From Eunapius fragilis (Eukaryota; Porifera; Demospongiae; Spongillida; Spongillidae), in the NCBI GenBank assembly GCA_963681505.1, contig OY811978.1:1424549-1488548 (forward strand): a stretch of DNA of 64,000 nucleotides. The letters are read 5' to 3'. The notes beneath the pieces were generated by a model. It had not been told where the DNA came from and searched no databases. It saw only the letters and a program-made list of their open reading frames with translations. A program made the translations under genes and the position numbers. Shown here one piece after another: positions 1 through 64,000 of this stretch (position 1 is its first letter; the number at the start of each line of letters is the position of its first letter).

Positions 1-1323
1 TGGGACCCTTTGAGAACAGAATGTTTTTTGGTGGCTGTGGACGCATATTCAAAGTGGCCCGAAGTAATGATGATGGAGGGAACAACAACTACCCAGACAA
101 TAGACCAACTGCGGAATTTATTTGCACGATGTGGAATTCCGCAGCAAGTTATAAGTGACAATGGTCCACAGTTTGTGCCAGAGGAATTCACAAGGTTCAT
201 AAAGGCTAACAATATATTAAGCACACCAAATCAAGCCCTTACCACCCGGCAACTAATGGCCTTGCAGAATGTTTCATTCAAACTTTTAAACAGGCCCTGA
301 GAACAGCACGAAAAGGAAAAAGATCATTGGAACACAGAATGGCTGACTTCTTAATAAGCTACAGGAATGCAGTACATGCCACGACAGAAACATCCCCAGC
401 ACAGCTGATGATGGGGAGAACCTTAAGAAGCAGAATTCACCTCTTGAGGCCAGACTTGAGGGGAGTGGTGACCAAACATCAAGCAGCCCAAGTGGAGACT
501 CGACCGGCAGCCATAGAACACACTTTTGAAGAGGGGGAGCAAGTGATGGCAAGAGACTACCGTCTGGCAAAGGAGAGGTGGCAACATGCTACTGTGATGT
601 CAAAGGTTGGTGTAAAGTCATACCTGTTGAAGTTGCCTGATGGACTGATATGGAAACGACATTCAGACCAGATAGTGAAGGCAAATGGGAGAGGGCTGGA
701 AGGAACTCACAACAGCTGGAACCCTGACCTAGAGGAAGAAGATGCAGAAGAGAACAAAGACATTGTAGTAAATACTCCTCCATGCCCAACGGTAAGTAGG
801 GAAGTAGTGACAGCAGAGGATCTTGGACGATCACGGGGGGATACCCAAAAACATACGGACAGAGCAGAAGCAGTTGGTCCCCCGGACAGAGTAGAACCAG
901 GTGGACCCACTACACCTACACTGTATGAAGAGAGGAAATACCAGGGGAGGTACTCCTAGTCTTGAAAGTCAGCAACCTTCAGACCATAGACCTTCTCCGT
1001 CTCAGAATCTTCCATCCATAAACCAACCAGTCACGGAACCAATGAGGACTCGTTATGGTCGAGTGGTGAAGAAGCCTATTCGCTTCCAGGACTGAATTAC
1101 AGGGGAGGAGGGTGATGTAGTGGTTATGCTGTATATCTATTAGGGTGTGGCTATGCGCATGCATGCTCTATGATTTGTATCGATTCATCTCGTGTGGATG
1201 GTTTTTGTGTAATTCTGGAGAATACCTGAACAGTCGGTTGCCCGCGAACTCTATACTTCTCATCTATGAATCGAATAAAAACTGATCTTGGAAATAGATT
1301 AAATACCTCCACTCTATGCCACA
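1..1323 (+). mobile_element. Ty3/gypsy LTR retrotransposon, 3' part (fossil)
   Basis: This is the 3' end of a Ty3/gypsy-type element that runs in from the left edge of the window. The parts seen are the integrase catalytic core (reading frame from about position 10, with typical phrases such as VDAYSKWPEV and SDNGPQF), the integrase C-terminal region up to about 1095, a purine-rich tract at about 1101-1112, and the likely start of the 3' LTR (TG at 1113). The LTR holds an AATAAA-type signal near 1275 and probably ends near 1323. The copy is broken, with a few interruptions, and incomplete in this window. The rather well preserved protein frames suggest a moderately young insertion. The right LTR boundary is an estimate. 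Confidence 0.8.
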
Positions 1324-1559
1324 TAATGAGAATTGTTTTAGAGAGCTAGAGAACTAACACCTAGTAATCACCTTTATTCATAAGCGTGGAGCGCCACACT
1401 CTGGGAAGCCTTTGTTAGCTTGTCTTGGTACTCAACAGTATGTAGTCAGTTTGTCTTAGCACCCAACCTTGTTGCAATATGTAGATTGTCTAGTTATTTT
1501 GTGATTAGATTTGCTTGCCTTGGTACCCTACCTTGTTACAGTATCTAGCTACCCAACTA

Positions 1560-1935
1560 TCGTACAGTATGTAGCCCTACTAGGTTACTACATGTGTGTC
1601 TACCTAGTCTATCAATGCTTAAGGTGGGAGGGGGCGTTGACATGGGCTACACATGACAAGGTCAGACAGCCTTTGGGTCAATGTATGTGTGTGCAATGAT
1701 GACCTACAGCCATGGCTCTAAGCTGTGAAGGAGGACATGGCTATGTCATCATTGCACACACATACATTATGTAGTAATCCCATCTGGGAAGTATAAAACT
1801 GGTGAGGATATGCATTCTGGACCTCACCGAGAGGCTGTTTGACCTTGTTATGGATTGCCCATGTTAATGGCCCCTCCAACCTGAGAGCCACACATACATT
1901 GAGTAAGCCAGATACAGTAATCCCATTAGGGGTAC
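1560..1935. repeat. Long imperfect inverted repeat, MITE-like
   Basis: Two arms of about 130-150 bases face each other around position 1725. The innermost paired block is a 23-base segment around 1680-1702 (ATGTATGTGTGTGCAATGAT and on), mirrored at about 1741-1767. Further out, the GACAAGGTCAGACAGCC segment at about 1658 pairs with the segment around 1830-1850. No reading frame of note lies inside. It looks like a fold-back or MITE-type element. Outer ends and target duplication were not resolved. Confidence 0.6.
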
Positions 1936-2400
1936 CCAAAGAGTTTCACCGAACCGACAGGCACATGATTTCTACATGTGTCATGATGTTGTGTGCACGC
2001 GAACTGCTAGTACGTGCGTTTGAGTAATGCGATGGTGCTGAATCCCATTTAGATTGCTCAATCTCATGCTTCTATAGATTTTGAAAAAGAACTAGACTGA
2101 CATTTGCAAAAAGTGAGAAGACTCATTAGTTTTATGGATCTTCTTTATGGGTGGAGAATGGGAGTGGTATGGGAAGTAGTTGCATTGGGTTAATGGTGCG
2201 AAATGACCAGGAAATGTGCAATTAGTTTGCATAGCTGTATCTCCGTAATGAACAAGTAAAAATTGGCAAACAGCAAAAGGTACAGAATCCCTCTACGTAC
2301 ATGCCAAATTTGAATTTTCCTGCTGAAAGATATGACAGGTTTGAACCCCAAGGGGTATGGGACGTTGGAACAACGGCACGAAGCAATGCAAGACCGGGTG
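1929..2400 (+). repeat. Interspersed repeat family X, copy 1
   Basis: This stretch is the reverse complement of 11880-12330 with modest divergence. Shared landmarks include GTACCCAAAGAGTTTCACCG, TGCATTGGGTTAATGGTGC and GGTTTGAACCCCAAGGGGTAT. It runs into a TG microsatellite on its right. Related pieces lie at about 4640-4775, 12850-12960 and 61145-61590. No coding capacity is evident, so a non-autonomous element is likely. Confidence 0.75.
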
Positions 2401-2407
2401 TGGATGT

Positions 2408-2424
2408 GTGTGTCGGTGTGTGTG

Positions 2425-2474
<50 letters not shown>

Positions 2475-2497
2475 GGTGTGTGTGTGTGTGTGTGAAG
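2408..2497. repeat. (TG)n microsatellite
   Basis: Nearly pure TG dinucleotide repeat of about 90 bases with two TCGG interruptions, directly after repeat family X. Confidence 0.95.
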
Positions 2498-2628
2498 GAA
2501 TTATGTGGGACATTAAAATGAGGCTGTGCTTATGAGTTTAGTTAATTAACTATTGTGAGGACTTACATGCATTGTGGGATGGTGTCAAAATTTTAGACCT
2601 TTGTTCCATTTAATGCACACTTCAGTGT

Positions 2629-3251
2629 GGTGCATGTACATTTGACACCAACACCACCGTCAACATGAAGGCACTGGAGTTTGTACACGCGACCTTTGAC
2701 CTTCTGGTGCGGGATAACTTCAGGATGAGTGACTACGAGGCAGGTGCCTTCATGCCTTACCTGGTCCAGAAGCTGGGAGACTCCAAGGAGCCCATCAGGA
2801 AGGAAGTGAAGGTGTTGTTGAGGGACTTCTGCAGTGTCTACCCCCCCATGAAGCTGTTCCCTGTCGTCATGGAGGGCCTCAAGTCTAAGAATGCTCGCCA
2901 ACGCACAGGTGAGGGTTTGTGGAGGTGTGTGAGGTGTGAGGGGATGTACCAGGTGTGATGGGGACATTGTACCAGGTGTGAGGTGTGAGGGGACAGTGTG
3001 AGGTGTGATGGGAACATTGTGCCAGGTGTCAGGTGTGATGTGAGGTATGGATGTATAGCAGTGTTATTAGTACTTACATGTGCTTTCCAATTATCAAAAC
3101 TGAATCTTCTAAATGTAGAAACTGCTAATTCTATTTCACCATAACCAGCCATTTTTTCTATGTGAAATCCCTGTACTGTTGTGAAAAGGGTACTATGTGT
3201 ATGGTACTATGCTGTGCATATGGTACTGCTGTATGTGTGTCTATGGTACTG

Positions 3252-3319
<68 letters not shown>

Positions 3320-3856
3320 TACTGCTGTGTGTATGGTATTATGTGGCTAAGTGTATATTTCAGAATGTCTGGAGTCTCTTGGCTTGCTGATACAGTACAA
3401 TGGCCTGGTGGGGTGTGGCCCCGCACCTCAGAAGGTGATGCCCCTCATAGCTGCCCAGATCAGCGACAGAGACAACACAGTGAGGTCAGCTGCCCTCAAC
3501 ACACTGGTCATGGTGTATGGCAACGTGGGGGACCAAGTGTACAAGCTGGCTGGACAGGTAAACCGTGACCACACCCACCCTGTTGTGGCCACACCTACTT
3601 TTGTGTTCATTTGGGCCATGCCTACTTTGGTCTCCTGTATTGCTAGCTGGCTGATAAGGACCTCAGTCTGCTGGAGAAGCGGGTCAAGAGAGCGGGGAAG
3701 AAGACTGTGACAACCAGCCTGGTGGAGCAACCTGTTGCGACCACACCTCCTCCTCCTGAGGAAAAACCTGTTGAACCTGTGACATCACAGCCTACAGTGC
3801 AACCATCAGTAGAAAACCCTGAAAGTTTAAAGATCCCCAAAGCAAGGTGTGTGTGT

Positions 3857-3949
<93 letters not shown>

Positions 3950-4457
3950 TTTGTGTGTGGTCATTTGACCCCAAGCTAAGGTGGTATGACTTGCTCACCT
4001 TCATGTGCTCACCCAGCAGGCTACAGACTTCAGAACCTATACTGGACATCCCCCGGACAACAGCCGAACCCACCAGTGCCCCGCCCCCAACTGTAGCTCC
4101 TTCCCCTGATGTCACCGGCCCCTTCAAGGTGGATTTTGCCAAATTTTCGTCAATGGCCCCCAAGTTTACCCCAAGAGCTCCAAAGCTGAACAGTATTGAC
4201 CAGGCTGTGCTCCAAGACATAGCCATGGAAACCCTCCCTTCATTCTCCACCACAAAGTAAGGGCTAAAATATGCCTGTGACCTGCTCAATCATCACCTGC
4301 TGTCCTTCTCACCCTATTGGTCAGGTTGTTGGCCAATCCTCCCACCCCCCTTACCTATCCCAGTAGCTTCCTGGCTAGCATCTCTGCTGCCATCAACCTT
4401 ATCATCTCCCAGGTCACCAGCAGTGACCCTGCTGTCAGTGGGAAAGCCCTCAAACAA
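2629..4457 (+). CDS. CKAP5: CKAP5/XMAP215 (ch-TOG) family microtubule polymerase, internal exons
   Basis: Five exons resemble the region around the fifth TOG domain of CKAP5/ch-TOG, a microtubule plus-end polymerase acting at spindles and centrosomes. Proposed exons: about 2629-2908, 3364-3557, 3647-3846, 4020-4256 and 4325-4457, all with GT-AG junctions that keep the frame. Recognisable phrases are YPPMKLFPVVMEGLKSKN, ISDRDNTVRSAALNTLV, LADKDLSLLEKRVKR (compare LSEKDMSMLEERIKR in vertebrates) and INLIISQVTSSDP (compare INFIISQVASGD). HEAT-type helices are apparent in exons 1 and 2; exon 3 to early exon 5 is a proline-rich linker. The N-terminal four TOG domains would lie left of the window or be lost to the LTR element. 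No exon after 4457 was recognised, so the gene may be truncated by the insertions to its right or may continue through a very long intron. Confidence 0.85.
3252..3319. repeat. (TG)n microsatellite in CKAP5 intron 1
   Basis: Pure TG repeat about 65 bases long, some 45 bases before the acceptor of CKAP5 exon 2 at 3364. Confidence 0.95.
3847..3958. repeat. (TG)n microsatellite starting at a splice donor
   Basis: About 110 bases of TG repeat begin exactly at the donor GT of CKAP5 exon 3 (AGCAAG then GTGTGTG). The donor is therefore itself the first unit of the repeat. Confidence 0.9.
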
Positions 4458-4563
4458 GTAAGGGGGCACCTCCTGAGGTCTGTTTGTGGGGGCCTTGAGG
4501 GTTTTCTAGATATTGAGGGGGGTGGCCTGTTGCTAAGGAATGTTGGCTGGTCCTTCATATCTC

Positions 4564-4567
4564 ATTC

Positions 4568-4640
<73 letters not shown>
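4564..4640. repeat. (TG)n microsatellite after last recognised CKAP5 exon
   Basis: Pure TG repeat of about 75 bases that runs straight into repeat family X (TCAAAATCTATTTTACC from 4641). Confidence 0.95.
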
Positions 4641-4800
4641 TCAAAATCTATTTTACCATAGAGAAATGGTGTAGTACATGTGTTGAAAATAGGAAGTCAA
4701 TAGCATTTACAGATGTAGCGATTTTAAAGTGGACCAATTACTGTATATAAGGATATTTTTCTCATGAACTGTCCCATATATATATATATATATATATATG
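4641..4800. repeat. Repeat family X fragment (uninterrupted paralogue of the Tc1 insertion site)
   Basis: It contains the landmark TACCATAGAGAAATGGTGTA at about 4653-4672, followed by AGATGTAGCGATTTTAAAG and GTGGACCAATTA. The same two blocks sit on opposite sides of the 5145-11856 insertion, so this copy shows the unoccupied arrangement. It is followed by a short AT repeat near 4780. Confidence 0.7.
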
Positions 4801-4849
4801 TATATGGGAGGTGGGTGTGTCAATCATTGGTGTGTATATATATGTAGAA

Positions 4850-5142
4850 CAGTGTCCAGAATAATCACTCTTATGATACGTTTTCAAACTTTCTAGGACA
4901 AGCAAAACAAAAATAACGCTCACATTGAAATGTATGGCTAATTATAAATTCAGTGCCGAATAAATTTATGATGGATAATCTAATGTAGGATACGTAAGGA
5001 CCATTTGATAGAAGCTCTTTGAAATGAAAAAAGAAAAACTACCCAGAAGGGTGATTTTGCTGGACACTGTCCCATGTTATAAAAATTGGTCCACTTAAAA
5101 TGGCTACATCTCCTGAACCATAAACCCTATTCATATTACACA
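4850..5142 (-). repeat. Repeat family X, part left of the Tc1-type insertion
   Basis: Reads as the continuation, on the minus strand, of the family X sequence that lies right of the insertion (11859-12330). The junction block AATTGGTCCACTTAAAATGG near 5083 matches the one in the uninterrupted copy at about 4730. A GGACACTGTCCCA segment near 5060 recurs at about 46960. Confidence 0.6.
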
Positions 5143-5373
5143 TACAGTAGCGGTCAAAAAAAAGTACACGTAACGTATGCGTAGCGTTTACGTCGCACGC
5201 TACGTTCCCAAAACGCTTCGTTATTCCTACGCAAACGCTACGCTCACGCTTTATCATACCTACGCAAACGCTACGCTTACGCTCATCATTCCTACGCAAT
5301 GCTACGCTTACGCTTTATCCACATAAATAGATCAAAAGCTGTAATACTATTCTGGCCATGGTGCCCCCCCCCC

Positions 5374-5397
5374 CCCCCCCCCCCCCCTTTCCCTTTC
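5374..5397. repeat. C homopolymer (24 C)
   Basis: Uninterrupted run of 24 cytosines inside the Tc1-type element, next to its left subterminal region. One of many long G/C runs in the window. Confidence 0.95.
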
Positions 5398-6039
5398 GCT
5401 GCTATCGTACCAGGGGCGTATTCATACGCTAAATGGGGAGGGGGATGCTGTCCGCTTCTGGCCAGATACGAATAGTGGGGGTGGGGTGGGGGTGCTGTCC
5501 GCTTCAAGGCCAGCAATTGAGGACATGAATAGTAAGTTATACGTTATAGGATGATCAAATTAACTTTCTGCACGATTGCAAAAATGTTTTGAAAACACAA
5601 CAAATTGTTAATTAAATGAACCCCTGATTTTAAGAATGCCTCATTGTAGGTAACTAATAAAACGATGAGCACTGTATTTTTCATCGCGAAAACACTCGTT
5701 TTGTAGAATATAAAAATCCATGAGCAAAATAAATTGACAGGTATATCGTTCCCAGACCATTGCGTAATTATTGTACATCTCACGCGACATGTTGTCAAAT
5801 CAAATGGCCACTTCGTATTATATTTAATGCTCATGGCTACTTTCCTTAACGTAAGTAGTAAGGCGTGTATGTGTGATTGTATCAGGGCGTGTTGAAAGCG
5901 CATTCGTGAATGATTGGATGGATCATGATTAAAAAATTAAATTGTCCCGTACATTTCCCCTCGCATTTCTATTGTCCACTTCGTTTCGCTTGCGAATAGT
6001 GGATTGCCTGTAACAAAGCTACTCATGTTGTGAGCAGTG

Positions 6040-8050
6040 TAGTGTTGGTGTGGCCTACTTAGCGGGCGTAAAGAACCCTGTAGGTGTGGTCTAATTTGGG
6101 GGTTAAACCGACATAAAAGGGCCCTGTGAGTGTGGATTACTTTTGTAGAGTGAGAGGGGTTAAACAAGATCCTACAAAAAAGAGCGTTTGTGGATGTGGT
6201 GAGGAGTGTGAGGGGTTAAGGAACATAACCTACTAAAAACAGCTTTGTGGGTGTGGTGTACTTTCCTGGAGGTGTGAAGGGTTATGGAGTGTAGCCTACA
6301 AAAAAGAGCCCTGTGGGGTGTGGTGTATTGACCAGGAGTGTGAGGGGTTAAGGAACATTACTGACATAAAAAGAGCCCTGTGGGTGTTTTGTACTTTCCA
6401 GGAGTGTGAGGGGTTAAGGAGCGTAGCTGACAAAAAAGAGCCCTGTGGGTCCAGGGGTGTGAGGGGTTAAGGAACATAGCTGTCACAAAAGAGCCATGTT
6501 GGTGTGGTGAACTCTCCAAGAGTGTGAGGGGTTAAGGAGCGTAGCCGACACAAAAGGGCCCTGTGGGTGTGGCATACTTTCCAGGAGTGCGACGGGTTAA
6601 GGAGTGTAGCCGACAAAAAGAGCACTGTGGGTCCAGGAGTGTGAGGGGTTAAGGAACATAGCCGACACAAAAGAGCCCTGTGGGTGTGGTGAACTCTCCA
6701 AGAGTGTGAGGGGTTAAGGAGCGTAGCCGACAAAAAAGAGCCCTGTGGGTCCAGGGGTGTGAGGGGTTAAGGAACATAGCCGACACAAAAGAGCCCTGTG
6801 GGTGTGGTGAACTCTCCAGGAGTGCGACGGGTTAAGGAGTGTAGCCGACAAAAAGAGCCCTGTGGGTCCAGGAGTGTGAGGGGTTAAGGAACATAGCCGA
6901 CACAAAAGAGCCCCGTGGGTGTGGTGAACTCTCCAAGAGTGTAAGGGGTTAAGGAGCGTAGCCGACAAAAAAGAGCCCTGTGGGTCCAGGAGTGTGAGGG
7001 GTTAAGGAACATAGCCGACACAAAAGAGCCCTGTGGGTGTGGTGAACTCTCCAAGAGTGTGAGGGGTTAAGGAGTGTAGCCGACACAAAAGGGCCCTGTG
7101 GGTGTGGCATACTTTCCAGGAGTGCGACGGGTTAAGGAGTGTAGCCGACAAAAAGAGCCCTGTGGGTCCAAGAGTGTGAGGGGTTAAGGAGTGTAGCCGA
7201 CACAAAAGGGCCCTGTGGGTGTGGCATACTTTCCAGGAGTGCGACGGGTTAAGGAGTGTAGCCGACAAAAAGAGCCCTGTGGGTCCAGGAGTGTGAAGGG
7301 TTAAGGAACATAGCCGACACAAAAGAGCCCTGTGGGTGTGGTGAACTCTCCAAGAGTGTGAGGGGTTAAGGAGCGTAGCCGACAAAAAGAGCCCTGTGGG
7401 TCCAGGAGTGTGAGGGGTTAAGGAACATAGCCGACATAAAAGAGCCCTGTGGGTGTGGTGAACTCTCCAAGAGTGTGAGGGGTTAAGGAGCGTAGCCGAC
7501 AAAAAGAGCCCTGTGGGTCCAGGAGTGTGAGGGGTTAAGGAACATAGCCGACACAAAAGAGCCCTGTGGGTGTGGTGAACTCTCCAAGAGTGTGAGGGGT
7601 TAAGGAGCATAGCCGACAAAAAAGAGCCCTGTGGGTCCAGGAGTGTGAGGGGTTAAGGAACATAGCCGACACAAAAGAGCCCTGTGGGTGTGGTGAACTC
7701 TCCAAGAGTGTGAGGGGTTAAGGAGTGTAGCCGACACAAAAGGGCCCTGTGGGTGTGGCATACTTTCCAGGAGTGCGACAGGTTAAGGAGTGTAGCCGAC
7801 AAAAAGAGCACTGTGGGTCCAGGAGTGTGAGGGGTTAAGGAACATAGCCGACACAAAAGAGCCCTGTGGGTGTGGTGAACTCTCCAAGAGTGTGAGGGGT
7901 TAAGGAGCATAGCCGACAAAAAAGAGCCCTGTGGGTCCAGGAGTGTGAGGGGTTAAGGAACATAGCCGACACTAAAAGAGCCCTGTGGGTGTGGTGAACT
8001 CTCTAAGAAGGGGTTAAGGAGCCTAGCTGACAAAAAAGAGACCCAATGTG
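6040..8050. repeat. Minisatellite with 65/53-bp alternating units
   Basis: A 2-kb tandem array made of two related units: A (about 65 bases, AGGAGTGTGAGGGGTTAAGG plus a segment ending in GGTGTGGTGAACTCTCC) and B (about 53 bases, the same start, ending at CCTGTGGGTCC). A and B alternate to give a period near 119, with occasional three-unit blocks near 180 (for example around 6446-6626, 6983-7164 and 7636-7817). Edges are more diverged than the centre, as expected from unequal exchange. Long open frames on the minus strand are a by-product of the repeat and not a convincing gene. Confidence 0.9.
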
Positions 8051-8897
8051 TCCTTTGCTTGTGACAATAGTGCAAAGGGTCAAGAACAAAAAGAGCCCTG
8101 AGTGTGACGTACTGTTTGAAATGGTTTTTGACTACTCTTTTGGTAATATTATATTCATATCCAAAGACTATGTACATGTACATATGTTGTTATGTATTTG
8201 TCTGTTCCAGCTGCCTATGTCATGTACTATATCTGATTGTAGATATTTGTGAGGTCTCTATTTTTTATGACATGTACAGGGATATGGTATCTCCCAGCTT
8301 GCTGGGTGATGAAGAGAAGCTTATTGTGACCACCCAAATATCATACTGACAACTGTACTGATGGTGGATGACCTGTAACAAGGTTGCTATGGTTGTGAGT
8401 TCCATCTCTAAGCATCGTGTGTGTCCCAATCCCCTCCTCCCCTACTGAATGGCTTAGTGCAGGAGAGCACGTGTGAGGCACTCTGCCTTTCGTAGGGGAG
8501 GAAGGGATTGGAATAAGTCCTTCAGGGGGGAGGAGGGGTTTGGGACATATAAATATACAGGAGGTGTAGAGGCAGTAAGTTGGCTTACTGCATGTACCCA
8601 CCATCCACCCCTACATGTATGATCAGATTATAAGGGTAATGTGATTGTAATGAATAAGAATGAGGTCATGTTAGCAGCTGCAGTTTATAGCCTGGGACTT
8701 CACCTTCAACAGCTAGTCTGAGCAAACACTTTGGTTAAAATAGTAATAGTACCTTTCACAATTATAAGTCTAAAAATGCTTTATATTCGCATCTTGCATT
8801 TGTTTTATCATGATGGCTATTGAATGTGTTCCACCTCTATGTACTTTGTACTTGTGTGTGTGCTCGTTTGTGTGAGTTTGTGTGTGCTCGTTTGTGT

Positions 8898-8928
<31 letters not shown>

Positions 8929-11270
8929 TGTGTGTGTGTGTGTGTGTGTGTACCAGCCCACCCAAAACATCGTACTGACACCTGCTACACATGCATGACC
9001 AGTGACAACAGCCAAACTGGGTTGAGCAGAACAGCACCCAGGTCTCCTGGTTGTTCAGATTGGAAACCTCATGCCTATGTATTTGTCCCATGCCACGCCT
9101 TTAAATCAACTTCCTACTCATCTAATGTGTAACAGTATTCCCTGTACTCTTGTAAGCCCAAGGTACGGTGGTAATGCAGACATGCTGATGTGTGCATGTA
9201 GGAGAGGAACTATAAGATAATCCATTCTGCACTTTACATCACCATTCGTTCCCAGATGTCCACACACACTCGTACACACACCTACCTTCTACCAAACCCT
9301 TCAGCCCTGGAAGGGAAGGGCATTGACCATTTTACAAACCTGTTGACCCCCCCAGTATCTATTAGTATTCTGCACTGAAAGAACGAGTAGGAGTGTGTGT
9401 TCCTTCTCCGTCCCCCACAATCACTCCAGCTTGAAATTGACACATTGGTTTGTACTGGACCTACTTGGGGTTGTGTGCATGTGTGTATGTGTGTGTGTAT
9501 ATGTGTGTGCGTGCATTTGTCGTGTGTGCGTGTGCATGTGTGTGTGGTTTGACATGTTGCCCGTGCCATTGGGAACCATTTTATTAACCCTCTTTTCCCA
9601 TTAAATAGATTATCATCCACTATGGCAATGAAGAAACAAATAATCCTGTGCAGCTGTTATTAGAAGCTATGAGTGTTTGCATTGTGAAACTCTGTAGTTC
9701 CATTCGTATTGCCTTCTTGTGAACACACTTATTTTATATAGTTGTATGGTTATTGACTAATTAAAGTTGTTATTGATAATTATCTTAAAGGCATATGTAC
9801 TGACAAGTTTAAATGAATGACATAGAGACATGCGAGCTAGGTTAGTACAGGCAGATCTTTTCTGGCACTCTCAGTGACTTCGACAATGTCATATCAGAAC
9901 AGCCTTAGGGGTTGTGGCTCATGCCAACCCCACTAAGAATAACTGCACTGCAACCGTATCTGGAGTTGGCAGGATGGCAATGTAGCAGTAGTAGCTATAG
10001 GGGGTGGGGCACACAATTGTACTACTATTAACCATGGTGAAGGGTTTCCCCCCTACTCAGGGTCATAGATAGAACAGTTACCCGCCCCCCCCCCCCCCTC
10101 CCCTCTACCATATATTGCCATGCTACCTATGCATCAGAGGCTGTTCTATACATGACCCAGAGTAAGAGGTAAATATTCACTGTCCATTGCTGGGATCAGG
10201 CCATAGCAATTTTAAGTCAGTAGTCCCCTCCCCCTGCCCTGCTGCATATTGCCATGCTAGCTAAACATCACAGACTATGAGAAAATATTATTGTTGGAGG
10301 AATAGAAATAATGTTGTAGCATGGTAATATGCATATGCTAAAGGTGTGTGTGTGTGTGTGCAGGGGGAGGGGGTTATACATGCCAACTGGCTTTTGTGTG
10401 GACAGTGAATGGTTTCCCTCTCAGGAACATGGATACCACCGATACAGCAGTATACCCCTCCACCCCTCCCCCCCACCCAACCCCACCCCCCCGCCAAGGT
10501 GGTAGAAATATTAAAGTGGCAATACCCCAACTCATGCAATATATGTATGTTATATGCCTACTCATATTCCTGAGTAGCTGTCCATTGTAGCAGGTATTTG
10601 CATTTTTTGTTCATAAGAGTCAGTTGGCAAGCCCCTCCCCTCCCCCCACCCCCTCCTTCCCCACCTGAGCTACCTAAACTTCAGAGTAGGGGTCGATCCA
10701 GAAATGTTTTTGCCAGGGGAGCAAAGGGGAGGAAGGGGTGCATAGTTTTAATGCTTTGGGCATGGGTAACTAATAGTTGGAAGGGATGTGGGGTAAAGCC
10801 TGAGCCGCTTTATACTTTGCACATGTTTGTAGCATCAGCAAGACATACATCAGCTGATATTTAGTTCTTACCTGACTGCATCATCATCACTGCCATCACA
10901 CACTCTTGAGTGCAGAGGGGGTGGGGCTGAAGGGGCAGGGTCTCGAGGCTAAGCATTATAAGCTCAGTTTTGATCTTAGTTAATAATAGTTAATAATTCA
11001 AGAGACAACTGGGGAGTGGAATTAACTTCCATGCCACACCTTTCACTTTACTCCCGAAATTATTTTGTGAAGGGGGAGAGGGGGGGGGGGGGGGGGGGGG
11101 CGGCAAAGACAAGAGGCTCGTGCATTGGGCGTGGCTAACTAATGAAACACGTAATAAAGTGGAGGACGAAGCTCCATGCAGCCGCTATTTAGTACTGTTA
11201 CTTCGGCACATATTCGTTGCGTTCGCTCATTTTTCGTATCATCATCATCGTGCTACGTCACCGCTCCTTT
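8051..11270. other. Non-coding interior of the Tc1-type element
   Basis: No gene is supported here. The stretch has a hairpin at about 8426-8514 (CCCAATCCCCTCCTCCCCTA against TAGGGGAGGAAGGGATTGG), degenerate TG repeats at about 8840-8955 and 9470-9545, C-rich patches near 10083 and 10620, and 21 G at 11080-11100. Confidence 0.6.
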
Positions 11271-11272
11271 AG

Positions 11273-11632
11273 CTATGTATAATAAGAATGAGGCGGTGGG
11301 GGGTGGGGGGGGGGGGGGGGGTGGCGGGGCAATAAAAAACAGGTGAGCACACTCATATGGAGCGCCCATGCGGTGGGAAGTTGTTTCCACACTTCGTGAT
11401 TTCGCACTCCAACACGCACAGAGATGGCGGCAAATGTGATTTTAGATGGCCGACCACTACCAGGACGTCTTCCGATGCTTCCAGTCTTCTTGTAACGTCT
11501 AATGAACTTACAGATCCCACTTCTCGAAGTTATCATGCCCTCTTTCATTATACATTTGTGTACATTGGTAGACCCATACCCCTTGAAATAGTAGAATACA
11601 ATCCGCAATTGTTTATAGGTCGAGTACACCAT
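11273..11632 (-). pseudogene. Tc1-like transposase, N-terminal DNA-binding remnant
   Basis: About 70 residues look like the paired helix-turn-helix of Tc1-type transposases: a recognition-helix phrase near SGICKFIRRYKKTGSI, then GRRPGSGRPSKIT, the basic GRPxK linker typical of the family. Past that point the frame degenerates into proline/histidine low complexity as it reaches the G-rich run at 11290-11322. No DDE/D catalytic residues are seen. The orientation, starting next to the right terminal repeat and reading inward, is as expected for a transposase gene in this element. It cannot encode an active enzyme. Confidence 0.7.
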
Positions 11633-11858
11633 CCCAGCACTGTGCTACAACTATGCGATGCAAGTACATGTAGCAGAAAATTTTACTTTAGGGCGTAGTC
11701 TCCATAAAACGCTACGTTACATCAAAACGCTACGTTCCACAAACGCTACGTTCCCAAAACGCTACGCTAGTCCCACGCAAACTGTACGTCAACGTTTGTT
11801 GCGTGCGACGCTAACGCTACGCATACGTTACGTGTACTTTTTTTTGACCGCTACTGTA

Positions 11859-12330
11859 CTACACCATTTTTCTGTGGTAAAATAGATTTTGGGATCTTGC
11901 ATTTGCTTCGTGCCAGTGTTGCAACGTCTGATACCCCTTGGGGTTCAAACCTGTCTTATGTTTCGGCAGGAAAACTCAATTCAGTTCAAATGTAGAAGGA
12001 TCCTGTACCTATTTTTACTTGTTCATTAGGGAGATACAGTTGTGCAAAGTAATTGCACATTTCCCGGTCATTTTGCACCATTAACCCAATGCAACTACTT
12101 CCAATACCACTCCCATTCTCCACCCATAAAGGAGATCCATAAAACTAATGAGTCTTCTCACTTCTTGCAAATGTCAGTCTAGTTCTTTTTCAAAATCTAT
12201 AGAAGCATGAGATTGAGCAATCTAAATGGGATTCAGCACCATCGCATTACTCAACGCACGTACTAGCAGTTCGCGTGCACACAACATGACTTGTGTGCCT
12301 GTCAGTTCGGTGAAACTCTTTGGGTACAAC
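11859..12330 (-). repeat. Repeat family X, part right of the Tc1-type insertion
   Basis: Inverted relative to 1929-2400; shares AATGGGATTCAGCACCATCG and ACTCAACGCACGTACTAGCA (reverse complement in the other copy). The insertion at 5145-11856 separates it from its continuation at 4850-5142. Confidence 0.75.
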
Positions 12331-12504
12331 TCCTTTATTGATGCACAATGCTATAACAGTACTACAAAACCGGTGTATCAACAGAAGTGGCGACGTGGTT
12401 GAGTTAAAGGCACAGCTGGGCTTAAAAGCAACCCTTCTTTTGCGTTCTGCATGTCACCTACCAAATTTCAGCATTTTTCATTTCATTTCATTCACCCTAT
12501 AGAC

Positions 12505-12730
12505 CACTCCCTCCCATGGTGATGGCTGTACCACTCACCCTATGGTCCCCTCCCTCCCCCATGGTGATGGCTGTACCACTCACCCTATGGTCCCCTCCCT
12601 CCCCCATGGTGATGGCTGTACCACTCACCCTATGAACCCCTCCCTCATGGTGATGGCTGTACCACTCACCGTATGGACTTCCCCCCCCCCCCTCTCCTGT
12701 GGTGATGGGTGTACCACTCACAGGGTTTCA
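12505..12730. repeat. Tandem repeat, about 48-bp unit
   Basis: About five copies of a unit containing CATGGTGATGGCTGTACCAC and TCACCCTATGGTCCCCTCCC. Open frames on both strands follow from the repeat. No gene is supported. Confidence 0.8.
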
Positions 12731-12849
12731 TCGAGGGGAGGGCAAGGGAGGGCAAATGCCCCCCTTGCATTTGCCCTCCCTTGCCATTATATTGCCCCCC
12801 CTTGGTATATATAGGGAAGTGATCTTTAATAAATGCATCATAACTAAGG

Positions 12850-12960
12850 TAGTAAGGCCCCAAAATCTTATTTACCATAGAGAAATGGTGTAGTATGAGA
12901 TGTTGAAAATAGTAATTCAATAGCGTTAACCGTTGGGAAGTTATTGCAATTCAAATGTGG
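12850..12960 (+). repeat. Repeat family X fragment
   Basis: Carries the landmark TTACCATAGAGAAATGGTGT, then a GTTGAAAATAGTAATTCAAT segment, matching the copy near 4650. Confidence 0.65.
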
Positions 12961-13252
12961 TGCATTTTTAAACAAAATTTTATTATATGCGCTGGCTGCC
13001 TCCATCCCAATTTCTCATTTACTGTCTACTACATAGATTTTTTTAGGTTCAGGGCACCTGAGTCTAATGTAATATACATTTGATAGCCAGTTGCCCAAAC
13101 CTTTCACGAAAAGTATGTATACTTCTGTGCATATTGATTTGTTCAGATCCTTAGTTCTTCATGGAGGTACAGCCCTACCATCTCTTTTAGCAAACTGCAT
13201 CACATTACAATGTTTTGAAGGGATATTGAAAGAAAATGTGCATGCATGCACT

Positions 13253-13334
13253 TACTTATATCTCCACATAAAGTACTAGGCAAAGCCTACAATATTGTAG
13301 GCTTTGCCTAGTACTTTATGTGGAGATATAAGTA
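13253..13334. repeat. Perfect 82-bp palindrome
   Basis: Two 41-base arms meet without a spacer between 13293 and 13294 (centre AAT|ATT; arm ends GGCAAAGCCTACAAT). The match is perfect along the arms. Such a structure would extrude as a cruciform, and in a genome of this type it most resembles a short fold-back transposon. Confidence 0.95.
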
Positions 13335-14499
13335 CTTACATTTGCAAGCACTGGCATTTGGAGAAGAGATGAGCTCCCACTGCCATTGGAACATTTCTGT
13401 GGCAGTTAACAAAATGTATATCGTAATTGATTTGAGCCGTTGTATACTCACATATGTCAACATTGAGTCGTTTTATTTTTACACAGATGATGAAGAAATG
13501 GACGAGGCAAAAGGGGGAGAAGGAAGGAGGAGGGAGAGTTGAACTATGCATTGGTGTTTGAATTAGAGATGTTCCCCCCTATTCGTATATTGTTAGAAGT
13601 TTCCCTCTTGTGATTATTTAGCCAACGTTGATTGGCATGTATTTAATAATGCGCCTACACATAAAATGAATAGATTGAATCACAAAAATATAAAAGAAAC
13701 AAGCTATGATACACATAAATGGATTAAGCAAGCCCAGCTCCATCATTAACGTCCATCACTCCAGATTCTAGAGCCACAAAGGCAGAGATTAGCTGTCCTA
13801 AGAATGGGAAAGACCATTTTACCCAACCTATAGTCCTAATCTGGGTGTGTGGGTTGTGCAATTAAAAAGTTATTGCCATTCGGTCTTAGCGAAGGTAACT
13901 CCTATTGACATCCTATCAATTTGTTATGTATAGGTCTGTTTTGTTTTTCCTCACTCTCGTTGCGTTAAAGCATGTAGTGATAACATTACGGACACAGAAT
14001 AAGCAATACAAAGAAATTGTGGATCTTGGTAATCGCAATGCTTTATGTGAACAATAACGTATTTTGGAAAGGTTTCACTTTGTTGACCTGGAGCCATAAA
14101 CTAAAAACTAAAATGCATTGCATTGTACAATTAAGGAAGTGGATGGGGAGGGGGGGGGGGGTTAAAGGAAGGATGAGGGGAGGGAATAGAGGAGAGTAGG
14201 AAAAGGGTAAGCAGGAGAAAAGAGAGATTGTGGCCAACTGAGAGAGGGTTGTGGAGAGCAGGAAGTGGAAAGATAAAGATACTGTTCTACATACTGCACA
14301 CCTGATGTATTTGACCATGGATATATAATTTAATATCCATAATTTGACTAATAAAACATTTTACAACCCTCAGCATCCAAACACTTGTCCACTAGATGGC
14401 TTAATTCACTAGGCATGGATAAATTGCCATGCATGTTAGTGGATTTGGCATATGTTCAAAATTAATATAATGCATATAGAAGCAGCTAGTGGAAGTATA

Positions 14500-15430
14500 G
14501 ATGTAAGCTGTAGATGGATGTAGGCCTACCTGCACAGGAGTTGTTACATTACCACTGACATTTGAGGCCCCTACAAGTTGCCTTTTAGTAATGTTGCGTA
14601 TGTTTTATTTATTAGTTAAGCCCCTCTGACCAACCCGCAGATGTAGTTCATGATCAAAGACTACCCACAGGCAGTTGGGTACCAGGATGTTGGCTGGGTG
14701 GGAGTGGCTATGGCTTTGGGTGATATTTCAACCTTAACATTGAGGTAGGGGCCATGACATGCCTTAGCTAGGAGCTTGTTATGGTGTTTTACAACACACC
14801 ATAATGACAGCCAGTGCAAGGGAAGGAGACCAAAAGCAGACAAGTTCTGTACGTCTGCAAGGAAGAGAGAGAGAGTTAGCTGATATCAGATCCTCGAGCT
14901 CCATGCTGTTCACCTCATATGATGGGCATGTGAATTGAGTGCCAAGTAACATGACGTTGGAAGGATCCAGAGAACCTCTGGATCCTTCCAACACCACCTA
15001 ACTAAGAGCAGAGAGCCTGGTCACCAATAGGGATTCCCAATGCTGTACCCTTTCATTGCATTGGAAATGAGTTGACATCACAGTGACTGCAGTTGTCGCA
15101 TTTAAGGATATTGATGACAAGGTCCAATTTCTAGAAAGATAGTGAGAGCTGTAAGAACAGCTCACTGAGCACAGGGTAAAATGCTCTTCCAAAAGCTGCT
15201 CACCTGCATGGGCCAGTTGGTGCCATAGCCATTGACCTTGTTTGGAACAAGCTGGGCTTCAGCAAGGTGATCCTCTGCTATTCTACCTGGTTTTAAACAT
15301 CTATGTTTTAATAATCACCTCCAGTGGAGCTTGTGCAGACTTGACCAACTGCTATCAGTTCATCTATGGAGCTGCTCAAGCAACATAACTTCCATTTCCG
15401 CTCCATAGGGGTGCACAAACCTTCTTTTAA
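14500..15430 (-). repeat. LINE-associated repeat copy, diverged
   Basis: The GGAGTTGTTACAT and CTACAAGTTGCCTTT segments near 14535-14580 match those at about 36425-36475, 45090-45135 and 47270-47315, where the sequence is part of a reverse-transcriptase-bearing repeat on the minus strand. Here the reading frames are short and no reverse transcriptase motif was recognised, so this is an older or more diverged relative. A 17-base-arm hairpin sits at 14956-14992 (stem GTTGGAAGGATCCAGAG, loop AAC). Confidence 0.45.
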
Positions 15431-15824
15431 TCATCAGTATAGCTATGGCTGCCTGCCACACCTACTGGCAATCCCACTTTCAGTACACATAAGATGATGG
15501 GTTAGGAAGACAATATGTTTATTGCAGTACCCTCTCCCAAATGTTGGGGTGTCATCTGGTAGGGGCCGTGGTTGGGGGCCCATTATCACTATGAAGCACT
15601 GCAAAATATATATAATTACATTCAAACTTATAATAAGTAATGTTAGGGGAGCCCGTTTTAAGCCAGAGGCCCCCAAGTCCCAGATAGTTCTTGCGATAAG
15701 ACAACACTGTACATATGCAGCATTACTTTTTAAAATGCATAAAAGAAATTGCTAAACAATCTGACTTCTAGGTAAAATTAGTATAGATGCACAATATGCA
15801 AATAAATTATTCAAGCAAACACCG

Positions 15825-18168
15825 TTATCTAGCTGTTCCATATGCAGCATTGCTCTCTAGCTCAATTGTATTAGTTGGCTTCTGATTAATGCCCACCACC
15901 TCATATGTGGTAGCAGTAGGGATAGAAGGAGGGGCTTCAGTAGTCATAGAGGATACTTTTGGGATGTAGCAAACACATATTATGATGGTGGCCACCAAAG
16001 CCCCCAGAGAAGAGGAGATGAGAAATGTGACTGCAAATGTTATCCCAACAGCAGTAGGAGTGTTAATAGAGGAAGCAATACCTGAAACTGAATACAAAAT
16101 AAGAACGTATTATTAAGCACTATAGAAAATCAGGGTGGGGAGGAATTACTGCCAATGATATGATATTCCCATTCAAATTGATGCTGAGATTGATACAAGA
16201 CTGGTTTGAATATCACAAAGTATTCTAAGTCACTGATCTATCCAGACGGCTTGAAGCCATACCTATATGTATTACATCATTTAGAAGGCAAGACATTCAC
16301 TCCACTCAGCAACAATGGACCTGAAACTACCACAGACTGCACAGACCTCACTGTTCCATACTTACCTCTCTTCCACTATCCAATATATTGTTAATCACAA
16401 TAAATATCCTATTTAGAGCCATACATCCTAACATACATTCAAGTACCCTGGTACATGTGGACATCATCAATATGGATCACTTACTCCTTTGATTGATGTA
16501 TGTAAATGTAGTGGAATTGGTTGGTGTAGTGGTAATAGAAGCCGTATATGTGGTAAGTGGTGGTGGGCTTGGTGTGGGCCCTACAGATAAAATGATAACC
16601 ATTTGGCAATGGTTTAAAGGTCTCACCCAAGAGCTTTGCATATTTTTATAGTTTTAAAATTCAATGATTAGAATGATGTAAAAATTGTATCTTGCTTACA
16701 ACAAATTATGCCACAGGATATAGTAGCACATATATTAAATGACGACAATAGTTATCTAGACATGCAATAGTAGCTGCTAACTAATGGATGTGTACATGCA
16801 TGATCTTATTAATAGAACGGTTTCGTAATGTAAAAATATAAGGTAGGTTTCAGTATTGTGCCCTTTGATTTTACCACGCAATGCTTACAGTCAGGAATTG
16901 AAGCCAATGTTATGGCTACAGTGCTAAAAAACATTATTGTATATTATAATACCATGTATGGTACATTGATCTGTGGGCCGTACATGAGATGTAACGTTGT
17001 ATACTGGTACTGCTATTCCCAGCACAGTTGATGGCCACTGCTGAGATGTTGTAAGATGAGTCATTCCTCAGTCCAGTGAAGGTGACCATTGCAGACCCAT
17101 TGGTCACGACCACAGGAGGACTGGTGGTGTAGCTACTGTTACTGATGGTGACATTGTAGCTTGTGGTAAGACCACCACTGGGGGAGGGGGTCACCACCAC
17201 TAGCACCATGTCTGGACCAATGGTTTGTGCCGTAACATTTGGAGATCCAGGAGGAGCTGAAAATATTGCATAAACATAAGATAACATTTTGATGTGATGG
17301 TGTTATGACCACAAGTAGTTTCATGTCATGAAACTACTTCATGTCACTTAGTTTCATGTCATGTAATGAACATGTATATAGAATATGGCCTAATAGAAGA
17401 AAAAAAACAACAGATCTGTATGTGCTTTTCTAATGGCAAGCCAGTGAGCTACAGTTCACCGCAATGTTAGATACATGTGAACATTGTTATAAAATAGACC
17501 CATAGACCTTAAGAAGTACCTAAATTGCTACTAATGTACAGATTTTTAGAAGCAAATTGAGTAGTGTAGCATAGCAAGCAAAGCTACCTGGTTCGTGCAA
17601 TCAATTTTCATAAAGGGCACATCTCACTGGCTGAAGAGAGAAAACACAGCTAGGGTAGGCAAGTTATCGGACATATAGATAGGAAGGATGAGTAAAAGGA
17701 GGGAGAAGAAGGGGAGGGGTTGATGAAGGATGAGGAGATGAGGCGCAAGATGGAGGGATGAGGAGGAGGGAGGATGCATTGCTGATCTCAACCCACCTGT
17801 GATCTTCACAGTATCACTTCCCACTACAGTTCCAGTGCTACCATCTGTACACATAACAGTGGTCCCATTCAGAGCCTGAACAGCAGGAATGGTGAGGACA
17901 GATGTGTAGCATGAAGAGGTAACATTTGTTGTCACAGCAGAGAGACTGCCACATGATCCACCAGCAGTTGGAATGACTACTCCACCTGACTTCTGGAGGA
18001 GTGTTATTTGGTTAGCTGGTTGGCTTACAGTGGCAGGACACTGAAAAGCTGATCCGCTCCAAACTGTGGCAATACTATAAGTACTTGAGCTGAAAACTGT
18101 ACAGGTGTAGATGATGGTGCTTCCAGGACATGTGTAGTTGTTCACCGATGTAAAGTATGGACAGGTAA
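15825..18168 (-). CDS. Receptor gene A: Ig-like, FN3, stalk, TM and ITSM-like tail
   Basis: Proposed minus-strand exons: Ig-like 18168-17797, FN3 17256-16984, Thr/Pro stalk 16580-16485 and TM/tail 16087-15825 (stop TAA). All junctions are GT-AG and phase 1, so domains are exchangeable. The Ig-like exon is cysteine-rich (begins VTCPYFTSVNNYTCPGS). FN3 has the fold's typical SYNVTISNSSYTT and GLRNDSSYNISAVAINCAG phrases with several N-glycosylation sites. The last exon encodes a hydrophobic span (ITFAVTFLISSSLGAL and on) and a tail of about 40 residues with TTYEVV, matching the immunoreceptor switch consensus TxYxxV, and a terminal NAAYGTAR. No signal peptide exon was found; it probably lies right of 18168. 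Ligand and function are unknown. Confidence 0.75.
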
Positions 18169-18254
18169 CTATAGCCGAGTGAAATGTACAATACAAGTAA
18201 TAATACAGTACTTCTAAAATCTTATGAGCAGAGGTGGATCCAGGGTCCATTAGT

Positions 18255-18313
18255 GTGTGGGCCACCCACTCAGATAATTGACAGTCAATTATCTGAGTGG
18301 GTGGCCCCCACAC
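18255..18313. repeat. Hairpin, 28-base arms
   Basis: GTGTGGGCCACCCACTCAGA and following bases pair with the mirror segment at 18284-18313, one base of loop. It lies directly upstream of the first recognised exon of receptor gene A. A short fold-back element is the likeliest explanation. Confidence 0.9.
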
Positions 18314-19189
18314 AAATGAACTTCACATTTTTAGTGCCATCTGTTAATTTACTTGCATGCATCATCAAATCTCATACACAGGGGAGGGGCTAGCCAAGTC
18401 CCAAGCTGGAGTGCAGCCATTTTCAACAATCAGCATGCCATTGCTACTATGTAAGTTTACAACTGTCACTGTGCCACACCTACAGGTTCAGTTTACTGGC
18501 TTCACAAGAATAGGATGTTGTTCTCTTACGGAATACAATGAATAGTACCAAAAGTTTACCCAACTGCCCTCTAATTGTCTTATTTCCTCCATGTCTGAGC
18601 TTTGACTTTTCTCTATGAGTGAGCGGCTACTCTACTGTAGACAACTTTTGGGCTAATTATATATTGTAACCACTTATTATAACACTAATTATTCATATTT
18701 GGCGTCTCGCACACAGCCCTATGCGGCCATACAATTTGTGGACAAAAGGCATACCTCTTGAAATATTGAAAAAGTGGCGTAATGCCCTAGCAACCACCCT
18801 TGACAACCGACAACCTTAGAAACCTTGCACTACATGTTAACATGTTTGAACTTGTCACCATTTTAAAGCCATACAATGAATGAAGTATCTTTTTTCTATT
18901 TGTAGCCAAAGTCACATGGCCTAGTTTTCTCTCCACCGCTTTCTACGAGCGGCCATTTTTCGACGAACGCATCGACTTCAACGTACTTTTTGGACCACGT
19001 AGACAAATTCTGCGCCCCAGTTAGAAGCGAATAACAAAAGGAGACAGAAGGAACTTACAACATATAGTATGGAACTGTAGCCATACTTTTTCTTCGCAAT
19101 GGTATACGCATGTGAAGTGTACCGTGGTTTGAGCCGTGTAAACTAGCCCAGTACATATATGTGTTGACATGAAAATCAGCTGGACCACC

Positions 19190-20400
19190 CTGCCCTTATG
19201 TGCTCACTGTCAGCTGGACACCCAGCCTACCTACCCACTGTAAGTAGCTGCACCCCCTGCCCCATGTACATGTATTGGACCCCCTGCCTTCATGTACCCA
19301 CTGCAAGCAGTTGGACCCCCTGACTGCCCCCTGCCCCATGTACCCACTGTTACACTCTGTTCCCATGTACCCACACTATAATCCCCTGTCCCCATGTGCC
19401 CACTATAAGCAGCTGGACCTCCTGCCCCATGTAAATACCCACTGTTAGCAGCTGGACCTCCTCCCCCACATGTCTACTGTAAGCAGCTGACCCCCAGCCT
19501 TCATGTAAGCAGCTGGACTCCCTGCCCCCCATACACCCACCGCTACCCCATACACCCACTGCTACCCCCTGCTCTCATGTACCCACTGTGAGCAGCTGGA
19601 TCCCCTGCCCACATGTACCCTCTATAAGCAGCTGGACCCCCTCCCCCATGTACCCACTGTAAGCAGCTGGCCCCTGCCCCATGTACATTTATGCAGCTGG
19701 ACCCCCTGCCGTCATGTACCCACTGTAAGCAACTGGAACCCCTACACCATGAGTCCACTGTAAGCAGCTGGACCCCCTCCCCCATGTACCCACTGTAAGC
19801 AGCTAGACCCCTTGCCCCCATGTACCCACTGTTAGCAGCTGGACCCCCTGCCCCCCATGTACCCACTGTAAGCAGCTGGACCCCTTGCCCCCATGTACCC
19901 ACTGTAAGCAGCTGGACTCCCTGCCCCCATGTACCCACTGTGAGCAGCTAGACCCCTGCCCCCATGTACCCACTGTAAGCAGCTGGACCCCTTGCCCCCA
20001 TGTACCCACTGTAAGCAGCTGGACCCCCTGCCCCCATGTACCCACTGTGAGCAGCTAGACCCCTGCCCCCATGTACCCACTGTAAGCAGCTAGACCCCCT
20101 GCCCCCATGTACCCACTGTAAGCAGCTGGATCCCTGCCCCCCATGTACCCACTGTAAGCAGCTGGATCCCTGCCCCCCATGTACCCACTGTAAGCAGCTG
20201 GACCCCCTGCCCCTATGTATCCACTGTGAGCAGCTAGACCCCTGCCCCTGTGTACTCACTGTACTCTCTGCCCCTATGTACTCACTAAGTAGCTGGACCC
20301 CCTGCACATGCTCCAAAGTACCTACTATGAGCAGCTGGACTCCCTGCCCCATGTTCCCACAGTAAGCAGCTGGACCCCCTGCCCTCATGTACGCATTATT
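19190..20400. repeat. 36-bp minisatellite with CAGCTG in each unit
   Basis: About 30 imperfect copies of a 36-base unit: CCCCATGTACCCACTGTAAG followed by CAGCTGGACCCCCTGC. Left copies are the more diverged. Each unit carries CAGCTG, the core of some E-boxes. Long open frames on the minus strand arise because 36 is a multiple of three; nothing else supports a protein. Confidence 0.9.
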
Positions 20401-21047
20401 AACCCCCTCTCATGAATTCTCTCCTTTTTCTAGCCACCAAATGTTTTCCCCAAGCTCTGCAAAGTTTCTGGAGCTGGTATATGTGGTGTTCCATCTAGGC
20501 TATGTGACCGAATAAAGCTACTAATACCGCATTATTCATAGAAAAGCAAAACCCTTTATTGTGTGTTGAAAAAAAAGTATGGCTGGACCTAAATGGTGTT
20601 TCTGTATACCTAAATGTGTATAGTTGACAATGCGGCATGCTGACGTTCCTGAGAATTTGTCTGTGCTTGGTATTATCAGCGTGAAGTACCCCCTCTCCCT
20701 TACGATATCCATATATAAATTGGCTGCGCGTTATTAAGCATTGCGATATGAAGAGTGCGCATATGGTATAGTCTCTACTACGACGATACACCAGTTATAT
20801 GGGAGGGATCAACAGGTATTTGATGGTAAAATGAACAAGATACAGCTCTATCAAAAAACGCCATTTTAATGAGGCCATGGCGCATTTAGCCGCAATGAGT
20901 TTTTTTGGTTTACGGTATTGTCTAATTATGGACCCTTTTGTCCAGCCGCAAAGGGCTGTGCGCAACGAAAGTAGATAGTTTATACAATAATCGTGAATCA
21001 TAAATTCATTATCGCAAAAACTGGGGGCTATTGCCCACCCCCACCCC

Positions 21048-21055
<8 letters not shown>

Positions 21056-21101
<46 letters not shown>

Positions 21102-21124
21102 GCACACACACATACACACACATA
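21056..21124. repeat. (CA)n microsatellite
   Basis: CA repeat of about 65 bases with a few CG and TA changes, preceded by an ACCCCC-rich patch. Confidence 0.95.
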
Positions 21125-21503
21125 CCACTGCTTTATACGTTGGTTCAGCCAGGAGTTAGCGGATTAATAGTATTTGTATTGATATATACTTACCACCGTT
21201 CACTTCGTAAAGATATGAAAGTAAAAGTGCAAGTAGGATACAGAACCGCATGCCGGCGATTAGCTTCGTCCCCAGGCCCTATTTTTATTTAGTGGGACAA
21301 AAAAAATAGCGATTGGCAAGGTCTTGGTGCGCATGCGCTAGCCATTCCAGAATCTGGAGAATCGTGCACTGTTGTAATTTGGTTTGTAATCCTTTCCGTA
21401 TATTAATTCGGTTCTCCGCGTAAGCTTTACCTCGTCCCAGACCGTCGTATATGCGTCGCCCGTGGATTTGCGTAGCGCTCCATTTCGAAATCAATGCTAA
21501 GAA

Positions 21504-24500
21504 ATGGAGACAAGGAAAGAGTCAAGATCTTGCAGGATTTGTGGCAGTGTTGTGCCTCCCACACATTGGGTAGCACGCTTTTCTACAAAATCTTTGAATT
21601 CAGGTCTAGCAGAAAGGCTCAGCAAGGTTGCTGATGTCCCAGTGGCTCCAGATGATGGTTTGACTAAGTTCATCTGCGGGATCTGCTATAGGAACCTTTT
21701 GTCAGCAGAGTCATTTATAAGAACAGCCAAGGCTAGTTATGAGAAGAATAAAGCCTCACCCTCTGGCTCTGGCACTGGTGATACCATGGGTTCACAAGCC
21801 CAGATCACACGAAAAAGAACCAAGGACACCAGTGGCCCTGAGGCATCTCCTCACACTAGCCAGTGTAGACCTGTGGCCAAGCGTCTGACTCCTTACGTAT
21901 CCTGATTGCCATAACTGTAAGGGAAATATAAAACATAATGTACCACACTTGATTTATTTATGTTTACACAGCACAGACTGATTATTGCACCGAGCCACTG
22001 AGTGATAGTATCAATGATCAGGTACCAGGTACTACAGATGGCCCAGGAGACCAAGAGCTACACCCCAAATGTATCTCAGGATTTCGCTGAAGGTAAGCTG
22101 TATACATAAATTCATCAACCAAATTTACATGCACCATAGTTACAGAAGCAAGCTTAATTGTGTTGTAACCATGTGATAACATAACTGAAGATGCTATGGC
22201 TGCTCCTACATCAGTTAAGGTAAATATTTTATAAACTATAATGTTCTTAATACTTATTGTGCACAATGTATACAGATTTCTGTGTACTCACCTCGAAATG
22301 GTGCTGATGTGATCACAGTTCACTGCGCGACAACATGTAGTATGCAGAGTTATGCGGACTCTGCATATGAAGAATATACAGATACATATCATTGAAGTGT
22401 CCATATGCAGACGTCTGCATATGGACACTTCAATGATATGCGTCTGCATATTCTTCATATGCATTGTCCGCGTGACACCGTATATTACATTCTGTCACGC
22501 AGTGGTTGTCAGTCCTCAATATGAAAAGATTGTCAAGGCATTGGCTGGTGGCAACATGAAGTCGATTTGCAGAGCTTTTTTTGCCAATCCTCATCTCAGA
22601 CAGGAGGCTGTGTCCAAAGTATCCCGAATGGTTAACGATGAGTGCTCCTTGTTGTGCAAAAAGAACTCACAGCCAGTATCACTGTTCCGCCATATGTCCC
22701 TCGAGCAGGCTGAGAAATTTACATGGACTCAAGCTATTCCAGAGATTAGCACCAAGGCGCCAACTCTTATCAGCATTATGAATAACTGTGTAGTAACGCA
22801 ACGCTCAGCCAGCAGGAACAAGCACAAGAAAGGGGATGCACAGTACCTAGGCTTGTGCACAGCAGTGGCCATTCTCTTGAAGCAGCGCAACAGAGTTATG
22901 TGTGGGGTGCAGTCGTATGTATCCAGTGCTCTCTTTTCAAATAACATTCACAAGAAGGTGTGTGTGCAAGTGTATGTGTTTGTGTGTGGCATGGAAAGGA
23001 AATATGTAAATAACAGCATACTTTTTTACAGACTTGGACACAGCTGAATCACATGAATGTTACTCTCTCCTACGATGCCATTCTCAAGCGAGTAAATGAA
23101 ATAAGCCAACAACATACTAAAGTGATGGATGAATGGCTAAGAGGAGGGGCTTTTGTGAAGCTTGTAGGTGACAATGTGGACAAGCAGTGCAATGTAAGAG
23201 ACATCAGGAGTGACCATCACAGGGAACTTAAGATACATGTTCAGCCTACTGGCAATAAAGGCCTACATCTCACCTCCGGCTCCTCTGCCTGAGTTCTCAC
23301 CACCTAGCCTCATGTCACATCATTTAGACTGCTTTCTGCTATCTCGAGAGGATATGAAGGTTATTCTGAGTGACAAGGAGGTGCTTGTTGCTAGAATACT
23401 GTGCGATTATGTGAAGGACCTGCGTCAGCTGAAGAAGTTTGTTGTCCCTCACATTCCACACACCTACAGTGACAAGATGGCAGTCAAGTCTGACGTCCTT
23501 GTGTTGGATGTGCTGCACAAGAATGAGACCAAGAGCAGTGACATGGTGCACGTAATGAGAGAGATAGCCTCATACTTAGGAGCATCGTACAGCCATGTAG
23601 CTCTTATAGGGGGCGACCATGTCACTTGTGAACGAGAACAGGGTGCGAAGTGTCATGTGATGTGCTTCAACACACGAGAGGGTCGACTTGAGCAGCTGGA
23701 GCCATGTGTAGAGGACTGGCACTGCGTCATGAACTTCATGATGGTAAGTACATGTAGTACATTACATACACATGATAATTCAGTGTGACTATTGGTATAT
23801 TACATGTACATGTAGCTTTGATTTTCTGCAGTTGATTTGGCAAAAGCTTGTGAAGATCAGTCCACGAGACCATGGATCACTCACCCAACTCTTTACAAGA
23901 CTTGGACGGTTGGCCAAAGCTAAAAAACCAAAGGATGACATGCACGCTTGCCAGGATGCATTACTCACTGTGTTCAAGGGACACATAGTGGCAGCTGCAT
24001 GTAGATCTCGAGCTAAACATAGGAGAACCTGAAGGGGACATAAATGATATAATCGTAAACATGTCTTTGTTGAATGACTTGACCATGAAGGTGGCTAGAA
24101 GGTTTACAGTGATTCCAGAGGCTTTTCTCAATGAGAGTGTACCAGACACTGGTGATCGAGTATACAGCTATGCACAGGTCCTCTGCCACTTTGCAGGTAT
24201 AGTCCATCTCTTCACCGACACTTGCAAGGAAGGAGATGGAGAACGTGTCATCAGGTGTTGGAAGTTGTGTACGCTCACTTCCATGCAGAGAGGAAGACGA
24301 AATATGCACTTGAGGCTCTAAGAATACAATTCCAACTTGTTACTCTCCAGCCATACCTTGTGCACCAGCTGACCTGGGGAAGGTTTGTGAATACCCATGG
24401 TGGCAAAGGGCGAAACATTCCTTGTGATCTCCACAATGAGCATGTAAACAAGCTGTACAAAGAAATAATAGGGAACATGGGAGCTAACTTTACCGAGTTT

Positions 24501-24858
24501 GCTAGTACTTGTGCTGCAAGAGTCCCTTGAGAGGCTTGCTCTTGGCTTTGAGAGACAGACAGGCATCCATCCAGAAGCCACTGCTCACAGCAGGAGGTCA
24601 GATGTGAAAGATGTACAGATTGTTGCTGAAGTTGTACTGCAGGCCAGAATATTGAAGGTGATTGATGAGAGATACCACTCAAAGTTCCCCAACTTCTCCC
24701 TAAATAGATTGGATAGAGATAAAATGATCATCTGGATACAGAAGAAAGCAAAGCAGCACAGCAAAATCAGTGATACCTCTGCAGGTAGTGATGATGATGA
24801 TGAGGATGAGGAAGATAGTGCAATAGTAGTGAATGAGATCAATGAGATGGACTACTAA
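21504..24858 (+). pseudogene. DUF6589-type transposon protein with N-terminal zinc-binding domain, degraded
   Basis: Exon 1 (21504-about 21896) encodes a zinc-finger-like domain with CRICG and FICGICYRNL cysteine pairs, about 55 residues apart, similar in layout to ZAD-type fingers. A second exon lies near 21972-22092. Later exons: about 22512-22957, 23032-23741 and 23832-24858. The core has phrases I associate with the DUF6589 family: VGDNVDKQ, VRDIRSDHH, LTWGRFVNTHGGKG and IPCDLHNEHVNKL. The C-terminus is acidic (GSDDDDEDEEDS). Four apparent frame changes (near 23235, 23998, 24250 and 24520) break the core, so this copy looks inactive unless they are sequence errors. The role is presumably the transposase, but I could not assign catalytic residues with confidence. 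An intron holds a fold-back element (22321-22504). Confidence 0.7.
22321..22504. mobile_element. Fold-back MITE, 184 bp, inside the DUF6589 gene
   Basis: The ends CACTGCGCGACA and TGTCACGCAGTG are inverted. The centre is a perfect palindrome (arms ATCATTGAAGTGTCCATATG then CAGAC|GTCTG). The whole element folds back on itself. A relative with the same central motif lies at 50493-50656. It ends a few bases before the exon starting near 22512. Confidence 0.85.
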
Positions 24859-25079
24859 TGGCCATATACATACCTACTATATATGCACAACATACACTGT
24901 ATGCACTCACGTGTTTCAAACCCCACGCTCATGTGGGAGTAACAGTTGTGTATGAGGTGAATTGTGTATGTGCAGTGTAAGAAGGGAGTGTGGGTTTGCA
25001 GTGCAACAATAAGAGTTTAGGATGTGAAGTGTAGGAGTGATTGTGTAAGAGAGGATATGGATCATCACTGAAGTTTGGA

Positions 25080-26867
25080 TCAGCAATAATCACAGCAAAG
25101 TGTACTGTCACGGGATCCCAATGTCATGGCCACATCTGGGTCAAAGTACTTCAGCAACATATACCTGCGACAATGCTCAGTATTCTCTAGATAGTCTCTG
25201 ACGTCCTTCAATTCCTTGTAACGATGGACACTCTGGTTTGCATACACAGGAGCTTCACATGGTTTCCAATAAATTCTGGACACAGACTGTTGGTGATCTC
25301 TGCCAGCTCTGCCACTCTCCTGCACGTAGTCTTCAAGAGAACGAGGAGCACCATAGTGGATAATGTAGCCTAAGCTCTTGAAGTCAACCCCCATACCAAG
25401 TGCCATCGTTGCAAAACTACTCGTAAGACACTATCACTCTCTCTTAGACTGGACATAACCACCCTCTTGTTGTGTTCATCAGTACAAGAGTGGAACATGG
25501 CAAATAAATGGTTGTCACTGATGTGTTCAGCATCTGAAGGATAGTAGCTAGCGTCTTGTAGAACATGGAGAAAGTGAGCATACAGAGATGCACACATATC
25601 CAGAGATTGGCAGTACACCACAACCCTCTGGGCTTTGACCTTATTTGCAGCTACATCCCTGATGATACATTCAAAGTCCTCCTCAATGGTTTTCTTTCGA
25701 GTCACCTCGTAGCAGATGTTTGGCTTGTTAGGAGACTCAGACACAATGAAACAACCTCCCATGTCTAGCTTTTCAATGATGTACTCCCTCATTCTCACAG
25801 TTACTGTAGCAGTAGTTGCAAGCATTGGAACACCAGGTGGCATAAAAGCCCTTAGGTCTTTCAGTGCACCAAATGAAGGGCGAAAGTCTTTGCTCCTGCA
25901 TAGTGGAAACATTGAATTGTTTTTTATTTTACTAAAGCTACTTACCACTTGAAGACACAGTGTGCTTCAACAACAGCTACTGCCACAACGCTAACTGACA
26001 GAGGAGGACAGACAAGAAATTGTCTCCACAATGTGTCTTACCAAGAATGGCCTCAGGAGCACTGTACAGGAGCTGAAAATGACCAAGAGACACTTGTCTC
26101 TCACTGGCAATTAGTTCCTTGTTTGCACAAATAAGAAGAAAACCTCAATGACACATTGGCATCTAGATCTGGTTTTTAAACATAGGAATACTTACCCTTG
26201 TTTCCAGAGAGTATTGCAGCATTAACACCTCTCTTCTGTAGACCAGAGACTTGATCGACCATCAGGGAAACTAGTGGAGAAATCACTAGGACTGAGCTAC
26301 GTTGATCTTGTGGAGCGGTGGTGCGCTTCAGTTTGAAGTCGAACATGAACGCAGTGGCGGCGGAAGGGGGGGGGAGGGGAGCTGGGGGGTCTCGAGCCCC
26401 CCCAATAATGACATAGGGGGGGCTCAGCCCCTCCTAACCAAACGACAGTACAATTGTTATTCTTCGCCTGCGAGATCGCTCGCGTATATACCGTTATCAA
26501 TTTATATTATGACATCCAGAAAAGTTTAGATCTGTCGCCATAGAAGACCGCTCGATGTAATTTCTTACCCCCCCCGGCGGAAGAAAGGAATATGGTGAAC
26601 AAATGCCCCCATTGAAATTCATGAATTTAATTATCCTCGCTTTTGGAAGCCCCCCCCAATCATACCGTCCGCCCCCTGGAACGGTAAGAGTTGGTAGCAA
26701 ATTGACTTCCCGTACCCAGTAGGAAACCAAGCGAACACATCCCGACCATTGTACAGATGGAAAAGTGTTTCCTCCTGCTTGGCCTTGAGTACTAGGCTTT
26801 CCTAGTGAACACACCTTAGAGAATAAGCTACCGCTAAGGCTTCGCGGAACACAGCTGAATACGCCAT
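25080..26867 (-). pseudogene. RecQ-like DEAH-type helicase of the transposon, degraded
   Basis: Minus-strand exons: 26867-26196, 26117-25946 and 25895-25080. Superfamily II/RecQ motifs in order: Q-motif-like region KAKQEETLFHLYNGRDVF, Walker A PTGYGKS (motif I), VLVISPLVSLMVDQV (Ia), LYSAPEAIL (Ib), a motif II that reads VEAHC instead of DEAHC, LATTATVT (III), VVVYCQS (IV), ATMALGMGVDF (V), QESGRAGRD (VI), then a RecQ-type cysteine region (CRRYMLLKYF, CCDYC). Damage seen: an in-frame TAG just before the Q motif, frame changes near 26050 and 25405, the lost motif II aspartate, and a 327-bp MITE inside exon 1. The family unwinds DNA 3'-5'; here the role would be in transposition, which is an inference. 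Confidence 0.8.
26352..26678. mobile_element. 327-bp MITE inserted in the helicase exon, with GAACG duplication
   Basis: It starts CAGTGGCGGCGG at 26352 and ends CCGTCCGCCCCCTG at 26678, giving short inverted ends (CAGKGGSGG). GAACG flanks it on both sides (26347-26351 and 26679-26683). Without the insert and one GAACG, the helicase frame reads directly across the site (CYQLLPF then MFDFKLK), which supports an insertion. The interior has G- and C-rich runs and no gene. The same start motif occurs at about 57544. Confidence 0.85.
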
Positions 26868-27066
26868 CACTCGATCAGACTAGTAAGATACGGAAAGGAG
26901 CAAACCAAATTACAACAGTGCACGATTCTCCAGATTCTGGAGAATGGCTAGCGCATGCGCACCAAGACCTTGCCAATCGCTACCAGGCCCTATTTTTTGT
27001 CCCCGCTAACTTTAATATAAAAATAGGGCCTGGGGACGAGGCTAGCCTGCGATCGGTAGCAATCTA

Positions 27067-27155
27067 GTCTCGGCCCCAGACCCTATATGTTACTTAGGCG
27101 TGATGTAATCCATCCGAAGTCGGAACTGTAACGTACTATGGTCTGGGGCCGAGAC
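27067..27155. mobile_element. 89-bp MITE with GTCTCGGCCCCAGACC ends
   Basis: Inverted ends GTCTCGGCCCCAGACC (27067) and GGTCTGGGGCCGAGAC (ending 27155). The ends resemble those of the 21266-27039 transposon (TCGTCCCCAGGCCC), and the element lies 27 bases right of it. Likely a non-autonomous relative. Confidence 0.75.
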
Positions 27156-27271
27156 CAGCAGCAGGAATCGGCCAGAGTGATAGCCCGTAGGCGTTGCGTA
27201 TACGAAAAGTTTTCACGACCTGGCCGTAGATATTACATGTAGTCGCCGTAATCGACAGCGCCGTCAAGCAG

Positions 27272-27441
27272 TCAAGTTACAATGTCGCCATCAGTAACAG
27301 TAACTACACCACCAGTCCTCCTGTGGTCATGACCAATGGGTCTGCAATGGTCACCTTCACTGGACTCATCTCACAACATCTCAGCAGTGGCCATCAACTG
27401 TGCTGGGAATAGCAGTACCAGTATACAACGTTACATCTCAT
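27272..27441 (+). pseudogene. Inverted FN3 exon fragment of the receptor family
   Basis: On the plus strand, opposite to all other copies, lies the 3' part of the FN3 exon found in genes A, B and D. It includes TTSPPVVMTNGSAMVTFTG and NISAVAINCAGNSSTS equivalents and ends at the same donor (TCAT then GTATGT). A gap of about a dozen bases removes the RNDSSY segment and shifts the frame. It is an isolated exon with no partner on this strand, so it is a relic moved by rearrangement. Confidence 0.8.
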
Positions 27442-29050
27442 GTATGTACACAGGTTTGGTACAGGTGACTACACGAAATGATTATGTTAAGATGTTTTTG
27501 TCATACTTCACATGAAAAAATTTTGATTTCCATTTTCTGTCAAGCATATTATCAGGTTACATGTTTCCATAATGATGATTATTTCCCATGAACACAGGGT
27601 CTGCCCCCAGTCCATTACGTCCAGCAACCACTTCTAGACCTCATCACCAGCAGCATCCACCTCAACTGCAGGTTGCATCATTGTGCACTTATGAGCATAC
27701 GTGGGATTTTTTGCAATATATTTGTGGTTGGGTATCTGTTCCGTAGAACCTCAAGGTAACCAAGGTAACCAAGAACCTATTACTGTTACCATAAAACTGG
27801 TTCAGGTACTTAACCTTCTCCAGCAAACCAATGTTGTAGTGATGGAGGGAGGTGTAGTGATGAAGGAGGTGCAGTGATGGAGGTGGGAACATGTCACTTA
27901 ATGGTACTGCTGTACGGTGAACTGGGTGAATTGAATGGAGTACGTTGGCCTTTGTGATATGAATTCATGTGTTCTAATACATTTCCCCTCTTTATAACTT
28001 TCGTAGGAAGCCTAACATGTATCATCATCGAAAGGTACAACACCCTCAGCCTCACACCCATGGACACACTGACACACCACACTCACACACACATACATTG
28101 TTCATTGGAAGTACCCTGATATTCTTAGCAGAAGACAGATGTATTATTATGTTGACAGTTTGTTCTGTATTGCTCAGCAATAATGAACAAGCTATCAACA
28201 TAATAATAGTAAGTGTGCATGGATTGAAGGGGTGGTGCTGCTGTGGGTCGAAAGGTTCAGTGGCTTCACCTGACAGTGATGAAAACTGTTTCCCACCATT
28301 ATGTACGATCTACATATGTGGACTATAATGTAGATCCAGTTTTTTTTGCTGCACACAAGCAACTAGCATACACCACCCATGTACCTAGATGTATGTATAC
28401 CACCTTTATGCCCCATGTATAGCTGATATACATACCTAGGTAGTAGGTCTTATGCATCATCTTGGATTGGTATGAGTGAGCTCTCATTTCAATCATTGCA
28501 TAACATATATTATTATATATAGTGCTAATAAACACTTGAACATACCTAAGACTACCAGTGGTGATGGTAACCTTCACCACCACCCATAGCCAAGTGACAG
28601 CTTTGAATGACAACACTTAATCACTATACTACCATGACTTGAACCTGATGTGTGCAATGTGTAGTTTTGCTTGTTCAAATTTTGTACAGACATTTTGAGA
28701 ATCTCACTGTTGTGCTATGTAATGGTGGATATCGATCTGTGTAGCTGTGAGTTCTGTATAATCATTAATGGTCCTACATGTAATGTTCTGTACAGTCATG
28801 TATGGCCAGTGGAACCCAACCAGGCAACCCACTGTTACTTCTCACTACAATAACCCCTCCCCAGACCCTGGCTAAATTATAGACATTCTGCAGGCTCTGA
28901 TGTGAATGTTGTCTTGACTATTATGATTATTGCAAGTCCATTATTATGTCCCATGCCATAATGATGATGTAATGTCTCTTGTGTGCTCTACTGAAGGCCA
29001 CTTTATTAAATACTATTAATAGTAATGCTTTCAAGAGCTGGGCCTCACTG
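27442..29050. other. No gene recognised
   Basis: Only short frames, a small inverted or tandem motif (GGAGGTGTAGTGATGAAGGA type) near 27840 and a CA-rich stretch near 28070. No protein family was recognised. Confidence 0.5.
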
Positions 29051-29189
29051 GTCATCACCACTGATTGATATTTACTTGTATGTTTGAATACAAGAGAATA
29101 TTATTATTTGAAGGCAATGCACAAACACAAATAAAGTCTAAATACAATACATGCACTAATGCACACCAATTCACACTGCTAAGGCTACC

Positions 29190-30610
29190 TTCAACCCATG
29201 TCCTCTGCATGCTGAAACCTTGACCGGGAGAGCAAGGCTCTAGCATTGCAATGAACTAAGGTGAGGTTAAGCCTCTGGTAGATGTTTGTGATGGCCTCTG
29301 ACTTGCTGCACTGCAGCTGCAGGGCCAGGCAGGCTGCCAGGTGAGAGACTGAGCACTGAGCTTCTTCACCCCAACAACCATAGGTCTCTACTGCCAAGGG
29401 GACACAGACCCAACCTAGCTCTCTGCACTTCTGATCATTGGCATTGTGCTTGCCAGCTTTAGCTGCTATGCACATGAAAAGGTGGAAGGTGAATGAGGAG
29501 AAGGAAGGATGGGGGAGAGGATGAGGGGAGGGAGGAGAGGAGGAGAAATAGGTAAAGGGAAATAGAGTGAGGGCAAGAGAAAGACATTGCTTTACACCTT
29601 CACACCTGAAGTATTTGACCAAAAATAAGTTTACGCACATACATCCCCTGCCACACCTTCACCCTCCCCTCAGCTGCACCTTCCCCCTCCCCTCATACCA
29701 CACCTCCCCTCCCTCATGCCACACCTTCCCTCATGCTGCACCTTTCCCCTCCCCTCATACACCACACCTTCCCCTCCCTCATGCCACACCTTCCCTCATG
29801 CTGCACCTTCCCCCTTCCCTCCCTCATACCACTGCTTGATCTAGTCCCAGTAGCTCAGCTCATGATGTCACTGTGACCTCATCACTTCACTACTCTATTA
29901 TTTTGGAAGTGCCAGCTTACATGATTCCCAGGAGTCCCACAAATAAACTGTGTCTGACAATAAAGTTACCTCCACTTTTACACATATGTTGACAGAACAG
30001 ACAGCTGACGTTGCAAGTGGTATGTATATCCAGGAGGCTCTTTGAGTGGCATGCATGACTAAAAGCCAAGCTGAGGCATGGAGAGAAGACACAGAGAGAT
30101 CAGCTAAGCATGATTGGCTGGTGTGGAGGAGCAAGATTGTCCTGAACACAAGTAGTTTCAGAGTCTGCAATGAAGAGATTGAAGTCATTGATGGTTGCTT
30201 CAAGTGTTGGTTCTGTTCTCTCCAAGGGCAGAACTGGAATGTCCAATGAAGCAATGAAACAAGCACTGAAGTGGCATATGCACGGCCCTAATGGGGGGGG
30301 GGGGGGGGGGGGGGGGGGGGTGGCTCGAAGTCATATTATCACTGTACATGGTAATTGGTGATACCATATTAAAAGTTCTGTGAATAATATGACATGGTGG
30401 GGGGGGGGGGGCCCTATTAGGGGCATTCCTATGCTTATGTCTGTGGTGAAGGAGACTGCAAAGACACACCCCAGAGAGTCCCTTTGCTGGACACCTGTCT
30501 CAGAGGATATGGTGCCCATGGAGTGCAAAAGCCTTGGGTGCTGTCCATAACACCATGAAGTCCTTGGCAATAGCTCAGGGTAGTGTGAATGGCATTCATC
30601 AAGAAAAGCC
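29190..30610 (-). mobile_element. LINE-type retrotransposon remnant (RT and C-terminal nuclease-like module)
   Basis: On the minus strand, a reverse-transcriptase motif (TGVQQRDSLG, compare GVQQGDPLG) near 30495-30440 precedes, further downstream, a C-terminal module KHNANDQKCRELGW then VCVPLAVETYGCWGEEA at about 29455-29357. The second module occurs in many invertebrate RT-bearing elements and resembles a PD-(D/E)XK nuclease half; that reading is from memory. Frames are interrupted and long G runs sit at 30293-30320 and near 30400. A separate pyrimidine-rich tandem patch lies at about 29640-29830. It is a dead copy. Confidence 0.65.
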
Positions 30611-31133
30611 TGGTGTTTTGGAACTAATCACTCCAGTGCCATTAATGGTTGGCTTGGACCCATGTGGGCAAGCACTCCCATTCTGTATTCAATTCTGACT
30701 TTGTTAGAATACAAAGGTGTTTGCTTGTCAGCCATCTCAGGACTTCCACAACTGGGCAGAATGTTGTTCCATGTTGACTTTCCCAACTGCAATGGGCAGG
30801 AGCAATGAGAATACCTCGCCATCAAGAATTGGATACTAAACTATTAAATTGATACAGCTATGATCATGTATTGAAATGGTCAACCACTTCAATAATACTC
30901 AGGATTTTACATCCATGGATTGGGGATTGATCTTTCATGACAGTTTTAATAAAGTTAGTGAGTTTATTAATGGAATTGGGCCAGTCATGTACACATGTAA
31001 AGGTGCACACAGAATATTATGACATCATCAGTACAAATGCAACAAAAACTGAAAACTAACAGGAACTTCTAAATATAAATCAATTCAAATTATTAATATG
31101 GATGTTCAATAAAATTATGTCCAACAAACATCG

Positions 31134-34100
31134 TTATCTAGCTATTCCATATGCAGCATTGCTCTCTAGCTCAATTGTATTAGTTGGCTTCTGATTAATG
31201 CCCACCACCTCATATGTGGTAGCTGTAGGGATGGAAGGAGGGGCTTCAGTAGTCATAGAGGATACTCTTGGGATGTAGCAAACACATATTATGATGGTGG
31301 CCACCAAAGCCCCCAGAGAAGAGAAATGTGACTGCAAATGTTATCCCAACAGCAGTAGGGGTGTTAATAGAGGAAGCTGCAAAAATCCCAACAGCTATAG
31401 GAATGTTAATCACTTGACATATAAAACTGGAAACAAGAACATATGACATACAATGTCAGGCAAGCACACAAGATGTACTAAGCTGAATAGCAAGCCATTA
31501 ATATCAATATTCAACAATTCAGTAAGAATCCACATGACATTACAAGCCAGCAACATTGGTCAGCTGGCACATGGACCACTAGGTCAGCCGGCACATGGAC
31601 CACTAGGTCGGGTGGCACATGGACCACTAGGTCAGGTGGCACGTGGACCATTAGGTCAGGTGGCACGTGGACCACTAGGTCAGGTGGCACGTGGACCACT
31701 AGGTCAGGTGGCACGTGGACCACTAGGTCAGGTGGCACGTGGACCACTAGGTCAGGTGGCACGTGGACCACTAGGTCAGGTGGCACGTGGACCACTAGGT
31801 CAGGTGGCACGTGGACCACTAGGTCAGGTGGCACGTGGACCACTAGGTCAGGTGGCACGTGGACCACTAGGTCAGGTGGCACGTGGACCACTAGGTCAGG
31901 TGGCACACGGACCACTAGGTCAGGTGGCACACGGACCACTAGGTCAGGTGACACACGGACCACTAGGTCAGGTGACACACGGACCACTAGGTCAGGTGGC
32001 ACACGGACCACTAGGTCAGGTGGCACGTGGACCACTAGGTCAGGTGGCACGTGGACCACTAGGTCAGGTGGCACGTGGACCACTAGGTCAGGTGGCACGT
32101 GGACCACTAGGTCAGGTGGCACGTGGACCACTAGGTCAGGTGGCACGTGGACCACTAGGTCAGGTGGCACGTGGACCACTAGGTCAGGTGGCACGTGGAC
32201 CACTAGGTCAGGTGGCACGTGGACCACTAGGTCAGGTGGCACGTGGACCATCAGGTCAGGTGGCACGTGGACCACCAGGTCAGGTGGCACGTGGACCACT
32301 AGGTCAGGTAGCACGTGGACCACTAGGTCAGGTGGCACATGGACCACTAGGTCAGGTGGCACATGGACCACTAGGTCAGGTGGACTGTTAGATGTGTGTA
32401 GTAGTTTTGTTGTGCAATTTGATTTGCAAATATGCATTTTGCTGCTTGCTGTTAAATGGCATACAAGCATACACAAATGCAATGTTGTTGTCACATTCAG
32501 TACAGTCAAAACCAAAACCCAAACATTCATCGCAACCCATAACCGTTATGTCAACATAGTGACTGTGTGCACACATTGTCTGGTAGCATAAATAATGAAA
32601 ACCATTTAGCAGAAGTCGACAATAGGTTGTTCCTATGTGGAACACAAAGTAACCAAATGTGCAAACTAAAGAATTCTGAATATGCTCATATGTGTGCACA
32701 TGGACATAAATATAATACCTACATGTAGATGGTGATGATGTTGATGATGTAGAAGTGGTTGGTAGAGGTGATGGACTTGGGGCAGGACCTGAGTACAGAT
32801 ATATGGAGTACTTATCTAGCATATCTCCATACATATGATTGTACCATTACATCATACACACAGACCCTCCTCCCCCTCAGAAAAATAATCGTTAGCACAA
32901 GTTCAGGATAGTGTGCCCATCTGAGCATACAAACACATCATTGTCATTATGATTAACCCTAATCCTGTCAGCCACACATCCAGTCAGCCATGCATTTCAT
33001 CCATTTTATCCCTGCGAGATCTGGCCATAATAATACAGTAACATAGGGGCAGGCCTTATATTGCACAAAGATATGGAGCATATATCCCATATATGGTATA
33101 CATGGATACATGTACATTACATCATGCATACAGAGGTCACCTGTACCAAACCTGTGTACATACATGAGATGTTACGTTGTATACTGGTACTGCTATTCCC
33201 AGCACAGTTGATGGCCACTGCTGAGATGTTGTAAGATGAGTCATTCCTCAGTCCAGTGAAGGTGACCATTGCAGACCCATTGGTCATGACCACAGGAGGA
33301 CTGGTGGTGTAGCTACTGTTACTGATGGTGACATTGTAGCTTGTGGTAAGACCACCACTGGGGGAGGGGGTCACCACCACTAGTACCATGTCTGGACCAA
33401 TGGTTTGTGCCATAACATTTGGAGGTCCAGGAGGAGCTGAATATATTACATAAGACAAAGTGGATCACTTACTAAAACCACTGACGTTGGATGAAGCTAG
33501 ACCGCAAGCTCTATCAAATAATAGGCGTAGGAAATTGGAGCAAAAGTGGGTGTAGACTCAGGGATTTGGTGTCTGATCTATTCTATTTAACTTTAATAAG
33601 GATACGTAAAAAAAAAAAAACATATACATGTCATGGCTGTAGTCAGATAACATGGTGTGAATATGAACACTTGAAATGAGTAATATAAAATAGCAGGATG
33701 TTTAGCCTTTGCAGGGACAACTCTTCATAGTCTGATCACTCATAACTGCTCAGACTGCCACTTGATAATGATTAATAGCAAGCCTAAAGTTGGATCACAG
33801 AGTTTCATTAAAGTGAAGAAGTTGAGGACGGGGGGGGGGGGGGGGGGGGGGGCCTTGCAATATTTTTGCCTTCCCATGCCCTGAGAATTCCCTAATAGTA
33901 TCGATGTTTTAACTTCCTCTCTCTAAAATGTGTTTATTGAACTATTCTTCTCCGGCTTATAAGTAATCAAAATATAATAACAATAAGCATCATGACGAAG
34001 AAGACAGCTCCCAACCACCTGAAATAACCATAATACAGTTACATTCTTACCTATGACCATGATTAGGGTGGTGTTCACTATAGTATTCTGACCAGCTAAA

Positions 34101-36143
34101 GATCGGGTTCCAACCATGATCAGTGATGATGTCATACCAGTGTTCACTCTCACTGTCAAGGTACTAGTCAGACATGGTGTGGATGGACCAGGATCCACAT
34201 TGGTTGCTGTATATGGTCCACAGGTCATGGTCACACCTCTGCAAGCATCTGCAGACTGAGTTAGCACCATGCTATCTGGTGTGTTAGAACTACTGCATGA
34301 TCCACTGGGCAGGACCCATAGGTTGCTACCAACAAGAGCTGGGACAGTCCCTGTAAAGGTCACCTGGTCCCCAGGACAAGCTACAGGAGGACATGGTACA
34401 ACATTTCCTGTGACCTGACATGTCAGTGTCTGGGCATGGACTGGGGAAGAGGGTTATGTGTAACACAAGATAGATCTAATTATATCTACTGGTGTATATG
34501 TTAATACCATATAAGTACAGACATACTGGAACATGTACTGATGCAGGATTTCATCGAGGCCTCCCCCCCCCTCCCCTTTAAAAATGTATTCATTTGCTCA
34601 TGCATCAATTCTAATGTAGCTTCATTGTATAAAACGAATATTGATCTACATGTACGGTCATTACTCTATGTGAGCATACATATGCTGTTTTTTCCCTTCA
34701 AACCACAATGTTCTCTAATTGTGTAGCTACATACCTATGTTGTGTTGAGTGTTACTTTTTTATCGAACTTTACAAAAGTTTGGAGGCACACTCCCACCTC
34801 TCCCAGTGCCCTTTCTCCTACCCACATTTATAAGACCACTACTTATTCTACATTGTCAGCCCTTTTACCAGGCATAACGCACTGTGGAAAAAAATTTTAT
34901 CGCCTCCCTCGAAAATTTATCAACTGAACTTTTTGCCCCCCCCCCCCCCCCCCCCTTTCCCCTTTGAGGTTTTTTCACGATGTAATGTGGTACATGTATA
35001 AGTACTGCCATACCGGAACATGTACTGATGTGGTATGTATAAGTATGGCCATACTGTACGAATACTAGATGTAAAAATATTAGCACCTATAGTCTGGCCT
35101 CCTAAAGAGCTACATTGAAACTAGCTGATGCAGCCATGTTTACAGTATATGCATATGGGATAGCATAACCAACATCACATTGGATGATCCTCATCAAAGC
35201 AAAACATCTGATACATACCTCTGACAATGTAGTAGAAAAGCAGTGACAGTAGTCTCAACATCTTGATATCCTACAAAATAATTTAATGTATTTTGAATTG
35301 TGTGATTTAATTTGGTGGCAAAAAACCACGCCCCTAATAAACACAGGCCATCTGGAAAAGAAAGAGGAGTTCCATCTGTATGCAAGGGAAGACAGCCATA
35401 TTGACCTGCAGACCCATTCATGCACGATGTGAAAGATATTTGCTCAAGATGAGGTTAACTTATGCTTATACGTACGGTCGAGAGGCATATCTAGGGCCAA
35501 CCCTACAACACCGCGTTGTATGCCTAAGTATCAATTAGACATGTTTCTGACCTTATACATATGTATACAAGATAATACGCTCAGCCCTTCAGGAAATAAA
35601 ATAAAACATACTTGTGCCTTCATTGGCGCATCCCATGTTTCTTCATGACGTTCTAATTGCTTCACGTCACTATAAGGCTATACCAAAGTAGTTCCTGCAA
35701 TTGAGAATGCTTGAATATTATTGCAACATACAGATTAGCGTCAGACAATACATATTTGTGCACGGGTTGCTCTGACAGTTATATATCAGGACGCATAGTA
35801 TAGTTCGTTCAAGCTGTGCAACTACATGTGGTGGCTTAAGGGCAAGCTTTATCATCATCACAAACATGATAGAGAGACAGGCTCTTGAACATATTTATGG
35901 CACAGGTTAGGTGACCATAACGATATATAAATAATAAATACATATAGTATTGTATATGTACCCAGCTATATGGCAATACATCTAATCTAACAGCATCAGT
36001 TGTTTTATAACACCTATGAAATAATTAAATCAGTTGTTTTAAAACACCTATGAAATAATTATTTTTAAGTGTATAGAGTTTTTCACAGTGTAGGGCAAAC
36101 TACATGGACTTACCATGGGGAGAAAGAGCTGTATAGTGAGCAT
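31134..36143 (-). CDS. Receptor gene B: Ig-like, FN3, stalk, TM exon altered
   Basis: Exons on the minus strand: 36143-36114, 35269-35219, 34440-34051 (Ig-like), 33436-33164 (FN3), about 32786-32716 (Ser/Thr/Pro stalk), 31425-31134 (TM/tail). The first two exons join in frame to a signal peptide MLTIQLFLPMDIKMLRLLSL (continuing LFYYIVRVHA). The Ig-like exon begins TLTCQVTGNVVPCPPVACPG. FN3 is nearly identical to that of gene A. In the last exon, an 8-base gap near 31322, relative to the other copies, shifts the frame inside the transmembrane span and ends the protein near 31246, so the usual TTYEVV tail is not reached. The product might be non-membrane or the gene dead. A TATA-like TATAAAGG (minus) lies about 56 bases before the start. 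Confidence 0.75.
31558..32391. repeat. 24-bp minisatellite with a CACGTG E-box in most units
   Basis: About 34 head-to-tail copies of GGTCAGGTGGCACGTGGACC+ACTA. Variation is low: the outer units and a middle block (about 31905-32010) have CACATG or CACACG in place of CACGTG. Because 24 is a multiple of three, open frames cross the array on both strands (GQVARGPL on +, PPDLVVHV on -). It lies in the intron between the stalk and TM exons of receptor gene B, so a coding role is not supported by the gene model. CACGTG is a palindromic binding site of bHLH factors such as MYC, USF and MITF. Confidence 0.9.
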
Positions 36144-36198
36144 CTGCTTACTACTGCTGGCATTTGCAAGTGACAAGTGACAGGGAAAATGAAATAGA

Positions 36199-36206
36199 CC
36201 TTTATA
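36199..36206 (-). promoter_or_regulatory. TATA-box candidate of receptor gene B
   Basis: TATAAAGG on the minus strand, 56 bases before the ATG at 36143. The same motif is found at the same spacing before the first exon of gene D (46746-46753), in otherwise duplicated DNA. Confidence 0.5.
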
Positions 36207-36239
36207 TCTATCCCACACACATAATCACCCTTGTTACAA

Positions 36240-38620
36240 ATTTTCAGGTAATGATTGCATGTGTGTATGGCTAATTAAAATTCAGTGCCTTATAAACTTC
36301 CGATAACATATTTGTGTTGTGGTGTTACTTTGCTGATCTGGGCCAGTAAACTATTACGTGGGGAAGGTGGGTATAACCAGTTAGTGCAAGGAGATGTGCA
36401 TGTAGCAGCTGTGGCCCTACCTGCAAAGGAGTTGTTACATCATCACTGGCATTTGGGGCCCTTACAAGTTGCCTTTGTGTAAACGCTATTTGGGGAAGGC
36501 ATGTATGTTTTCATTATAAGTTTCATATGGCATCAGCAAGGCCCAGCCACTGCTACCTGGAACTCGAAGGCCTGGGGATAGAGAACAACAGAAACCCATC
36601 AAGCAACATGTAGGAAGGAAACAGAAAGTAGACATCTGCTGGGGAAGAGAGAGATGGCTGTCCACCTTGCTGGACACTACCATCTGGAGGATGGGAGATG
36701 TCAATCCTGCAATCAGACTGCCTAAGATGATGCAACAAGTGAGTTGAGTACCTCTACTGTTCTGAGTAGGGCAGTCTTGGGAGGATGCAGTAAAGCCAGA
36801 AAAGCTCAGGATAGCAGTGTAAGTTGCTGGTTAGTGACAAGGAAAGCAGTGCATTCCCAGGCCACCCCCTACTCATGCTAAGTTTTGCATGCTACCATGC
36901 CTGATCAGAGGTGTCCAGTGCAGTGTATAGTGAGAAGCAAATGTGATGGAGAAGGAGGATAGTGGAGAGCTGGGAGAACTGCTGACCTAGGACCCACCAG
37001 CACATTATTGTCCAGAGACTTACTATGCATGGGGTGGGACAGGTCTGCACAAGCAGTGGAGGTGACTTCTAGAACCAGGGAGAAGAGCAGAGGATCTCCA
37101 AGAGGATCACCCTGCTGAAGCCTTAAATGCGGGTAACCAGGTGGAAGGGGGGGGGGGGCTCTGAACAATGAAGTCAAGTGTATGCTCCCAAACCATGGGC
37201 AATCTTCTCTGAACATGTGACACCAAAATTATATGCTCTGCAATGTTCCATGTCACTGCACCACAGAGACATTTACCCATCAGGTGATGTAGACTTTCAC
37301 CTCACCTACACCTACTTTTTAATCTAAAAACACATACAACACTCTACAAATTAGGAAAACATCAAGAGTGGTTTTGCTCTAACAATATTGAGGTTCAACC
37401 TGCCATATTGGCCAGCTAGGACCACTACCTTGGCCCTGTTGGAGCCTGCCATATAGGTCAGCCAGGACCACTGCCTTGGCCCTGTTGGAGCCTGCCATAT
37501 AGGTCAGCCAGGACCACTGCCTTGGCTCTGTTGGAGCCTGCCATATAGGTCAGCCAGGACCACTGCCTTAGCTCATTTGGAGGTGGTCACAAGGCGAGAG
37601 GCAATACTGGACAGTGATTTTATGGTTCCCCCCCCCCCCCCCCCCTTTTTGAAGCATCAGCATCATACACTTCCACTTTCTATAAGCGGGACACTTATCT
37701 CTGTGTCATCTTACTGCATCCTCTACCAACTGCCCTTGCCAATAATCTCAATTTTGGTCAACATAATAGTTTTGCAATACATTCAGGTCTTATCACCATG
37801 AAAGTAGGTTGACTGGACGGGTGTCTTATAACTGTATGATGGATAAGTTCAATTCTTGATGTGTAATGATACTTTGTTGCCACTGAAAATCAAGGGGTAA
37901 TTATGTTGGACGCAGTCCCATTAAGATCCTATAGCTATGTTATGCATAGGTCTGTTTTCTTTCTCTTCATTCTAAACTATGTTCCTATCTGAAAGTTGCT
38001 TGTGACAACATGGATACTACAGGCATGTCACCGCTAGTGGTAATGAAGGAAGTGTTATGATATGTGCAAAAGTAAGAAATTGTCCTTGATAATTGTAAAG
38101 CTGTCATATTTGCGTTGTGGTGTCACTCTGTTGATCTGGGCCAGCAAACTACAATACATGGGCCATCTTCCTTCAATTTGCAGCATAACTTAGGCCTCCA
38201 CATGCTTCTCTGAAATGAAGGCAGAGCAGGATGGCCTGGTCACCAATGCCCAGAATGGCCAAATTCAGATGGCTGCTGGAATGTTTCACTGCTGGTGGAA
38301 GTGCACTAACATTTGCTGAAGATAGATAGGTGCCATATTGCAAGCATTGTAAGTATTGGAGGCGATTTATGACACCAGGATGTTTAGAAAAGAGCAGAAG
38401 CCCTACAGGGTCAGCAGCCCACAGGGTTAGGGGTTTGATGGCTATAACAGCAACTGGACCGGGTGAGTGCGGTATTTGAGAGGAAAGCGTGGCATGCGAC
38501 CATGTTGAAAGTGGCTTTCATGTCTACTTTCAGAGCAACAAAGTCATGTGGTTCACAATACATCCTTTCAAACCATGGACAATCATGCAACACCTTACGT
38601 CACTGCATCACAAAGACATT
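36240..38620 (-). mobile_element. LINE-type retrotransposon remnant, copy in duplicate block I
   Basis: Reverse-transcriptase motif A is seen at 38537-38499 on the minus strand (ALKVDMKATFNMV, compare VLKVDMRNAFN) and motif B at 37127-37069 (LRLQQGDPLGDPLLFSLVLE). Between them, 37.2-38.2 kb holds foreign sequence with a 46-bp tandem repeat and a C run. The 3' part (36480-36760) is repeated at 45.1-45.4 and 47.3-47.6 kb. Frames are broken, so the copy is inactive. The order on the minus strand, motif A before motif B, matches a single element. Confidence 0.7.
37390..37575. repeat. 46-bp tandem repeat, about 4 copies
   Basis: Unit GCCATATAGGTCAGCCAGGA then CCACTGCCTTGGCTCTGTTG+GAGCCT. The same unit is present as about five copies at 48580-48815, in the matching position of the second duplicate block. 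Confidence 0.9.
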
Positions 38621-38699
38621 TACCCATTATGCTGTGTAATATAAGCTATCACCTACAGCTATCGAAAATACAATTGTCTTTAATATTTACCGATGTCAC

Positions 38700-39270
38700 T
38701 GAGGGTTTTCATTAACCCTCCCGCAGCTGGCATAGCTCTACTTGAGGTGTCCACTTTCCTTGGGTGGTAGTTCAGCAGACCTTAAAATGCCAAAGTCTTG
38801 CAGCCCATAGGTGGCCATAATCTATAAACACATATACCGCTCTATAACGCAACTAGAGAGGATAGAGACTTAAACCATCAAAGAGGACTGCTGATAGAAG
38901 AGTGTGGGGTGGAAGTGGTGTCTTCTCACAACCAGGACCGGTGAGTGACCTCTTCCCCAGGCCCAAATGGCAGATTCTCCTTCTAAAGGAATGTCACCCT
39001 GTTTTCACAGCACCACTTGGTGCGGCATGCATAATTCAATTTGGTAGCCAATCTCTAATTACTAAACTTAGGACCTGGTGCCATCATCCATGACCACATA
39101 GCACATAATTTGTTTGTCCACCATACTATTCCACGTCAGCCTGAAATGAATTCTCCACACCTTAATAGTTCTACCAGATGGTACACATAAAATAGACACA
39201 AGCTAATTATAATAATATATCAATTAATACATGGATAAAGAGACATAACTAAACTGGCATGAGTTTAACA
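38700..39270. other. Duplicated intergenic sequence without gene
   Basis: Matches 49560-50110 (for example AGAGTGTG...GGTGTCTTCTCACAACCAGG near 38900 and near 49690). No protein was recognised. Confidence 0.6.
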
Positions 39271-39274
39271 AGCA

Positions 39275-39510
39275 CTATCTAGCTGTTCCATATGCAGTTT
39301 TACTCTCTAGCTCATTTGTATTGGTTGGCTTCTGATTAATGCCCACCACCTCATATGTGGTAAGAGGATACTCTTGGGTGTAGCAAACACATATTATGAT
39401 GGTGGCCACCAAAGCCCCCAGAGAAGAGGAGATGAGAAATGTGACTGCAAATGTTATCCCAACAGCAGTACTAGTATGAGTGTTAACAGAGGAAGCTGCA
39501 ATAACTGAAA
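39275..39510 (-). pseudogene. Orphan TM/tail exon of the receptor family
   Basis: Encodes the conserved transmembrane span (ITFAVTFLISSSLGALVATI) and a tail with TTYEVVGINQ and TAYGTAR; stop at 39275. An internal deletion removes the SSMTTEAPPSIPTA part but keeps the frame. The acceptor is intact at 39511. By position within the duplicated block it corresponds to the last exon of gene C (50116-50381); the rest of that gene copy is absent. It could also act as an alternative last exon for gene D, 850 bases upstream on the minus strand. Confidence 0.75.
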
Positions 39511-42500
39511 CTGGAAACAAAGCAAGAACTAATTATTAAATATTATAAAAAACTGGGGTAAAAATGGATGCCACGCTTAACGTGTATGCAAGGGAAGCCA
39601 GATAGCCATTTTGACCTGCAGACTGATACTGCCATGATGATTCGCTCAAGATCAGATGGTGTGTGTTATCTTATGCATAGTGACATGTCTGTACCAGTAG
39701 CAATTTATGACACTAGGACTAGTGACAAGATCAGAAACCCTACAGGGTCAGCAGCCCATAGGGTTAGGGTTTGATGGCTAAGCAGCTACTGGACCACGTT
39801 GTTTGCTCTAATAATGATCTGAGGACAGGGTTAAATAATTTAACAGGTTAGTAGAAGGGGTGGGGTGGGGGGGGGGGGGGGGGAGCGCCATTGAGTTCCC
39901 CCGCTCCTGGGGATGCCACATGAACTGGTGAGTGACCTCTTCCCCAGGCCCAATGGCAGACTCTCCTTCTAATGGAACGTCACCATGCTTTCACAGCACC
40001 ACTGGGTCCAACATATACAGTGGACGTTTTTGGTTGATCAATGACAAATGAAAACCAATGACTATTGATCATTTTTAAAAACCAAAGATTAAATTTAATG
40101 CACTCACATGTCATTGAATGCCTGTTGTGTGTGTATACATGCATGTATTAAAATTTTGTGAATTCAGTGATGGGACTAGAAGTTGAACTGGATTCTTAAG
40201 TTGTTCTAGCACATAAGATACAAGATGAGTAGTAGGGCAATGATTTCTCTAACAGCACTGTTTTCATTAATATACCAATTTTAATACATGTATACAGAAA
40301 CAACTAAAAATCTTGACAACAAAATAATATTAAAACTGGCAATGTTTTATTCAGCACTATCTAGCTATTCCATATGCAGCATTACTCTCGAGCTCAATTG
40401 TATTGGTTGGCTTCTGATTAATGCCCACCACCTCATATGTGGTAGCAGTAGGGATGGAAGGAGGGGCTTCAGTAGTCATAGAGGATACTCTTGGGATGTA
40501 GCAAACAACACATATTATGATGGTGGCCACCAAAGCCCCCAGAGAAGAGGAGATGAGAAATGTGACTGCAAATGTTATCCCAACAGCAGTAGGGGTGATA
40601 ATCATGACAGCATTTGACATTGAAACTGAAAAACAAGAACAGTCATATGGATTACAATGTCTAGCAAGCACACAAGGTGTACTCAGCCTATTAAATTCAC
40701 TAAGAATATATTACATATATAATACAATTATATATACATGGATGAGCACTAGATTTACATACAGTAGAATAGCACAGTCACTTGACAAACTAACAACATT
40801 GGATTCTGCTAAATGTTGGCAAAGACAATTGAGTGCAGTTGTGTACAATGGAAATGTATTTACATTGGCCATACAAGTTGGGATGGAACGATTTAGGGTT
40901 TTCATCAGATCACAGCCTGTCTGGAAGCCAGTTATGAAGAGTCATTCAGTGTCCCACTACCCCTGGCTATAAAGGAATAAACTACCCCTGGCTATAAAGA
41001 TATTAACAACCAGAGGCACCCCAGCTTATATCACTGGAGCCATGTTTCTGGTAATGTAAGTGCATTTAGTAGTCAAGACATTTTTAAAGTCAGGAGATCC
41101 AGACCAAGTCCAGATACCAGCCTGGAGTGGCTGACTCAAAGACCACATCACATGAACTGTTTTGCCTGATAACTACTCAACTTTTATGGTGGTCTAAAGG
41201 AATCAGGCAGGGCTTAACCATGCAGGGAACTTCAAGCCATCAATTGATGGCAAATGGTAACCAAGATGAAGGCCAAAACCCTTGGACATAAGAGATGGGG
41301 AGAAAGCAGACTGAAAATGTGCCTTGTCTGCTGAACTCACCAGGCACCCTCTCCCTCAAGGCATTCAGCTAGCTCATGGACCACACACATGTATGCAGTA
41401 CTACTGTTGTATGATTTTATAGATAGTATTTCTAATATGCTTTTTGCTGCTTGCTGTTAAATGTCATACAAGCATGCACAAACACAATGCTGTTGTCATA
41501 TTCAGTACAGTAAACACCAAACCCAAATTTTTCATCACATGACCTTTAAGGCTGGTGTCAACAAAGTGACTATGTCCACACATTGTCTGGTAGCATAGCT
41601 ATTGACATTAAAAATGAAAACCGCTTAGTGTAAGTCCACAAATAGGTTGTTCCTATGTGGAACACAAAGTAACCAAATGTGCAAACAATACTGAAATATG
41701 CTCATACTACACATGGGCACATAAATATAATACCTACATGTAGATGGTGATGGTGATGGAGATGATGTTGATGATGTAGAAGTGATACGTAGAGTTGATG
41801 GACTTGGGGCAGGCCCTGAGTACAGATATATGGTGTACTTGTGGAGCACATCGCCAAACATATGCCTGTACCATTACATCATGCACACAGAGGTCATCTG
41901 TACCAAACCTGTGTACATACATGAGATGTAACGTTGTATACTGCTATTCCCAGCACAGTTGATGGCCACTGCTGAGATGTTGTAAGATGAGTCATTCCTC
42001 AGTCCAGTGAAGGTGACCATTGCAGACCCATTGGTCATGACCACAGGAGGACTGGTGGTGTAGCTACTGTTACTGATGGTGACATTGTAGCTTGTGGTAA
42101 GACCACCACTGGGGGAGGGGGTCACCACCACTAGTACCATGTCTGGACCAATGGTTTGTGCCATAACATTTGGAGGTCCAGGAGGAGCTGAAAATATTAC
42201 ATAAACATATACATGTCATGGCAGTAGTCAGATAACATGGTGTGAACATGAACACTTAAATTGAGTAAAATAAAATAGCAGGATGTTTAGCCTTTGCAGG
42301 GACAACTCTACATAGTCTGATCACTCATAAATGCTCAGACTGCCACTTGCTACTGATTAATAGCAAGCCTAAATTGGATTGCAGGGTTTCATTAAAGTAA
42401 AGTTGTTCGGGACAGGGGGGGGGGGCAGCTGGAGGCAGGGGGAGTGGGTGAGAGGGGGAGTGGCATTTGACTCCCTCGCAATATTTTTGCCTTCCCTTGC

Positions 42501-44098
42501 CCTGAGAAGTGCCTAATAGTATCAAAGTGTTAACTTCTCCCCTCTAAACTGTGTTTATAAAACTATTCTCCCCCAGTATAAGGCTTATCAGTAATCAAAA
42601 TATAATAACACTAAGCATCATGACGAAGCAGACGGCTCTCACCACCTGAAATAACCATAACACAGTTACATCCTTACCTATGACCATGATTAGGGTGGTG
42701 TTCACTATAGCATTCTGAGCAGATAAAGATCGGGTTCCAACCATGATCAGTGATGATGTCATACCAGTGTTCACTCTCACTGTCAAGGTACTAGTCACAC
42801 ATTGGTTGCTGTGTATGGTCCACAGGTCTTGTTCACACCACTGCAAGCACCAGCAACCTGAGTTAGCACAATGCTATCTGGTGTGTTAGAACTACTGCAT
42901 GATCCACTGGGCAGGACCCATAGGTTGCTACCAACAAGAGCTGTGGTAGTCCATGTAAAGGTCACCTGGTCCCCAGGACAGGCTACTGGAGGACATGGTA
43001 CCACACCTCCATTGACCTGACATGTCAGTATCTGGGCATGGACTGGGGACGAGGGTGATGAGTAACACAAGAAAATCTATGTTTAAAATACCATATCATA
43101 CTGGAACATGTACTGATGCAGGATGCAGGATTTCATCGAGCGTCCCCCCCTTGCAATTTTGGAGTAATCTTTGTTTAATGTATTAATTTACTCATGCATC
43201 AATTCTAATGTAGCTTCATTGTATATAATGGACACTAACCAATCTCTGCTAGCTCTACATGCACAGTCCTTACTCTATGTAGGCTGCTGTTTTTTGTAAA
43301 TATTAAAAAATTTTCTTCAAACCACAATGGAAGACTTTTCTTTCATTTCTCTAATAGTGTGCTACATACCTATGTTGTTTTGAGTGTTCCTTTTTATCAA
43401 ACTTTACAAACGTTTCCCCGCAGGCACACTCCCACCTCTTCCAGTGCCCTTCTCCTCCTACCCACATTTATAAGACCACTACTTATTTCATGTTGTCAGC
43501 CCTGCGGAAAAAACTTTTTTATCGCCTCCCTCTGAAAATTTATCAACTGAACTTTTGCCCCCCCTTGAGGTATTTTCACAATGAAACCCTGCTAATGTGG
43601 TACATCTATAAGTATGGCCGTACTGGAACATGTACTGATGTGGTACATGTATTAGTGTATTGTATGAAACTTCATGTAAAAATGTTAATACCTCTAGTCT
43701 GCCTCCTTAAGAGCTACATTGAAACCAGCTGATGCAGCCATGTTTACAGTACATGCATATGGGATAGTATAACCAACATCACATATTGGATGATCCTCAT
43801 CAAAGCAAACATCACATGAACATACCTCTGACAATGTAACAGAAGAGCAACGACAGTAGTCTCAGCATCTTGATATCCTACAAAATAAATACTTCAATGT
43901 ATTTTGAATTGTGCATTTAATATTGGTGGCCAAAAACCACGCCCCTAACAAACACAGGCCATCCGGAAAAGAAAGAGGAGTTCCATCTGTATGCAAGGAA
44001 GACAGCCGTATTGACCTGCAGACCCATTCATGCACGATGTGAAACATATTCGCTCAAGATGCTTATACGTACGGTCGAGAGGGCCAACCCCTATATTA

Positions 44099-44455
44099 GT
44101 CTCGTACCCAGACCCAGATTCCCAACAGTTGCGGGTGGATTACATCACCGCTACGTGGAAAGTGGGTCTGGCTCATAGGTCAAACTTTTTTGTTCTTGGA
44201 TCCTAGATTTTGGAGAACCAATCAAATTGCAGCCCGTAGTGACGTCACGGTGCTACTTAATTATGAGTGTAATTGCATTCCATAGCTAGCTATAATGAGT
44301 TCGGGTAGTACTCTAATTGGAGCCTTCTCCTCGAGGGTGACTGTTTTTAAGGCTTTAGTCCCGCTCGGGTATGAGCAAACAAGCCTTTCCACTTTCCACG
44401 TAGCGGTGATGTAATCCACCCGCAGCTGTTGGGAATCTGGGTCTGGGTACGAGAC
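44099..44455. mobile_element. 357-bp MITE with GTCTCGTACCCAGACC ends
   Basis: Terminal inverted repeats of about 75 bases begin GTCTCGTACCCAGACCCAGA (44099) and mirror at the right end (44455). Shared inner motif TGATGTAATCCACCCGCA. The ends resemble those of 27067-27155 and, more loosely, of the 21266-27039 transposon. No gene inside. A target duplication was not resolved because the inverted match extends to TTA/TAA. Confidence 0.85.
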
Positions 44456-44979
44456 TAACCGCGTTGTATGCCTAAGTACCAATTAGACACGTTTCTGACC
44501 TTACATATATGTATACAAGATGTAAATACGCTCAGCCTTCAGTAAAATAAAACATACTTGTGCCAACATTGGCGCGGACAGCCCAACGTTTCTTCATGAC
44601 GTCACGACGATTCTAATTGCTTCCATCACTATAAGGCTATACCAAAGAGTAGTTCCTGCAATTGAAAATGCTTGAATATTATTGCAACATACAGATTAGC
44701 GTCAGACAGTACATATCTGTGCACGGGTTGCTCTGACAGTTATGTATCAGGACGCATAGTAAAGTTCATTCAAGCTGTGCAGCTACGTGTGTTAGCATAA
44801 GGTAAGCTTTATCATCATCACAAACATATAGAGACAGGCTCTTGAACATATTTATGGCACAGTTTAGGTGGCCATCACAATAAATAAGTATTGTATATGC
44901 GCCCAGTTATAAGCCAGCACATCTGATCTAACAGCATCAGTTGTTTTAAAACAAGCACGAAATAACAATAAAATATATG

Positions 44980-46130
44980 TGTTGTGGTGTTACTTTGCTG
45001 ACCGGGGCCAGTAAACTAATACGTGGGGAAGGTGGGTATAACCAGTTAGTGCAAGGAGATGTGCATGTAGCAGCGGACTATCTGCAAAGGAGTTGTTACA
45101 TCATCACTGACATTTGAGGCCCTTACAAGCTGCCTTTGTGTAAACGCTATTTTGGGGAAGGCATGTATGTTTTTGTTATTAGTTTCATATGGTATCAGCA
45201 AGGCCCAATCACTGCTACCTGGAACTCGAAGGCTTGGGGATGGAGAACAACAGAAACCCATCAGGCAACATTTAGGAAGGAAACAGAAAGCAGACAATTA
45301 AGCTCTGTCTGCTGGGGAAGAGAGTGGTGTTGTTGTTGGACACTACCTTCTGGAGGATGGGGTGTCAATCCTGCAGACTGACTGCCTAAGATGATGCAAC
45401 AAGTGAGTTGAGTACCTCTAATGTTCCAAGTAAGGTGGTGTTAGGAGGATACACTACAGCCAGAGAAGCTCAGTGTAGCAGTGTAAGCCACTGGTAAGTG
45501 ACAAGGAAAGCAGTGCCATCTCATACTCAAGCCAAGTCTTTCATGCTGCCATGCAGTGCAGTACTGGTATAGTGAGAAGCAAATGCGGATGGAGAAGGAC
45601 CAATTCCTAGGAGGATAGTGAGAGCTGAAGGGCTGCCGCCCCAGCTTGGTGACATGACTCACCTAAGATGGCTGCATGGGCAGAGGGGTGATGTGATGGT
45701 GATGTCCAGTGCAGCAGGTTTGCCTCTGTCCCATTCGGCAATAAGAATGTCAGCTGGTCTGGTATGATCAAGGTCTCTAGTGAGGCCATGGCCTTTCTCT
45801 ACACTAACGCTCAGGTGGGCACAGAGTGGGAGAACAGCTGACCTAGGACCCACCAACACACTGAACAATGAAGCCAAGTGCTTATCGATGCATGTTCTCA
45901 AACCGTGGGCAATCTTCTCTGCTCAATAAGAACATGTGACACCAAACTTATATGGTTTAAGGACTGTGCAATGTTCCATGTCACTGCACCACTAAGACAT
46001 TAACCCATCAGGTAATGTAGACTATCTATCACCTACAGCCATGGAACAACCACTATGAGGCTTAAGGCTTCAAGTTTTTAAGGGCTACCAAACTGCTACC
46101 ATGAAGGAAAGTGGACAGCTATGCCATCTG
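44980..46130 (-). mobile_element. LINE-type remnant in intron 1 of receptor gene D
   Basis: The minus strand encodes DLDHTRPADILIAEWDRGKP then AALDITITSPL at about 45790-45680, a module that follows the reverse transcriptase in related elements and has the D...D-x-T-V spacing of a PD-(D/E)XK nuclease (inference). The 45.1-45.5 kb part repeats 36.48-36.8 kb. Frames are interrupted. Confidence 0.65.
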
Positions 46131-46745
46131 CAAGAAGGTGAATGACAACCCTCAGTGACATTAAATATTTAATATTAATAAAGCTGCTGTGCTGGTGGAT
46201 GTGGCTGCAGTTGATCTCCAGGTAGCAGTTACCTTGATGTGTATGTGTGGCGGACAGCGCAACGTTTCTTCACGACGTCACGACGATTCTAATTGCTTCA
46301 CGTCACTACACGGCTGTACCACAGTAGTTCCTGCAATCGAAAAATGCTTGAAATTATTGCAACATACAGATTAGCGTCAAACAGTACATATTTGTGCACG
46401 GGTTGCTCTGACAGTTACATGACATCAGGACGCATAGTATAGTTCATTCAAGCTGTGAAGCCTGATGCGGTTAGTTTAAGGGAAAGCTTTATCACCATCA
46501 CAAACATGATAGGGACAGGCTCTTTAACATACGCATGGCACAGGTTAGGTGACCATAACGATATGTATATGTGCCCAGCTATAAGGCAGTACATCTAATC
46601 TAACAGCATCAGTTGTTTCAAAAGTGTATAGAGTTTTTCACAGTGTAGCAAACTACATGGACTTACCATGGGGAGGAGCAGGAGCTGCATCTGCCTACTA
46701 CTGCTGGAGTTAGCAAGTGAGAAGTGACAGGGAAAATGAAATAGA

Positions 46746-46753
46746 CCTTTATA
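46746..46753 (-). promoter_or_regulatory. TATA-box candidate of receptor gene D
   Basis: TATAAAGG on the minus strand, 56 bases before the ATG at 46690; identical in spacing to the one before gene B. Confidence 0.5.
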
Positions 46754-46839
46754 TCTATCACACACACATAATCACTCTTGTGATACCTTTAGAAATTTTC
46801 AGGTACATGTAATGATTGGATGTGTTTTGGCTAATTAAT

Positions 46840-49560
46840 ATTCAGTGCCTTATAATTGTATGATGGATAAGTTCAATTCTTGATGTGTAATGATACTTTG
46901 TTGCCACAGTGCACAGAAAATTCAAAACTAAAGTACCCATAGGGTGATTATGTTAGACACTGTCCCATTAAGATCCCAAATGTGTTATGCATACTTCTGT
47001 CTTCATTCTCTTCACTTTAAACAATGCTTGTTGCTTTACATGGATATGTTCATATATGAAAGTTGCTTGTGACAACATGAACGTTACAAAGCATTGATAT
47101 AGTATATGTACAAAAGTAATTGTTCTTAATAATTGCAAAGCTGTAACATATTTGTGTTGTGGTGTTACTTTGATGACCTGGGCCAGTAAACTAATACGTG
47201 GGGAAGGTGGGTATAAGTAGATAGTGCAAGGAGACGTGCATGTAGCAGCTGTGGCCCTACCTGCAAAGGAGTTGTTACATCATCACTGACATATTTGGGG
47301 CTCTTACTAGTTGCCTTTGTGTAAACGTTATTCGGGGAAGGCATGTATGTTTTTGTTATAAGTTTCATATGTCATCAGCAAGACCCAGTCACTGCTACCT
47401 GGAACTCTAAGGCTTGGGGATGGAGAACAACAGAAACCCACCAGGCAACATGTAGGAAGGAAACAGAAAGCAGACATCTGCTGGGAAGAGAGAGATGGTT
47501 GTCCACCTTGCTGGTTCTGAAGGATGCAATCCTGCAATCAGACCGCCTAAGATGATGCAACAAGTGAGTTGAGTACCTCTAATGTTCTGAGTTGGGAGGA
47601 TGCACTACAGCCAGAGAAGCTCAGGATAGCAGTGTAAGTTGCTGGTTAGTGACAAGGAAAGCAGCGCATGTCCACACCACCCCTACTCAAGCTAAGTCTT
47701 GCATACTGCCATGCCTGATCAGAGGTGTCCAGTGCAATGTATAGTGAGAAGCAAATGTGATGGAGAAGGAGGATAGTGAGAGCTGGGAGAACAGCTGACC
47801 TAGGACCCACCAGCACACTATCATCCAGAGACTTACTATGCATGGGGTGGGACAGGTCTGCACAAGCTGGAGGTGATTTTCAGAACCAGGGAGAAGAGCA
47901 GAGGATCACCAAGAAGATCACCCTGCTGAAGCCTTAAATTGTGGGTAACCAGGGGGAAGGGGGGGAGAGGGGGGGGGGGGGGGGTAACAATGAAGTCATA
48001 TGCTTCTCAACCTCTCAACCATGGGCAATCTTCTCTGCTCAATAAGAACATGTGACACCAAACTTATATGGTTTAAGGACTGTGCAATGTTCCATGTCAC
48101 ACTGCACCACTAAGACATTTACCCATCAAGTGATGTAGACTATCACCTACAGCCATGGAACGACGACTATGAGGACAAAATTACCACCATGAAGGAAAGT
48201 GGACACCTCAGGTGAAGCTATGCCATCTGCAAGAAGGTGAATGACAACCCTCAGTGACATCAAACATAGGCAGCGAAAAAGGACCTAGAGCATATTTTCA
48301 TCATTTTCAAAGAGACCCCTATGTCCTCTACAACTTCTTTCTTATGCACTGGAAATTGGACTGTCCATCATAGAGTAACAATGGTCCTGAATTTTTAATT
48401 ACCCTTACATTTTAATTGCACGCTTCAACTTTGATGCTCCTTCCTGAAAATTTTTATAATATGCGCTAGGTCCCTTTTTGCTGCCTTGACCCCATAACAA
48501 TTATTATCTAAAACATGCACTCATAACACTGCAATTTAGGAAAAACATCAAGAGTGGTTTTGCTAATATTGAGGTTTAACCTGCCATATAGGTCAGCCAG
48601 GACCACTGCCTTGGCTCTGTTTGAACTTGCCATAAAGGTCAGCCAGGACCACTACCTTGGCTCTGTTGGAGCAGGCCATATAGGTCAGCCAGGACCACTG
48701 CCTTGGTTCTGTTGGAGCCTGCCATATAGGTCAGCCAGGACCACTGCCTTGGCTCTGTTGGAGCCTGTCATATAGGTCAGCCAGGACCACTGCCTTGGCT
48801 CTGTTGGAGATGGTCACAAGGCGAGAGGCAATACTGGACAGTGATTTTATGGTTTCACCTCCCCCCCACTTATCGAAACATCAAATTAGAGGACTATCAG
48901 ACATCATCTACCTACTGCCCTTGCCAAGAATTTCAATTTTGGTCAAGCATAATAGTTTTGCGATAACATTCAGGTCACCACCAGGAGAGGAGGTTGGCTG
49001 GGCAGGTGTCATATAACTGCAGTGATGGATGAGTTCAATTCTTGATGTGTAATGATACTTTGTTGCTACAGAAAATCAAGGGGTGATTATGTGTCCCATT
49101 AAGATCCTACAACTGTGTTATGTATAGGTCTATTTTTGTTCTCTTCACTCTAAACAATGCTTGTTGTCTTATATGGATATGTTCCTATTTGAAAGTTGTT
49201 GTGACAGCATGGACACTACAAGCATGTCACCGCTAGTGGTAACAAAGGAAGTGTTATGATATGTGCAAAGGTAAGGAATTATAATTGTAAAGTTGTAAAC
49301 AATAACATATTTGTGTTGTGGTGTCACTTTCCTGATCTGGGCCAGCAAAATACATTACATGGGCTACCTTTCTTCAGTTTGTAGCATAACTTTGGCCTCC
49401 ACATGCTTCTCTGAAATGAAGGCAGAGTAGGATGGCCTGGTCACCAATGCCCAGAATGGCCAAATTCTGGCTGCTGGAATGTTTCACTGCTGATGGAAAT
49501 GCGTGTTTGCTGAAGATAGATAGGGAGGCGATTTATGACATTAGAATGTGAAATGAGCAA
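46840..49560 (-). mobile_element. LINE-type remnant, copy in duplicate block II
   Basis: Collinear with 36.24-38.4 kb, including the 46-bp tandem repeat (48580-48815), a G-rich run near 47960-47985 and the 47.3-47.9 kb part that matches the reverse-transcriptase-bearing section of block I. Frames are broken. It marks this region as part of the segmental duplication more than as an independent insertion. Confidence 0.65.
48580..48815. repeat. 46-bp tandem repeat, about 5 copies
   Basis: Same unit as 37390-37575, one copy more; copy number differs between the two duplicate blocks. Confidence 0.9.
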
Positions 49561-50115
49561 TATTTACTGATGTCACTGCACAGAGGGTTGTCATTAACAT
49601 TCTTGTAGCTCCACTGTATGTCAAAGACATAACACGTCTGGAGAGGATAGAGATCAAAACCACGAGGGAGGAGAGGTTCGCTGATAGAAGAGTGTGTGGA
49701 GGAGGTGGTGTCTTCTCACAACCAGGACCGGTGAGTGACCTCTTCCCAAGGCCCAATGGCAGACTCTCCTTCTAAGTAACATGCTAACACAGCACCACTG
49801 GGTGCGACACTCATAGTTGAATTTTGGTAGCCAATCTCTAATTAATGAACTAAGGTCCTGGTGTCATCATCCACCAAAGCACATAACTTGTTTATCCACC
49901 ATATGGTACCATGTCAGTCTGAAATGAATTCTCCCCACACCTTAACAGTTCAACTAGGTGAAACACATTAAATATACACATGCTAATTCAAAGATGAGTA
50001 GGGCAATGCCTTTTAATGATTTCTCTAACAGCACAATATACCAATACATTGCATAAAGAGATCTGACTACCAAATAATATAAAAACTGTCAAAGTTTTAT
50101 CCAGTCTTAACAAGC

Positions 50116-53100
50116 CTATCGAGCCGTTCCATACGCAGCATTGCTCTCGAGTTCAATTGCATTGATTGACTTCTGATTAATGCCCACCACCTCATATGTG
50201 GTAGCAGTAGGGATGGATGGAGGGGCTTCAGTAGTCATAGAGGATACTCTTGGGATGTAGCAAACACATATTATGATGGTGGCCACCAAAGCCCCCAGAG
50301 AAGAGGAGATGAGAAATGTGACTGCAAATGTTATCCCAACAGCAGTAGGAGTGTTAATAGAGGAAGCTGTAATGACTGAAACTGAAAACAAAGCAAGAAC
50401 TCATTATTAAATATTATAGAAAACTAGGGGTAAAAATGGTTGACAATTTTTTTTCCATGCATAGTAAGTTGTGCTGAGATTGATACATTAATCACTGCAC
50501 CACAGCATTTGGTATGCAGAGCTGTGCAGAGTCTGCATTTCAACCGCATGCAGACAGGTACCATTGAAGTGTTCGTCTGCAGACGTCTACAAACGAACAC
50601 TCATCTGCATATGGTTGGTATGCACAACTCTGCATACTAAATGCTGTGGCACAGTGAATATCACAAAGTTGTTAAGAGCTAATATTAGGTCATGTGCATC
50701 ATATCAGATCTATCCAGAGTGCTTGAAGCCATACCTATATGCATTACCTCATTTAGAAGGTAAGACCCTGCAACAGCTATGGAAACCGCAGACTACACAG
50801 ACCCATACCTACCCATATATCCCATATCTATATTTGGACTGTGATATTATTTGGACATGCACTATATTAATACATTGGTACATACCTTATGCCTGTGTAA
50901 ATATATGCATATTTTAGCAATCATAATTGAACCCTACTAGAGTGCTGAGGTATTCTACAAAGCCTTCAATGTGGATCACTTACTAGGAGTGGTGCATGCA
51001 CACGTGGTACAATTGGTTGGTGATGTAGTAATAGTGACACTACAAGTGGTAAGTGGTGATGGGCTTGGTGGAGGCCCTACGTAGAAGAAGACAATAAATG
51101 TATGCATGAATGTACTGATGTTTATTGTACATAAAACTTCAGGCTTCTAGACAACACAACAGTAAAGAGCAATATTCTGCTTACAACAAGAGGTGCCACC
51201 TATTGCAATCAAAATAGATTAACCAGAACTAACCCATCAATGAATACCATACGTTTCAGGGATTCATCTGTGGCACATGTATTGGTCATCCTGTTTTCGT
51301 ATGAGAGTGAAAACAGTAATCAAAACGCATGAAAATATGGTATGCAACTCTGTAGAGCATCTAGTTTCAGTTCCACTAAATTACCGTCAATGATCCTGCA
51401 CCATACATTATGGTGTGCATGGTACTGTAGTGCACAAATTAGAGTACTAGGATATCTATTAGACATGCAATAGAAGTTCAATACTATTGGGTTAAATACA
51501 TACATGTGTACTAACCTGATAAAGCAGAATTTTATAATGTTGAATAATACTTATTATACTATTCATACACATAACACAACTACACTTAATATAATATTAA
51601 GGACAAAGCATCTGGACAGATATCTGGAGCATACCAAGAACAGAAGCTGGTTCTGGAAATATACAGGATTAGAACTGAACTCAAGAGTGCAAAAACAATT
51701 TTATATTATACCTGGGTGTGTAACAAAGATTTTGGACGTGTTGGCCACACCCACATGACCATAGAAGGAGGCCCAGTAGAATCCTTGTGTGGTGAGGTTA
51801 ACAGAGGAGATGGTGAGAGAGGCATTGTAGGTGATGGGAACAGTTGAGGCATCAGAGACAGAGATGTTGGAGATGAGGTATAGATCACTGGGCTTCACCA
51901 TGGAGCCATTCATGTACCACTGGACATGGTCAGGAGGAGGGTATGACATCACTTGTATCATCAGGGTAGTACTACCACCTCCACCCACCACCACTACAAA
52001 ATTCTTGATGGGTACAGGGACCAGACCTGAGTTTTGAAAAAGAAAAAAAAAAAAACATTGGCCATTTACATTGTCACACATCATCCTGCATTGCATGTAT
52101 AGCGTCGTAGACCACAGTACATGTACTCACTTGAGACCATCACTCTCCACTGTTCCCAAACTGAGCTGGTTCCATTGGACACTGAACACTGGTACATGCC
52201 TGAGTCCCCCTCCAAAAGACCATTCATGGTCATGTTGGACCCTCTGATCTCCACACGTGGACCAGGGGACACCTCCTCTCCATTCCTGTACCACATAGTC
52301 ACCACGCCCATTGCAGTAGCTTCACAGGTGAAGGAGACATTGGTGCCCACTGAGTTGTCCAAACTGTCACCAGGACTTGAGGTCATCACCAGGTTGGTCC
52401 TTGCTGGTCAGAGGAACAAGGGAGGTTAGCATTACAGCCAGTATATGTCCACCCACCTAGGACAGTTAGTGTGGCTGTGTAGACACTACCACTGACCCTG
52501 CATGCCACCACTGCTCCACTGTCCACTAATGACACTGGACCACCTACAAGTCCAACTACTTTGGACGTAAGTGTAAGATATGATCCATCAGAAGAAAGCC
52601 AACAGGTCAAATAATCTATTGGTCCAACATCAGCAGCCACGATTGAGAACTGGATATTCGTATCTCCTTCATAAGCTGTGACATCTTGAAGTGGTTTGTA
52701 GATAGTCAGTCCAGTCCTTGGAGAAGCTGAAGGAGGGGATGGGGGGGGGGGGGGGAGGAACCTCACCTTGTGTACTGGGGAAGAGAGGGGACTCACCAGT
52801 TATGTTAAACCGATATCTTGTTGGGCTGTCGATTGATAACCCTCCAAAGGCATTGGTTACTCTACAGTGAAATACTCTCTTTGCAGTCAGCGGGTCAACC
52901 CCAATGATAGCAAGGTATCGTCCTCCCTCCAGGTATAGGAACTTTGTCCCATTAGAGGGCACAGTTTGGTTGAGGCCATCCACCCAGATGATTGAAGGTG
53001 GAGGGTTGGACCATGAGACATTACAGTAAAGGGCCACACTGTCCTGATCAGGTGGATTGGATGTGTTTTTTGCACTGTATGTGATGTCTCCTCCCTCTGA

Positions 53101-53919
53101 AACTGAAAATATAGAAATGGTCTAAACATGTGAACTCATATCATGTGTAGCCAACTCACATGCATAATAGACATTGGCTATTCTGCTTCGGATGGTTCCA
53201 TACTGAGCACTGGTAGCTCTGCAGTGGTAGGGGATGCCCCCTCTGGAAGCATCCACTCCCTCCACCACAGCGGGTATGACCAGTGAGCCGTTGACCACAC
53301 GGACTCCAGGTCCAAGAACTGGTGCAGGGGGCTTCCCCCTATACCACGTTATGGTGGTCGGGGAGGGTAAGCCTTGGGTAGTACACGCAAGCCACAGGCT
53401 ATCTTTAACCACACAGTCCTGTGGCTGCTGCAGGAAGCTCGCAGCAGCCGCCACATGGAAAAGTATCACTGTAGAATCAAACAGTAATATGGCTAGCGCA
53501 ATGCTGTAATCTTTCAACACTCAATTATAATAAACCGCACCACCATATGCGTGTAGGCTATCTGACCTTCGCGACGGTCTGACAACCAACCAGTCGTTAA
53601 TTTCTTGATGTGTTCTCAAAATCCCACATCGATTTATAAATGCGCGGATATATGCCTAATTCCCGTTGCTAAATGCATTAGCAGTGAACATTAGGTCCGA
53701 GAGTTCGAACGCTAAAAGAATTGCTGTAACAGTTTGAAGCTACTAGCTGCATGCAACAGGCAGATACCTAGCTAGTAAACCCAAATTTATCCAGCATGCC
53801 ACACTTGACTGTTCAACTCGGATAATTTTTACTTTTAAACACGCAGTAAGCGAAAGCTTTAGTACAGGTCACTGAACGCTTATTAAGTGCCACAACTTAC
53901 CACCTATAGATGCAGCCAT
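50116..53919 (-). CDS. Receptor gene C: signal peptide, five Ig-like domains, stalk, TM and ITSM-like tail
   Basis: Eight minus-strand exons: 53919-53901, 53468-53160, 53102-52797, 52726-52457, 52403-52131, 52026-51712, 51076-50984, 50381-50116. Every junction is GT-AG and phase 1, and the frame is open throughout, so the gene looks intact. Exon 1 plus the start of exon 2 gives a signal peptide (MAASIGVILFHVAAAASF). Exons 2-6 each encode one Ig-like domain; the fifth exon is clearest (FTCEATAMGVVTMWYRNG, GDSGMYQCSVSNG). Exon 7 is a Pro/Thr/Cys stalk (GPPPSPSPLTT). Exon 8 has the TM span and a tail with TTYEVVGINQ, matching TxYxxV, and NAAYGTAR. Predicted cell-surface receptor or adhesion protein; ligand unknown. 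FN3 is absent, unlike genes A, B and D. Confidence 0.85.
50493..50656. mobile_element. Fold-back MITE, 164 bp, near the 3' end of receptor gene C
   Basis: Ends CACTGCACCACAGCATT and AATGCTGTGGCACAGTG are inverted; the centre contains GTCTGCAGAC. Same architecture as the element at 22321-22504. It lies in the intron between exons 7 and 8 of gene C. Confidence 0.8.
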
Positions 53920-54009
53920 AGTAACAGAAATAATTAGAATAGAATTTCTGTTCTACTTATACAATTTAAAGTGGAATTGTTATTTTAACCCCTTATAAAC
54001 AATACGCCT

Positions 54010-54290
54010 CCTACACTTTCAGTAATAATTTTAAAAAATCCTTACCAAGCAGCCAATTCAATGACACTTTTATACACTTTCAGTAAAAATCCTTACCAAG
54101 CAGCCAATTCAATGACACTTTTATACACTTTCAGTAAAAATCCTTACCAAGCAGCCAATTCAATGACACTTTTATACACTTTCAGTAAAAATCCTTACCA
54201 AGCAGCCAATTCAATGACACTTTTATACACTTTCAGTAAAAATCCTTACCAAGCAGCCAATTCAATGACACTTTTATGCACATAAGTTGC
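54010..54290. repeat. 51-bp tandem repeat, 5 copies
   Basis: Unit TTTCAGTAAAAATCCTTACC then AAGCAGCCAATTCAATGACA+CTTTTATACAC, nearly identical between copies. It starts about 90 bases upstream of the first exon of gene C (53919, minus strand), so it lies in the gene's promoter region. The open frame across it is a by-product of the 51-base period. Confidence 0.9.
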
Positions 54291-54825
54291 TATATAAGAT
54301 GTAAGGTGATGAACTGGTTATAAATAAATGTCTGTGGCTTTAAAAAGTCGCTGCTGTTAATAGGGGGTTCTCAGAAATGGTATTTGATCATGGTAACCCG
54401 TGCATTGCCATAGTTCTCTTTCAAGATGGCTACCGTTTTGTATATATTGTACGCTCTGTCAAGGTGGCGACTGTGACGTCATGGTGAGAACCTTCTATAA
54501 GGAAGGAGCACAGTATTGGGAAGAGTGGTGCGAGGGCATTTGGTCCAACTTGCAACTGCTGTTGGCTCCTCCACCTTCAGACCTAACTATTTGGGATGTA
54601 CAGGATCCGTTGTGGCTACATTTCTCATCTCATACTCGTCTCAAGCCCCGCCCACCACACCCCTCTCCCCATGCGACAGAACCATATGGCGTGGGGGTCA
54701 TTCATAATCATAATCATAAACACAAATGATCAACATGTCTGCTTCTTAAGCTTCATAAACTGTTCTGATGGCCTCTGTGTGGCATTGAATTCTCAACAGC
54801 CTAAACTATGGCATGTTATTTGTGC

Positions 54826-55110
54826 CACATCGACCGCACAATCGATACGCAGCGCGCACACGACCACAATGTGGCACGCAGCACACGCACGACGTCACGG
54901 CTTGTGAATACCATTACTAACTTGCAGCACACGCACGACGTCACGGCTATGAATATTTACATGCCATATACGGCAATTCTTACTTGTAGCACACGCACGA
55001 CGTCACGGCTTGTGAATACTATTACTAACTTGTATGCACACGCACGACGTCACGGCTATGAATATTACACGCCATTACGGCAATTCTTTCTCGCACGACG
55101 TCGCGGCTAT
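54826..55110. repeat. Tandem array with CRE-like GACGTCAC sites
   Basis: Five spaced copies of CACGCACGACGTCACGG (near 54884, 54929, 54991, 55037 and a degenerate copy near 55092) separated by alternating AT-rich spacers. ACGTCA is the half-site of ATF/CREB factors. No protein is supported. Whether the array binds such factors is unknown. Confidence 0.75.
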
Positions 55111-55354
55111 AGACGTCCAAAATTGAGACGCTCGACGAGTTAGAGTCCTCCCGCGTTCGGTACATGCTGATCCTGATCAAAAGCGGGCGCCTGGTCGTGA
55201 CGGTAATTGAAATGGGGAAGTTGGGGAAGGGGGGGGGGGGGGGGCATATTATAAGTGCCCGATCTTCAATTGACGAGGCAACGTCATAGCTATAACTTGT
55301 CAATAGTTGCCAGTGTTTGCAGATATCATCGACAATAAAATTAAAATTAGAGGT

Positions 55355-55650
55355 AACAATGCAAGTAAAGAAAAACATTCTCTAACAAGAAAGTTGGTGG
55401 GATATAGGAATTAGAGGCAAAGGTGGTGTAAGAAGGAAGGGAACAAGGTTGAAAAGTGAGACAAAAATCATATATTTAGCACTTCTTTTGGTTCTGTTAC
55501 ATTTACATGTGCTAAGTATAGGATTCTAGTCTCATTTTTCTTTTCCCCAAAACCTTGTTCCCTTCCTTTTTACACCACCTTAATTTACCTCCAATTCCTA
55601 TATCCCACCAACTTTCTCGTTAGAGAATGTTTTTCTTTACTTGTTATTGT
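55355..55650. repeat. Inverted repeat, about 110-base arms
   Basis: Left arm (AAGTAAAGAAAAACATTCTC from about 55363) pairs with the mirror ending near 55645; spacer about 60 bases. Arms also share GTTGGTGGGATATAGGAATT. A MITE or fold-back element is likely; no coding frame. Confidence 0.85.
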
Positions 55651-57380
55651 TATGCCTTCATACGATTGTTAACATTGAAATGCATATCCTTGGCTGCCTC
55701 CAATGCGTATGAGACAATGGATTCTTGCTGTAATATGTTTACCTGGCGATTATTGATTTTGGATTGTAGATGCGCAATTATTTAGAATAAAGAAATGAAA
55801 TGTATCAAAACCGCTATACAGCAGCCATTGAAGTTTCCGTGTTGCCCAGAACCCCACCACCACAGCCCACCAAGCCTAATATGTAACTAAACTTAACTGT
55901 ACTAAACACTTATTTGTGTTATTTAATGCATTAATTTATATTGACACTTAGAAAATTGGGACAGTACAATAAACAGTGTTATCAGATTATGTCACGAACG
56001 TCCTTGCATTGGATGGTAAGTAGTGCAAGGTTCATTGTAGGCTGGGGAAATGAATTTGTGCATTCCATGCATTGGAAGGATAAACAGGGTGCAAAATTTG
56101 AAAACAGGTACTCATCACCGCATTTCCTATCGAACGTGCAGTGATGTAATTTATGTTATGGACTGGGGCTGTGATTATACATAATTTAACTAGCTTGCAC
56201 CCGCGCCGTGAAAAATCAGGGGCTGATTATTTTAAATTTACCACCATGCAACAGGTTGTAGTATACGGTTATAACGCAACCTCTATAACATGCCCACACA
56301 ATACAAATACTTCATGGAATTATTAGTAGCTACATGTTTTCGGCCTGTACTATGAGACATGAGAGTGAACCACCACAATAGCGTTGCTTTATTAATTGTT
56401 ACTGTACAGGCATGTATAGGTTTTGCATATGGAGAAATGGCCCATACATCGGCGGTCATCTTGCATTTTTATTTCAAATTGAATTCTAAATAAACTCAAA
56501 AAATACTAAAAATTGGGCTGAATTCGAATTTTATTTTTCATTGCGTTGTAAGTATGCAACGTTATACAAAAATCAAGACAAAGATTTAATTACTATCGCA
56601 GGTAATTATAATTTCAACACTCCCGTTAGCTTCAATAACTACAATAAGCAGCATTTCGTTAATAAACTCGTGCATGTATCCACCTCAGGCCAGCCCCACC
56701 CCATCCGACGAGGGGTGGATGCGCATCAATTAGCACATAGACGGCCAACCACATTTTTGTAAAGGTGGGTTATGTACAATTGCGGATTGTTACTAAGTGC
56801 AGAATGGCACATTGTTACTGTTACAGAAGTGGCGGATATGCATCAGTACTATGCATACATATAGTACACGCCACGTTCGCTAGGTTCGCTAGTTTTAACT
56901 TAACGCGCTGACACCTATGGGGGCCGGGGACTGCGATCGCATACTGTACTCCTTCCAGCCAATCAATTTGCTCCCCCCCCCCCCCCCCCCCCCCCATAAT
57001 TCAGGAGCTGCCACAATCATGACTTCATCCTTTGATATCAACCTGTTCGTATTGTACTGTCTGAAAATAGCCGTATTAAAAGTTAGGAGCGCATATTCGT
57101 ATGGGCCTAATAGGGGTGGTCCGTGCTACATGTATATGAAAGGAACGGTGAGTCTCAAATTATTTAATGCTTGAGTATCCTTTTTGCTTATGTGTCTTGT
57201 GGCTTCTTGGGGTGCATAAATTTGTATGTACGTGTATGCTGTGCTCTTTACATCTACCATTGTATGGTGCTTGGGTTTTAGCATACTGGCTTCATCTCCT
57301 GGGAAGCATCAGCTAGTATGACTTCAGGCAACATGGCCACCATGTGATCAAGCATACAGGTGAGTTAATGTTGTCCTGCA
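55650..57380. other. No gene recognised
   Basis: Short frames only. Notable items are a 23-C run at 56973-56995 and a 22-base perfect palindrome near 57391-57412 (CATAGATAGTATACTATCTA+TG). Confidence 0.5.
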
Positions 57381-57479
57381 CAGTATTATACCATAGATAG
57401 TATACTATCTATGATTATACTCACCATCACACACATAACCCACAGATACTAACAAGTGTGCACTCCCATGGGTGCCCCC

Positions 57480-57840
57480 AGCTTTTCTAGAAGGGGGGGG
57501 GGGGGGGGCAGAGGTGAGGGGAGGGGCACCAATTATAGGGCAGTGGCGGCGGAGCAATAAAAAAAGTGATACGGCGGACTGGGGTGGGTGGGGGGGGGGG
57601 GGGGGGGGGTGGAAAGAGGGTCTTCAATATATGAGCAGGGGTGTAACATAAAAAGTGCTACGGCGTTCGCCGTACTTGCCGTAGCGTCAGTGCCGCCTAT
57701 GTAGGGAGGTGGGCAGGGGGGAGGCGCATGTAAGTAGAAATCAATACTGGGACAGGGGTTAAATTATTTAACAAGCATTTATTACAAGGGGTTGGGGGTG
57801 GGACGCCATTGAGTCTCAAAGGGGGGGGGGGGGGGGTGCC
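57480..57840. repeat. G-run-rich segment with MITE-like motif
   Basis: Three G runs (57493-57508, 57590-57609, 57821-57836). CAGTGGCGGCGGA at 57544 equals the start of the MITE at 26352, but a matching other end was not located; a CAGTGCCGCC segment near 57692 may be a decayed end. Confidence 0.45.
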
Positions 57841-58359
57841 CATGACTCAAAACACAGTCACACTCAGAATTCTATATTACTCACCCAACACATCAAATAA
57901 CATTTTTCACCCCCAACATGAGCGTACACTCCCAGCATGCACAACTATATGACCCCATCAGCATACACACCCAACTCATATTGTCCACCAACCACATACC
58001 AGTACACACTAGCAACAGTGTGTACATTTCGTATGACCCTACACACCAGTATAGTTTCATTGATGGGGCAGGAGTGCCCCACACCTCCCATATTTTTGCC
58101 CCCTCTTGGCAATGAAGGGATAACAAGTTACACAACCCATGCACAGAATTGGCTCGCTTGGTATAAAGTCCTCCTAAAAGTTTCAACTTAACATTTGTCT
58201 CCCCCCCCACTGATGTTTTTTCTCGATGATGGATTGTGTCACTTGTTATCCCTTAATAACAGCATGTACACACCAGGTTACCCCACAGGCACACCAGCAC
58301 CCTAGCGTATAGCTGGCCAACCACCTAGCCTACAGATCATTAGACCAACATGAGTTTAA

Positions 58360-58362
<3 letters not shown>

Positions 58363-58425
<63 letters not shown>

Positions 58426-58428
58426 TAC
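58363..58428. repeat. (AC)n microsatellite
   Basis: About 65 bases of CA repeat with one TA interruption. Confidence 0.95.
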
Positions 58429-58678
58429 ACATCACACACTAGAATAGTGAGCATAACAGTGAACACTACCAGTCCCACACATGGGGATTCTTTGATAAAA
58501 ATCTTAGAGGGGGAATTTTAAAAATTTGTTGCTACGGCAACTCTGAGGTTATATCACTTATTGCCAAGGGGCAACAATATGGCATGCACCCCATACACCA
58601 ACTCATATGTGCTACATGTAACAACAAGATAACATATGCAGTTCCCTTCATACATGTACCCATAATTCTGCCTTACAT

Positions 58679-58756
58679 GTGTTCTTAGCCTACCCCTATC
58701 AGAGGTCATCTGCCCAACATAAAGGGGTAGTGATCAACAGGATAGGCTAAGAACAC
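58679..58756. repeat. Hairpin element, 78 bp
   Basis: GTGTTCTTAGCCTA and its mirror TAGGCTAAGAACAC form the ends; a second inner pair (CTACCCC with GGGGTAG) is nested. Likely a miniature fold-back element. Confidence 0.8.
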
Positions 58757-59940
58757 TAACCCGTTCTTTTTATTTATTTTTCCTACTCTACATGAAATGC
58801 TCCCTAGATGGCTGTATGGTCAATGTGATATAGCCAGCATGACAAAAAGCTTCAGCAACAACTCAAATAAGGGACATTGCAGGCTTGGTGTGGTCATCAA
58901 GTAGCTACAAGGCTCTGCAGACTTCATGTGATGCATGCATGTAGATTTGTGGTGTGCTTGGCATTTGTATTTGGTGGTGTAAGAACTGTATGTGTGAATG
59001 TGGATAGTTGCTGGTATTGATGGACTTGCTGAAAGCAGACAGGAGGCTTGGTCTTTTAGATAAGAACTATGTATATAGGTAGTTGTGGGTGATTATGTAA
59101 ACTTTTCCTTTCCCACTTTATAAAAACTGACCTGTTGAGTGTGTAGCAATACAGATGCCTGTTCATGTAATAATATAACATCCAGCCATTTGGTCATATT
59201 TTTGCTGCTGAGTATCCACATGTGTGAGGTGTACTGGTATGTCATCATAGTGTGTAGGTGATGGTCTGTGTACATGTGATGGTGTGTAGGTATGGGTGGC
59301 CTGGTAGGTTACACTCTTGTCTGATGTGACGATACTGTGTAAGCCAAAAGCTGTAATGTTCGTACCTTGCATTATACATGTCTGTTTGGCGAGCCACATG
59401 TTCTAAGTAATTCCGCTCAAATAAATAGCTCCCGCACACACCCTACCAGTCTAGTCAAAGAAAAGTATCAACGCGCAAGAGCAGTTGATTTGATTAATAG
59501 TTACACGCAGCCAGTATTTACGCCCATGTAACTTCGGTGGGTCTACTTCAAGCTTGGTGTACGATCGAACTAACCCACAGAACAGGATCCGTGATTATAA
59601 ACACTCAACAACACACGTGGGAGAGCATACATGTATATACAATGTTCAGAACTAGGACATTTGTTTTATATGAATAATAGGTGTTGCTTTGGATGGAGCA
59701 CCACATAACGAAAGTCAAAGAGCGTTGCAGAGTGTGTGGCCGCTTCTTGGTGGAGGCTAGGGAAAAGAAAACAAGGAGCTCATTTACCTGCCAAGAGTTT
59801 GAAGCTCATTTGTACACTGTCTTTGCTGTTAACACCAGCAATTACATATAGTTAACACTCATCCTCCTTCCTTCTGCTACCGTTGTAAAATTGTACAACC
59901 ATTGTTGTACAACCATCTGCGTTCTGCCACCATGTCCATC
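58757..59940. other. No gene recognised
   Basis: Low-complexity and short frames only. GTGTGTAGGTGATGG-type motifs near 59250 repeat loosely. Confidence 0.45.
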
Positions 59941-59942
59941 TT

Positions 59943-60215
59943 GGCAGTACACCAGACTTAAGCCGCCCGGCCAGTGGATGTATTCCCTCTCTCCCAATCG
60001 AGGACAAGTACATCCGCTGGCTGGGTACGGCTTAGGTCTGGTGTAATGGTACTGCCTGACTCTACTCTCACTCTTGGAAGATGGGCACGATGGCAGAACT
60101 CAACATACACGTTACGCAGATGGTTGTGGCCATGCAGTGACAACATCACCACCCTGTTTACAGGTAGTAGCGCCAGGGCACAAAGAACATGAGAGGAGCC
60201 TCTAGCCATCTCCAT
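59943..60215 (-). mobile_element. LINE-derived nuclease-like module with inverted partial duplicate
   Basis: The minus strand encodes HNHLRNVYVEFCHRAHLPRV followed by SRTQPADVLVLDWERG, closely similar to the module at about 45700. The segment 59943-60056 also folds back on itself (GGCAGTACACCAGAC against GTCTGGTGTAATGGTACTGC), so the end of the module is present in both orientations. It is a short, isolated relic. Confidence 0.6.
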
Positions 60216-60859
60216 CCCTAGCCACCATTGGATGGAGAATTACAGTTCATTGGGTTCAAAGTTCAGGTCAAGACTAGGAGGTGTGACCAGTAGCCAGGAT
60301 GCAGCATGAGGTGCTAACACAGAGAGCAGCCGAGCCTTGTCAGCAGGTGATGATGCTTTCAACAACAATGAGAACTGGTGGGTCCTCTAGTTTCTTTGAC
60401 AGTATACCCTTTGGTGGACGGGTGAGGCTGTGATAGCATCCACAGAGATTACTTCAGACAGGGAGACTATGCCTTATATTTGTGTCCCATAAAACAAATA
60501 TCAGTCCTAACAAGATCTGTTTATCACGTTCGGAAGCAATTCATTACTTAAAACAAAAGATTACATATAATTAAGTGGCCAGAAAGCAATAGGCCCACAC
60601 TAATGTATCACTAACTCCAATACTCCTAAATCAAAGTTCAACTTGACTGTGACCTATTTTACATCTTGCAGCACTCTTTCAGGCGGGAGCATGTCAAATA
60701 GTTCAAGAGCGCTGACACTGAATCACCAACATAGCTACACACGTGGTTCTTCATCAGTGAGTCTCTACAAGGCTGAGAAAACATGAAGGTCAAGAACATA
60801 GAATTTTATTTTGTACATGTTTGTTTATGGTGCTATTATTACTTCAAACGATCAATTGT

Positions 60860-61145
60860 ATACACATGCACACACATATACATAAAACACACACATAATA
60901 CATACATGTACACATATGTATTTATACACATATGCATGTCATGTACAGACATACATAAAACACACACATACATACAAGTACAATGTGTACATAATACACA
61001 TACATGTGAAAACATACACAAATACATACATGTACACACATACATAAAACATGCACACATACATGTACACATACACATAAAACACACACTGATACATACA
61101 TTTTCACATATATACATGTACAAAAAACACATACATGTATGCACA
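60860..61145. repeat. Degenerate ACATACATG-rich low-complexity repeat
   Basis: About 280 bases of CA/TA-rich sequence with recurring ACATACATGTACACA. Frames on both strands are by-products. Confidence 0.9.
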
Positions 61146-61590
61146 CATATTTATATATATGGGACAGTTTCCAACAAAATTGCCCCTCAATATTCCCTTG
61201 CGTTTGAATAACTTTAACTTCCGAACGGTTAAGGCTAATGACTTCTTATTCTCAACACTTCATAGTACACCATTTCTGTATGGTGAAATACATTTTGGGG
61301 TATTGCAATGTGTGATACCCCACTAGGTTCAAACCCGCCAAATACTTTTCGGTCTCCTATAATCAAATCACTTTTAAAATTCGGTTTGTGGGTAGAGCAG
61401 TTCCTGTACCTATCACGGCAAGTTGTGTCCTGCTATATCAAGCGGGAAAATGTGCATGTAGGGACCTCTCTATTTGCAAACTGAATTTGAAGCGATTTGA
61501 TTACTCCTACAGAAAGTTATGGTAGGTTTGAACCCGGTGGGGTATTGGACGTTGCAATACTGGGGAGTTAGGAAAGGCCATCAGTTTTAC
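61145..61590 (-). repeat. Repeat family X, diverged copy
   Basis: Begins with GGGACAGTTTCCAACAAAAT, includes TAGTACACCATTTCTGTATG near 61263 and two oppositely oriented copies of a GGTTTGAACCCxxxGGGGTAT-type block (near 61310 and 61527). It matches 11859-12000 in order and orientation. Confidence 0.6.
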
Positions 61591-62789
61591 ATTACCAAAC
61601 TAAGGCTAAGGTTGATTTCAGCAATCTAGCCATGTGCATGCGCCCCCCCCCCCCCCCCCCCCCCAAATTCATATCCCGCCCCTCTTGTACCAATTGGATT
61701 ATTCCATTATTTAACTGTACACTCCTACAGATGACAACAAGGGTGTCCATGGTGGGGGGTTGTGTTTAGAAACATGTCGATGTCGTTGTCCAGGGTTGCA
61801 AATATGTCCTGAGGGGGGTAGTATAAATGCCTGTTCCGGGGTGCTAGCAGATAAAACATAAGCTTGTACTTGGGGGGGGGGGGGGGGGGGGGTGGGAGTG
61901 GTAGGGGGTTAGCAGGTATAACATAAGCTTGTCCAGGGGAGATGTAACCAAATAGAAGCTTGTCTGGGGGGTATTAAAAAACTTAACAACAAAAGGTGGT
62001 TTTATATATTGTCCTGGGGGTTACGTTTGCAATTATTTTCATCTGTAGGTGTGTATGGTTAAATAATGGAATAGCCCAAAGCTGCCCCGCCCCCCCATGC
62101 ACAATCATGTGTATGGCAGACTACTTAATTCCTATGCAGACACTGGCGGACAGGGGGGAAGGGGGGGGGGGGGGGAATTAGGTCTGCAACCCGAGCACAT
62201 CTCCCTTTGGTGTCTCTGTCCCTGCAATCCCCCTTTAATTTAATTCTGGATCTGCCACTGGCTTCACATATATTATTATCAATGTGCCCCCCCCGCCAAA
62301 TCCTGGATCCAGGAATAATTGCAACCATACATAAAGATTTTTGTTGAGAATAGGAATGGCTGCGCTCAAATGGGTGGTTTAGCTATCTATCACATACACA
62401 TGCAAACACACACACAACCCACAGCTGGAAAAACAATATAAGTGCTTGCATACTATACATACCACCCACACACATGGGCAGTGCTCACATACATGTACCT
62501 GCATGTTTCTTACTAAACACTGTTCAATGGCCAGTAACACAAAACAGGATGCCATGGTGATCGATGGCATGAAGGCTGGCACTCATCACTCACATACACA
62601 ATGGCAAAGATGCTGGTGTATGTGTTTAAAATAAAAAACATGTACTACAATCTGGTAAATGGACATACCTTGCTCTAACTATACCTCACAGTAGTGAGCT
62701 CTTCATACCTCTTGAGGATACCATGCATCACTTGTGCAACTTCGTTGCCTCCTGAGCGTGGGATCCAAAAATTTGAGGAAAAGAACCAC

Positions 62790-62905
62790 GGCCGTACCCA
62801 GAGGGGGTTCGTAACCAAGGAAACCAATAAAATTGCTAGTAAAATCTGATTTTACTAGCAATTTTATAGGTTTCCTTGGTTACGAAACCCCCTCTGGGTA
62901 TGGCC
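62790..62905. mobile_element. Hairpin MITE, 116 bp
   Basis: Arms of about 55 bases: GGCCGTACCCAGAGGGGGTT at the left and its mirror (AACCCCCTCTGGGTATGGCC) at the right, with TTGGTTACG and TAAAATTGCTAGTAAAATC inner pairs. Almost perfectly self-complementary, so a recent insertion is plausible. Confidence 0.9.
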
Positions 62906-63508
62906 CTGAGAACCTAGAGTGCTTTTAGAGATGCTATCTGCTTACACTATGGCTGGCAACCTCCGTTATTACCATCACATTGCATATGTGGCTCCATCTA
63001 TACTGTGGAGCATGCCATGAATTGCCCATCAGGAGGCTTTCCTTCAATTCGACACAATGAGGTGCGAGATCTGACCTCAGTGAGGTATGTCATAATGCAG
63101 AACCTACATGTACTTTGCAGCCATTGCAGAGTGAGTGCCTTACATATAATGGGAGCAAGAAAAACAACGAATTATCTGACCTCTTAATTGAAAAGTTTAC
63201 ATAAAACCCACAACCAATAACAATTCTTCCACATGTCACCACTCCTAATTAAAGAGGCAGTACTTATGAAACCACAAAGATCTGTGAGTTTCAGACATCA
63301 GCTAATACAACTACCAGCCCTCCTTCAACTGTCCACATTTGATACATTTGGTACACAAACATACAAACTTGTGTCAGCACCATACAAAACACCACTGAAC
63401 AACTTTACAGTCTGCTAGCAAGCATTATATGATGAAAACACAACGCTTTACATTTGAGTAGTAGTTCTCCTGGTGGAGGTTGGAAGGGTGACTGGCACAG
63501 TCCATGAG

Positions 63509-63640
63509 CTACATCACATTGTTCGGTATGATGGGTTCAGTCCCTGGTCCATACCAGGCAGTCATGTAGGTAGCCCACTGAGCCTGGAACCAGAGCTGCT
63601 GGCAGACCACCTGGGTATACCTCCACTCAATCATCAGGAG
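63509..63640 (-). CDS. Possible terminal exon of an unidentified gene
   Basis: A minus-strand frame of about 43 codons, rich in Trp and Gln (QLWFQAQWATYMTAWYGPG then TEPIIPNNVM, stop TAG at 63509). Codon use is balanced and the composition is unlike the repeats around it, which hints at a real last exon. No family was recognised, and no partner exon was found within the window. Low confidence. Confidence 0.25.
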   Translation of the reverse strand, partial: LLMIEWRYTQVVCQQLWFQAQWATYMTAWYGPGTEPIIPNNVM

Positions 63641-64000
63641 TTTTTCTGACCAATCTGATGGGAAGAGGGGGGGGGGGGGGGGGGGGGGGGGAGGAGCTCA
63701 GAGAGCTTACTAGAAAATCTGACTGGATGTCTTCTCATCACTGCTGCCTCCTCCCCATCAATTCACAGTGATGGGGAGGAGGGACTGATGGGGAAGAGGG
63801 GAACGGTACAGCACAAACAAAAGCCTGACCATCTCTTGAGCAATGTTCTCCACATTGTTATTATCTAGGAGCACATAGGTGGCTCCACCATTCTTACTGC
63901 AGTGACAATGTGCCAACATATGCTCCGTGTATGGATACAGGTAAAGTGTAGGAGATGTGTGTGCTCCCAATGGGGGGAGGGGGTGGACATTTCATCTCCC

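Follow-up and report, generated by a model that had tools for sequence, protein, structure and literature searches.

What kind of protein is encoded where one transmembrane (TM)/tail exon recurs five times behind differing ectodomains, and what might its tail do? We addressed this question for a 64-kb stretch of contig C8 (hereafter the window), using searches of the whole genome (219 Mb, 24 contigs). Five TM/tail exons are present in the window, all on the minus strand and behind four ectodomain units (A to D), and the positions near 15.9, 31.2, 39.4, 40.5 and 50.2 kb given in an earlier note on this DNA hold. The features of the locus are compiled in Table 1. On three loci of contig C10 of the same genome we came across a cathepsin-like protein with the motif CGASYAF, in which Ser replaces the catalytic Cys; other motif-bearing cathepsin-like loci have Cys. 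We take this replacement to be the silicatein signature, which marks demosponges, and accordingly regard the organism as a demosponge that bears spicules.

Gene A was modelled from the signal peptide to the stop at position 15825. Its five exons encode 351 residues in the order signal peptide, cysteine-rich head, FN3 domain, Ser/Thr/Pro stalk, TM span and a cytoplasmic tail of about 47 residues, and the signal exon is backed by the same peptide upstream of a paralogous head in another locus (L121). Gene C starts at position 53919 and has an open frame of 497 residues over six exons, with five candidate Ig exons after the start. Signal peptide, head, FN3 or Ig domains, stalk and TM/tail reside on modular phase-1 exons in the whole of gene A and in part of gene C: all four introns of gene A (GT-AG) and all five among the first six exons of gene C are phase 1, as the idea of modular exons with phase-1 introns had it. 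Gene A looks intact, and so does gene C over its modelled part. The ectodomains of A, B and D had been described as Ig-like plus FN3. Their FN3 domains scored above the Pfam cut-off, whereas their cysteine-rich heads gave no Pfam match and are Ig-like in a putative sense. Of the five Ig-like domains ascribed to gene C, one lies above the curated cut-off with I-set as its best match, three lie below it at E values of 1.1e-6 to 1.2e-3, and the third domain matches nothing at E values up to 0.1.

Units B and D look broken, the former by a frameshift within the TM span of the 31.2-kb copy and the latter by a frameshift in the head near 42.8 kb. In the 39.4-kb copy, part of the tail preceding TTYEVV is missing. 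This exon lies about 0.8 kb downstream of the 40.5-kb TM/tail exon of D, with no minus-strand ORF of at least 80 aa in between, and is possibly an alternative last exon of D. The motif TTYEVV is present in all five exons; the copies that depart from the tail as quoted are the one at 31.2 kb, with its TM frameshift, and the shortened one at 39.4 kb. A TM-like ORF on the plus strand near 32.4 kb was considered as well and is not a family tail.

Table 1. Features of the receptor locus, in positions of the window.
Feature	Position	Strand	Basis
Gene A exon 1, signal peptide MRFCILLALLLSYLYEVNG	21194..21251	-	donor GTAAGT, phase 1
Gene A exon 2, cysteine-rich head type II, putatively Ig-like	17797..18168	-	no Pfam match
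Gene A exon 3, FN3 type a	16984..17256	-	Pfam fn3 1e-6; splice sites
Gene A exon 4, Ser/Thr/Pro-rich stalk	16485..16580	-	gene model
Gene A exon 5, TM span, cytoplasmic tail with TTYEVV and NAAYG, stop codon	15825..16081	-	gene model
Unit B head type I	34046..34438	-	no Pfam match
Unit B FN3 type a	33165..33434	-	Pfam fn3 2.2e-6
Unit B 24-bp minisatellite between FN3/stalk side and TM exon	31438..32433	.	repeat
Unit B tail, preceded by the frameshifted TM	31137..31322	-	sequence
Unit D head type I, initial 79 aa up to a frameshift (remainder: ORF 42598-42873, other frame)	42798..43034	-	
Unit D FN3 type a	41922..42185	-	Pfam fn3 6e-6
Unit D TM/tail	40360..40596	-	sequence
Second TM/tail exon downstream of that of D, shortened ahead of TTYEVV	39278..39532	-	
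Gene C exon 1, start codon, phase 1	53901..53919	-	gene model
Gene C exon 2, candidate Ig 1 and end of signal peptide	53160..53468	-	Ig_3 3.3e-5, below cut-off
Gene C exon 3, candidate Ig 2	52797..53102	-	Ig_3 0.0012, below cut-off
Gene C exon 4, candidate Ig 3	52457..52726	-	no Pfam match up to E 0.1
Gene C exon 5, Ig 4	52131..52403	-	I-set 5.8e-9, above cut-off
Gene C exon 6, candidate Ig 5	51712..52026	-	Ig_3 1.1e-6, just below cut-off
Gene C TM/tail ORF (exon 6 junction outside model)	50119..50400	-	sequence

Searching the genome with the individual exons revealed the scale of the family. The TM/tail exon matched 118 places, partly fragments of one exon, the two head types 68 (type I) and 120 (type II) places and the FN3 types a and b at least 150 places each; these figures count exon matches including fragments, overlap between related queries and are not gene counts. 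Tails are found mainly in clusters on C8 and C3, others on C1, C2, C4, C6, C7, C16 and C20, and identical matches on opposite strands occur among them. The window itself holds both head types, type II in A and type I in B and D. Between 0.1 and 2 Mb of C8, units with a tail no more than 6 kb away show all four combinations of head and FN3 type: I/a ten times, I/b twice, II/a seven times and II/b three times. In gene C five candidate Ig exons precede the same kind of tail exon, and in locus L114 several FN3-like ORFs and one Ig-like ORF, recognised by eye, stand before a C3-type tail. Together these builds support exon exchange among genes, and the picture of a clustered, duplicating family whose members share a TM/tail exon but vary in their outer parts is borne out. 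A recognised tail within 6 kb accompanies 38 of the 102 C8 heads and is absent from 64.

The broken copies and the identical opposite-strand matches fit a birth-and-death process, by which microbial pattern-recognition receptors could have diversified with no part in allorecognition. Such an explanation also agrees with the regulation of Ig- and FN3-containing genes by sponges under microbial challenge, as described in parts of a published study (PMC6208332). We consider it on the unlikely side, though worth keeping in mind. The present evidence does not tell microbial from self ligands apart.

Heads of type I and type II are 20–28% identical and have Cys and Trp positions in common in the alignment. 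Both cysteines of the Ig disulphide (the first within YTC or a similar triplet, the second within VMC, ITC or VSC) are at their places in six type II and two C3 heads, and both are missing from seven C8 type I heads; this joint presence or loss would fit an Ig fold. The heads were not recognised as a known domain: of 15 heads compared with Pfam, one yielded a weak ig match (E 0.18) and none a match above cut-off, and nothing was found in PDB up to E 10.

We compared ectodomain with tail diversity, as had been suggested, by the Nei-Gojobori method on matched genes picked by hand, five with head I and five with head II. Synonymous divergence (dS, head I and head II set, respectively) is highest in the heads (0.24 and 0.20), exceeding that of the TM/tail exons (0.09 and 0.11), and lowest in the FN3 exons (0.03 and 0.06). 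Independent bootstrapping of codons (1000 replicates) never placed head dS at or below FN3 dS; it placed head dS at or below tail dS in none of the replicates for head I and in 2.1% for head II. Heads change faster than tails, with a dN of 0.14–0.16 versus 0.03–0.07 in the tails. The omega of the heads is high (0.66–0.83; 95% bootstrap range 0.44–1.02 over the two five-gene sets) and not above 1, so that diversifying or positive selection is not apparent in these sets.

Among 14 genes (91 pairs), the FN3 exons have a median identity of 97%, whereas their 200-nt flanks are 58% and 61% identical versus 54% for shuffled sequence, and in 25 of the 91 pairs an exon more than 95% identical sits between two flanks that are each below 60%. 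Local alignments between 13 genes (156 ordered pairs) cover 77% of exon versus 22% of intron positions; some introns still align between family genes, most do not. FN3 and TM/tail exons thus combine low dS with similarity that is for the most part limited to exons; their near-identity reflects recent exchange or conversion largely within exons, and much of the identity is the result of recent copying or gene conversion. The near-constant tail of the earlier description holds in that its motifs are kept across distant groups, but the constancy within the C8 group is, given the low dS, partly due to such copying. TM/tail omega is 0.38 for the whole exon and 0.32 for the cytoplasmic part in 16 C8 genes, and reaches 0.53 in 13 tails at 4.2–5.6 Mb of C8, 0.58 in the head II genes and 0.78 in 26 C3-type tails. 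Constraint on the TM/tail exon is weak within some groups, and within-group selection on tails is modest.

These values raise the question whether the likeness could stem from recent duplication and gene conversion alone, with no special role for the tail motifs. The low dS of FN3 and TM/tail exons, the mostly exon-confined likeness and the omega of up to 0.78 in one tail group would all suit such a history, but the motifs persist between tail groups that are mostly 37–53% identical to the query, and we regard this explanation as very improbable.

For the analysis of the motifs we used 90 of the 118 tails and left out two with internal stops, which resulted in 88 tails (86 distinct). NxxY is present in 87 of these, N.[AS]YG in 83, YxxV in 79 and Y[ED]xV in 75, whereas TxYxx[VI] is found in 44, YDxV in 20 and the ITIM pattern in 14. 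The N and Y of NxAYG are invariant in all 87 tails that reach the motif and stay fixed across the tail groups; they are the best conserved columns, ahead of a juxtamembrane Cys, of G and A in the same motif and of V and Y in YxxV. A lack of conservation of the tail tyrosines in other family members would have spoken against the original reading, and they are in fact widely kept, Y1 in 81 of 88 and Y2 in 87 of 87 tails; in the remaining seven, Y1 is replaced by Cys (four), Ala, Pro or His (one each). When the tail of A was shuffled, TxYxx[VIL] arose in 7.7%, NxxY in 17.5% and YxxPhi in 45% of the shuffles, and a lone motif in one tail is therefore weak evidence; TxYxx[VIL] jointly with N.[AS]YG arose in 0.02%. 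The tail had been interpreted as an immunoreceptor tyrosine-based switch motif (ITSM), and TTYEVV fits that motif in all five window tails. As TxYxx[VI] occurs in half of the family's tails and NxAYG is better conserved, the term is too narrow and describes one subset. Judged from the alignment, NxAYG together with YxxV is the deep signature of the family, and the conservation of both motifs suggests selection that becomes visible between distant groups. The tail had no Pfam or PDB match of note. NxxY is reminiscent of PTB-binding motifs; we know of no binding partner for NxAYG.

A YxxPhi sequence is also a signal for AP-2, and YxxV might be a clathrin/AP-2 sorting signal in a tail without phosphotyrosine signalling. 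The presence of YxxV in 79 of the 88 tails regardless of the residue at −2 would agree with this. Against it, the +1 residue is acidic in 75 of the 88 tails, which is more typical of SH2 sites, and NxAYG would be left unexplained; we find a purely sorting-related tail improbable.

Another role to be weighed is that of ordinary adhesion receptors, linked to actin through SH2 adaptors in the manner of nephrin and Nck and with no function in self/non-self discrimination. Ig plus FN3 is a common adhesion layout, and C3-type tails carry TVYDEV, with 19 of the 20 YDxV-bearing tails being C3-type. YDEV is a nephrin tyrosine site, and according to excerpts of one article Nck binds those tyrosines of nephrin (PMC3237483). 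The group to which the window belongs carries YEVV instead (YDxV in none of 36), and a high copy number with recombined heads would in our judgement be unusual for housekeeping adhesion. Plain adhesion seems to us a possible but rather unlikely role for the family.

Whether phosphotyrosine readers exist in this genome was assessed on SH2, protein tyrosine phosphatase (PTP) and kinase matches. SH2 domains match 70 places, partly incomplete or with stops, and C9 has four places with an SH2 and a kinase match in a single open frame. A comparison by eye of the matches listed (150 of 365 PTP and 134 of 1095 kinase candidates scored) identified neither an SHP-like gene combining SH2 and PTP nor a SAP-like gene. 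SH2 domains, for which the earlier note had proposed a search, are thus present in this genome, but an SHP- or SAP-like gene is not among the matches listed.

Taken together, we consider it fairly probable that the locus belongs to a clustered family of type I single-pass surface receptors of a demosponge, whose heads are exchangeable and whose tail docks partners through tyrosines, and which would serve recognition or adhesion. Beyond the anatomy, the likeliest mechanism is one in which Ig-like heads would bind varied partners in trans, be it on self, non-self or microbial cells. Clustering of the receptors may then lead to phosphorylation of the YxxV tyrosine by a Src-type kinase, the phosphorylated motif would dock SH2 proteins, and NxAYG could offer a second contact, for docking or sorting. 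While the heads drift apart, the signalling half would be kept alike by gene conversion or exon exchange. Several observations speak against this explanation: the 64 of 102 C8 heads without a tail within 6 kb, the broken appearance of two of the four window units, the seven of 88 tails without Y1, the head omega of 0.66–0.83, the weak tail constraint in some groups, the 45% of shuffles with YxxPhi and the heads without an Ig profile match.

The heads without a nearby tail are unevenly distributed over the strands. Between 1.0 and 2.1 Mb of C8 all 18 tails lie on the minus strand, and a tail within 6 kb is found for 13 of 18 minus-strand but for none of 15 plus-strand heads (Fisher p 3e-5, with neighbouring copies treated as independent). 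This bias is not contig-wide, as below 1 Mb tails occur on both strands (eight plus, five minus). The genes on the plus strand could be relics, could encode secreted proteins or could end in a different tail. In a plus-strand unit at 432 kb of C8, inspection by eye of locus L103 and the next 2 kb, about 3 kb past the FN3 exon, showed no TM/tail and much minisatellite. Kinase or PTP ends were considered for the plus-strand units and rejected: among the matches listed, no PTP match lies on C8 and the only kinase match there, at 3.49 Mb, is outside the clusters; the incompleteness of both lists makes this rejection weak. The proline-rich tail of locus L085 was discarded as a plus-strand end as well, its close matches being only itself and one C7 exon. 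It is conceivable, though we think it unlikely, that the clusters form a sponge histocompatibility-type complex, in which swappable heads sit on a homogenised signalling half and plus-strand sisters share heads and FN3 but have another end. If true, an early-branching animal would have a paired-receptor design that sets one tail against another, and NxAYG would serve for docking.

We compared the family with characterized systems. The sponge adhesion molecules (SAM) of Geodia, mentioned in one review, are likewise sponge membrane proteins with Ig-like domains, a likeness by description only. SLAM receptors have a CD2-type Ig ectodomain, which is not seen here, as A, B and D combine a head lacking a Pfam match with FN3 and C has five candidate Ig domains. 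TTYEVV fits the ITSM consensus TxYxxV/I/L as given in parts of one paper (PMC3958483); unlike in SLAM receptors, the sponge tails have a single motif, the consensus is not kept family-wide and the ectodomain differs. In the consulted portion of a study on CEACAM paired receptors, concerted evolution by gene conversion affects exons more than introns, as here, but CEACAM homogenises the ligand-binding part while the tails differ, whereas in the sponge the heads differ and FN3 and tail are homogenised (PMC7042247). The sponge aggregation factor is a cell-recognition molecule mentioned alongside sponge allorecognition in excerpts of two articles (PMC11999971, PMC12065747); according to the former, it is an extracellular proteoglycan complex and not a transmembrane receptor family.

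The closest parallels are found in the Hydractinia Alr and Botryllus FcoR families, here compared by description only. Excerpts describe Alr as 41 clustered IgSF genes of an allorecognition complex, with ITIM/ITAM-type motifs on the candidates (PMC11999971, PMC12065747), and FcoR as an IgSF type I family of 53 loci, whose tails carry ITIM, hemITAM or a core YxxI/L/V (PMC12065747). The sponge family possesses such a YxxI/L/V core in the form of YxxV (79 of 88 tails), is clustered and is type I in gene A, with an Ig profile match in gene C and not in the heads. It differs from Alr in heads lacking a Pfam Ig match, an FN3 domain after the head and one tail exon type common to many genes, and from FcoR, which has Ig and sushi ectodomains and long tails. 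The sponge family may thus work like Alr and FcoR receptors, a likeness of description that does not imply kinship. A literature search (titles and abstract openings among the matches listed, without bioRxiv and most subscription journals) returned nothing on this sponge family, and in a paper on the transcriptome of Amphimedon grafts, the terms immunoglobulin, Ig-like, fibronectin, ITIM and tyrosine are all absent from the main text (PMC5450542).

As stated in parts of one review, the proteins proposed for allorecognition in sponges, cnidarians and ascidians lack conservation across these lineages, and ITIM/ITAM-type motifs have been found on the cnidarian and ascidian candidates (PMC12065747). 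With its variable heads and conserved YxxV tail, the sponge family would be a sequence-defined candidate for the third lineage, and a convergence of early animal self-recognition on tyrosine signalling would become testable.

Unit D, one of the minus-strand putative receptor units of the window, possesses two exons of the shared tail type, which encodes the transmembrane span and a cytoplasmic part with TTYEVV and NxAYG. As both lie behind a single ectodomain unit, separated by about 0.8 kb, it is possible that they serve as alternative last exons. The corresponding exon of unit B is directly preceded by a minisatellite, and repeats reading PPDLVVHV also occur between the FN3 and TM exons at two further loci of the genome, L107 and L108. 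Repeats in this position, ahead of the TM exon, possibly act as an aid to recombination.

Features annotated in the window
Feature	Position	Strand	Remark
Integrase-core-like ORF	210-956	plus	Pfam, slightly under curated cut-off
TOG/HEAT-like pieces	2614-3707	plus	Pfam, under curated cut-offs
ORFs matching zf-AD and DUF6589	21501-21902, 23198-23785	plus	Pfam, over cut-off; directly upstream of gene A
RecQ-type helicase piece	25083-25430	minus	Helicase_C and RecQ_Zn_bind over cut-off (Pfam)
ORF adjoining helicase piece	25373-25966		No match in Pfam search
Degenerate FN3 type a pieces	27230-27440	plus	Orientation reversed; one contains stops
Minisatellite, repeat unit 24 bp	31438-32433		Unit B
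TM/tail exons	39278-39532, 40360-40596		Unit D

The zf-AD/DUF6589 ORFs next to gene A may represent a mobile-element gene.

Between 1.0 and 2.1 Mb of C8, the contig containing the window, a TTYEVV-type tail lies within 6 kb of 13 of the 18 minus-strand units consisting of cysteine-rich head and FN3 exons, and of none of the 15 plus-strand ones. Among the matches listed, a large cluster of tyrosine-phosphatase exons is located on another contig, C10, chiefly at 5.5-8.5 Mb. A family tail elsewhere on C8 (L085, 296334-296588) lacks the TTYEVV tyrosine, retains NDAYG and carries the proline-rich stretch PPPLPPPYSPPPLPP, which perhaps makes it an SH3/WW-binding variant.
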